Both the position numbers and the translations under genes were made by a program. A stretch of DNA of 39,740 nt from an uncultured Clostridia bacterium (GTDB lineage Bacteria; Bacillota; Clostridia; Christensenellales; Borkfalkiaceae), in the NCBI GenBank assembly GCA_947625865.1, contig CANQQD010000014.1, positions 1 through 39,740 on the forward strand. Reading direction: 5' to 3'. The notes below the pieces were generated by a model. That model saw nothing but the letters and a program-made list of their open reading frames with translations. It was not told the origin of the DNA and did not search any database. Shown here piece after piece: positions 1 to 39,740 of this stretch. Each line of letters opens with the position of its first letter. Positions within the stretch are counted from its first letter, which is position 1.

Positions 1-4
1 CGCC

Positions 5-91
5 CTGCCGAGGGTTCCCGTTTACGGGAAACGGCAGAGCGATATGAGACCCGCTGAAAGCGGGCGATTGACCGAAAGAATCCCCTCGTGG
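5..91 (+). repeat. Dispersed repeat C, copy 1
   Basis: An 87-nt element that recurs at 606-690 in the same orientation. It opens with a long hairpin (CTGCCG at 5-10 closing with CGGCAG at 31-36, around GTTCCCGT/ACGGGAA). A second hairpin, CCCGCT-GAA-AGCGGG, follows, and the copy ends at CCTCGTGG. In the second copy the first hairpin is shortened symmetrically on both arms, which points to conservation of the fold. No coding potential is credible here. It resembles intergenic repeats of clostridial genomes; the function is unknown. Confidence 0.75.
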
Positions 92-137
92 ACTGGTCGA
101 GGCTGTTTGAAACGCCAAACCAAAAGTCGCTTCGCGA

Positions 138-176
138 CAGATTCTTCGTCGGGCTACGCCCTTCTCAGAATGACAG
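138..176 (-). repeat. 39-nt inverted-orientation repeat (partner at 10351-10389)
   Basis: This 39-nt stretch is the reverse complement of 10351-10389 with one mismatch. It contains a short GGGC-GTA-GCCC hairpin and the string CATTCTGA at one end. One copy sits in the gene-free left flank and the other inside the rpsQ-rplN gap, so the family is dispersed and inserted in both orientations. There is no sign of a protein. Confidence 0.8.
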
Positions 177-199
177 GGGGGGGACAACTGTCGAGCAAC

Positions 200-460
200 G
201 CCACCCCCAACCTTGGCGCCCTTCGCTTGCGAGGGGAGCTGTCGAGCAAAGCGAGACTGAGGGGAGGGAAACACGTCAGCGGTGCTCCCACCCGACGACT
301 ACGTGGCACCCTCCCTCGTCGCCGCAAACTTAGGCTTTAAGCCGTTTGCGCTGCGCGCAAACGGCAAGTTTGCCACGTTGCGGCTCCTCTTCCCAAAAAT
401 TTCGCTATGCTGCAATTTTCGGGAGCCCTATGACTCGGCGACGGAAGATGGCAAGGGGAG
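200..460 (+). repeat. Composite palindromic repeat E with nested 116-nt insert
   Basis: The segment carries phrases that recur at 16676-16830, 22983-23250, 23372-23480 and 39676-39740, such as AACCTTGGC, GAGCAAAGCGAGACTGAGG and CTACGTGGCACC. The right half is a palindrome, CCCTCCCTCGTC facing GGCGACGGAAGATGG, interrupted at its centre by the 116-nt element at 321-436. Short open frames here are low-complexity and differ between copies, so they are not treated as genes. Confidence 0.7.
321..436 (+). mobile_element. 116-nt folded insert inside repeat E, copy 1
   Basis: This segment splits a palindrome that is uninterrupted at 16779-16806 and 23437-23464. The other filled copy, 23096-23211, is also exactly 116 nt with about 9 differences. 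It folds as GCCGCAA (321-327) with TTGCGGC (378-384) enclosing a 10-bp hairpin (341-350 with 356-365). A third stem pairs CCCAAAAATT (392-401) with AATTTTCGGG (414-423). The boundary could shift by a base, leaving a possible TCG duplication in this copy. A non-autonomous MITE-like element is an inference; deletion from the shorter copies is the alternative. Confidence 0.5.
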
Positions 461-469
461 GCAACGTGA

Positions 470-605
470 CGTTGCATCTGAGTATCTTAAAAACAACCGC
501 TTTCCTTGCTCTGCTTGCTTTTAACCGCTTGCTGACTTCATAAAGGCAAATAATTGCTTCGCCCATTAAACCGTGTCATTTTGCGCGAGGGCCTTGCCCG
601 CTGCT
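470..605. other. Gene-free spacer with short GCTTGC/CCGCTTGC motifs
   Basis: No gene is supported. The stretch around 510-545 has the motif TGCTTGCTTTTAACCGCTTG followed by CTGACTTCATAA. Variants recur downstream of several ribosomal segments (5180-5235, 10320-10415, 16575-16625, 39585-39665), usually as GCTCGTTTCTAACCCGTTGC with ACTTCGTAA behind it. Nothing else stands out. Confidence 0.5.
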
Positions 606-690
606 CTGCCGAGGGTTCCCTTTGGGAAACGGCAGAACGATATGAGACCCGCTGAAAGCGGGCGATTGAGCGAAATAATCCCCTCGTGGT
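606..690 (+). repeat. Dispersed repeat C, copy 2
   Basis: Second copy of the element at 5-91. The first hairpin is CTGCCG-AG-GGTTCCC-TTT-GGGAAAC-GGCAG, shorter than in copy 1 but still perfectly paired. The second hairpin, CCCGCTGAAAGCGGG, is identical. It is preceded by GTCATTTTGCGCGAGGGCC, a phrase like those starting other clostridial intergenic repeats. No protein is supported. Confidence 0.75.
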
Positions 691-717
691 CTGCTCGTGG
701 CACTTCTAATAATTTTC

Positions 718-882
718 ACCACAACATTGCACGTAGTGCAATATTTCACATTTGCGTAGCAAATATTTAAAATGCGCAGCATATTTCGCACGAGCGTAGC
801 GAGTATTTAACGCGCCGCAAGGCGTATACGGCACGAGCGTAGCGAGTATTTAACGTTGTCCCACGGACAACGCGCCCGCGGC
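718..882 (+). repeat. Array of small hairpins with constant TATTT linkers, copy 1
   Basis: Successive units have the form stem, GTA or GCA loop, complementary stem, then a linker TATTTMAM. Visible stems include TTGCAC/GTGCAA, TTTGC/GCAAA, TGC/GCA, CGCC/GGCG and a final TTGTCC-CAC-GGACAA. The stem sequence changes from unit to unit while the loop and linker stay constant. A related array lies at 23276-23372. It is not a CRISPR, because the variable parts are self-complementary and only about 13 nt long. Function unknown. Confidence 0.7.
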
Positions 883-1005
883 GTTACGCTTGCTTGATTT
901 GCGTTATTGTTCGTTTATCGCTCCCGCAATTAAGAAACTAAGGTCAAGCGATGCGCTTGCGGAAGCCTTATTTTTAATCTTTTTGCCCTTTTTAAAACAA
1001 ATTGC

Positions 1006-1034
1006 TTGACGAGCGGCGCAAATAAAAGTACAAT
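1006..1034 (+). promoter_or_regulatory. Sigma-A-type promoter for the lipoprotein gene
   Basis: TTGACG (1006-1011), a 17-bp spacer and TACAAT (1029-1034) match the vegetative consensus at ten of twelve positions. The predicted start near 1041 leaves a leader of about 30 nt before the ATG at 1071. The upstream 890-1000 region is gene-free. Confidence 0.75.
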
Positions 1035-1070
1035 AATAAAGTATAGTTATATTCGGGAAATTTTATAATT

Positions 1071-2000
1071 ATGTTTAAAAGACTGGTAAAAACACTAATG
1101 GTCGGCGCAACGCTCGTATGTATGGCGGGCGCGGCGGCTACGGCGACCGCCTGCAACATCGAGACCGACCACCCCAAGGTAAAAATAAGCGTAGAATTCA
1201 ACGAGGAAAGCTACGATCTGGAGTACGTGCTCTACAGGAACATGTACCCCAACACCGTCCGCCATTTTTTGGAGCTTACCGAAAACGGCTTCTATGACAA
1301 TACAATGATCCACGACTACCGCACGAACGACTGGTTCTCCGGCGGCTACTCCTACAATGCGGCCGATTACGAGGCGTCCGCCGCGGTCAACGCCTACGCC
1401 GACTACCTCGAGGAGCACTCCCTCGAACAGAAGTATATGGATCTGTTCAACGCAGGCAAGCTTACGCCCACGGTCTACTCGGATTCCTCTTTTGACGCCA
1501 ACCACAACCAGCAGCTGATAAGCGACTCGGCTTTGCCCACGCTGATAGGCGAGTATAAAAACAATATCCAGCAAGTCATAGAAAAGGGCGCGCTGACGGC
1601 GGAACAGGGCACTCTTAAAATGTTCTACTATGAAAAGCAGACGACGGGCAAGGTGCACGTAACGCCCACGTCCGACCAGATCATATGGAACGCCGACTAC
1701 AAGAACAACTGCGCGACCTCGGTATTCTCCATGCAGGTGGGCACGAGTTCGTCCTACGGCGCCGACAGCTACTGCGTGTTCGGCAAGATGGAGAGCACCA
1801 CGGCGCTCACGGGGCTCATAGAGGCGATAGAGGACTACTACGGCAGCGCGTCCGCGTCGAGCGTAACGGCTGAGGACGTGAAAGTGGACAACCTCGTGGA
1901 GGTATTCTCCGGCGAGAACGAGGACAAGTTGATAGAAGCCGACTTCACACTGCCCGCGTTGCCGATAATTATAAAGTCAATTAAGATAACCAAGTATTAA
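1071..2000 (+). CDS. Secreted cyclophilin-like peptidyl-prolyl isomerase lipoprotein
   Basis: The 309-residue protein starts with a basic, hydrophobic signal peptide. It reaches Cys28 in the string ATATAC, a poor but possible lipobox, so lipid anchoring outside the membrane is inferred. Residues of about 36-90 follow the cyclophilin pattern (ISVEFNEESYDLEYVLYR, PNTVRHFLEL, GFYDNTMIHDY). FSMQVG and YCVFGKM near residues 215-240 match the later cyclophilin strands, and the end IIIKSIKITKY resembles the final strand. A long insertion separates the two halves, and the usual FHR...GD catalytic block is not recognisable, so isomerase activity is doubtful. Extracytoplasmic folding would be the family role. 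It has its own promoter and a terminator shared with the convergent neighbour. Confidence 0.65.
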   Translation: MFKRLVKTLMVGATLVCMAGAAATATACNIETDHPKVKISVEFNEESYDLEYVLYRNMYPNTVRHFLELTENGFYDNTMIHDYRTNDWFSGGYSYNAADYEASAAVNAYADYLEEHSLEQKYMDLFNAGKLTPTVYSDSSFDANHNQQLISDSALPTLIGEYKNNIQQVIEKGALTAEQGTLKMFYYEKQTTGKVHVTPTSDQIIWNADYKNNCATSVFSMQVGTSSSYGADSYCVFGKMESTTALTGLIEAIEDYYGSASASSVTAEDVKVDNLVEVFSGENEDKLIEADFTLPALPIIIKSIKITKY

Positions 2001-2011
2001 GATAAAAAGAT

Positions 2012-2041
2012 AACAGCCCCGCGGCAGCGGGGCTGTTTTTT
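2012..2041. terminator. Bidirectional terminator between convergent genes
   Basis: AACAGCCCCGC (2012-2022) pairs with GCGGGGCTGTT (2027-2037) around a GGCA loop. On the plus strand a run of six T (2036-2041) follows. On the minus strand the hairpin is followed by TTATCTTTTT. The plus-strand T-run touches the stop codon of the EF-G-like gene. Confidence 0.9.
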
Positions 2042-4094
2042 AGTTTTTCTGACCGCCGATTATCTTTTCGGCAAACTGGGGAGGAACGTCCTCATAGCGG
2101 AGGAACTCGGTGGAGAACTTGCCCTGACCGCGGGTCATTGCCCTGAGGTCGGTCGCATACTTCGCCGTTTCGGCCAAGGGCACCTCGGCTATAACGGTGG
2201 TGGTCTCGCCCTCCGTCGCGCTTTCCACTATCCTGCCGCGCCTCTTTGAAATATCGCCCATAACCGCGCCCAAATAGTCGTTTGGCACAGCCGCTTTAAG
2301 CTTCAGGATGGGCTCCAGCAGCACGGGCTTTGCGTTTTTGATGCCGTCGCGGAAGGCGAGCGCCGCCGCTGCTTTGAACGCCATTTCGGAGGAATCGACC
2401 TCGTGATAGCTGCCGTCGAAGAGCACCGCTCTCACGCCTATGACGGGATATCCCGCCAAAACGCCGCGGCTCATGCACTCGCGCAAGCCCTTTTCCACTG
2501 CGGGAATGTATTGCTTGGGCACCGCGCCGCCCACAACTTCGTCGGCAAACTCGAAGTCGGCTTCGCACGGCTCGAAGCGCACCTTGCAGTGTCCGTACTG
2601 ACCGTGTCCGCCCGTCTGCTTCTTGTGCTTGCCCTCGGCCGTCGCCGTGGCGCGTATCGTCTCGCGGTAGGGTATTCTCGGCTCCGAAAGCACAACGTCC
2701 ACGCCGTAGCGCGCCTTGAGCCGTTTTGCCAGAATTTCTATATGCGTCTCGCCCTGACCGCTCAAAATCATCTCGCCCGTCTCGGCTCTCTTTTCAATGG
2801 AGAAGGTATAGTCCTCCTCGCGCATCTTCGTAAAGCCCGAGAACACCTTTTCCTCGTCGCCCTTCACCGCGGCAGACACAGCCATGGAGAGTGCTGGGCG
2901 GGGGAAGCCTATGGGGTCGAACTGGAGGTTTGTGCCCACGGCGCACAGCGTGTCGTTGGTGTCGGTGTTGTTCAGTTTGTTCACCGCGCCTATGTCGCCC
3001 GCGGAGAGTTCGTTCACAAGCTCGCTCTTCTTGCCGCGCAGCGCGAATATCTGACCTATGCGCTCCTCTGCGCCCTTTGTGGCGTTATATACGGTCATGC
3101 CCGATTTCAGGCAGCCGCGGAATATCTTTATATAGTTGAGCTTGCCCGTGTAGGGGTCGGAGGCAGTCTTGAACACCTGTGCGGCAAAGGGACCGTTCTC
3201 CTCGCATGTGACGTTAACTATCTCGTCCTTGTCGTAGTCGGTTGCAATAGAGTTTTTGCGCTCGTTCGCGGTGGGCATATAGCGCACTATCTCGTCGAGG
3301 AGATTTATTACGCCCCTGTTCTGCAGCGCGCTGCCCGCCATTACGGGGAATACGTTGCCGGTGGCGATGCCCTTTCTTATGCCGTGTACGGTGTCGTCCT
3401 TCGAGAGCGCGCCGTCGTTGAAATATTTGTCAAGCAAAACGTCGTCGTTTTCGGCGGCGGTCTCCATAAGGTTTGCCTGCATCTCGTTCATGCGCTCCTT
3501 CAGATCCTCGGGCACCTCTGTTTCCACTCTGCCCGTAGAGGAGAACTTGTATGCTTTCTCCTGTATGGCGTTTACGAACCCGACCATCTTGCCGTCCTGC
3601 ATAATGGGTATCTGTATGGGCGCAAGTTTGCCCGCGTATTTTTCGCGCAGGGCGTTCACCGTGCCTATATAGTCGGCGTTGGGCTTATCCATTCCGTTGA
3701 TAAATATAATGAGCGGTTTGCCGAGCTTCAGGCAGTGGTCGACCACCGTCTCGGAGCCGATGGGCAGCACGCCGTTCGCGCCTATCACGAGCACAGCCGC
3801 GCCGCACGCCGCCAGTCCCTCGTTGCGTTCGCCCTCGAAGTCGTAGAAGCCGGGCAGATCGATGAGATTTATTTTCACCTCTTTCCATATCAAATACGCG
3901 CACGCCGCGTTTATGGAGAGCTGCTTGACCTTTTCCTGTTCGTCATAGTCCATGACCGTGGTGCCGGCGGCAACCGAGCCCATTCTGTCGATCGCGCCGC
4001 CGTTGAATAGCATAGCCTCGCACAGCGTCGTTTTGCCCTCGCCGCTGTGACCTATAATGGCAACGTTTCTGATGTTCTTTGAAGATATAACCAT
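2040..4094 (-). CDS. EF-G-like translational GTPase (paralogue of elongation factor G)
   Basis: A 684-residue protein with the five-domain EF-G layout. The P-loop GHSGEGKT is near residue 15. Domain IV carries GGHGQYGHCKVRFEP, and domain V ends with RAMTRGQGKFSTEF. It belongs to the EF-G-like branch rather than canonical FusA. The G3 motif reads DLPGFYDF, with Phe where EF-G has the catalytic His, and the G4 motif reads NGMD instead of NKxD. Hydrolysis may be slow or altered, and the cellular role is not established. The start at 4094 is chosen because AAGGTGG (4101-4107) lies 6 nt upstream; an ATG 18 nt earlier (4112) has no ribosome site. Canonical fusA is not in the window. Confidence 0.85.
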   Translation of the reverse strand: MVISSKNIRNVAIIGHSGEGKTTLCEAMLFNGGAIDRMGSVAAGTTVMDYDEQEKVKQLSINAACAYLIWKEVKINLIDLPGFYDFEGERNEGLAACGAAVLVIGANGVLPIGSETVVDHCLKLGKPLIIFINGMDKPNADYIGTVNALREKYAGKLAPIQIPIMQDGKMVGFVNAIQEKAYKFSSTGRVETEVPEDLKERMNEMQANLMETAAENDDVLLDKYFNDGALSKDDTVHGIRKGIATGNVFPVMAGSALQNRGVINLLDEIVRYMPTANERKNSIATDYDKDEIVNVTCEENGPFAAQVFKTASDPYTGKLNYIKIFRGCLKSGMTVYNATKGAEERIGQIFALRGKKSELVNELSAGDIGAVNKLNNTDTNDTLCAVGTNLQFDPIGFPRPALSMAVSAAVKGDEEKVFSGFTKMREEDYTFSIEKRAETGEMILSGQGETHIEILAKRLKARYGVDVVLSEPRIPYRETIRATATAEGKHKKQTGGHGQYGHCKVRFEPCEADFEFADEVVGGAVPKQYIPAVEKGLRECMSRGVLAGYPVIGVRAVLFDGSYHEVDSSEMAFKAAAALAFRDGIKNAKPVLLEPILKLKAAVPNDYLGAVMGDISKRRGRIVESATEGETTTVIAEVPLAETAKYATDLRAMTRGQGKFSTEFLRYEDVPPQFAEKIIGGQKN

Positions 4095-4138
4095 AAATTT
4101 CCACCTTATCATGCTCTTTAAGCACGTTACTGTCTACC

Positions 4139-4167
4139 ATTATACAGTATTTTATTTGCTTTTTCAA
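4139..4167 (-). promoter_or_regulatory. Promoter for the EF-G-like gene
   Basis: Read on the minus strand: TTGAAA (4167-4162), a 17-bp spacer, and a perfect TATAAT (4144-4139). The start site would fall near 4132, giving a leader of about 38 nt that holds the AAGGTGG ribosome site. Confidence 0.85.
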
Positions 4168-4496
4168 TACTTAATTTTAAATTTTTGCAGCTTGCCGCAA
4201 CTTTGATTTTTTTGTGAAAAATGCCCCAAAGCGGCAAAAACTGTTAATTATTCACAATAATAAGAGGTATATAACATTTTAAAAATGGTATAAGAAAATA
4301 TAATACCCCTTTGGGGAGGGGTCTTGGCATAAAAATTTTGCCGGAAATTATTTTAAAAATTCAATATCTTGTGTCGGAAAACGTCAAAAAAGCACAAAAT
4401 TTGCGGGGCGCGGGCGGCGGAGGAGGCAGAGGCGCAAAAACGGGGCAAAACGGGCAAAAAACGCCCGAAAAACCTCAAAAAACCGCCTTAATTCGT
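4168..4496. other. AT-rich divergent intergenic region
   Basis: Between the divergent promoters of the EF-G-like gene and the S10 operon. It is AT-rich, with an ACCCC-TTT-GGGGA hairpin near 4305-4317 and a TATAAT (4299-4304) without a matching -35 box. No gene or known regulatory RNA was recognised. Confidence 0.5.
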
Positions 4497-4525
4497 TTGA
4501 CTTTGGGTTCGGGGTCATATATAAT
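4497..4525 (+). promoter_or_regulatory. Main promoter of the S10 ribosomal operon
   Basis: TTGACT (4497-4502), a 17-bp spacer and a perfect TATAAT (4520-4525). The start near 4532 gives an untranslated leader of about 236 nt before rpsJ, long enough for leader-based control. Confidence 0.88.
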
Positions 4526-4669
4526 AGTAAAGCGTGTTCAAAAAGTGCGTATGGGTTGAGGCGTAAAGTTACTGCAAAATTCCCCTTTCAAAGCGGGCGG
4601 AAACAGATAATTTGCGCTGACAAATGTCCGTACATCGATGCGGGCGACTAACCGTAGCTTTGGTGCTTC

Positions 4670-4691
4670 AAACACCGCAAGGTGTTTTTTT
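4670..4691 (+). terminator. Attenuator-like hairpin in the S10 operon leader
   Basis: AAACACC (4670-4676) pairs with GGTGTTT (4681-4687) around a GCAA tetraloop and runs into seven consecutive T (4685-4691), about 76 nt before the rpsJ start. GGTG at 4662-4665 can also pair with CACC at 4673-4676, a short competing stem. The position inside the leader and downstream of the only strong promoter suggests transcriptional attenuation. The ligand, possibly a ribosomal protein, is unknown. Confidence 0.6.
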
Positions 4692-4767
4692 AACGCCCCG
4701 GGCTGCGATACACACGGTTAAGTTGACACGTTTGGAAATTTTGTTAGTATAAAGGAGTTTTTCAAAA

Positions 4768-5067
4768 ATGGCAGGACAAAAAATCAGAATCAAATTAGCT
4801 GCATACGACCATGAACTCGTAGACCTTGCGGCAAACAGAATAGTGGAGACAATGAAAAAGAGCGGCGCAAAAATTTCGGGACCCGTGCCCCTTCCCACCG
4901 AGAAGGAGATCGTTACGATTTTGCGTTCCCCCCACAAAGATAAGGACAGCCGCGAGCAGTTCGAGCAGAGAACGTATAAGAGGATAATAGATATCTACAC
5001 CCCCAACGCGAAGTTGTTGGACACGGTGCATTTGCCCGCAGGAGTAGATATTAAAATAAAGCTTTAA
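4768..5067 (+). CDS. rpsJ: 30S ribosomal protein S10
   Basis: 99 residues, normal for S10. It sits in the head of the small subunit and, as NusE, also takes part in transcription antitermination with NusB. Conserved blocks [14 protein letters not shown] near the start and [10 protein letters not shown] near residue 35 identify it. The start is preceded by AAAGGAG (4751-4757). It is the first gene after the operon promoter. Unusually it stands alone, since a 473-bp repeat-filled gap separates it from rplC. Confidence 0.97.
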
Positions 5068-5200
5068 GCTCCCGCCAACGTCTTATAAACGTCGCAATAC
5101 TGTGTCGCGCTGCGGCAACTCTCAGTTACGTACGTCTTTGTACGCTCCTTCAAGTTTTCCTCACGCTCCTTGTCTTGCTCGTTTCTAAGCCGTTGCATTA
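5068..5200 (+). repeat. Stop-codon-flush repeat A, copy 1 (after rpsJ)
   Basis: Starts on the base after the rpsJ stop codon. Shared phrases with the copies after rpsQ, secY and rpmJ are ATAAACGTCGCAATAC, GTGTCGCG, CTCCTTGTCTTGCTCGTTTC and CCGTTGCA. The central hairpin is CGTAC (5129-5133) with GTACG (5140-5144) around a 6-nt loop. There is no U-run, so it is not an ordinary terminator. A partial second tail with CTTGCTTCTAACCGCTTGC follows up to about 5235. Confidence 0.8.
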
Positions 5201-5250
5201 AACTTGCTTGCTTCTAACCGCTTGCATTAAATTTGCTTTTCTTATTTCTA

Positions 5251-5442
5251 TATATAATGTTTATGGCGCAAGCAGGGTTTCCCTGCGCCAGCGCAACCCA
5301 ATTTGCAAACTCTTTTGCCTCAGCGGTGGGAATTTGCGCCATTATATAAAAAGTGCGCCCTTAAAAATGGCGCAAAGGGCGGCAGAGCCGCCGAAAATCA
5401 CGAAAAATCGCAGGGCGCGCAACCGCACGAGATTTTTGTGAA
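5251..5442 (+). repeat. Modular structured element M, copy 1
   Basis: The core module runs from 5251 to 5348 and is closed by TATATAATG plus GCGCAA (5251-5271, with six extra bases between) against TTGCGCCATTATATA (5334-5348). Inside are hairpins CAGGG/CCCTG (5273-5285) and GCAAA/TTTGC (5305-5318). A second module follows: hairpin GGCGGC-AGA-GCCGCC (5378-5392), then arms TCACGAAAAAT (5398-5408) and ATTTTTGTGAA (5432-5442). Both modules recur upstream of adk and, inverted, at 39374-39575. It occupies the rpsJ-rplC gap. A TATAAT at 5253-5258 has no good -35 box. Confidence 0.65.
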
Positions 5443-5540
5443 CTTGACTTTGTGATACTCTACGTTTGACTGACGACGGAGACGGCGCAACGGAAAAACG
5501 CGGTATCTTCAAATAAAAATAAAACGGAGGAACTTTATCA

Positions 5541-6170
5541 ATGAATAAAGCAATCATCGGCCGTAAAGCGGGTATGACCCAGATATTTACGGCGGAGGGC
5601 AAGGTGATACCCGTAACCGTCATAGAGGCGGGACCCTGCCCCGTAGTGCAGATCAAAACTGTTGAAAAAGACGGCTATGCCGCTTTGAAGCTCGGTTTTG
5701 ACGAAGCAAAGGAAAAGGCGCTCACAAAGCCCGACCTCGGACAGTTCAAAAAGGCAAAGGTAAAGCCCTGCAAGGTTTTAAAGGAATTCCGCCTCGACGA
5801 TCTGTCGTCCTACGAAGTGGGCAAAGAGGTTAAGGCGGACGTGTTCGCGGCGGGCGACAAGGTCGACGTACACGGCGTAACCAAGGGCCACGGATTTTCG
5901 GGCGTCATCAAGAGATGGAACCAGCACAGGCTCAAGGAAACGCACGGCGTAGGTCCCGTTCACAGGGAGCCCGGTTCAATGGGCGCGAACAGCTCGCCCT
6001 CGAGAGTTTTCAAGAACAAGAGGCTCGCGGGACAGTACGGCGTGGAGAACGTGACCATACAGAACCTCGAAGTCGTACGTGTGGACGCCGAGAGAAACTG
6101 TTTGCTTATTAAAGGTTCGGTTCCCGGACCCAACGGTGCGGTCGTTACCATAAACGACACCGTTAAATAA
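5541..6170 (+). CDS. rplC: 50S ribosomal protein L3
   Basis: 209 residues, typical length. L3 binds 23S rRNA near the peptidyl-transferase centre and is an early assembly protein. The N-terminal [12 protein letters not shown] and the central loop [14 protein letters not shown] plus HREPGSMG are diagnostic. The start has CGGAGGA 9 nt upstream. It begins a tight run through rpsQ with gaps of 0-14 nt. Because of the upstream gap, its transcription needs read-through from rpsJ or a promoter inside the repeat region. Confidence 0.98.
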
Positions 6171-6184
6171 GGAGGACGCGCAAA

Positions 6185-6811
6185 ATGCCTAATATTAAAA
6201 TATTGAAAATGGACGGCACCGAAGCGGGAGAAATGGAGCTCTCCGAAAAGGTATTCGGAGCCGAGTATAACGAAGCTCTCATCCATCAGGCGGTTGTGAC
6301 CCGTCTTGCAAACGAAAGACAGGGCACGAAATCCACCCTCACCCGCACGGAGGTGCGCGGCGGCGGCAAGAAGCCGTGGAGACAGAAGGGCACGGGCAAC
6401 GCCCGCCAGGGCTCCATCAGGGCTCCCCAGTGGACAAAGGGCGGCGTAGTGTTCGCTCCCAAGAGCCGCGACTATTCCAAGGATATGAATAAAAAGGCAA
6501 AGACGGCCGCACTCATATCCGCTCTCTCCAAGAAGGTCGCCGACGGCGAACTCATCGTCGTGGACAGCCTGCAGGTTAAGGAGGGCAAAACCAAGGAAAT
6601 GGCTGCGTTCAGAAAGGCTCTGAAGCTCGACAAGAGCGCGGTGGTGGTAATGGATAACGACGACCAAAAGGTGATCCTTGCGGCGCGCAACCTTCCCGGC
6701 TTCTCCACCCTGCCCGTAGCGCAGATATCCACATACGAGGTAGTTGCCAACGCCAAGGTCGTTCTGACCAAGGCGGCGGTAGAAAAAATCGAGGAGGTCT
6801 ACGGAGAATAA
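6185..6811 (+). CDS. rplD: 50S ribosomal protein L4
   Basis: 208 residues. L4 lines the exit tunnel; in gamma-proteobacteria it also autoregulates the S10 operon, which is not shown for Clostridia. The tunnel loop is recognisable in RTEVRGGGKKPWRQKGTGNA and RAPQWTKGGVVF, residues of about 55-90. AAGGAGG precedes the start. The stop overlaps the rplW start (TAATG), suggesting translational coupling. Confidence 0.98.
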   Translation: MPNIKILKMDGTEAGEMELSEKVFGAEYNEALIHQAVVTRLANERQGTKSTLTRTEVRGGGKKPWRQKGTGNARQGSIRAPQWTKGGVVFAPKSRDYSKDMNKKAKTAALISALSKKVADGELIVVDSLQVKEGKTKEMAAFRKALKLDKSAVVVMDNDDQKVILAARNLPGFSTLPVAQISTYEVVANAKVVLTKAAVEKIEEVYGE

Positions 6812-7101
6812 TGTTTGCCGAAGATATAATAATAAAGCCCCTTTTGACCGAGAAAGGTTACGACGGCATAGCCGACAAAAAGTACTCCTTTGTCGTAAAG
6901 AAGTCGGCGGATAAAAAGCAGATCAAGGCTGCCGTCGAAAAGCTGTTCGGCGTAGACGTGAAGAGCGTCAACACCGTAAACTGCAAGGGCAAGAAGAAGA
7001 GAATGGGAAGATACGAGGGCTACACGCCCGATTATAAGAAGGCGATCGTCCAGCTTGAGGCTGACTCCAAGGCGATTGAGTTCTTCAACTCGTTATCGTA
7101 A
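6811..7101 (+). CDS. rplW: 50S ribosomal protein L23
   Basis: 96 residues, usual size. L23 sits at the tunnel exit and docks trigger factor and the signal recognition particle. Conserved features are IIKPLLTEKG near the start, YSFVVKKSADKKQIKAAVEK, and KKRMGRYEGYTPDYKKAIV near the end. The start codon shares one base with the rplD stop, and rplB follows after 12 nt with its own AAGGAGG. Confidence 0.98.
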   Translation: MFAEDIIIKPLLTEKGYDGIADKKYSFVVKKSADKKQIKAAVEKLFGVDVKSVNTVNCKGKKKRMGRYEGYTPDYKKAIVQLEADSKAIEFFNSLS

Positions 7102-7113
7102 GGAGGATCGAAA

Positions 7114-7941
7114 ATGGCTATTAAAAGGTACAGACCCACGTCCGCCGCACGCCGTTTCATGACGGTGAGCGCTTACGACGAAATCACCAGCGCCAAGCCC
7201 GAGAGGAGCTTGCTGCACGACAAGCGCAAAACGGGCGGCAGAAACAACCAGGGTAAAATAACCGTGCGTCACATAGGCGGCGGCAACAGAATAAAGTACA
7301 GAATTATCGACTACAAGCGCAACAAGGACGGCATACCCGCAACGGTCAAGACCATCGAGTATGACCCCAACCGCTCGGCGAACATCGCGTTGCTCGCATA
7401 TGCCGACGGCGAGAAGAGATATATCCTCGCGCCCGTAGGTCTGAACGTGGGCGACAAGGTTATCTCCGGCAAGGGCGCCGACATAAAGTCGGGCAACTGC
7501 CTGCCCCTCTCGGAGATCCCCGTAGGTACGGTCGTGCACGCAATAGAGCTCAAGCCCGGCAGGGGCGCGCAGATAGCGAGAGCGGCGGGCATCTCCGCCC
7601 AGATAATGGCAAAGGAAGGCGCCTACTGCACGCTGAGGATGCCCTCGGGCGAAATGAGGCTCGTTTCCGTTAACTGCAAGGCGACTATAGGACAGGTAGG
7701 AAATCTCGAGCACGAGATAATCCGCGTAGGCAAGGCGGGCAAGACCCGTCACCTCGGCACCCGTCCCACAGTGCGCGGCTCCGTCATGAACCCCAACGAC
7801 CACCCTCACGGCGGCGGCGAAGGCAAGAGCCCCGTGGGACACGCAGGTCCCCTTACCCCTTGGGGCAAGCCCGCTCTGGGATACAAGACGAGAAAGAAGA
7901 AGAATCCTACTTCCAAGTTTATTTTGAAGAGAATCAATTAA
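7114..7941 (+). CDS. rplB: 50S ribosomal protein L2
   Basis: 275 residues, full length. L2 is a primary 23S rRNA binder required for peptidyl-transferase activity and subunit association. The highly conserved [13 protein letters not shown] near residue 225 holds the functionally important His, and [15 protein letters not shown] lies near residue 48. The C-terminal [17 protein letters not shown] is typical. It sits in the compact S10 operon run. Confidence 0.99.
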
Positions 7942-7954
7942 GGAGGAATAGACA

Positions 7955-8233
7955 ATGTCAAGAAGCGTTAAAAAAGGACCTTATGCCGAAGCAAGGCTTA
8001 TGGCAAGAATAGAGGCGATGAACGCTGCCGGCGAGAAGAAGGTTATCAAAACCTGGTCCCGTGCGACAACGATATTCCCCCAGATGGTAGGACACACTAT
8101 CGCCGTTTACGACGGCAGAAAGCACGTGCCCGTGTACATTACAGAGGACATGGTAGGCTGCAAGCTCGGCGAGTTCGCGCCCACCAGAACATTCAAGGGA
8201 CATGCGGCAAAGACCGCGTCAGCCAAGAAATAA
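7955..8233 (+). CDS. rpsS: 30S ribosomal protein S19
   Basis: 92 residues, normal. S19 forms a complex with S13 in the 30S head near the A-site. Recognised by SRSVKKGPY at the start, [20 protein letters not shown] and the C-terminal [18 protein letters not shown] lies 10 nt upstream of the ATG. It lies between rplB and rplV as in most bacteria. Confidence 0.98.
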
Positions 8234-8245
8234 GGAGTTTGAAAT

Positions 8246-8635
8246 ATGGCAAGCAATATGAATAAAAAGCAGGAAAGAATTGCCGAGAATAAAGACAAGC
8301 GTCCTTATGCAACGGCTAAATACCTCAGAATTTCCCCCTATAAAATAAGAACGGTGCTCGCGCTCATCCGCGGCAAGTCGGTGGAGGAAGCCGAGGCTAT
8401 CCTCACCTACTGCACGAAGGGCGGCAGCGCGGAGGTAAAAAAGGTTTTGCTCTCCGCGGCAGCCAACGCCGAGCACAACAACGGCATGGACAGAAGCGAC
8501 CTCATAGTCGCCGAGGCGTTTGCGAACGGCGGTCCCCACTTGAAGAGAATGCAGCCCGTTTCCAAGGGCAGGGGGCACGCAATATTGAAGAGAACGAGCC
8601 ACGTCACCGTAATACTTGACGCAAAGAAGGTTTAA
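8246..8635 (+). CDS. rplV: 50S ribosomal protein L22
   Basis: 129 residues, somewhat longer than the common 110-115 because of a lysine-rich N-terminal extension (MASNMNKKQERIAENKDKR). The core KYLRISPYKIRTVLALIRGK is typical, and so is the tunnel hairpin KGRGHAILKRTSHVTVIL. L22 extends a loop to the tunnel constriction, the site of macrolide-resistance changes in other species. Confidence 0.97.
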   Translation: MASNMNKKQERIAENKDKRPYATAKYLRISPYKIRTVLALIRGKSVEEAEAILTYCTKGGSAEVKKVLLSAAANAEHNNGMDRSDLIVAEAFANGGPHLKRMQPVSKGRGHAILKRTSHVTVILDAKKV

Positions 8636-8646
8636 GGAGAGAATAT

Positions 8647-9315
8647 ATGGGACAAAAAGTTAATCCTCACGGTTTGAGAGTCGGCATAATTTCCTCATGG
8701 GATACGCAGTGGTACGCAGACAAGAAGACGTTCCCCGCGCATCTTAAGGAGGACAACGAGATCCGCACCTTCTTAAAGAAAAAGTATTACGAAGCGGCTA
8801 TCAGCAAAATAACCATTGTCCGCGCGGCGAACAAGATAGAGGTCGGCATCTATACGGGCAGACCTGGCGTGCTCATCGGCAAGCAGGGCTCCGAAATAGA
8901 GGTCATCAAGAAGGATCTTGCAAAGCTTACTAAGGGCAAGATAATTATAATCAACGTAAGAAAGATAGATAAAATAGACCAGGACGCACAGCTTGTAGCC
9001 GAGGCGGTAGCCGCCCAGCTCGAGAAGCGCGTATCCTACAGAAGAGCAGTAAAGCAGCAGATCGCAAAGGTGGCAAAGTCGGGCGTCAAGGGCGTCAAGA
9101 TCACCGTCGGCGGCAGGCTTGACGGCAGGGAGATCGCGGGCACGGAGAGCTATCACGAGGGCTCCATACCCCTTCAGACGATCCGCGCCGACATCGACTA
9201 CGGCTTTGCTGAAGCGCACACAACCTTCGGCGTACTCGGCGTAAAGTGCTGGATATACAAGGGCGAGGTGCTCGAGAACAAGAAACTTATAATATCCGAG
9301 GGAGGCGAAGAATAA
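8647..9315 (+). CDS. rpsC: 30S ribosomal protein S3
   Basis: 222 residues. S3 lines the mRNA entry channel and helps unwind mRNA. It begins [15 protein letters not shown]. The KH-type RNA-binding segment [19 protein letters not shown] is near residues 75-95, and [20 protein letters not shown] lies in the C-terminal domain. The gene ends one nucleotide before rplP, whose ribosome site GGGAGG lies in the last codons of rpsC. Confidence 0.98.
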
Positions 9316-9316
9316 T

Positions 9317-9751
9317 ATGTTGATTCCCAAGAGAGTTAAAAGAAGAAAGCAGCACCGCGGCAAGCTGCACGGTTCGGCGCAGAAGGGCAACAAGATAGCG
9401 TACGGCGAGTACGGACTGGTTGCCGAGGAGTGCGGCTGGATCAAATCAAACCAGATAGAGGCAGCCCGTATCGCCATGACGAGATTCATAAAGCGTGGCG
9501 GACAGGTGTGGATAGATATATTCCCCCACAAGCCCATAACCCGTCACCCGGCAGAAGCCCGTATGGGCTCCGGCAAGGGCGCGGTTGAGTACTGGGTAGC
9601 AACGGTAAAGCCCGGCAGAGTAATGTTCGAAATGGCGGGCGTATCCGAGGACGTTGCCAGGGAGGCAATGAGGCTCGCGAGCCACAAACTCCCCATAAAG
9701 TGCAAGTTCGTCGCAAAGCAAGCGGAAGGCGGTGAAGCAAATGAAGGTTAA
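9317..9751 (+). CDS. rplP: 50S ribosomal protein L16
   Basis: 144 residues, typical. L16 organises the tRNA-binding region near the A-site. Conserved motifs include [30 protein letters not shown], and [19 protein letters not shown] around residues 78-95. The last codons overlap a GTG that could start rpmC, but an ATG shortly after suits L29 better. Confidence 0.98.
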
Positions 9752-9935
9752 GGAAATTATAAATTTAACCGATGAGGAGCTGAACAACAAGCTTCAGGAA
9801 CTCAAAACCGAGCTCTTCAATCTGCGTTTCCGCCATGCAAGCGGACAGCTCGAGAACCCCATGTCGATAAATCTCGTCAAGAAGGATATCGCAAGGGTCA
9901 ACACGGTGATCCGCCAAAGGCAGTTAAAGGCGTAA
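9741..9935 (+). CDS. rpmC: 50S ribosomal protein L29
   Basis: 64 residues from the ATG at 9741, the expected length, beginning [14 protein letters not shown]. An in-frame GTG at 9732 would add three residues but lies inside the ribosome site GGAAGGCGGTG, so the ATG is preferred. L29 sits beside L23 at the tunnel exit. [12 protein letters not shown] and [12 protein letters not shown] are typical. The start overlaps the end of rplP by 11 nt. Confidence 0.95.
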
Positions 9936-9947
9936 AAGGAGCAGAAA

Positions 9948-10208
9948 ATGGAAGAGAGAACAACTTTAAGAAAGGAAAGAGTGGGCATAGTGGTATCCGA
10001 TAAAATGGATAAAACGGTAGTAGTTGCCGTAACCGAAAAGTCCAAGCATCCCCTCTATAAAAAGACCATAACCAAGACCACCCGCTTCAAGGCGCACGAC
10101 GAAAAGAACGAGTGCGGCGAGGGCGACAGGGTCAGGATAGTGGAAACGCGCAAGCTGTCTAAGGATAAGAATTGGCGCGTGGCTGAAATTATCGAAAAAG
10201 CAAAATAA
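9948..10208 (+). CDS. rpsQ: 30S ribosomal protein S17
   Basis: 86 residues, normal. S17 is an early-binding 16S rRNA protein with an OB fold. Recognised by [36 protein letters not shown] and [19 protein letters not shown] ribosome site AAAGGAG precedes the ATG. It ends the first tight block of the operon; rplN, which normally follows within a few dozen bases, is 587 bp away behind repeats. Confidence 0.97.
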
Positions 10209-10337
10209 GCTACCGCCAACGTGTTATAAACGTCGCAATACGGTGTCGCGTTTACGCGCTCCTCGGTTACGTACTTCTTTGTACGCTCCCGTCGTCGCTT
10301 GCGCACGCTCCTTGTCTTGCTCGTTTCTAACCCGTTG
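10209..10337 (+). repeat. Stop-codon-flush repeat A, copy 2 (after rpsQ)
   Basis: Begins on the base after the rpsQ stop with GCTACCGCCAACGTGTTATA, nearly identical to the start of the copy behind rpsJ. It contains ACGTCGCAATACGGTGTCGC, the hairpin CGTAC (10270-10274)/GTACG (10281-10285), and CACGCTCCTTGTCTTGCTCG. No U-run is present. Confidence 0.8.
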
Positions 10338-10350
10338 CAAACCCCACACC

Positions 10351-10389
10351 CTGTCATTCTGAGGAGGGCGTAGCCCGACGAAGAATCTG
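10351..10389 (+). repeat. 39-nt repeat, partner of 138-176
   Basis: Plus-orientation copy of a 39-nt repeat whose inverted partner lies at 138-176, with one mismatch. It starts CTGTCATTCTGA and contains GGGC-GTA-GCCC. It lies behind repeat A in the rpsQ-rplN gap and is followed by another TTTCTAACCTGTTGC motif. Confidence 0.8.
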
Positions 10390-10461
10390 TTTCTAACCTG
10401 TTGCAGACTTCGTAATTTCAATAATTTCGTAATTATAAAATTAATGTCAAGCGTTACGCTT

Positions 10462-10675
10462 GCGGCGACACGCCGCTTGATGAGCGGTAATGTGAGTCAA
10501 GTGGTACGGTAATTAAGATACCCGGCTGCGGCGACACGCCGCTTGATGAGCGGTAATGTGAGTCAAGTGGTACGGTAATTAAGATACCCGGCTTGCGGCG
10601 ACACGCCGCTTGATGAGCGGTAATGTGAGTCAAGTGGTACGGTAATTAAGATACCCGGCTGCGGCGACACGCCGC
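10462..10675 (+). repeat. Tandem repeat of 66-67 nt, three full units plus a partial
   Basis: Units start at 10462, 10528 and 10595 and a truncated one at 10661. The full units are almost identical, with one extra T before the third. Each begins with the hairpin GCGGCG-ACA-CGCCGC, followed by TTGATGAGCGGTAATGTG and TAATTAAGATACCCGGCT. A diverged single unit, CACGCCGTTTGACGTGCGG, lies near 23476. No spacers exist, so it is not a CRISPR. It occupies the space between rpsQ and rplN; recent expansion is inferred from the near identity. Confidence 0.92.
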
Positions 10676-10689
10676 ATGATTACTACCTT

Positions 10690-10728
10690 GCACAAAGGAG
10701 AGCGGGGCGACCCACCTCGCTTATGTGC
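10690..10728 (+). promoter_or_regulatory. Stem-loop in the region before rplN
   Basis: GCACA (10690-10694) pairs with TGTGC (10724-10728), and inside it AGCGGGG (10701-10707) pairs with CCTCGCT (10715-10721), with one G-U. It lies about 70 nt upstream of rplN and outside the tandem repeat. It could be a leader structure or an RNA-processing site. No known class was recognised and no clear promoter was found nearby. Confidence 0.4.
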
Positions 10729-10795
10729 GCAAGGGGCAATCCTCTGCAAAATAAAAATACAGTTGTAAGTTTCAAATCAAAAAGGAGTCAGATTT

Positions 10796-11164
10796 ATGAT
10801 ACAACCTCAAACAAGGCTCAAGGCCGCGGACAACAGCGGCGCAAAGGAGCTTATGTGCATAAAGGTGCTCGGCGGCTCGGGACGCAAATACGCCAATATC
10901 GGCGACGTCATCGTCTGCTCGGTCAAAACCGCCGCTCCCGGCGGCGCCGTTAAAAAGGGCGAAGTGGTGAAGGCGGTAATAGTCCGCAGCGCCAAGGGCA
11001 TCAGACGCGACGACGGAACGCACATCACGTTCGACGACAACGCCGCGGTAATAATAAACGCAAACAAGGAACCTCGCGGCACGCGTATCTTCGGACCGAT
11101 AGCAAGAGAGCTTCGTGAAAAGAACTATATGAAGATAATATCGCTTGCCCCCGAAGTGCTGTAA
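10796..11164 (+). CDS. rplN: 50S ribosomal protein L14
   Basis: 122 residues, standard length. L14 forms inter-subunit bridges and is the target of the silencing factor RsfS. Conserved blocks are [20 protein letters not shown] and [14 protein letters not shown] near residue 40, plus [13 protein letters not shown] near the end. The start has AAAAGGAG 10 nt upstream. It opens the second tight gene block (spc part) after the repeat-filled gap. Confidence 0.98.
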
Positions 11165-11179
11165 TAAAGGAGAAGAGCT

Positions 11180-11599
11180 ATGAACGTAAAATTGAATGAT
11201 AATGTAGTTGTTATCACCGGCAAGTATGCGGGCAAGCAGGGCAACGTAATTGCCACATCTCCCAAAAACGGCACGGTTGTAGTAGAGGGCGTCAACATTC
11301 ACAAGAAGTCCAAGAAGGCGAGAAAAGCCAACGAGGTTTCCCAGATAGTCGAGGTGCCCGGCCCCATCGACGCGAGCAACGTAATGGTAGTGTGCGCGGC
11401 GTGCGGCAAGGCGATAAGGGTGAAGCACAGCATAGTCGACGGCAAAAAGGTGCGCGTATGCGGAAAGTGCGGCGCCGTTCTGGACAAGGGCTATGTATCC
11501 AAGGCTGCGGCAAAGGCTGCAAAGAAGGAAGAACCCAAGAAGCGCGTAAGGAAGCGTGCTAAAAAAGAAGAGACCGCCGAGAGCGGCGAGACCGAATAA
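11180..11599 (+). CDS. rplX: 50S ribosomal protein L24 with zinc ribbon and charged C-terminal tail
   Basis: 139 residues, against about 100-105 for most L24. The KOW core [18 protein letters not shown] and [10 protein letters not shown] is normal. A Cys4 zinc ribbon is visible at Cys72, Cys75, Cys94 and Cys97. From about residue 107 a low-complexity Ala/Lys/Glu/Arg tail of about 33 residues follows ([20 protein letters not shown]). L24 initiates 50S assembly. The tail faces the similarly Lys/Ala-rich N-terminus of the next gene product, L5. Confidence 0.96.
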
Positions 11600-11610
11600 G
11601 GAGGTGCGCG

Positions 11611-12228
11611 ATGGCTACTACAAAGAAGACTGCGGCAGAGCCCGCAAAAAAGACCGCGGCTGAGGCAAAGCCCGCCGGCAAGGTATATAAGTCGAGAGTG
11701 CAGGAGCAGTACGAAAAGGAAGTCGTGCCCTACCTCGAAGGAAAATTCGGATATAAGAACCCCATGCAGGTGCCCAAGCTGGTAAAAATAGTTATAAGCT
11801 CGGGACTCGGCGACATAAAGGACAACGCAAAGTCCATACAGCTCGCCCAAAACGAGCTCAAGCAGATCACGGGACAGCAGCCCGTGTTGACAAAGGCAAA
11901 GAAGTCGGTTGCGAACTTCAAGGTGCGCGAGGGCATGACCATAGGCTTAAAGGTAACGCTCCGCGGCAAGATGATGTACGACTTCTACGATAAATTCATT
12001 TCCATCGCTCTTCCCAGAGTGCGCGACTTCAGGGGCGTGCTTTCGGAGAGCTTTGACGGAAAGGGCAACTATTGCATGGGCGTAAAGGAGCAGCTCATCT
12101 TCCCCGAGATCCAGTACGATCAGGTCGAAAAGATAAGGGGCATGGATATCTGCATCGTAACGACCGCGCAGACCGACGAAGAAGCGAGAGAACTTTTAAG
12201 GGCTTTGGGTATGCCCTTCAAGAAGTAA
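11611..12228 (+). CDS. rplE: 50S ribosomal protein L5 with Ala/Lys-rich N-terminal extension
   Basis: 205 residues, about 25 more than the common 179. The extra part is an N-terminal low-complexity segment with a repeated KKTAAE. From about residue 27 the protein is a standard L5 ([50 protein letters not shown]). L5 binds 5S rRNA and contacts the P-site tRNA. AAGGAGG lies directly upstream of the assigned ATG, so the extension is probably translated. Confidence 0.97.
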
Positions 12229-12238
12229 GGAGAAATAT

Positions 12239-12424
12239 ATGGCAAAGAAATCAATGATAAACAAACAGCAGAAGCCCCAGAAGTATTCCACAAGGGAGTA
12301 CACCCGCTGCTCCATCTGCGGCAGACCCCATGCGGTGCTCCGCAAGTACGGAGTATGCCGTATATGCTTCAGAAACCTCGCTTACAAGGGACAGATTCCC
12401 GGCGTTAAAAAATCGAGCTGGTAA
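12239..12424 (+). CDS. rpsN: 30S ribosomal protein S14, zinc-binding type (type Z)
   Basis: 61 residues, the short zinc-containing form. Cys24, Cys27, Cys40 and Cys43 form the CxxC...CxxC site (CSICGRP and CRICFR). The C-terminus [15 protein letters not shown] is typical. S14 completes the 30S head late in assembly. It lies between rplE and rpsH, with 10- and 14-nt gaps. Confidence 0.98.
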
Positions 12425-12438
12425 GGAGGAGAATTGAA

Positions 12439-12831
12439 ATGACAGATCCCATTGCAGATATGCTCACACGCGTGAGAAACGCAATCAAAGCAAACAAGGA
12501 AACGGTTGAGATCCCCTCATCCAACATGAAGAAGGCTATTGCCGACATAATGCTCTCGGAGGGCTACGTTTCGGACGTAAAGGTCGCCGAGGACGGCTAC
12601 AACGGCAAAATAATCATAACCCTTAAATACGCAGGCAAGAAGCACAGCGTTATAAACGGGCTGAAGAGAGTCTCCAAGCCCGGGCTTCGCACCTATGCGG
12701 GCGTAGAGGATATGCCCAAGGTCATGGACGGTCTCGGCATAGCCGTGCTCTCCACGAACAAGGGTATAATGACGGATAAGCAGGCAAAGGCCGCAAACGT
12801 AGGCGGCGAAGTGCTCTGCTATATCTGGTAA
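12439..12831 (+). CDS. rpsH: 30S ribosomal protein S8
   Basis: 130 residues, normal. S8 is a primary 16S rRNA binder and, in E. coli, the repressor of the spc operon; that regulation is not shown here. Recognised by [15 protein letters not shown] at the start and [20 protein letters not shown] with the terminal [15 protein letters not shown] precedes the ATG. Confidence 0.98.
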
Positions 12832-12845
12832 GGAGGTAATTTAGT

Positions 12846-13394
12846 ATGTCAAGAATAGGTAAATTACCCGTATCCATTCCCGCAGGCGTTTCCGTGACCT
12901 TCGAAGACGGGCTGCTTACGGTAAAGGGAAGCAAGGGCACGCTCACCCAAAAGGTTACGGGTGAGATAGATATTAAGGTAGAGGGTGCGGAGGCGCACGT
13001 GGTAACCACGGGCAACGCCGACGACACCAACGCAAAGCACGGCTTATACCGCGCTCTTCTCCACGACATGGTAGTTGGTGTGACCGAGGGCTACACCATC
13101 ACGCTGAACGTCAACGGGGTAGGCTGGAAGGTCGCAAAGAACGGCAACAAGCTCGTTCTGAACGTAGGCTTTTCACACCCCGTGGAATTTGTGGAGCCCG
13201 CAGGCATAACCTTTGCCTGCCCGAGCGACAAGGAAATAACCGTATCCGGCATAGATAAGACCGTGGTCGGACAGACCGCGGCAAACATCCGCAAAGTAAG
13301 AATTCCCGAACCTTATCACGGTTACGGCATCGCGTACAAGGGCGAAGTGATCGAGCGCAAGGAAGGCAAGACGGGAGGTAAGGGCAAGAAGTAA
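12846..13394 (+). CDS. rplF: 50S ribosomal protein L6
   Basis: 182 residues, normal. L6 lies near the factor-binding centre of the 50S subunit. It has the two tandem domains typical of the family. SRIGKLPVSIPAGVSV opens the first, and the second ends with RKVRIPEPYHGYGIAYKGE and a basic tail. The next gene, rplR, is separated by 70 nt that contain a GNRA-capped hairpin. Confidence 0.98.
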   Translation: MSRIGKLPVSIPAGVSVTFEDGLLTVKGSKGTLTQKVTGEIDIKVEGAEAHVVTTGNADDTNAKHGLYRALLHDMVVGVTEGYTITLNVNGVGWKVAKNGNKLVLNVGFSHPVEFVEPAGITFACPSDKEITVSGIDKTVVGQTAANIRKVRIPEPYHGYGIAYKGEVIERKEGKTGGKGKK

Positions 13395-13464
13395 TATCCC
13401 GTGCGGCGCTTCCCGCAAAGGGGTACAAGCAACCGCGAGGTTGGTTGCCCAATAAGGAGAAATT
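13395..13464 (+). promoter_or_regulatory. rplF-rplR spacer with GNRA-loop hairpin
   Basis: The spacer is longer than its neighbours. It holds CAACC-GCGA-GGTTG at 13430-13447 (with GCAACC/GGTTGC as an alternative pairing) and a CCC-GCAAA-GGGG stem before it. The opening ATCCCG and the CCGCAA...GGGTA phrase resemble the rplO-secY spacer. No U-run follows, so a translational or processing role is more likely than termination; this is inference. Confidence 0.4.
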
Positions 13465-13833
13465 ATGATAAAGAAGATAGATAAAAACGAAGAGAGGCTC
13501 AGACGTCACACGCGCGTCCGCAAAAAGATTTCGGGCACGGCGGAAACTCCCAGAATGAGCGTATTCCGCAGCCTCAACCATATCTACGTCCAGATAATAG
13601 ACGACGTTAAGGGCGTTACATTATGCTCGGCGTCCACCATGGAAAAGGACGTAAAGGCAAAGATAGAAGGTCTTTCAAAGACCGAAGCCGCAAAGGTCGT
13701 CGGCAAGGTCGCAGGCGAAAAGGCTGTCGCACTCAAAATAGAAACAGTTGTCTTTGACAGGGGCGGCTACCTCTACACGGGACGTGTACAGGCGGTTGCA
13801 GACGGCGCGAGAGAAGCCGGACTCAAATTCTAA
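13465..13833 (+). CDS. rplR: 50S ribosomal protein L18
   Basis: 122 residues, standard. L18 binds 5S rRNA together with L5 and L25-type proteins and helps place it in the central protuberance. Typical motifs are [33 protein letters not shown] and [20 protein letters not shown] with the terminal EAGLKF. An AAGGAG site precedes the ATG. Confidence 0.98.
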
Positions 13834-13844
13834 AGGAGCTTATT

Positions 13845-14381
13845 ATGGAAGAAAAGAAAGAAAGACCCGCAAGAAGAGAACAGAGAAGAAGACAGCAGGA
13901 AGACGACGGACTTGTTAAAAAGCTCATACAGGTCAACCGCGTTACCAAGACTGTCAAGGGCGGCAGAAACATGCGCTTTGCCGCGCTCGTCGTAGTAGGC
14001 GACGGAAAAGGCTCCGTGGGCTACGGCATGGGCAAGAGCAAGGAAGTTCCCGAGGCTATCGAAAAAGCCAACGCACAGGCAAAGAAGAACATGAAGAAGG
14101 TCAGCCTTCAGGGCACGTCCATTCCGCACACCGTGCTCGGCGTATTCGGCAGGGGCTCGGTTTTGATGATGCCTGCCTCCGAAGGTACCGGCGTTATAGC
14201 GGGCGGTCCCGTGCGTGCCGTTATGGAAGCCGCGGGAGTCAAGGACGTAAGAACGAAGTCCCACGGCACATCCAATCCCATTAACTGCGTAAAGGCGGCT
14301 ATCCACGGCTTAATGGATCTGAAATCGCCCGAAGAGGTTGCCGCAGCCCGCGGCAAGACCGTTGAAGAGGTCAAGGGTTAA
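13845..14381 (+). CDS. rpsE: 30S ribosomal protein S5
   Basis: 178 residues, with a basic N-terminal extension rich in Arg/Glu. S5 is important for translational accuracy and mRNA entry. The conserved double-stranded-RNA-binding-like part reads [20 protein letters not shown] and [20 protein letters not shown], and the second domain has [20 protein letters not shown]. It is followed after 12 nt by rpmD. Confidence 0.98.
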
Positions 14382-14393
14382 GGGAGGCACAGC

Positions 14394-14573
14394 ATGATAA
14401 AGGTAACGTTGATAAAGAGCCCGAGCAACGAGCAAAAGACGGTGAAAGCCACCGTTGCCGCGCTTGGTCTCAAAAAAATAAGACAGTATAAAATTCTTGA
14501 GGAGACGCCCGCCAACCTCGGGCAGATTTCCAAGATTTCCTACCTTCTCAAAGTGGAAAAAGTGGAGGAGTAA
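14394..14573 (+). CDS. rpmD: 50S ribosomal protein L30
   Basis: 59 residues, the normal short bacterial form: MIKVTLIKSPSNEQKTVKAT at the start, LGLKKIRQYKILEETPANLG in the middle, ISYLLKVEKVEE at the end. L30 binds the 23S and 5S rRNA interface of the 50S subunit. The ATG follows GGGAGG. The gene lies between rpsE and rplO as expected, ending three bases before the rplO start, so the two are probably translationally coupled. Confidence 0.96.
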   Translation: MIKVTLIKSPSNEQKTVKATVAALGLKKIRQYKILEETPANLGQISKISYLLKVEKVEE

Positions 14574-14576
14574 AAA

Positions 14577-15026
14577 ATGAGAATAGATACATTACAGCCC
14601 GCAGAGGGCGCAACGACCCCCGCAAAGAGACTTGGAAGAGGTATAGGCTCCGGGCTCGGCAAAACGTCCGGCAAGGGACATAAAGGACAGTGGGCGCGTT
14701 CGGGCGGCGGCGTACGTCCCGGCTTCGAGGGCGGTCAGATGCCCATGCACAGAAGAGTGCCCAAGCGCGGTTTCCATAACAAGTGGGCTACGAGTTATAC
14801 CATTATAAACCTCAGCCAGCTTGCAGACGTACCCGCGGGTACGGTGGTTGACTTCGGATATGTTTCCGAACATTCCCTTGCAAAGGAAGTTAAGGGCAGC
14901 GCAGGTCTCAAGGTTTTGGGCGGCGGCGAAATAAAGGTCGCGCTCACCGTAAAAGCCGCAAAATTTTCCGAGAGTGCAAAAACAGCCATCGAAAAGGCGG
15001 GCGGCAGCGCAGAGGTCACAGAATAA
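14577..15026 (+). CDS. rplO: 50S ribosomal protein L15
   Basis: 149 residues, typical. L15 is a late-assembly 50S protein with an extended glycine-rich N-terminal part. [20 protein letters not shown] and [20 protein letters not shown] are diagnostic. The ribosome site (GGAGGAG) lies within the last codons of rpmD. secY follows after 36 nt. Confidence 0.98.
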
Positions 15027-15062
15027 AGATCCCGCACCCGCAAGGGTGTAAAGAGGTTTGGT
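15027..15062 (+). promoter_or_regulatory. rplO-secY spacer with GNRA-loop hairpin
   Basis: CACCC-GCAA-GGGTG at about 15034-15047 is a perfect five-bp stem with a GNRA tetraloop, followed by the secY ribosome site AAGAGG. It begins with ATCCCG directly behind the stop codon, like the rplF-rplR spacer. It could moderate translation or protect mRNA ends; no known regulator is recognised. Confidence 0.4.
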
Positions 15063-16421
15063 ATGTTTGAAACAATAAAAAATTGTTTTAAGGTAAAGGA
15101 GATAAGAAAGAAGATCTGGATAACCCTGTTGCTTCTTTTGATTTTCCGTTTGGGCTGCTATATCCCCGTTCCGGGAATAGATCCAAAGCAATTCGGCGAC
15201 GCGATAAACGGCAACGACTTTTTGAACGTGCTCTCGTCCATCACGGGCGGATCGCTGCAGAACGCCACACTCTTTGCGCTGGGAATAAGCCCCTATATCA
15301 ACGCGTCTATTATAATCCAGCTCCTCTCCGTGGGCATACCCGCGCTGGAGCGCCTTTCAAAGCAGGGTGAAGAGGGCAGAAAGAAAATTGCCCAGATAAC
15401 CCGATATGTAACGATAGCTCTCGCAGTTGCGCAGGCGATAGGCATAATAGTGAATTTCGGCATACAGGGCGACGCCCTCAGGCTCGAGATCTTCGGCGTT
15501 ATCCCCGGCAGCGGCATGAGCGAAACGGCGGCAAAATGGTTAGCGGGTATCTTCCTCACGGTAGTTTATACCGCAGGCGCGATGCTCGTTATGTGGATAG
15601 GCGAAAGAATAACCGAATACGGCATTTCCAACGGCATATCCCTTATAATCTTCATAGGTATTCTCTCCACGGCGGGACTGACGATCGTTGCAAACCTTAT
15701 AGACGGCTTCAGCGGCAATACCGTAAGATTCTGGGAGCTTTTGGGCTTTGTGTTGCTCACTATAGTCGAATTTGCGGCTATCGTCACGGTAGACCTCTCC
15801 GAGAGGAGAATACCCGTGCAGTATGCAAAGCAGGTGAAGGGCAGAAAGATGTACGGCGGACAGTCCTCGGTGATCCCCTTAAGGATCTCCGGCTCGGGCG
15901 TTATGCCTCTGATCTTCGCGTTTGCGATAATAACCTTCCCCCAGATGCTCATTTCGATGTTCTGGCCCAACACCTCGGCTAACGAGGGCATACAGATCTG
16001 GTTCTCCGGCTCTTCCACACAGTGGTACGGACAGCTTCTCTATATGCTTGCGCTCTGCGTGCTGATATTTGCATTTGCGTTTTTCTATGCTTCGATGCAG
16101 TTCAACCCCGAGGACGTTTCCAAAACCATACAGCAGAACGGCGGCTTTATACAGGGCATACGTCCCGGCAAGCCCACCGCGCTGTACTTAAAGAGAATAA
16201 ACAACCGTATAACGCTGTTCGGCGCAATATATCTGTCGCTGGTGGCGTTCATACCCTCGATTTTGAGCATGGTGCTCTCCAGCCTCGGCATGAGCAACCT
16301 TTCGTTACTTTCCGTATTCTCCACAACCGGTATATTGATTGTAGTATCCGTGGCAATGGAGCTGGATAAGCAGATGGAGAGCCAGCTGATGATGAAGAAC
16401 TACAAAGGCTTCCTCAAATAA
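15063..16421 (+). CDS. secY: Preprotein translocase subunit SecY
   Basis: 452 residues, within the family range, with about ten membrane helices. SecY is the protein-conducting channel of the Sec system in the cytoplasmic membrane and works with SecE, SecG and SecA, which are not in the window. Typical segments are LGCYIPVPGIDP near residue 35, the cytoplasmic loop KQGEEGRKKIAQITRY, and the ribosome/SecA-contact loop RRIPVQYAKQVKGRKMYGGQ near residue 245. SGVMPLIFA follows it. It ends the second tight gene block; adk follows only after 918 bp of repeats. Confidence 0.98.
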   Translation: MFETIKNCFKVKEIRKKIWITLLLLLIFRLGCYIPVPGIDPKQFGDAINGNDFLNVLSSITGGSLQNATLFALGISPYINASIIIQLLSVGIPALERLSKQGEEGRKKIAQITRYVTIALAVAQAIGIIVNFGIQGDALRLEIFGVIPGSGMSETAAKWLAGIFLTVVYTAGAMLVMWIGERITEYGISNGISLIIFIGILSTAGLTIVANLIDGFSGNTVRFWELLGFVLLTIVEFAAIVTVDLSERRIPVQYAKQVKGRKMYGGQSSVIPLRISGSGVMPLIFAFAIITFPQMLISMFWPNTSANEGIQIWFSGSSTQWYGQLLYMLALCVLIFAFAFFYASMQFNPEDVSKTIQQNGGFIQGIRPGKPTALYLKRINNRITLFGAIYLSLVAFIPSILSMVLSSLGMSNLSLLSVFSTTGILIVVSVAMELDKQMESQLMMKNYKGFLK

Positions 16422-16524
16422 GTTGCGTTGTGTATAAGCGTCGTTCTGCTGTGTTGCGCTGCGGCAACCCTCAGTCATTTACGATTTAGTAAACTCCTTC
16501 GGGTTTTCCTCGCGCGCCTTGCAT
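16422..16524 (+). repeat. Stop-codon-flush repeat A, diverged copy 3 (after secY)
   Basis: Starts directly behind the secY stop with GTTGCGTTGTGTATAAGCGT and keeps the order of the family: TGTTGCGCTGCGGCAACCCT, central hairpin, CCTCGCGCGCCTTG. The central hairpin is TTTAC (16478-16482)/GTAAA (16489-16493) where the other copies have CGTAC/GTACG, so paired positions changed together. This is the most diverged copy. Confidence 0.65.
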
Positions 16525-16675
16525 AACTCGCTTCTACGCACCGCTGAATTACAGAGCTGTGACTTCGTAATTGCAAAGTCTTGCTCGTTTCTGACCCGTT
16601 GCTAACTTCGTAAGTGCACGGAAAAACTCGCTTCTACGCACCGCTGAATTACGGAGCCGTGACTTCGTAAGTGCA
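16525..16675 (+). repeat. 100-nt tandem duplication of the repeat tail
   Basis: 16525-16575 and 16625-16675 are near-identical 51-nt segments at exactly 100-nt spacing (AACTCGCTTCTACGCACCGC, then CTGAATTAC and GACTTCGTAA). ACAGAGCTGT in the first becomes ACGGAGCCGT in the second, a change on both sides of the palindrome. The intervening part contains GCTCGTTTCTGACCCGTTGC, the tail motif of repeat A. Confidence 0.8.
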
Positions 16676-16830
16676 CTTTTCCTTGGCTTCTTCCCCTTGG
16701 GGGGGAAGCTCCCGCGTAGCGGGTGATGGGAGGGGCATAAAAAGGCGAAAGACTTCTCCCACCTGCCACTCTGTGGCACCCTCCCCCGTCGGCGACGGAA
16801 GAGGGCACGGGGGGGGGGAACGGGAGCAGC
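16676..16830 (+). repeat. Palindromic repeat E, uninterrupted form
   Basis: Contains CCTTGGCTTCTTCCCC, the hairpin CTCCCGC-GTA-GCGGGTGATGGGAG and the palindrome CCCTCCCCCGTC|GGCGACGGAAGAGGGC, with its centre at 16790/16791. This is the empty form of the site that carries 116-nt inserts at 321 and 23096. No gene is supported. Confidence 0.75.
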
Positions 16831-16837
16831 ATTAATA

Positions 16838-17320
16838 ATAAACGTTGCAAGCGCGGTAAGGGCGGCAGAGCCGCCAAAACTCACGGAAAATTTGCGCCTT
16901 ATTATCTGAAATATTTACAATAAAGTGCGCAAACCGTCACTTCGTTCGGGCGCAGTGCGCGAAACCGCACGAGAATTTCGTGAACAGTACAAAATAATTT
17001 ACGTTGCAAGCAGGGTTTCCCTGCGCCGCAAGCCCCAATTTGCGCATACCTGCGCCTCGGCGGGGTGAATGCCTGCGATTAAATAATTGTGGGCTCCTAA
17101 CAAATCGCAGGCAGAGGGACGAGCGCGGATTTCTCAAAACAGCACAGTGCGCTGTTTTGCCGCGCGAGCGGTGCCCGAACACGGCGTTGTCATTGCGCCG
17201 TGTGAGAAGCAGAGCCGCCAAAACTCACGGAAAATTTGCGCCTTATTATCTGAAATATTTACAATAAAGTGCGCAAACCGTCACTTCGTTCGGGCGCAGT
17301 GCGCGAAACCGCACGAGCTT
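16838..17320 (+). repeat. Modular structured element M region before adk, with 109-bp direct repeats
   Basis: 16865-16973 and 17209-17317 are identical over 109 bp. Each holds the hairpin module GGCGGCAGAGCCGCC (GCAGAGCCGCC in the second) and CTCACGGAAAATTTGCGCC ... CCGCACGAG. Between them, at about 16991-17088, lies a core module with hairpins CAGGG/CCCTG (17011-17023) and GCGCA/TGCGC (17042-17055). A 9-bp hairpin CAAAACAGC/GCTGTTTTG (17135-17159) and an ACGGCG/CGCCGT hairpin (17180-17200) follow. The second direct repeat abuts the adk ribosome site. Confidence 0.7.
17236..17265 (+). promoter_or_regulatory. Possible promoter for adk within the 109-bp repeat
   Basis: TTGCGC (17236-17241), an 18-bp spacer and TACAAT (17260-17265). 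The -35 match is weak (three of six) and the -10 good. An identical copy lies at 16892-16921 in the first direct repeat. If active it would start the adk-map-KOW-infA-rpmJ block with a leader of about 68 nt. Confidence 0.4.
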
Positions 17321-17339
17321 TTTGCGAAAAGGAATCTAT

Positions 17340-17969
17340 ATGAACATTATTCTTCTTGGAGCGCCCGGAGCGGGCAAGGGAACACAGGCAAGCATGCTTG
17401 CCGAAAAATATGATCTTTTGCACATTTCCACGGGCGACATATTCCGCGCTAACATAAAGGGCGGCACGGAAATAGGCAAACTCGCAAAGTCCTATATGGA
17501 CGCGGGTCTGCTCGTGCCCGATTCCGTTACGTGCGATATCGTCAAGGACAGACTGACGTGGGAGGACGCCGGTCACGGCTACATGCTGGACGGCTTTCCC
17601 CGCAACCTCTATCAGGCTGAAGAGCTGGATAAGTTCGCAAAAATCGACCTGTGCCTCAATATCGACGTGGACGTGAGCCTTTTGATGGACAGGATCTGCG
17701 GCAGAAGGGTGTGCTCGTGCGGCGCAAGCTATCACGTCTCCACGCTCGGCGGCAAGACCACCTGCGCAAAGTGCGGCAAGGAGCTGTACCAACGCGCGGA
17801 CGACAATCCCGAAACTGTGAAGGCGAGGCTCGACACCTATTTCCGCCAGACGGCGCCGCTCATAGATTACTATAAAAAGCAGGGCAAGCTCGTGACCGTT
17901 CACGGCGGCAAGGGCTCTCCCGACGAAGTGTTCGCGCAGATCTGCGGGCATCTCGATAAAAAATTATGA
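17340..17969 (+). CDS. adk: Adenylate kinase, zinc-lid type
   Basis: 209 residues. It interconverts ATP + AMP and 2 ADP in the cytosol. The P-loop GAPGAGKGTQ is at residues 7-16, and STGDIFR and LDGFPRN are typical of AMP and phosphate binding. The long lid holds Cys125, Cys127, Cys142 and Cys145, a zinc site of Gram-positive kinases, though CxC replaces the usual first CxxC. The ATG at 17340 follows AAAAGGA; an upstream in-frame start at 17322 would cut into the repeat and lacks a ribosome site. The stop overlaps the map start (ATGA). Confidence 0.97.
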   Translation: MNIILLGAPGAGKGTQASMLAEKYDLLHISTGDIFRANIKGGTEIGKLAKSYMDAGLLVPDSVTCDIVKDRLTWEDAGHGYMLDGFPRNLYQAEELDKFAKIDLCLNIDVDVSLLMDRICGRRVCSCGASYHVSTLGGKTTCAKCGKELYQRADDNPETVKARLDTYFRQTAPLIDYYKKQGKLVTVHGGKGSPDEVFAQICGHLDKKL

Positions 17970-18709
17970 TACACGTAAAATCCCCCGCCGAAATCGAACG
18001 CATGCGCGAGAGCTGCAGAATAGTAAAGGAAACGCTTGAGTTCGTCGGCAAAAACATACATGCGGGCATGACCACCAAGCAGGTGGATGAGCTCGTCTAC
18101 AGGTATATAACCTCGTGCGGAGCGATTCCCTCCAGCCTCGGCTACGGCGGCTTTCCCGCCAGCGCGTGCGTTTCGGTAAACGAGGTGGTCGTGCACGGGA
18201 TCCCGTCGGACAGGGTGATCCTCGACGGCGACATAGTGTCCGTAGACATAACGGCCGAAAAAAACGGCTTCAACGGCGACGCGGCAAGAACCTTTTTGAT
18301 AGGCAACGTGTCCGAAGAAAAGAGAAAACTTGTAAAGGTCACCGAGGAGTGTTTTTTCAAGGCAATTGAAGGTCTGCAGGCGGGCGTGCCGCTCTACGAC
18401 ATAGGCTATGCGGTGCAGACCCACGCCGAAAGCCACGGCTATGGCGTTGTCCGCGCCCTCGTCGGTCACGGCATAGGCAGGGACATGCACGAGGATCCGT
18501 CGGTGCCCAACTACGGCAAGAAGGGCACGGGCATGCGGCTTAAAGCGGGAATGACGATCTGCATAGAGCCGATGATAAATATGGGCACATACAAAGTAAA
18601 CTTTGGCAGCGACGGTTGGACGGTGACTACGGCGGACGGCAAGCCCGCGGCGCACTACGAAAACACGGTGCTCATCAAAGAGGACGGAGTGGAGATACTC
18701 ACCCTTTAA
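17966..18709 (+). CDS. map: Methionine aminopeptidase, type I
   Basis: 247 residues. Removes the initiator methionine from nascent proteins in the cytosol. All five metal ligands of the pita-bread fold are visible: Asp94, Asp105, His168, Glu201 and Glu232, with the substrate-site His77. It lacks the N-terminal SEC-C zinc segment found in some clostridial homologues. It starts inside the adk stop codon, so the two are probably co-translated, and it matches the adk-map-infA order of Firmicutes. Confidence 0.97.
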   Translation: MIHVKSPAEIERMRESCRIVKETLEFVGKNIHAGMTTKQVDELVYRYITSCGAIPSSLGYGGFPASACVSVNEVVVHGIPSDRVILDGDIVSVDITAEKNGFNGDAARTFLIGNVSEEKRKLVKVTEECFFKAIEGLQAGVPLYDIGYAVQTHAESHGYGVVRALVGHGIGRDMHEDPSVPNYGKKGTGMRLKAGMTICIEPMINMGTYKVNFGSDGWTVTTADGKPAAHYENTVLIKEDGVEILTL

Positions 18710-18717
18710 GGAGCGTT

Positions 18718-19020
18718 ATGAAGGTAAAGGAGCCGCAGATAGGCGGCATATGTCAAAGCCGTCAGGGCAGGGATAAGGACAGGTACTATCTGATAAAAGC
18801 CGTAAACGGGGACGGTACCGTGATGCTTGTGGACGGCAACTTCAAAAGGCTCTCTTCGCCCAAGAAAAAAAACATAAAGCACCTTACGCTTTTGCCCGAC
18901 AGGTCGGAGGCGATAGCCGAAAAGCTGGCATGCGGCAAACAGGTTTTCGATACGGAAGTGTTTTCCGCACTCAAAGCCTACAACAACCCCAAACAGGAAC
19001 AAGAGGTAGAGGATGTCTAA
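18718..19020 (+). CDS. KOW-domain RNA-binding protein (L14e-like)
   Basis: 100 residues from the ATG at 18718, which has AAGGAG upstream just behind the map stop. The N-terminal part [20 protein letters not shown] and [10 protein letters not shown], then KKKNIKHL, matches the KOW-type small protein found between map and infA in many Clostridia. The C-terminus is acidic and not recognisable. An RNA- or ribosome-associated role is likely from the domain and context, but the exact job is unknown. It overlaps infA by 8 nt. Confidence 0.8.
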
Positions 19021-19234
19021 GGACGACGTAATTGAAACCGAGGGCAAAGTTATAGAGTGTCTGCCCAATGCAAACTTTAAGGTAAAGCTTTCCAACGGGC
19101 ACATAATAACGGCATATATATCCGGTAAACTGAGATTGAACTATATAAGAATCATAGAGGGCGACAGCGTAAAGCTTGAAATGAGCCCCTACGATCTGAC
19201 CAAAGGCAGAATAACCTGGCGCAGCAAGAACTGA
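19013..19234 (+). CDS. infA: Translation initiation factor IF-1
   Basis: 73 residues, full length. IF-1 occupies the 30S A-site during initiation and supports IF-2 and IF-3. The OB-fold sequence [40 protein letters not shown] and [13 protein letters not shown] is unmistakable. It starts within the end of the KOW gene (8-nt overlap, different frame), so expression of the two is probably coupled. Confidence 0.98.
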
Positions 19235-19254
19235 GCCGAAAAAGGAGAAAAATC

Positions 19255-19371
19255 ATGAAAGTAAGACCTTCCGTAAAACCCATGTGTGACAAATGTAAAG
19301 TTATCAAGCGTAACGGCAAAGTTATGGTGATTTGTTCTAAGAATAAGTCGCACAAGCAACGCCAAGGCTAA
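19255..19371 (+). CDS. rpmJ: 50S ribosomal protein L36, zinc-binding form
   Basis: 38 residues ([20 protein letters not shown], then [18 protein letters not shown]). Cys11, Cys14, Cys27 and His33 form the usual zinc site. L36 stabilises 23S rRNA in the 50S subunit. AAAGGAG lies 8 nt upstream of the ATG. It ends the adk-rpmJ block; the stop codon is followed at once by repeat A, and rpsM starts only 566 bp later. Confidence 0.96.
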
Positions 19372-19485
19372 TTTAAACGCATATATACGTCGCAATACGG
19401 TGTCGCGTTTGCGCACTCCTTGGTCACGTACTTCTATGTACGCTCCCGTCGTCGTTTGCGCACGCTCCTTGTCTTGCTCGTATTT
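19372..19485 (+). repeat. Stop-codon-flush repeat A, copy 4 (after rpmJ)
   Basis: Begins directly after the rpmJ stop. It keeps ATACGTCGCAATACGGTGTC, GCGTTTGCGCACTCCTTGGT, the central hairpin CGTAC (19427-19431)/GTACG (19438-19442), and CACGCTCCTTGTCTTGCTCG. A second, partial copy starting GCGGCAACCGTCAGTTGCGT follows at about 19517-19590. Confidence 0.8.
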
Positions 19486-19741
19486 CTGCGTTTAAATGCG
19501 CTTGTAAAGGGCGTTTGCGGCAACCGTCAGTTGCGTACTTCTGTGTACGCTCCCCGTCGCAAATCCGCGCGCTCCTCGTTCTGCTCGCTTCTGCAAAGCT
19601 TTGAATTGCAGGGTTCAGCTCGTATCTCTGCGTTTAAATGCGTTTCAAACAGCGCGTGTCTGCTCGCTTCTGCAAAGCTTTGAATTGCAGGGTTCAGCTC
19701 GTATCTCTGCGTTTAAATGCGCTTGTAAAGGGCGTTTGCGT
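19478..19741 (+). repeat. Nested direct repeats in the rpmJ-rpsM gap
   Basis: A 62-nt segment at 19581-19642 (CTGCTCGCTTCTGCAAAGCT and onward) is repeated identically at 19660-19721. A 42-nt segment at about 19478-19519 recurs with one change at 19700-19741 (TCTGCGTTTAAATGCGCTTG, then TAAAGGGCGTTTGCG). The pattern implies repeated slippage or recombination in this gap. No convincing gene or promoter was seen between here and rpsM; 19742-19937 is AT-rich with no recognised feature. Confidence 0.8.
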
Positions 19742-19937
19742 TTTAATTGCGTTTAAGTGCGCTTGAATTGCTTAACGGCATAAGTATCGCGCGGGAAGGG
19801 CATATATTTGCTTTTTCTGCGTTGAATTTAAAAATAATTTCGCCTGTCGCCGCGTTTATCATTCCGAATTTCCAAACGCAGCGGTTGGCGGTTCATATAT
19901 ACCATATTTAAAAATTTTTAAGGAGAAAGTAATTACT

Positions 19938-20312
19938 ATGGCACGTATTGCCGGTGTAGATTTACCCAGAGAAAAGAGAGTCGAAATAGGACTTACTTAC
20001 ATCTACGGTATAGGTCTCAAAACCAGCCAGAAGATTCTTGCCGCGACGGGCGTTGATCCCAACACGCGGGTTAAGGATCTGGACGAGACTACCGTATCAA
20101 AACTCAGAGAATATATCGACCACAACGTGAGGGTCGAGGGCGAGCTTCGCACCGAGGTTTCACTCAACATCAAAAGACTTATGGAGATCGGCTGCTATCG
20201 CGGTATAAGACACAGAAAGGGTCTTCCCGTGCGCGGTCAGTCCACCAAGACCAACGCGAGAACCAGAAAGGGTCCCCGCCGTACGGTCGCAAAGAAGAAG
20301 GGCGCGAAGTAA
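19938..20312 (+). CDS. rpsM: 30S ribosomal protein S13
   Basis: 124 residues, typical. S13 sits in the 30S head and contacts the P-site tRNA and the large subunit. It begins [20 protein letters not shown] and ends with the basic tail [30 protein letters not shown] is diagnostic. An AAGGAG site lies 14 nt upstream. It opens the alpha-operon block rpsM-rpsK-rpsD-rpoA-rplQ, which has gaps of 3-26 nt. Confidence 0.98.
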
Positions 20313-20326
20313 GGAGGGCAAGATAA

Positions 20327-20728
20327 ATGGCACAGCAACAGAAAAAGCAAACAGTAACCAGAAAGCGCAGAGAGCTTAAAAAGGTCGACAGAGGTCAGGT
20401 GCACATTCAGTCCTCCTTCAACAACACGCTTGTAACCGTAACCGATCTGCAGGGCAACGCAATAAGCTGGTCGTCGGCGGGCAGTCTGGGCTTCAAGGGC
20501 TCCCGTAAGGGCACGCCCTTTGCGGCGCAGATGGCAACCGAAACGGCAGTTAAGGCTGCAAAGGAGCACGGGCTCCGCTCGGTAGAGGTGTACGTAAAGG
20601 GTCCCGGCGCCGGCAGAGAATCGGCTATCCGCGCGATCGGCGCATGCGAGGTGGAAATAACTCTTATTTCCGACGTATCGCCCATAGCACACAACGGCTG
20701 CAGACCGCCTAAGCGTCGCAGAGTATAA
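20327..20728 (+). CDS. rpsK: 30S ribosomal protein S11
   Basis: 133 residues. S11 lies on the 30S platform near the E-site mRNA path. The core [20 protein letters not shown] and [20 protein letters not shown] is typical, and it ends with the invariant [19 protein letters not shown] precedes the ATG. Confidence 0.98.
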
Positions 20729-20742
20729 GGAGGTATCGAGAT

Positions 20743-21366
20743 ATGGCAACATACAGAGAGGCAAAGTGCCGCCTTTGCAGAAGAGAGGGCGGAAAGCTCT
20801 TTTTAAAGGGCGATAAATGTTATTCGGGCAAGTGCCCGTTCGAAAAAAGACCCGTGGCTCCCGGCGCTCACGGCGCTTCGAGAAAGAAGGTTTCAGAATA
20901 CGGCCAGCAGCTCCGCGAAAAGCAGAAGGTAAAGCGTATCTACGGTGTGCAGGAAGGTCAGTTCCACTCCTACTACGAGCAGGCTGACCGCATGAAGGGC
21001 ATAACCGGTGAAAACATGCTCTCCCTTTTGGAGCGCAGGCTTGACAACGTTATATTCCGTATGGGCGTCGGCGCAAGCAGAGCACAGAGCCGCCAGCTCG
21101 TAAGTCACGGACATTTCCTTGTAAACGGCAAAAAAGTCAACATACCTTCGTATATAGTCAGCGTGGGCGACGTTATAACCGTAAAGGAAAGCAAGACTTC
21201 CAACAAATACTTTGAAGCAATAAAGTCGATGAAGGCGGCGAACATGCCCAAGTGGGTCGAGTTCGATCCCGCAAAGTTAGAGGGCAAAATTTTATCGCTG
21301 CCTGCAAGGGACGATATAGACAGTCAGATCGCAGAGCATATGATTGTCGAGCTGTACTCCAAGTAA
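20743..21366 (+). CDS. rpsD: 30S ribosomal protein S4, zinc-binding form
   Basis: 207 residues. S4 nucleates 16S rRNA folding; in several bacteria it autoregulates the alpha operon or its own gene, which is not demonstrated here. Four cysteines at about positions 9, 12, 26 and 31 form the N-terminal zinc site. The S4 RNA-binding domain reads [20 protein letters not shown] and [16 protein letters not shown]. It is encoded inside the alpha operon, unlike the separate rpsD of Bacillus subtilis. Confidence 0.98.
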
Positions 21367-21392
21367 TGGTAAATTTTTAAGGAGGAAGTTTT

Positions 21393-22346
21393 ATGATCGA
21401 AATGGATATGCCCAAAATCGAGGTAGAGGAGAGCGAGGACCAGTCGTATGCAAAGGTCGTCGTCGAGCCTCTCGAAAAGGGCTTCGGTCTCACAATAGGC
21501 AACTGTTTAAGGCGCATACTCTTATCCGCGCTCCCCGGAGCGGCGGCGCAGGGAATAAGATTTCTTGACGGCAGCGTCAAGCACGAATTTTCGGCTGTTC
21601 CCGGCGTAAAGGAGGACGTGACTGAAATAATTTTAAACTTAAAAACGCTTGCAATAAGGACGTCGGTAACCGATAAGGACTATGTGAAGGTCGTTCACCT
21701 CTACAAGGAGGGTCCCTGCGAGGTAAAGGCGAGCGATATCGCCGAGGACGCGGAGATCGAAATAATAAACGGCGACCAGCATATCTGCACGATAGACGCG
21801 GGCGGCAAGATAGATATGGAGATAACCATAGGCAGAGGACGCGGCTACAAGGGCGCGGGACACACCCGCTCGGACCTCATCGACTATATTCCCATAGATT
21901 CCATCTATACGCCTGTAAAAAAGGTGAACTACTCCGTGGAGAATACGAGAGTAGGCCAGAACACCGACTACGATAAGCTCACGCTGGAGGTGTGGACAAA
22001 CGGCGCGTTCAGCGCCAAGGAGATCGTGTCGCTTGCGGCAAAGATCATGCAGGACCACATTTCGCTCTTCGTAGACCTGTCCGAGTCCATCAAGAATATG
22101 GATATCCTCGTAAAGAACGAGGACGACAAGCAGGCAAAGATACTCGCTATGGCGATTGAGGACATGGACCTTTCCGTCCGTTCCTACAACTGCCTGAAGC
22201 GCGCAAACATACACACCGTGGAAGATTTGACGAGAAAGTCGGAGGACGAAATGCTCAAGGTGAGGAACCTCGGCAGAAAGTCCTTGGACGAAGTTATAAA
22301 CAAGCTTGCCTCGTACGGACTTTCACTTTCAAACAAGGAGGACTAA
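21393..22346 (+). CDS. rpoA: DNA-directed RNA polymerase alpha subunit
   Basis: 317 residues, normal length. Dimerises to nucleate polymerase assembly. The N-terminal domain shows [20 protein letters not shown] and [15 protein letters not shown]. The C-terminal DNA- and activator-binding domain shows [19 protein letters not shown] and [16 protein letters not shown], residues of about 255-310. AAGGAGG lies upstream of the start. It sits between rpsD and rplQ in the usual order, with only 3 nt to rplQ. Confidence 0.99.
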
Positions 22347-22349
22347 ACC

Positions 22350-22856
22350 ATGGCCGGTAAATTAGGAAGAACGGCAAGCGAGAGAGAAGCGCTTTTAAGG
22401 AATCAGGCGTCCGAACTTCTCTGGTACGGAAAAATCACAACCACGGCGGCAAAGGCAAAGGAGCTCCAGCCCTACGTTGAAAAAATAATCACAAAGGCTA
22501 TAAGCGTCTACGATGACAATATCGAGTACGACGTAAAGACCACCGACAAAAAGGGCAAGGAAATAACCGTGAAGAACGTCAAGGACAGCCCCAAGAAACT
22601 GGCGGTCCGCCGCGCGCTCATGGCAAAGCTCCGCGACCTTCAGGAGGTCAAGCCCTTCAACGAAAAGAAGAAGGAATTTAAGGAGCGCACCGCCGATATA
22701 CAGCATCCCCTCATGGAAAAGCTTTTCAACGAGATCGCGCCCAAATACGCGCAGAGGAAGGAAGAGCTCGGACAGGGCGGCGGATACACCCGCATATATC
22801 TTCTCGGCAGCCGCAGGGGCGATGCCGCGGAGGAAGCGATAATCGAATTAGTTTAA
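22350..22856 (+). CDS. rplQ: 50S ribosomal protein L17 with internal insertions
   Basis: 168 residues, against about 113-120 for most clostridial L17. The ends are standard: KLGRTASEREALLRNQASEL at the start, LFNEIAPKYAQRK and GGGYTRIYLLGSRRGDAAEE at the end. Extra charged sequence lies at about residues 51-82 (Asp/Lys-rich, with DVKTTDKKGKEITVKNVKDS) and 98-122. L17 is located near the tunnel exit. The insert remains in frame without rare features, so it is probably a lineage trait. A strong terminator follows. Confidence 0.95.
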   Translation: MAGKLGRTASEREALLRNQASELLWYGKITTTAAKAKELQPYVEKIITKAISVYDDNIEYDVKTTDKKGKEITVKNVKDSPKKLAVRRALMAKLRDLQEVKPFNEKKKEFKERTADIQHPLMEKLFNEIAPKYAQRKEELGQGGGYTRIYLLGSRRGDAAEEAIIELV

Positions 22857-22862
22857 AATAAG

Positions 22863-22909
22863 TTCACAAAAATTGCGGAGCCATTGCGGGCTCCGCAATT
22901 TTTCGTGAG
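22863..22909 (+). terminator. Terminator of the ribosomal super-operon
   Basis: AAAAATTGCGGAGCC (22868-22882) pairs perfectly with GGCTCCGCAATTTTT (22889-22903) around ATTGCG. It is an A/U-flanked stem, so it can work in both directions. The outer arms TTCACAAAAATT and AATTTTTCGTGA are the same as in the second module of element M at 5398-5442 and 39379-39424. Confidence 0.85.
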
Positions 22910-22923
22910 TTTGCGGGGCTTCT

Positions 22924-22957
22924 TCTCACACGGCGTTATTCCTTGCGCCGTGTGAGA
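22924..22957 (+). repeat. 12-bp hairpin repeat with TTATTCCTTG loop
   Basis: TCTCACACGGCG (22924-22935) pairs with CGCCGTGTGAGA (22946-22957). A shorter related hairpin with loop TTGTCATTG lies at about 17180-17200 before adk. No U-run. It lies behind the rplQ terminator and begins the repeat block up to the antiporter gene. Confidence 0.65.
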
Positions 22958-22959
22958 CA

Positions 22960-23250
22960 GCTGTCGAGCAACACACCCCAAACCTTGGCTTCTTCCCCCT
23001 TGGGGGGGGAAGCTCCCGCGTAGCGGGTGATGGGAGGGGTAATAAAAAGCAAACGACCTCTCCCACCCGACGACTACGTGGCACCCTCCCTCGTCGCCGC
23101 AAACTTAGGCTTTAAGCCGTTTGCTCTACGCGCAAACGGCAAATTTGCCATGTTGCGGCTCCTCTTCCCAAAAATTTCGCTATGCTGCAATTTTCGGGAA
23201 CCCTGTGACTTGGCGACGGAAGAGGGCACGGAGGGGGGTGAGGGTATAGA
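22960..23250 (+). repeat. Composite palindromic repeat E with nested insert, second filled copy
   Basis: Starts with GCTGTCGAGCAACACACC and CCTTGGCTTCTTCCCC, has the CTCCCGC-GTA-GCGGG hairpin, and then the palindrome interrupted by the insert at 23096-23211. It parallels the arrangement at 200-460. Open frames through it are low-complexity and are not regarded as genes. Confidence 0.75.
23096..23211 (+). mobile_element. 116-nt folded insert inside repeat E, copy 2
   Basis: Same length as the copy at 321-436 and about 92% identical by eye. The internal hairpin GCCGTTTGC/GCAAACGGC, the outer GCCGCAA/TTGCGGC and the third stem CCCAAAAATT/AATTTTCGGG are all kept. The changes lie in loops or unpaired sequence. 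It carries no open reading frame worth noting. Confidence 0.5.
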
Positions 23251-23275
23251 AAAAACCACTTCTCATAATCTTCAC

Positions 23276-23372
23276 CACAACATTTTGCGGAGCAAAATAT
23301 TTCACATCGGCGCAGCCGATATTTAACATTTGCGCAGCAAATATTTAAAATGCGCAGCATATTTAACGCGAG
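23276..23372 (+). repeat. Array of small hairpins with constant linkers, copy 2
   Basis: Units: ATTTTGC-GGA-GCAAAAT, TCGGC-GCA-GCCGA, TTTGC-GCA-GCAAA, TGC-GCA-GCA, each followed by TATTTCACA, TATTTAACA or TATTTAAAA. It closely follows the order of the array at 718-882 but with different stems. It is directly followed by CGAGCGAAGCGAGACTGAGG of repeat E. Confidence 0.7.
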
Positions 23373-23580
23373 CGAAGCGAGACTGAGGGGAGGGATAACA
23401 CGTCAGCGGTGCTCCCATCCGTCGACTACGTCGCCACCCTCCCCCGTCGGCGACGGAAGAGGGCAAGGAGGGGACACGCCGTTTGACGTGCGGTAACATT
23501 CGTTCACCGCTAACGCAATAAAGAAACCCGCCCGCGGCGACACGCTGCAAAGAATTTCACGGTCTGCGGCGCCTTTTTTT
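23373..23580 (+). repeat. Repeat E, uninterrupted form, and a diverged tandem-unit relative
   Basis: Contains ACACGTCAGCGGTGCTCCCA and the uninterrupted palindrome CCCTCCCCCGTC|GGCGACGG (centre 23448/23449). Next comes CACGCCGTTTGACGTGCGG with CAATAAAGAAACCCGCC, a distant relative of the 66-nt unit at 10462. No gene is supported. Confidence 0.6.
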
Positions 23581-23590
23581 AAAAAAGGTC

Positions 23591-23618
23591 TTGTATTTTT
23601 TTAAAATTTTGATATAAT
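23591..23618 (+). promoter_or_regulatory. Promoter for the antiporter-MgtC pair
   Basis: TTGTAT (23591-23596), a 16-bp spacer and a perfect TATAAT (23613-23618). The leader of about 85 nt contains GC-rich paired sequence (GGCAG...CTGCC) but matches no riboswitch I can name. There is no clear ribosome site before the ATG at 23710. Confidence 0.75.
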
Positions 23619-23709
23619 AATATGCACCCCTGCAAAAGGCAAGGGCTTATTTTATCTTTGCGGCAGCCGGCCGCGCCTGCCTGCGGGCGTTTGATATCCT
23701 CACATATAA

Positions 23710-25164
23710 ATGTTAGATAAATTTTACGAACAACTTTCGGCGACGTCGCCTGCGTCCGTCATCATAATTTCCGTTGCGATAATGCTTTTTGCGGGATTTT
23801 TGGGCACGAGGGTCACAAAGCTCTTAAAGCTGCCCAACGTCACCGCCTACATTCTCGTGGGAATAATTCTCGGACCGTACTGCCTCGGGTTTGTGCCCGA
23901 GTCCGTCGCCTCGGGCATGGACTTCATATCCGATATCGCGCTTGCCTTCATCGCGTTCAGCGCGGGCGAGTATTTCAGATTTTCCACGCTCAAAAAGAAC
24001 GGCGCCAAGGTCGTCGTCATAACTCTTTTCGAGGCGCTTCTCGCTTCGGTGCTCGTGTTTGTGCTGACCTTTTTCATACTTCGTCTCGGTCTGCCGTTTT
24101 CCATTATTTTAGCCGCGCTGGCTTCGGCGACTGCGCCCGCTTCTACAATGATGACAATACGCCAGACGGGCGCAAAGGGCGACTTTGTGGATACGCTCTT
24201 TTCCGTCGTGGCTCTGGACGACGTGGTCAGCCTCATTGCATACAGCGTGGCTGTCTCGGTTGCGCTTTCAACGCTGGGCAGCGGCTTCTCCGCCGGCGAC
24301 GTGCTCCTGCCCATCGCGTGGAACATAATGATGATAGCCATAGGCGTCGCCTTCGGGTTCGCGCTGAAATTTCTTATGGCAAAGCGTTCTACGGATAACC
24401 GGCTGATAGTGTCTGTGGCATTCCTTTTTGCCATGTGCGGCATAGGCGCGGCTGTAAACGTCTCGCCGCTTTTAGGCTGTATGGCAATGGGTACGGTATA
24501 TATAAATATATCCGGCGACGACAAGCTCTTCAAGCAACTCAACTATTTCAGCCCGCCGATACTTTTGCTGTTTTTCGTCAAGTCCGGTCTTGGCTTCCGC
24601 CTCGACGCGCTCTTCAGCACGCAGAATTTGGTGGGCGGCATACCGCTCATTGTGATAGGCGTACTGTATTTTATAGTGAGGATCGCGGGCAAATACTCGG
24701 GCGCGTTCCTCGGCTGTGCCGTCACGAAAAAGGATAAAAAGGTGCGCAACTTTTTGGGGCTTGCCCTTTCGCCGCAGGCGGGCGTAGCCATAGGTCTTGC
24801 CGCCCTCGGCGCAAGGGTGCTCGGCGGAGAGACGGGCAGTCTGTTGCAGACGATAATATTGTCGTCGAGTATCTTTTACGAGCTTGTGGGCCCGCCGCTC
24901 GCCAAGCTGTCGCTGTATCTTTCGGGCTCCTACGGCAAGGACGCGGCGGAGGAGACGCCGCTTAGCACGGTGCCGACGCGCGAGGAGGAGGTCGACGCGC
25001 TCAAGGACAGGCTGTGCGCCATACAGAAGGAACTCGCCGTAAAGGAGTATGCGCGTTCTCCCGAGGAGGAGGCGTTCATGGAGGCCACCGAAGCCGCGGG
25101 CGAAAGCTCCGAAACTTCGGCGGGCGCGGAGTATAACCGCAAAAAATTTATAAACAAGAGGTGA
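23710..25164 (+). CDS. CPA2-family cation/proton antiporter (Kef/NapA-type)
   Basis: 484 residues with about 12 predicted membrane helices up to residue 405, then a hydrophilic, acidic tail that may form a coiled coil. Family marks are LPNVTAYILVGIILGPYCLG near residue 45, SATAPASTMMTIRQ near residue 140, and the paired acidic ALDDVVSLIAYSV near residue 175. DD rather than ND suggests an electrogenic exchanger, an inference. No TrkA-N regulatory domain is fused. The ion (Na+ or K+) cannot be told. The start has no clear ribosome site. The stop overlaps the GAGGTG site of the next gene, so the two form an operon. Confidence 0.85.
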   Translation: MLDKFYEQLSATSPASVIIISVAIMLFAGFLGTRVTKLLKLPNVTAYILVGIILGPYCLGFVPESVASGMDFISDIALAFIAFSAGEYFRFSTLKKNGAKVVVITLFEALLASVLVFVLTFFILRLGLPFSIILAALASATAPASTMMTIRQTGAKGDFVDTLFSVVALDDVVSLIAYSVAVSVALSTLGSGFSAGDVLLPIAWNIMMIAIGVAFGFALKFLMAKRSTDNRLIVSVAFLFAMCGIGAAVNVSPLLGCMAMGTVYINISGDDKLFKQLNYFSPPILLLFFVKSGLGFRLDALFSTQNLVGGIPLIVIGVLYFIVRIAGKYSGAFLGCAVTKKDKKVRNFLGLALSPQAGVAIGLAALGARVLGGETGSLLQTIILSSSIFYELVGPPLAKLSLYLSGSYGKDAAEETPLSTVPTREEEVDALKDRLCAIQKELAVKEYARSPEEEAFMEATEAAGESSETSAGAEYNRKKFINKR

Positions 25165-25170
25165 TAACTA

Positions 25171-25887
25171 ATGCCCACAGATTATATAGCGTATTGGCTC
25201 GGCGAATGGTCGTCGGAGGTAAACATAGGCTCCACGGCGCTCAAAACGGCGCTTGTGATAATAATGGCGGTGGTGCTGGGGTGCGAGCGTTCCAAAAACA
25301 GGCACGCGGCGGGTCTCAGAACCCTTTTGGTGATCTCCATAGGCTCGATGTTCGCGGGGATAGCCGATATATATTTCATAACCGTGCTCAACGTCAGCTT
25401 TTCGTTCATGTCGGCGGCGGTGTTCATAGGAATATCCATCATCACGGCAAACACAATAATCTTCTCCTCAAAAAACCAGATAATGGGTCTTACGACGTCT
25501 GTCAGCGTGTGGGCAATGTCTATAATCTCCGCAGTGCTCGGCTTCGGGCTGTACACGGCTGCGCTCATAGGCTTTGCCGCGCTCATGATAGGGCTTCTGG
25601 CTTTTTCGAAGCTCGAAATATACACAAAGGAGAAGTCCAACCACTTCGAGATCCACCTCGAGCTCAAGACCCGCGGCAGCCTGCAGGAATTTGTTGCCGC
25701 CGCGCGCGAGTTCGGGCTTAAGATCGACAATTTAGAGCTCAACCCCGCCTACGCAAATTCGGGGCTGAGCGTCTACACCGTCAAGTTCACCGTCGCGGGC
25801 AAGTCGCTTGCGAAAAAGAGCCACAGCGAAATAGTGGAGGCATTGTCGGTGCTGGACTGCGTGTATTATGTGGAGCAGATAGGTTAG
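25171..25887 (+). CDS. MgtC/SapB family membrane protein
   Basis: 238 residues. The N-terminal 150 residues have about five hydrophobic segments. The family signature region appears as LGCERSKNRHAAGLRTLLVI near residue 37, with the conserved AGLRT. The C-terminal part of about 80 residues (FEIHLELKTRGSLQEFVAAA onward) looks like a soluble ACT-like regulatory domain. In other bacteria MgtC proteins affect membrane potential and growth at low magnesium; transport itself is not proven. It follows the antiporter by 6 nt, which supports a joint role in ion homeostasis. Confidence 0.85.
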   Translation: MPTDYIAYWLGEWSSEVNIGSTALKTALVIIMAVVLGCERSKNRHAAGLRTLLVISIGSMFAGIADIYFITVLNVSFSFMSAAVFIGISIITANTIIFSSKNQIMGLTTSVSVWAMSIISAVLGFGLYTAALIGFAALMIGLLAFSKLEIYTKEKSNHFEIHLELKTRGSLQEFVAAAREFGLKIDNLELNPAYANSGLSVYTVKFTVAGKSLAKKSHSEIVEALSVLDCVYYVEQIG

Positions 25888-25936
25888 CTCCCGTTGCGGC
25901 GTTCGGAAAAATTTTCAACAATTATATGTTATTTGT

Positions 25937-25965
25937 TTGACATTAAATGATAAATATTATACAAT
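25937..25965 (+). promoter_or_regulatory. Promoter for yccF
   Basis: TTGACA (25937-25942), a 17-bp spacer and TACAAT (25960-25965): eleven of twelve consensus positions. The start near 25972 gives a short leader with AAAGGAG before the ATG at 25999. Confidence 0.88.
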
Positions 25966-25998
25966 AAATTCACAAAACTTTCACAAAGGAGCTAAATC

Positions 25999-26370
25999 AT
26001 GAAAACAATCGGCAACATTCTTTGGTTTTTGTTTACAGGTCTTTGGGAAGGCATCGTTTGGTTTTTCACCGGTTTACTGTGGTGCATTACCATTATCGGT
26101 ATTCCCTTCGGTCTGCAGGCGTTCAAAATCGCTAAGTTTATCATCTGGCCTTTCGGCAGAGTGGTAAACAAGAACTTCGGCGCGCACCCCATTGCAAACG
26201 TGCTCTGGATCATCCTCGGCGGCTTTGCTATGGCGCTCGGCTTCCTTCTTGTCGGCATCATCTGGTGCATCACCATCATTGGTATCCCCTTCGGCAAGCA
26301 GTGCTTCAAGCTGGCAGGCCTTTCGCTTACACCCTTCGGCGCAACGATAGAAGTGCCCACAAAGGCGTAA
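25999..26370 (+). CDS. yccF: YccF-domain inner membrane protein
   Basis: 123 residues made of two similar halves. Each has a hydrophobic stretch with the motif WCITIIGIPFG (near residues 30 and 91) followed by a short polar part. This duplicated domain defines the YccF family, whose function is unknown. It has its own strong promoter and its own terminator, so it is a single-gene unit. Confidence 0.9.
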   Translation: MKTIGNILWFLFTGLWEGIVWFFTGLLWCITIIGIPFGLQAFKIAKFIIWPFGRVVNKNFGAHPIANVLWIILGGFAMALGFLLVGIIWCITIIGIPFGKQCFKLAGLSLTPFGATIEVPTKA

Positions 26371-26378
26371 ATAAGATC

Positions 26379-26413
26379 ATAACCGCACGTAAAACGCGTG
26401 CGGTTATATTTTT
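26379..26413 (+). terminator. Terminator of yccF
   Basis: ATAACCGCACG (26379-26389) pairs with CGTGCGGTTAT (26397-26407) around TAAAACG, followed by ATTTTT. It lies 8 nt behind the yccF stop. Confidence 0.9.
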
Positions 26414-26499
26414 GCCTGCGGCAGAATATATATAATTCGTATCAAAAGCTTATGATTCTACAAAATCGTATTTCCGCAAAGAAAAAACAGTTATTTTAA

Positions 26500-26527
26500 T
26501 TGACAAAAAATGCGGGTATGATATAAT
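26500..26527 (+). promoter_or_regulatory. Promoter for the 78-residue membrane protein
   Basis: Perfect TTGACA (26500-26505), a 16-bp spacer and perfect TATAAT (26522-26527). This is the best promoter by consensus in the window, implying high expression. The leader of about 28 nt has an AAAGGAG site before the ATG at 26563. Confidence 0.92.
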
Positions 26528-26562
26528 ATATTTGATTAAAAAATATAAAAGGAGAAACAACT

Positions 26563-26799
26563 ATGGCATTTGATAAGTGGTTTAACAGCCAAAGCACACT
26601 GTTAAAGGTTATTCTTCTCATCCTCCCCGTTGTCGGCTGGATAGTAGAATGTCTTGTAAGACTGAGTGTTGCGCTTAACAAAAAGGATTTGGTCAGCATC
26701 CTTGTGTTCCTTCTCTTCCTGTTGGTAGGTTGGGGCTGGTTCCTTGGCGTTATTGACCTTATTTATCTTATCCTTAAGGGACATCTCATTCTTGCGTAA
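26563..26799 (+). CDS. Small two-helix membrane protein of unknown function
   Basis: 78 residues. Two hydrophobic segments, about residues 15-35 (VILLILPVVGWIVECLVRLS) and 44-74 (Leu/Val/Trp-rich, LLVGWGWFLGVIDLIYLI), are joined by a short ALNKKD turn. No family was recognised. Single-gene unit with a near-perfect promoter and a perfect palindromic terminator. It could be an envelope stress or channel-like small protein, but nothing in the sequence decides this. The ribosome site AAAGGAG and strong flanking signals make it a real gene. Confidence 0.8.
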   Translation: MAFDKWFNSQSTLLKVILLILPVVGWIVECLVRLSVALNKKDLVSILVFLLFLLVGWGWFLGVIDLIYLILKGHLILA

Positions 26800-26809
26800 A
26801 AGAGAAACG

Positions 26810-26847
26810 AAATTCCGCTGCGGCGATCGCCGCAGCGGAATTTTTTT
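26810..26847. terminator. Bidirectional palindromic terminator
   Basis: A 34-nt perfect palindrome, AAATTCCGCTGCGGCGA and its complement, centred at 26826/26827 and followed by TTTTTTT on the plus strand. It serves the 78-residue gene and, in reverse, probably the convergent phosphodiesterase gene. Confidence 0.9.
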
Positions 26848-26857
26848 ACGTCAGCCG

Positions 26858-27424
26858 TCAGAGTTCCGCCCTGTCGTACACTTTGCCGTCGAGCGTTTTA
26901 AAGTAGAAGACGCCGTTTTCATACAAAATATATCCCCGCGTCTCCTTTTCGTCCTTGGGCAGCGCAACCGAGCCGGGGTTCAGGTGTAAAAAGCCCTCCT
27001 CGCGGGTGTTCAGGGGCACGTGCGTGTGTCCCGTTATATAGACGTCCGCGTCATTCAGCGGCGGAGATTCCCTGTGCCCGTGGGCGAGATATATGTTCAC
27101 GCCGTCCGCAAATACCGCGGCATAGTCCGAGAGCGCGGGGAAGGGTAGCACCATCTGGTCCACCTCGCTGTCGCAATTTCCGCGTACGCAGAGGATATTC
27201 TCCTTTACGCCGCCGAGCAGCTTAGCCACCTCCGCGGGCGCATACTCCTCGGGCAGCGGGTTGCGGGGACCGTGGTAGAGTATATCCCCGAGCAGTATCA
27301 TTTTGTCCGCGCCCTCGCGCCCGAAGGCAGCCAAAAGCTCCCCGGCATACTTTGCCGAGCCGTGTATATCCGAGGCTATCAAAAGCCTGACGCCGCGTTT
27401 CTCTTTCTTTCTGGAAAAGAACAT
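26858..27424 (-). CDS. yfcE: YfcE-type metallophosphodiesterase
   Basis: 188 residues, usual size for YfcE/MJ0936. All metallophosphoesterase motifs are present: SDIHG (Asp19, His21), LLGDIL, RGNCDSE, LAHGHR and ITGHTH near residue 133. The family hydrolyses phosphodiesters in vitro with Mn2+; the natural substrate is unknown. The ATG has AAGGAG 8 nt upstream. An MFFSRKKEKRG stretch precedes the domain. It has its own promoter. Confidence 0.9.
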   Translation of the reverse strand: MFFSRKKEKRGVRLLIASDIHGSAKYAGELLAAFGREGADKMILLGDILYHGPRNPLPEEYAPAEVAKLLGGVKENILCVRGNCDSEVDQMVLPFPALSDYAAVFADGVNIYLAHGHRESPPLNDADVYITGHTHVPLNTREEGFLHLNPGSVALPKDEKETRGYILYENGVFYFKTLDGKVYDRAEL

Positions 27425-27469
27425 TGCTTGCTCTCCTTAACGTTTGGCGGCGCGCCGCCTGCACGAACT

Positions 27470-27498
27470 ATCATACTATTTTTTTTGTGCGATGTCAA
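27470..27498 (-). promoter_or_regulatory. Promoter for yfcE
   Basis: Minus strand: perfect TTGACA (27498-27493), a 17-bp spacer and TATGAT (27475-27470). It sits between the cls stop (27520) and the yfcE start (27424), leaving a leader of about 38 nt. Confidence 0.88.
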
Positions 27499-27519
27499 GG
27501 AGCGCCATCGGGCTTTACG

Positions 27520-28929
27520 TTAAATTAAGGGGGCAAACAGCTTGAGTATCAGGCGGGAAAACCTCTTTGCGGGCGATATCTTGCCCTCGGTCAGCGGCAG
27601 GGAGAGGGACAGGCACTCCGAAAAATCGCTCTCCACGTCCTCGCATATCTGTCCGTCAAACATTACGCCGCACTCGAAGTTCTGCCGCATCGAGCGGAAG
27701 TCCATATTATAGCTCCCCAAAAACACGTTATCGTCGCAGATCAGCGCCTTTGCGTGCATGAACCCGGGCGCATATTCGAAAAACCTTACGCCCGCGGGCT
27801 CCAATGTGTGCGCGCATGCCTTTGAAAGCTCGAACGCATACCGTTTGTCGGGTATATGCGGCAGGATTATTTTTACGTCCACGCCCCGCCTCGCGGCAAA
27901 TTCCAGAGCACCGGCAAGCTTTTCCGTAACGCAGAAGTACGGCGTCAGAATGTGTATACGTCTTTCCGCCGCCGAAATATACCGCACGTACATATCCTCG
28001 CAATAGCCCTTTGAGGCGGGATTGTCGCAATAGGGCAGGCACAGCCTTTCCCCTGCGGCTTCGAACTTTGTTTCGAAGCTTCCGAGCCACATGGCGAAAA
28101 ACATTCCCTCGAATATCTTGGCCGCCGCGCCGTAAACCGCCACGCCGTCGTCCTTCCATTTCCCGCAGGGGCCGGGGAAGCCCGCATACTCGTCCGAAAG
28201 ATTTATCCCGCCCGTGAACGCCACCTTGCCGTCGACAGTCACTATTTTTCTGTGGTCGCGGAAGTTCAGGCGGGAGCGGGGGAAGGGCGTGATGCGCCTG
28301 AAAACCTTCACCTCCGCGCCCGCCTCTTTCAGCCGCTTCACGTCTTTACGCCTCAGCTTGAACGCCGAGCCCACGCCGTCGATGAGTATTTTTATCTCCG
28401 CGCCGTTTTCCCTCGCCCTCTGCAGGGCGGCCACGAACAAATCGAATATATGTCCGCCCTTCACTATAAAAAACTCAACATATATTGAGTTTTTCGCCCT
28501 TTCCATCTCCGAAAACAGCCGCTTAAAAAAGCTTTCCCCGTCCTTGAAATACACCGCCCCGTCATAGCCCGCCCCGCAGGTGCCGCACACCGAATTGGCG
28601 CATGCGCCCTCGCGGCTCAAGCCGTCGGCATGCACCTTGAGTACGCCGTATTTTTTTCTGCCCGCCGTGGCTATGAGGTATATGACCGCACCCGCCACGG
28701 GCAGGGCGGCTATCGGCAAAAACCACGCGCACTTTGCCTCCGGACTCCCGCTGCGCGTCAGAAGCACGGCCGCCGTCACGCCCGAGAGCAAAAACGTCCC
28801 CGCATACGCCGCGGCGAGCGGCATGACCGAGGGGACGGCAAAGCATAAAAAAATAATTGCGGCAACCTGCGCCGCAATCAATACGATATATAAAAAGTTC
28901 AGTGTGAATACAATTCTGAAAAAGCGCAT
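27520..28929 (-). CDS. cls: Cardiolipin synthase (phospholipase D family)
   Basis: 469 residues. Two N-terminal membrane helices with a PLDc_N-type region (residues 1-90) anchor it in the cytoplasmic membrane. Two catalytic HKD motifs follow: FRDHRKIVTVDGK near residue 230 and FMHAKALICDD near residue 405. Each is followed by a Gly/Ser-Asn segment (GGINLSDEY, GSYNMDF). It condenses two phosphatidylglycerol molecules to cardiolipin and glycerol. It follows the dehydrogenase-like gene by 17 nt and probably shares its transcript. No ribosome site is obvious before the ATG, so coupling is likely. No clear terminator lies behind it. Confidence 0.92.
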   Translation of the reverse strand: MRFFRIVFTLNFLYIVLIAAQVAAIIFLCFAVPSVMPLAAAYAGTFLLSGVTAAVLLTRSGSPEAKCAWFLPIAALPVAGAVIYLIATAGRKKYGVLKVHADGLSREGACANSVCGTCGAGYDGAVYFKDGESFFKRLFSEMERAKNSIYVEFFIVKGGHIFDLFVAALQRARENGAEIKILIDGVGSAFKLRRKDVKRLKEAGAEVKVFRRITPFPRSRLNFRDHRKIVTVDGKVAFTGGINLSDEYAGFPGPCGKWKDDGVAVYGAAAKIFEGMFFAMWLGSFETKFEAAGERLCLPYCDNPASKGYCEDMYVRYISAAERRIHILTPYFCVTEKLAGALEFAARRGVDVKIILPHIPDKRYAFELSKACAHTLEPAGVRFFEYAPGFMHAKALICDDNVFLGSYNMDFRSMRQNFECGVMFDGQICEDVESDFSECLSLSLPLTEGKISPAKRFSRLILKLFAPLI

Positions 28930-28946
28930 AGAACGAACGCGCGGGA

Positions 28947-29969
28947 TCAGAGAATCATTTTAAGCACGGTCATCTTGGTCTTTTTGACCGCCGGCGTGTT
29001 GGAGCAGCGTTCCTTTAAGAGCGCTACGGGGTCGTATTCGTTCAGGACCTCCTTTTCAAACACGTCAATATTCACCGCGCCGTGTATAAGCATGTTTATA
29101 ACGGCGTCCGTGTAGTCGTAGGCGTCCGAAACGCCGAACACGGTGAGGTTTTTGGCGAGAATGTCGCGTGCGTCCATGGGCGCGGTCACCGCAGCTATGC
29201 TGGAAATGACCACCGTCTTGCCGTGCGCGACCAGTCTCGTCGAGAGCGAGAGGGGGAGCCTCGAGTTGCCGCTGTATATCACGGCGTCGCAGAGGTGCCC
29301 GCCCGTTGCGTTGGAAATGTTGGAAAGAAGGTCGTCGTCGGCGGCAAAAGCATAATACATACCGCACTTTTTTATCTTTTCGAGGTGCTCGGGGTTATTG
29401 TCTATCACTATGGGAATGACCTTGTGATACTGCAGCACCTGCGCAATAATATTGCCCGTGAAGTCCGCGCCGACGACCGCAACTCTCTGTCCTGCGGAGA
29501 GATTAAGTTTATCGTAAATATTTTCGGCAATTCCCACCGATTCTATGCAGAGCGCCTTTATGTCGTCCACCGCCGCGGGCAGAGGCGCCACCTCGGTGTA
29601 CTCGCACACCACGAAATCGCGCAAAAAGCCGTCGAAGTCCTTGCCTGCGGTCATAACGGAGGTGCACTGTCTGGGCTTGCCCGAAAGACAGGCAAGGCAC
29701 CGCCCGCACGCTCTCGTCGGCTCAAAATACACCCGCTGGTTCTTTTCTATGCCATAGCAGTTTTCGCCCACTTCGGTAACTATGCCTACGGCAGCCCTGC
29801 CTATGGTTTTGGGATATGCGGGCTCGGCTGCGCCTGTAAAGATCTGCGTGTCGAAATCGGTCAGAAGTAGGTGCGAAACCTTTACCTTGACCTGCGTAGG
29901 CGAAGAGATATTTACGCTCGCGGGTTCGTTGATGAGCGTTTGCGGTCCTTTCAATACCCAGTTATCCAT
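28947..29969 (-). CDS. MDR-superfamily dehydrogenase-like protein lacking catalytic zinc ligands
   Basis: 340 residues with a GroES-like N-terminal and a nucleotide-binding C-terminal domain (VAVVGADFTGNIIAQVLQ near residue 165). The structural zinc site is intact: Cys88, Cys91, Cys94 and Cys102. The catalytic zinc residues are not: the CGxD motif reads LLTD (Leu35), and GHE reads GRA (Arg58, Ala59). It is therefore probably not a classical zinc alcohol dehydrogenase; a reductase-like or non-catalytic role is possible. The only good start lies one or two bases from the predicted transcription start and has no ribosome site. Confidence 0.75.
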   Translation of the reverse strand: MDNWVLKGPQTLINEPASVNISSPTQVKVKVSHLLLTDFDTQIFTGAAEPAYPKTIGRAAVGIVTEVGENCYGIEKNQRVYFEPTRACGRCLACLSGKPRQCTSVMTAGKDFDGFLRDFVVCEYTEVAPLPAAVDDIKALCIESVGIAENIYDKLNLSAGQRVAVVGADFTGNIIAQVLQYHKVIPIVIDNNPEHLEKIKKCGMYYAFAADDDLLSNISNATGGHLCDAVIYSGNSRLPLSLSTRLVAHGKTVVISSIAAVTAPMDARDILAKNLTVFGVSDAYDYTDAVINMLIHGAVNIDVFEKEVLNEYDPVALLKERCSNTPAVKKTKMTVLKMIL

Positions 29970-29977
29970 TATTGCCC

Positions 29978-30006
29978 ATTATACGCTATTTTGCGGTGAT
30001 TTGCAA
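29978..30006 (-). promoter_or_regulatory. Promoter for the MDR-like gene and cls; nearly leaderless
   Basis: Minus strand: TTGCAA (30006-30001), a 17-bp spacer and perfect TATAAT (29983-29978). Only eight bases separate the -10 box from the ATG at 29969, so transcription should begin at or within two bases of the start codon. Confidence 0.8.
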
Positions 30007-30084
30007 CTAAATTTTATTAAAAAAGCAAAAGATAACATTTTTGGTTATTTTAACGTAAAATTTATTAATCGCCGCTAAAAACAA

Positions 30085-30113
30085 TTGACTTGCAAAAATT
30101 TATTATATATAAT
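30085..30113 (+). promoter_or_regulatory. Promoter for rpmE
   Basis: TTGACT (30085-30090), a 17-bp spacer and perfect TATAAT (30108-30113). The leader of about 30 nt has a GAGAGGTG ribosome site before the ATG at 30150. Confidence 0.88.
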
Positions 30114-30149
30114 AAATGAGTATTCAGAAATTGTGCGAGAGGTGAAACA

Positions 30150-30353
30150 ATGAAGCCCGAAATACATCCCGATTATCACGAGGTCACGGTTGTATGCGCA
30201 TGCGGCGCAACATTTACCACGGGTACGACCAAAAAGACCGATACCCTCAAGGTAGATATCTGCAACAAGTGTCATCCGTTCTTTACCGGCAAGCAGAAGC
30301 TGGTCGATACCGGCGGCCGTGTGGATAAATTCAAAAGGCGTTATAATATCTGA
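30150..30353 (+). CDS. rpmE: 50S ribosomal protein L31, zinc-containing form
   Basis: 67 residues. Cys16, Cys18, Cys38 and Cys41 form the zinc site of the C+ form, which other bacteria replace by a C- paralogue under zinc limitation. L31 bridges the two subunits at the central protuberance. [20 protein letters not shown] at the start and [20 protein letters not shown] at the end are diagnostic. It has its own promoter and is followed by a hairpin terminator. Confidence 0.97.
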
Positions 30354-30359
30354 AATCAT

Positions 30360-30393
30360 ACGGCTCCATATGAAGATGGCGCCGTTATTTTTT
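30360..30393 (+). terminator. Terminator of rpmE
   Basis: ACGGCTCCAT (30360-30369) pairs with ATGGCGCCGT (30376-30385) with one T-C mismatch, followed by TATTTTTT. The DUF1385-PrmC gene starts 63 nt later without a clear promoter of its own, so partial read-through is possible. Confidence 0.75.
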
Positions 30394-30455
30394 ACGGCGG
30401 ACGTTGGGCATAATGCGTCCGCAGAATTTTACTTTAAAGCGGATAAAGCAAGGCT

Positions 30456-32285
30456 ATGAAAAATAAAAAGAAGTGCACCTATATAGGCGGTCAGGCGGTA
30501 ATGGAGGGCGTTATGATGCAGGGCAAAACCTGCATGGCGTGCGCCGTGCGCGACCCGGACGGCAACATCCAGATCGAGGCAAAGCGGCTTAACCCCTCGC
30601 CCGCCGTAAAAAAGGCGTCCAAGATACCCTTTGTGCGCGGCACGGTAAACCTTGTCGGCTCGCTCGTGCGCGGCTCAAAGGTGCTTATGCGCTCAGCCGC
30701 GGTCTACGGCGAGGACGAGGAGGAGGGCGGCAGAGTCTCCGGCTGGCTTGCGGAAAAATTCAAGCTGAGCGTGATGGACGTCGTAACCTTCTTTTCCCTC
30801 ATACTGGGCGTCGTGCTTGCCGTGGGGCTGTTTTTGGTGCTTCCGCGCGTCATAACCGATCTCTGGCTCATCCCCGCCTTTCCCGTGCTCGAAACGGTGC
30901 ACGGCGGCGTTTGGAAATACGTTATATGGGGCGGCGTGAAGTTCCTTATTTTCATAATATATCTTTCGCTTATTTTGATTTTGAAGGATATCAGGCGGCT
31001 CTATAAATACCACGGCGCGGAGCACAAGACGATAAACGCCTACGAGCACGGAATGGAGCTGACGCCGGCAAGCGTGAAGAACGCCTCGAGAATACACGAC
31101 AGGTGCGGCACCTCTTTCCTCTTTATTGTGGTGCTCATAAACGTGCTCATCCTGTCCGTCGTGCTCTGGGCTATAGGCATAAACGAGACCTCTATCCCCA
31201 ACGCCGTGCTGCGTTTTTTGGCGCAACTCGGCGCGGAAATAGTGCTTTTGCCCGTTCTGGCGGGCATATCCTATGAAATCTTAAAGCTTTTAGCCCGCTT
31301 CGACAACTGGTTCGTGACCATATTCAAGGCGCCGGGCATGCTGCTGCAAAAGACCCTGACCACGCGCGAGCCCGACGAGGACATGATAGAGGTGGCTATC
31401 GCCGCCTTTAAAAAGGTTTTGGAGATGGACGCCGACCCCACCGCGCCCGAAACGTCCTTTTCGGTGGGCGGGGTGCTCTCCAAGCTTCTGAAGGACACGA
31501 AGTCCCGCTTTAAAAAGGCGGGGATAGACGAGAGCGACGCCGAGTGGATATATTCCATCGTGCTGGGCGTAAAGCGGAGCGAGCTTTCCCGCGACCGCAT
31601 GGTGAAGCCCTCCGAAAACAAGCGCATAGAGGAGATAGTGCAAAAACGGCTTACGGGCAGACCGCTGTGGTATATAATCGGCGACACCGAGTTCTACGGC
31701 CTGAAGATAAAGGTCGACGAGCGCGCGCTCATCCCCCGTCCCGAGACGGAACTGCTTGCCGAGGCTGCCGTAAAGTCGGTTGAAAAGGGCGACAAGGTGC
31801 TCGACATGTGCACGGGCTCGGGCTGTATAGCTATAGCCATAGCAAAGATGTGCGCCGACAAGGGCGTTACGGTCACCGCTTCGGACGTGTCGGACGCGGC
31901 AATAATGCTTGCCAAAGAGAACGCCGAGGCAAACAAGGTAAAAATAAACTTTGTGGTGGGCGATATGTTCAACAACATCCGCGGCAAATTCAACGTCATC
32001 GTGTGCAACCCGCCCTACATAAAAAGCGGCGAAATACCCTTTATACAGCGCGAGGTGCGCGAGTTCGAGCCCAAGGTGGCGCTGGACGGCGGCGAGGACG
32101 GTCTGGAGTTTTACAGGCGGCTTGCCGACGAGGCAAGGCCCCACATTGTCCGCGGCGGCATGCTCATCATGGAGTGCGGGGAGGGTCAGACCGAGGCGGT
32201 TTTAGGCCTCTTCAAAAAGCGCGACTACGCCATGGTCATAAAGGATCTTTCGGGCGTGGATAGATTTGTAAAAATAGTTTTTTAG
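30456..32285 (+). CDS. prmC: DUF1385 membrane protein fused to PrmC release-factor methyltransferase
   Basis: 609 residues. Residues 1 to about 315 are a DUF1385 (YqhQ-like) protein: GGQAVMEGVMMQGK at the start, four to five membrane helices, and KYHGAEHKTINAYEHG near residue 192. Residues from about 345 are a complete PrmC with a helical N-domain, the SAM site VLDMCTGSGCIAIAIA near residue 448 and the catalytic NPPY near residue 518. PrmC methylates the GGQ glutamine of release factors. Elsewhere these are separate neighbouring genes; here no stop or start divides them. prfA, encoding the substrate, is 27 nt downstream. The fusion would tie the methylase to the membrane. The ribosome site is weak. 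Confidence 0.92.
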   Translation: MKNKKKCTYIGGQAVMEGVMMQGKTCMACAVRDPDGNIQIEAKRLNPSPAVKKASKIPFVRGTVNLVGSLVRGSKVLMRSAAVYGEDEEEGGRVSGWLAEKFKLSVMDVVTFFSLILGVVLAVGLFLVLPRVITDLWLIPAFPVLETVHGGVWKYVIWGGVKFLIFIIYLSLILILKDIRRLYKYHGAEHKTINAYEHGMELTPASVKNASRIHDRCGTSFLFIVVLINVLILSVVLWAIGINETSIPNAVLRFLAQLGAEIVLLPVLAGISYEILKLLARFDNWFVTIFKAPGMLLQKTLTTREPDEDMIEVAIAAFKKVLEMDADPTAPETSFSVGGVLSKLLKDTKSRFKKAGIDESDAEWIYSIVLGVKRSELSRDRMVKPSENKRIEEIVQKRLTGRPLWYIIGDTEFYGLKIKVDERALIPRPETELLAEAAVKSVEKGDKVLDMCTGSGCIAIAIAKMCADKGVTVTASDVSDAAIMLAKENAEANKVKINFVVGDMFNNIRGKFNVIVCNPPYIKSGEIPFIQREVREFEPKVALDGGEDGLEFYRRLADEARPHIVRGGMLIMECGEGQTEAVLGLFKKRDYAMVIKDLSGVDRFVKIVF

Positions 32286-32312
32286 TCGATATATATTGAG
32301 TTTATTGAAGCT

Positions 32313-33395
32313 ATGGCAGATAAAATGATATTAAAATTGCAGGATATAGCGGCGCGGTACGGGGAGCTCTCCGAAAAAATGAGCGACCCCGAGGTCATTG
32401 CCGACACGCGCCGTTGGACGGAGATAGCCAAGGCGCAGTCCGAGATATCCGAAACGGCGCAGAAGTATTTCGAATACACCGCGTGCGAAAAGCAGATGAA
32501 CGACGCCGCTGAGGCGGAAAAAGCCGAAACGGACCCCGAAATGAAGGCGCTCTTTGTCGACGAGGTGCAGTCATGCAGGCAGAAGCTCGAGGCTCTCCGC
32601 GGGGAGCTGAGGGTGATGCTTCTCCCCAAGGACAAGAACGACGAGAGAAGCTGCATAATGGAGATCCGCGCGGGAGCGGGCGGCGACGAGGCGGCTCTGT
32701 TTGCCTACGAGCTTTACAGAATGTATCTGAACTATTGCGAACGCCACCGCCTTAAAACGGAACTCGTGGATATAAACGAAACGGAACTCGGCGGCATAAA
32801 GGAAGTGGTTTTGAATATCGGCGGCAAGGGGGCGTATAAGCAGCTCAAGTTCGAAAGCGGCGTGCACCGCGTTCAGCGCGTGCCCGAAACGGAGTCGCAG
32901 GGTAGGGTGCATACGTCCACCGTAACGGTGGCGGTGCTCCCCGAAGCCGAGGACGTGGAGGTGGAAATAAAGGACGAGGACGTGCGCGTGGACGTCTACC
33001 GTTCCTCAGGCGCGGGCGGGCAGAAGGTCAACAAGACCGAGACAGCCATACGCCTTACCCATTTCCCCACGGGCATAGTGGTCACCTGTCAGGACGAGAG
33101 GAGCCAGCTCAAGAACAAGGACAAGGCGTTCAAGGTGCTCCGTTCGCGGCTGTACGACTACTACAATTCCAAAAACCAGAGCGAATACGACGCCCACCGC
33201 AAGAGCCTCGTCGGGCGGGGCGACAGGAGCGAGCGCATACGCACCTATAATTTTCCGCAGGGTCGGGTGACCGACCACCGCATCGGGCTCTCGCTGTACT
33301 CCCTCGACTCATTTATGATGGGCGACATTGACGAGATGACAGAGGCTCTCGCCGTAGCCGAGAGAGAGGCGCAGCTTGCGGGCGGTGACGAATAA
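32313..33395 (+). CDS. prfA: Peptide chain release factor 1
   Basis: 360 residues, normal. RF1 reads UAA and UAG and triggers release of the finished chain. The GGQ motif lies in SSGAGGQKVNKTET near residue 235. The stop-codon recognition tripeptide PxT is present as PET in VQRVPETESQGR, near residue 191, marking it as RF1 rather than RF2. Its glutamine is the substrate of the PrmC domain encoded just upstream. A hairpin with a T-run follows it. Confidence 0.98.
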   Translation: MADKMILKLQDIAARYGELSEKMSDPEVIADTRRWTEIAKAQSEISETAQKYFEYTACEKQMNDAAEAEKAETDPEMKALFVDEVQSCRQKLEALRGELRVMLLPKDKNDERSCIMEIRAGAGGDEAALFAYELYRMYLNYCERHRLKTELVDINETELGGIKEVVLNIGGKGAYKQLKFESGVHRVQRVPETESQGRVHTSTVTVAVLPEAEDVEVEIKDEDVRVDVYRSSGAGGQKVNKTETAIRLTHFPTGIVVTCQDERSQLKNKDKAFKVLRSRLYDYYNSKNQSEYDAHRKSLVGRGDRSERIRTYNFPQGRVTDHRIGLSLYSLDSFMMGDIDEMTEALAVAEREAQLAGGDE

Positions 33396-33423
33396 CATAA
33401 AAAAGGCATAATATATAGGGAAC

Positions 33424-33449
33424 AAAAGCGGGCAACGCCCGCTTTTTTT
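33424..33449 (+). terminator. Terminator between prfA and cysK
   Basis: AAAAGCGGGC (33424-33433) pairs with GCCCGCTTTT (33437-33446) around AAC, with TTT more behind it. It ends 15 nt before the cysK start and directly adjoins the cysK ribosome site. No promoter is visible between the two, so it might act as an attenuator for cysK. Confidence 0.85.
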
Positions 33450-33464
33450 ATGGGAGGGAGCATG

Positions 33465-34382
33465 ATGGGCATAGACGGGCTTGTCGGCAATACGCCGCTT
33501 GTAAAGCTTGAAAAATATTCGTCCGCGTGCGGCTTGACGGCGGGCATATACGGCAAATGCGAGTGGTTCAACCCCGCCGGATCCGCAAAGGACAGGATAG
33601 CGAAGGCTATGATAGAAGACGCGGAGGCTCGCGGGATATTGGAGGCGGGCGGAACTATAATAGAGCCCACCTCGGGCAACACCGGTATCGCGCTCGCCGC
33701 CATAGGCTGCGCAAAGGGCTACCGCGTCATTCTGACAATGCCCGAGACGATGAGCGCCGAGCGGCGGAGCCTCATAAGGGCGTACGGCGGCGAAGTCGTT
33801 CTCACCTGCGGCGAACGCGGAATGGCGGGCGCGATAGAGCGGGCGGAGGAGCTCAAAAGGGAACTCGGCGGAGTTATATTGGGGCAGTTCACAAACCCCG
33901 CCAACCCAGCCGCGCACTTTAAGACCACGGGCCCCGAAATCTATAAGGCCCTCGGCGGCAAGGTCGATATATTCGTCGCCGGAGCCGGTACGGGCGGAAC
34001 GGTTAGCGGCGTGGGAAAATTTTTGAAAAGCCGCCTGCCCGCGGTGCATATAGCGGCAGTGGAGCCCGCTTCCTCTCCCGTACTGTCCGGGGGAGCGGCG
34101 GGCGCGCACAAAATACAGGGCATAGGCGCGGGCTTCGTCCCCGAAACTCTGGACAGATCGGTTATTGACGAGGTGTTCGCCGTCACGGACGAAGAGGCGG
34201 CCGCCGCCGTAAAAAAGCTCGCGGAGTGCGAGGGCTTGCTCGCGGGGATATCCTCGGGCGCCGCCCTGCACGCGGCTGCCGCGATAGCCGCCCGTCCCGT
34301 AAACGCCGGCAAAAATATAGCCGTGCTGTTCCCCGACTCGGGCGAAAGATATCTCTCAACCGATATTTTCCGCAGGTTTTGA
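33465..34382 (+). CDS. cysK: Cysteine synthase (O-acetylserine sulfhydrylase)
   Basis: 305 residues from the ATG at 33465, chosen because GGGAGG lies 7 nt upstream; ATGs at 33450 and 33462 are in frame but badly placed. It makes L-cysteine from O-acetylserine and sulfide with pyridoxal phosphate. The cofactor lysine is Lys42 in NPAGSAKDRIAKAMI, the substrate loop is PTSGNTGIALA, and the phosphate loop is GAGTGGTVSG. The C-terminal SSGAA is typical. It could be a CysM variant. Cysteine-pathway partners such as cysE are not in the window. Confidence 0.93.
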   Translation: MGIDGLVGNTPLVKLEKYSSACGLTAGIYGKCEWFNPAGSAKDRIAKAMIEDAEARGILEAGGTIIEPTSGNTGIALAAIGCAKGYRVILTMPETMSAERRSLIRAYGGEVVLTCGERGMAGAIERAEELKRELGGVILGQFTNPANPAAHFKTTGPEIYKALGGKVDIFVAGAGTGGTVSGVGKFLKSRLPAVHIAAVEPASSPVLSGGAAGAHKIQGIGAGFVPETLDRSVIDEVFAVTDEEAAAAVKKLAECEGLLAGISSGAALHAAAAIAARPVNAGKNIAVLFPDSGERYLSTDIFRRF

Positions 34383-34413
34383 AAAATTCCGCCGCCAAGT
34401 TTGGCGCTGCGTA

Positions 34414-34442
34414 TTGCAATTATAAGCGACATATGATAAAAT
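34414..34442 (+). promoter_or_regulatory. Promoter for hppA
   Basis: TTGCAA (34414-34419), a 17-bp spacer and TAAAAT (34437-34442). The predicted start near 34449 gives a leader of about 64 nt that contains the hairpin at 34455-34490. Confidence 0.7.
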
Positions 34443-34454
34443 TAACGCATAAAC

Positions 34455-34490
34455 GCGGCATATGCGCGGGCGCGCCCGCATATATGCGCC
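34455..34490 (+). promoter_or_regulatory. Hairpin in the hppA leader
   Basis: GCATATGCGCGGGC facing GCCCGCATATATGC, a long GC-rich stem with small irregularities, ends about 13 nt before the AAGGAG site (34502-34507). No T-run follows. It might protect the 5-prime end or control translation. Confidence 0.5.
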
Positions 34491-34512
34491 GGGGAAATCA
34501 TAAGGAGAAGAT

Positions 34513-36750
34513 ATGGAAGCATGGGAAAACCTGTTGTTGATAGTCGTGGGCATAGCCGTAATTCTGGCTTGCGCATACGCGGCGTTCAACTACTTCAGCG
34601 TTAAAAAGCTGGAAGAGGGCACGGAGAGAATGGAGGAGATAGGCGCGGCTATCCGCACGGGCGCCAACGCCTTCATAAAGTACGAATATAAAATAGTCGC
34701 CATAATCGGCGCGGTCGTGGCTGTCGTCGTGCTCGTGATAATAAGCTGGCAGGCGGCGATAGCCTTTGTGATCGGCGCGGTCATGAGCGCGGCTGCGGGC
34801 TATGTGGGCATGAAAATAGCCACATACTGCAACGTCCGCGTCACGAACAGGGCGCGCGAAACCAAGGATCTGGGCAAAACGCTCAAGGTAGCCTTCAAGG
34901 GCGGCTCCGTAATGGGGCTGTGCGTTGCGGGCTTCGCGCTTCTCGGTGCGGTGATCGTATATCTCATCTTCGGCATAGGCGCGGGGCAGATACAGGGCGT
35001 AATCGACGCAGGCTTGGGCAAGGAGGCGGCTAAAAACTTCATAGGTCTGCCCACCAATTTCACAATGACTCTCTCGGGCTATGCGCTCGGCTGTTCCATT
35101 ATAGCAATGTTCAACCGCGTGGGCGGCGGCATCTACACCAAAGCCGCCGACATGGGCGCGGATCTCGTGGGCAAGACCGAGGAGCACATTCCCGAGGACG
35201 ATCCCCGCAATCCCGCGACTATCGCCGACAACGTGGGCGACAACGTCGGGGACGTCGCAGGGCTCGGCAGCGACCTTTTAGAGAGCTATGTCGGCGCGAT
35301 CCTCTCGGCTGTGATGCTCGCGGGCGAGCTGTTCATGCACAATATATTTACGGACGCGGCGTTTTTGAACAAGCTGCTCTTGTTTCCGCTCATATTCGCC
35401 GGCTGCGGGCTTTTAGCCTGCATAATAGGCATATCCTACATAGTTTTAAGGACGCGGCTTTCGAAGAACGTCCACATGGAGCTCAACATAGCCACGTGGA
35501 TATCTGCGGGCGTGACGGTCGTCGCGGGACTTGTGATAAGCATAGTTATGTTCAAAGACGTGGGCGCCGGTCTCGGCGACATACAAAACGCCGTATATAA
35601 AGCGGTGGGCTTTAAAGTGGGCGCGTTCAGCCCGTGGCTCGCCGCGGTGTTCGGGATAGTAGCGGGAATAGTTATAGGCATAATTTCCGAGTACTACACG
35701 AGCTACGACTATAAACCCACCAAGGGCATCGCCTCAGCCTCCAAGGAGGGACCCGCGCTCACCGTAACGCAGGGTCTTGCAACGGGCATGATAAGCTGTA
35801 TGCTTCCCGTTGTCGTGCTTGCCGTGGCTATCTTCGGCAGCTATGCCATAGCCGGAATGTACGGCGTTGCGTGCGCGGCGTTCGGCATGCTCTCGTTTGT
35901 CGCCGCAACGGTCTCTGTGGATACCTACGGTCCCATCTCGGACAACGCGGGCGGCATTGCCGAAATGAGCTATCTCGACCCCGAGGTCAGGGAAATAACC
36001 GACAAGCTCGACTCCGTCGGCAACACGACGGCGGCTATCGGCAAGGGCTTTGCAATAGGCTCAGCCTCGTTCGCGGCTCTCTCGCTCATGACGAGCTATC
36101 TGTTCGCTTTTCAGGAGATAAATCTGGTGGAGGAGCTGGTGCTCAACCTCATCAACCCCAAGACACTGTGCGGCGCGCTGTGCGGCGCGGCTCTTCCCTT
36201 CATGTTCTCGGGTATGCTCATTAACGCCGTTGCAAAGGCGGCAAGGAAGATGGTAGAGGAAGTCCGCAGGCAGTTCAACGAAATAGAGGGTTTAAGGGAG
36301 GGCAAGGTGCTCCCCGATTACAAGACATGTATCGAGATTTCCTCCTCTGGCGCATTGAAGGAGATGCGTATTCCCTGCATAATGTGCATATTGTTCCCTC
36401 TCGTCACGGGCTTCATATTCGGACCCATGTTTGTCGGCGGCGTCCTGATGGGCGCGACCATATCCGCCATAATGCTCGCCATATTCTGCGGCAACTCGGG
36501 CGGCGCGTGGGATAACGCCAAGAAGTACATAGAATCTGGCGGCGTAGAGGGCGAAGAGAAGGGCACGCCCGCGCACGACGCGTCCGTCGTCGGCGACACG
36601 GTGGGCGACCCCCTCAAGGACACGGTCGGACCTTCTCTCGACATTCTCATAAAGATAATGTCTACCGTATCTCTTGCTACCGTCGTGGTATTCAACAGCT
36701 TCAACCTCTTCGGCTGGTTCGAAAAGCTCGGTTGGGCAATAGGCAAGTAA
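34513..36750 (+). CDS. hppA: Membrane-bound ion-pumping pyrophosphatase
   Basis: 745 residues with about 16 membrane helices. It couples pyrophosphate hydrolysis to export of H+ or Na+ across the cytoplasmic membrane. Catalytic acidic motifs are DNVGDNVGDVAG near residue 240 and DNAGGIAEMS near residue 475, with further Asp-rich GDTVGDPLKDT near the C-terminus. GNTTAAIGKG has Ala where K+-independent enzymes have Lys, so K+ dependence is expected. Glu in DLLESYVG occupies the position associated with Na+-pumping members, so sodium export is likely but inferred. A strong terminator follows. Confidence 0.95.
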   Translation: MEAWENLLLIVVGIAVILACAYAAFNYFSVKKLEEGTERMEEIGAAIRTGANAFIKYEYKIVAIIGAVVAVVVLVIISWQAAIAFVIGAVMSAAAGYVGMKIATYCNVRVTNRARETKDLGKTLKVAFKGGSVMGLCVAGFALLGAVIVYLIFGIGAGQIQGVIDAGLGKEAAKNFIGLPTNFTMTLSGYALGCSIIAMFNRVGGGIYTKAADMGADLVGKTEEHIPEDDPRNPATIADNVGDNVGDVAGLGSDLLESYVGAILSAVMLAGELFMHNIFTDAAFLNKLLLFPLIFAGCGLLACIIGISYIVLRTRLSKNVHMELNIATWISAGVTVVAGLVISIVMFKDVGAGLGDIQNAVYKAVGFKVGAFSPWLAAVFGIVAGIVIGIISEYYTSYDYKPTKGIASASKEGPALTVTQGLATGMISCMLPVVVLAVAIFGSYAIAGMYGVACAAFGMLSFVAATVSVDTYGPISDNAGGIAEMSYLDPEVREITDKLDSVGNTTAAIGKGFAIGSASFAALSLMTSYLFAFQEINLVEELVLNLINPKTLCGALCGAALPFMFSGMLINAVAKAARKMVEEVRRQFNEIEGLREGKVLPDYKTCIEISSSGALKEMRIPCIMCILFPLVTGFIFGPMFVGGVLMGATISAIMLAIFCGNSGGAWDNAKKYIESGGVEGEEKGTPAHDASVVGDTVGDPLKDTVGPSLDILIKIMSTVSLATVVVFNSFNLFGWFEKLGWAIGK

Positions 36751-36763
36751 CAAAAACTTTTCG

Positions 36764-36805
36764 CCGCGGCGCCGGAAATACTTCGGGCGCCGCGGTTGTT
36801 TTTTT
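36764..36805 (+). terminator. Terminator of hppA
   Basis: CCGCGGCGCC (36764-36773) pairs with GGCGCCGCGG (36786-36795) around a 12-nt loop, followed by TTGTTTTTTT. Confidence 0.9.
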
Positions 36806-36864
36806 AAGCCCCGCCGCGCGTAAAAGGCGGCCGGGCAGCAATAATATTTATAATTTATATGCGC

Positions 36865-36893
36865 TTGATTTTAAAGGCTCAATATAGTACAAT
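36865..36893 (+). promoter_or_regulatory. Promoter for the ABC transporter gene
   Basis: TTGATT (36865-36870), a 17-bp spacer and TACAAT (36888-36893). The start near 36900 leaves about 30 nt with GAGGTG as ribosome site before the ATG at 36932. Confidence 0.8.
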
Positions 36894-36931
36894 ATCTACA
36901 GTCCGTTTTGCGGACCCCGCGAGGTGCCCGA

Positions 36932-39373
<2,442 letters not shown>

Positions 39374-39575
39374 AAAAGTTCACAAAAATTTTCGTGCGGT
39401 TGCGCGCCCTCAAATTTTTCGTGATTTTTGGCGGCTCTGCCGCCTTTGCCGCCATATAAAAGGGCGCACATATTATATAATGGCGGCAATTCCCACTGCT
39501 GAGGTGCAAGTATGCACAAATTGTGGCGCGCTGCGGAAAAGTGTGATTTTCCTTGCGCCGTAAATTATTTTAAAA
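39374..39575 (-). repeat. Modular structured element M, inverted copy 3
   Basis: Reverse-orientation copy of the element at 5251-5442. Second module: arms TTCACAAAAAT (39379-39389) and ATTTTTCGTGA (39414-39424) and hairpin GGCGGC-TCT-GCCGCC (39430-39444). Core module: hairpins GTGCA/TGCAC (39504-39517) and GGAAAA/TTTTCC (39535-39552), where other copies have GCAAA/TTTGC or GCGCA/TGCGC and CAGGG/CCCTG. It lies directly behind the ABC gene and may also serve as its terminator. Confidence 0.65.
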
Positions 39576-39740
39576 AGATTTATGCTCTGCTCGCTTCTAA
39601 CCGCTTGCTGACTTCGTAATTGCAAATGCTTGCTCGTTTCTGCGCGCTTGCCAACTTCGTAAGTGCAACGCCGCCCCCTAACCTTGGCTCCTTCCTTTGG
39701 GGGGAGCTGTTGAGCGAAGCGAGACTGAGGGGAGTTCTCA
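39576..39740 (+). repeat. Repeat-A tail motifs and start of a repeat E copy
   Basis: Two tandem versions of CTCGYTTCTRMSCGCTTGC with ACTTCGTAA are found at about 39590-39665. They are followed by AACCTTGGCTCCTTCC and GAGCGAAGCGAGACTGAGG, the opening phrases of repeat E, cut by the window end. No gene is supported. Confidence 0.65.

Follow-up and report, generated by a model that had tools for sequence, protein, structure and literature searches.

Hairpin elements of about 130 nt at the ends of transcription units in an uncultured Clostridia bacterium and its relatives

Behind four genes in the S10 region of an uncultured Clostridia bacterium, we find copies of a non-coding element of approximately 130 nt, each of which forms one long, imperfect hairpin. 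Our best explanation, to which we assign a probability of roughly 45%, is that this is a REP-like, structure-based element that spreads to the ends of transcription units and takes the direction of the upstream gene. The arms of the hairpin change together, even where one of them is coding sequence, and this points to a spreading element that is kept for its fold, as opposed to junk. The window, i.e., the whole stretch of DNA that was analyzed (39,740 nt), contains the following genes and elements, where the extents of the elements are those of a covariance model:

4768..5067, + strand: rpsJ, host gene of copy 1, named from its place in the S10 operon and from the initial annotation
5068..5196, + strand: hairpin element, full, copy 1, adjoining the rpsJ stop codon
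9948..10208, + strand: rpsQ, host gene of copy 2, named in the same way
10209..10338, + strand: hairpin element, full, copy 2, adjoining the rpsQ stop codon
15063..16421, + strand: secY, host gene of copy 3, named in the same way
16417..16545, + strand: hairpin element, full, diverged type, copy 3, beginning at the secY stop codon
19255..19371, + strand: rpmJ, host gene of copy 4, read by eye and missed by the gene finder
19367..19495, + strand: hairpin element, full, copy 4, beginning at the rpmJ stop codon
19511..19572, + strand: partial element (model positions 31-90), a fifth copy, 3′ of the rpmJ element

The initial annotation of this DNA had reported copies at the stop codons of rpsJ, rpsQ, secY and rpmJ, in the direction of these genes, and all four are present. 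Copies 3 and 4 run longer than it gave (16417-16545 and 19367-19495 in the covariance model). It had also described a central hairpin, which is CGTAC-N6-GTACG at 5129-5144 in copy 1 and has a TTTAC/GTAAA stem in the secY copy, and the joint change in both central arms is real. The main structure was missed, namely that the 5′ and 3′ ends of the element pair with each other; in copy 4, for example, the outer stem TTTAAACGCA/TGCGTTTAAA begins at the rpmJ stop codon. A known RNA family was rejected, as Rfam gave no match at the gathering score in the window, and none up to an E-value of 5 for copy 1 and its surroundings.

The initial observation as a whole is real, exceeds what chance would give, and extends beyond the window. 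The 1.76-Mb assembly that contains the window has 57 matches to the covariance model (55 full-length and 2 partial) and 45 BLAST matches. At least one match is present in 34 of 37 same-genus genomes, counting this one, and copy number within the genus ranges from 0 to 57. Nearest-neighbour identity reaches 0.99 among the 37 copies from our genome that were compared. In 7 copies the left arm is read in frame, such that proteins of different kinds acquire similar short tails and a stop codon; judging from these reading frames, the element has probably inserted into the last codons of some genes. The range of copy number, the near-identical copies and the seven genes with last codons inside the element together indicate spread.

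Pairing is conserved across the matches compared. In an alignment of 114 matches, 96.7% of 2829 cells are paired, and 23 of 27 pairs have changed on both sides, a number that was reached in none of 500 shuffles of these aligned matches. The excess of compensatory changes is therefore far above that of the shuffles. The tip is strongly conserved and is usually GGTCACGTAC-N6-GTACGCTCC, while the outer arms vary jointly; in our genome the tip variants TTTAC/GTAAA and TGTAC/GTACA also occur. In reading this result, it is important to consider that 80 loci were found via the exact core, so that the constancy of the tip is partly built into alignments A3 (which was fitted to the model) and A5.

A set of 159 distinct elements underlies the counts of mismatches and of strand stability; our genome contributed 32 (before identical ones were removed). 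Single mismatches inside the stems of 156 elements comprise 434 T.C, 50 A.G, 101 G.T and 108 A.C, and the T.C mismatches, which recur on the gene strand, correspond to G.A on the other strand. Wobble accounts for 1-3% of cells, with G.T about equal to A.C under strand-neutral pairing. With two models built on opposite strands, the counts for the model's own strand versus the other were 42 vs 26 and 67 vs 34, where the count for the minus-strand model excludes one central pair. In 28 of 30 copies from our genome, the template-side strand has G.U at this pair, which speaks for RNA on that strand. Overall, wobble is infrequent and does not clearly favour either strand, and this leans towards a DNA structure. 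With DNA parameters, the template-side strand gives the more stable fold in 155 of 159 copies, and with RNA parameters it does so in 150 of 159.

Placement is not random either. In our genome, 49 non-tandem copies have an upstream gene on the same strand; 34 of these start at most 25 nt from its stop codon, and another 12 lie further behind it, at 32-65 nt, with a T-run in front in ten cases. All 31 tabulated copies in the window and in 20 further S10-region loci have the orientation of the operon (33 matches were found there, and the two weakest were left out). For other records, 103 of the 114 matches were passed to a test of the distance to the nearest ORF end (11 partial matches were left out), and 96 of these had enough upstream sequence. 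In 69 of the 96, an ORF of 80 codons or more on the same strand ends between -60 and +80 nt from the element's start, and 67 of these 69 ends fall within -19 to +23. A mirror control gave 33 of 93, meaning that nearby ORF ends are fairly frequent by chance, and so the signal lies in their tight clustering. Core copies in two genomes (G192 and G182) mostly have no same-strand ORF ending nearby. With distance and strand thus tabulated, neither position nor orientation is random, in our genome or across species. The proposal of the initial annotation that selection or targeted insertion acts at gene ends is therefore well supported, both by this placement and by the compensatory changes, and the outcome that it had named as a refutation did not occur.

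Part of this closeness to stop codons needs no targeting. At copy-free sites, the secY-adk spacer is only 1-78 nt in 10 of 13 loci, and such small spacers account for that part. The gene calls come from a small codon-based finder, which missed rpmJ and rpsS; moreover, it put the start of rplN at 10853, where the ORF starts at 10796, and the spacers between rpsQ and rplN are consequently about 57 nt too long.

One place where an arm includes coding sequence is queA. Here, one arm of the element consists of the last codons and the stop codon, and the downstream arm follows them between species. In 12 loci, none of 20,000 permutations reached the observed tracking. When three loci that had initially been dropped because their element is degenerate, cut down or differently placed (L326, L334 and L341) were added, the mean for a locus's own arms was 13.0 vs 10.1 over these 15 loci, again with 0 of 20,000. 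In 11 loci without a visible element there was no effect (9.5 vs 9.4; 6,257 of 20,000), and 4 of the 30 loci in the set were too short or misread. In most queA copies, the T.C mismatches occupy the same position. At L252 and L256 (by eye) and at L322 (16 of 17), the outer arm is a nearly perfect complement of the coding end over about 17-21 nt. That old queA copies still pair with coding sequence argues against a purely selfish relic.

Under our preferred reading, the element would spread through the genome and land downstream of transcription units, oriented like the gene that precedes it. The conserved property would be the folded shape of the DNA, and the outer arms could change freely if they do so jointly. 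The element may move as a folded single strand, probably the more stable template-side strand, with the help of an enzyme that is presumably supplied in trans. Old copies might be retained because a fold at the end of a gene is useful, e.g., as a boundary behind it; alternatively, one arm might serve as the template for the other, which would restore the fold.

Passages of two papers on REPs (PMC3733652, PMC12306157) describe elements of 20-40 bp in which one end carries a GTAG or CGTC tag, with frequent GT pairing of stem residues. According to the same passages, 446 of the 4,072 REPs predicted in E. coli lie within 15 nt of a stop codon, the end of a REP may provide the neighbouring ORF with its stop codon, and both arms of the stems vary. 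Compared with REPs and BIMEs as portrayed there, our family likewise consists of interspersed palindromes outside genes, with part of the copies close behind stop codons. However, its members are approximately 130 nt long and have a conserved tip instead of a fixed end or a GTAG/CGTC tag, their T.C mismatches are recurrent with no clear wobble excess, and their arms may include coding sequence. They also differ in having no link to the Y1 transposase (PF01797). This enzyme was found in 11 of 41 genus genomes, but neither in our assembly nor in any of the seven genus genomes with the most copies, of which ours is one (G000, G013, G023, G029, G026, G015 and G008). Because it is missing where copies are most numerous, we rejected a REP/RAYT system. 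The titles, abstracts and passages of the literature that we consulted hold no description resembling this hairpin family.

Spread driven by a reverse transcriptase, as in a group II intron, retron or DGR, also became less probable. The enzyme (PF00078) was found in 5 of 19 genomes examined, of which G013 and G023 have many copies of the element and G024, G010 and G011 have 0-1. It was not found in G000, G029, G026, G015, G008 or G016, and our assembly is among those without it. A phage or plasmid carrier was rejected: the exact core was not found in the viral contigs searched, and blastn with one copy as the query gave no match in plasmid and phage collections. No target-site duplication was seen by eye in one comparison of loci, whose spacers are strongly diverged. 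The initial annotation's interpretation is partly supported. Its mobile element fits the recent spread, but our searches for a mobilizing enzyme, covering the Y1 transposase and the reverse transcriptase, did not identify one.

Its other suggestion, an mRNA 3′-end or processing signal, is less well supported, and we regard it as possible but somewhat unlikely. The hairpin, forming in the transcript at or over the stop codon, would block 3′-5′ exonucleases, slow terminating ribosomes or guide processing; such roles are reported for REP elements near stop codons. The fixed sense orientation and the contact with the stop codon agree with such a role, as does the queA pairing, which includes the stop codon, is kept across species and is absent from element-free loci. 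The commonest sites in the S10 cluster (rpsJ, rpsQ and rpmJ) also lie between gene groups with long spacers. However, 13 copies in our genome lie behind a terminator or terminator-like hairpin, and these fold nearly as well as 24 copies at stop codons (the two groups were sorted by hand, and the fold shuffles preserve base composition only). Moreover, the gene strand has no clear G-U excess and is the one that folds less stably, and the core also turns up in five distant copies that sit behind tRNA genes. Given the neutral wobble test, a clear coding-strand RNA became less probable. An antisense RNA also became less probable: no promoter sequence was recognized by eye behind the element, though the minus strand folds better.

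Slightly more doubtful is the proposal that the family represents a new class of structure-based mobile DNA, in which only the tip is kept and the outer arms are built from the host site. At insertion, the folded strand would be extended on the gene's own end, such that the last codons and the stop codon become one arm. The element occurs in uncultured gut bacteria, among others, and its 21-base core is patchily distributed in genomes labelled Clostridia, Alphaproteobacteria, Myxococcales and Halobacteriovoraceae. A core common to genomes of several phyla suggests a shared recognizing factor.

At the ends of transcription units, BIME and REP sequences of E. coli serve as binding sites for gyrase, nucleoid proteins or structure-specific nucleases. 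By analogy, our palindromes, folded or as duplex, might be DNA boundary elements that bind such a protein, which we consider improbable. The copies lie behind transcription units whether or not a terminator is present, wobble shows no clear strand preference, and one tip is shared by records that bear the labels of several phyla, all of which is compatible with this idea. However, no match was obtained in 3 of the 37 assemblies from the genus, so the element is probably dispensable.

It is less probable still that the arms match merely through quasi-palindrome drift. In this process, hairpin-directed template switching during replication would recopy one arm from the other, so that covariation needs no function; selection on the protein would hold the coding arm, and the distal arm would follow. 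The equal numbers of G.T and A.C exceptions and the near-perfect complements at L252, L256 and L322 fit this explanation. However, drift would erase T.C mismatches, whereas no other exception is as frequent as these, which also reappear at queA. Placement and spread are left unexplained by drift as well.

A further comparison was with integron attC sites, the subject of passages of PMC8876359. Hairpins of this kind have the core sites RYYYAAC and GTTRRRY at their two ends, and their arms and tip show the reverse pattern of conservation to that seen here. Although they have the same outline, i.e., an imperfect hairpin behind the gene's stop codon, in gene orientation, with the bottom (template-side) strand folding better, our elements are very unlikely to be attC sites or direct relatives: none of the 159 copies has both core sites (RYYYAAC is present by itself in one, GTTRRRY in none), which refutes membership, the tip is conserved while the outer arms vary, and host genes in the S10 region stand in conserved operon order instead of cassette arrays.

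Although interspersed palindromes are common, their exact placement at the ends of transcription units with a distal arm that tracks coding sequence is unusual. If the element is mobile, it would represent a new route by which a hairpin is joined to the 3′ end of a gene; to our knowledge, how integron cassettes gain such a hairpin is an open question. If it is functional, boundary elements of an uncatalogued type would be widespread in this lineage, lying at the ends of genes that include the ribosomal ones.

Two other kinds of element share some of these properties. MITEs and other miniature hairpin repeats are also short, non-coding palindromes that have recently multiplied, but MITEs retain their ends and vary inside, whereas here the inside is conserved and the ends differ from one host site to another. 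Intrinsic terminators are also hairpins behind genes. However, our elements are mostly 125-154 nt long and, as the initial annotation had stated, no T-run directly follows any of the four window copies (by eye). This, together with the 13 copies noted above that follow a distinct terminator or terminator-like hairpin, led us to reject ordinary intrinsic terminators. In a few distant copies, namely L240 (Halobacteriovoraceae) and L242 and L245 (alphaproteobacterial records), the outer stem does end in a T-run by eye.

The four repeat copies that the initial annotation described behind rpsJ, rpsQ, secY and rpmJ are present, start at the stop codons and run in the gene direction. The central hairpin claimed for them, CGTAC/GTACG in three of the four, also exists, but it is only the tip of a larger one: in each of the four copies the 5' end pairs with the 3' end (e.g., 5' AACGGGT with 3' ACCCGTT), so the hairpin spans the whole copy. 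We folded all four and a further copy from another contig; relative to shuffles, z was -3.3 to -4.8 on the gene strand and -4.5 to -7.0 on the other strand, and at most 1 of 200 shuffles was equally stable for any of the five on either strand.

The 1.76 Mb source assembly contains 45 element matches by BLAST, and 57, two of them partial, by a covariance model built from 28 copies. When relatives were searched with this model, as had been suggested, 38 of 61 genomes were positive. These comprise 34 of the 37 from the same genus (counting the source genome) and 4 of the 24 from other families of the order. Within the genus, counts range from 0 (G007, G017, G024) to 56 (G013), with 57 in the source genome.

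Distances and orientations bear out the proposed association with gene ends. Our placement table for the source genome holds 55 copies, with the upstream gene in hand for 54. For 51 of these, copy and gene share a strand; the gene call is on the opposite strand for three copies at two places. Among the 49 copies with a same-strand upstream gene, leaving out second members of tandem pairs, 34 have their start within 25 nt of the stop codon; in another 12 the start is 32-65 nt downstream of it, 10 of these with a T-run just before the element. The remaining three are the rpmJ copy, which in fact lies at the stop codon of a gene missed by the gene finder, one copy 244 nt behind its gene and directly following a T-run, and one that immediately follows a partial element. 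We also tabulated 31 of the 33 matches in the S10-type regions of the window and 20 relatives; each of the 31 runs in the operon direction, and 29 overlap or begin at a stop codon, mostly those of rpsJ, rpsQ, secY and rpmJ, with others at rplO, rplF, map and infA. Matches listed 150-390 nt behind infA in fact start at the rpmJ stop, as read from the sequence. Of the other two, one lies after the rplQ terminator and the second is of uncertain placement. In a wider set, 80 contigs retrieved through the exact core (the conserved 21-nt centre of the hairpin), 103 matches were passed on, of which 96 could be used. In 69 of the 96, a same-strand ORF of 80 codons or more ends within -60 to +80 nt of the element start, and in 67 of those 69 within -19 to +23 nt; the mirror control gave 33/93, scattered. 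The hairpin family is real, and placed and oriented by rule in the lineage of the source genome.

It is important to consider sites without a copy. The secY-adk spacer is 140-918 nt long with a copy (5 loci); where no copy is present, it measures 1-78 nt (10 loci) or 184-493 nt (3 loci). At queA loci without a visible element, the next gene often lies within ~20 nt. Because small spacers push any tolerated insertion near the stop codon, the exact placement may be due in part to purifying selection. However, small spacers explain neither the single orientation nor the copies directly behind terminators.

The family is also kept for its fold. In an alignment of 114 matches (80 loci), pairing holds in 96.7% of 2829 cells, and both sides have changed in 23 of the 27 pairs. 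The covariation score is 0.485 versus 0.129 in shuffles (reached by 0/500), and at most 0.064 when the alignment is slid. This alignment was made with the model, which biases it towards covariation, and the loci were picked by their exact tip, so that the tip columns are fixed; despite these biases, the other helices show a large excess of covariation.

Arms built from coding sequence are clearest behind a gene that we take to be queA, which a 341-aa query located in 40 of 41 genus genomes. Its gene-side arm consists of the stop codon and the four codons before it (e.g., ..CLFL*, ..MMVL*, ..MMIV*). A clear element is present at 12 of the 30 loci. There, pairing of the downstream arm with the gene end of its own species averages 13.75 of 17 positions, versus 10.4 with other species' ends (0/20,000 permutations); adding three degenerate cases gives 13.0 versus 10.1 (0/20,000). 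At 11 loci without the element the values are 9.5 and 9.4 (6,257/20,000). The commonest exception to pairing is T.C. One locus (L322) pairs at 16/17 arm positions, and in one species (L316) the outer stem is kept and the inner part is gone. By eye, similar cases occur at rpsJ in L108 and rplO in L107, and L252 and L256 have 18-21 nt complements of coding ends. In six queA loci (L196, L317, L324, L325, L331, L333) tandem units are seen, in which a second copy of the queA tail precedes the next hairpin.

The pairs themselves bear on which nucleic acid folds. RNA stems as a rule have many G-U pairs on one strand. In PMC3733652, frequent GT pairing in REP stems is taken as a hint of RNA function. 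In 156 of our elements, under strand-neutral pairing, the single mismatches with a pair on either side number T.C 434, A.C 108, G.T 101, T.T 73, A.G 50, G.G 42, C.C 32 and A.A 23. Each of two opposite-strand models gives somewhat more wobble on its own strand: 42 versus 26 for the plus-strand model (a single pair accounts for half of the 42) and 67 versus 34 for the minus-strand model, with the central pair left out. The template-side (minus) strand folds more stably in 150/159 copies with RNA parameters and 155/159 with DNA parameters (47/80 shuffled controls, RNA parameters), which we attribute to T.C mismatches being G.A there. Together, the mismatch, wobble and stability data lean towards folded DNA. 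The chief point in favour of RNA is a central G.U on the minus strand, in 28/30 own copies.

The most likely reading, to which we would give a probability of roughly 0.45, is that a structure-based DNA element spreads to the ends of transcription units; a role at mRNA 3' ends ranks second, with a clearly lower probability. Among 37 own copies, nearest-neighbour identity reaches 99% at different places. In seven copies an ORF extends 18-22 nt into the element, giving protein tails such as ..RRV* or ..SGL*; these proteins appear to differ in kind, being by our reading Lgt-like, ComF-like, ATP-grasp, methyltransferase, RND-like and others. Two copies (C1:331, C4:65732) have arms that by eye resemble two different types. 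No Y1 transposase was found in the seven genus genomes with the most copies, the source genome among them, and no reverse transcriptase in the source genome; one is present in G013 and G023. The element resembles REP elements in placement and attC sites in outline, but it is a member of neither; attC core sites were not found in its copies, and Rfam has no match for it.

The core also occurs in other phyla. Among the matches listed, it appears exactly under at least four record labels (Alphaproteobacteria, proteobacterium, Myxococcales, Halobacteriovoraceae). One contig labelled Alphaproteobacteria (L136), whose copy is of the Clostridia type, may be misbinned. Matches to the full model include L166 (E ~2e-7), L155 (~9e-7) and L152 (~1e-5). 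Seven genomes, six reached via other-phylum loci and one via a Ca. Caccopulliclostridium locus, hold 33 core matches with up to two mismatches (reversed control, 0), many beginning at stop codons. In evenly drawn samples of two phyla the exact core occurs in 4/398 genomes each, the query genome included, with one control match over both. In G192 and G182, two further genomes from the phylum sampling, it tips a palindrome of ~170 nt (GTTCGAAAAG...CTTTTCGAAC). Six such loci were read (L270, L272, L274, L276, L278, L280); no same-strand ORF of 60 codons ends within 150 nt upstream in five of them, and in the sixth one ends 124 nt away, which argues against a strict gene-end rule outside the lineage of the source genome. 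Five core copies, four from the seven genomes and one from the G192/G182 loci, adjoin the 3' side of a tRNA gene; ARAGORN detects such a gene in 5/5 of these loci.

The window has other features. The three stretches upstream of ribosomal protein genes are candidate leaders; they look conserved by eye in most relatives compared (8 loci each for rplC and rplN, 5 for rpsM), and Rfam gives no match for them in the window.

Other features in the window
~5440-5540, non-coding, upstream of rplC
~10690-10795, non-coding, upstream of rplN
~19780-19930, non-coding, upstream of rpsM
10458-10680, between rpsQ and rplN, three tandem 66-67-nt units (GCGGCGACACGCCGCTTGATGAGCGG...), shorter or missing in relatives compared
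10344-10390 and 137-183, a 47-nt inverted pair including TGTCATTCTGAGGAGGGCGTAGCCCGACGAAGAATCT, also found behind rpsQ in L102
18718-19020, a 100-aa ORF flanked by map and infA, tentatively labelled 'infA?'

In the rpsJ-rplC spacer of G013 (L102), an apparent inserted ORF stands, by eye, in place of the hairpin.
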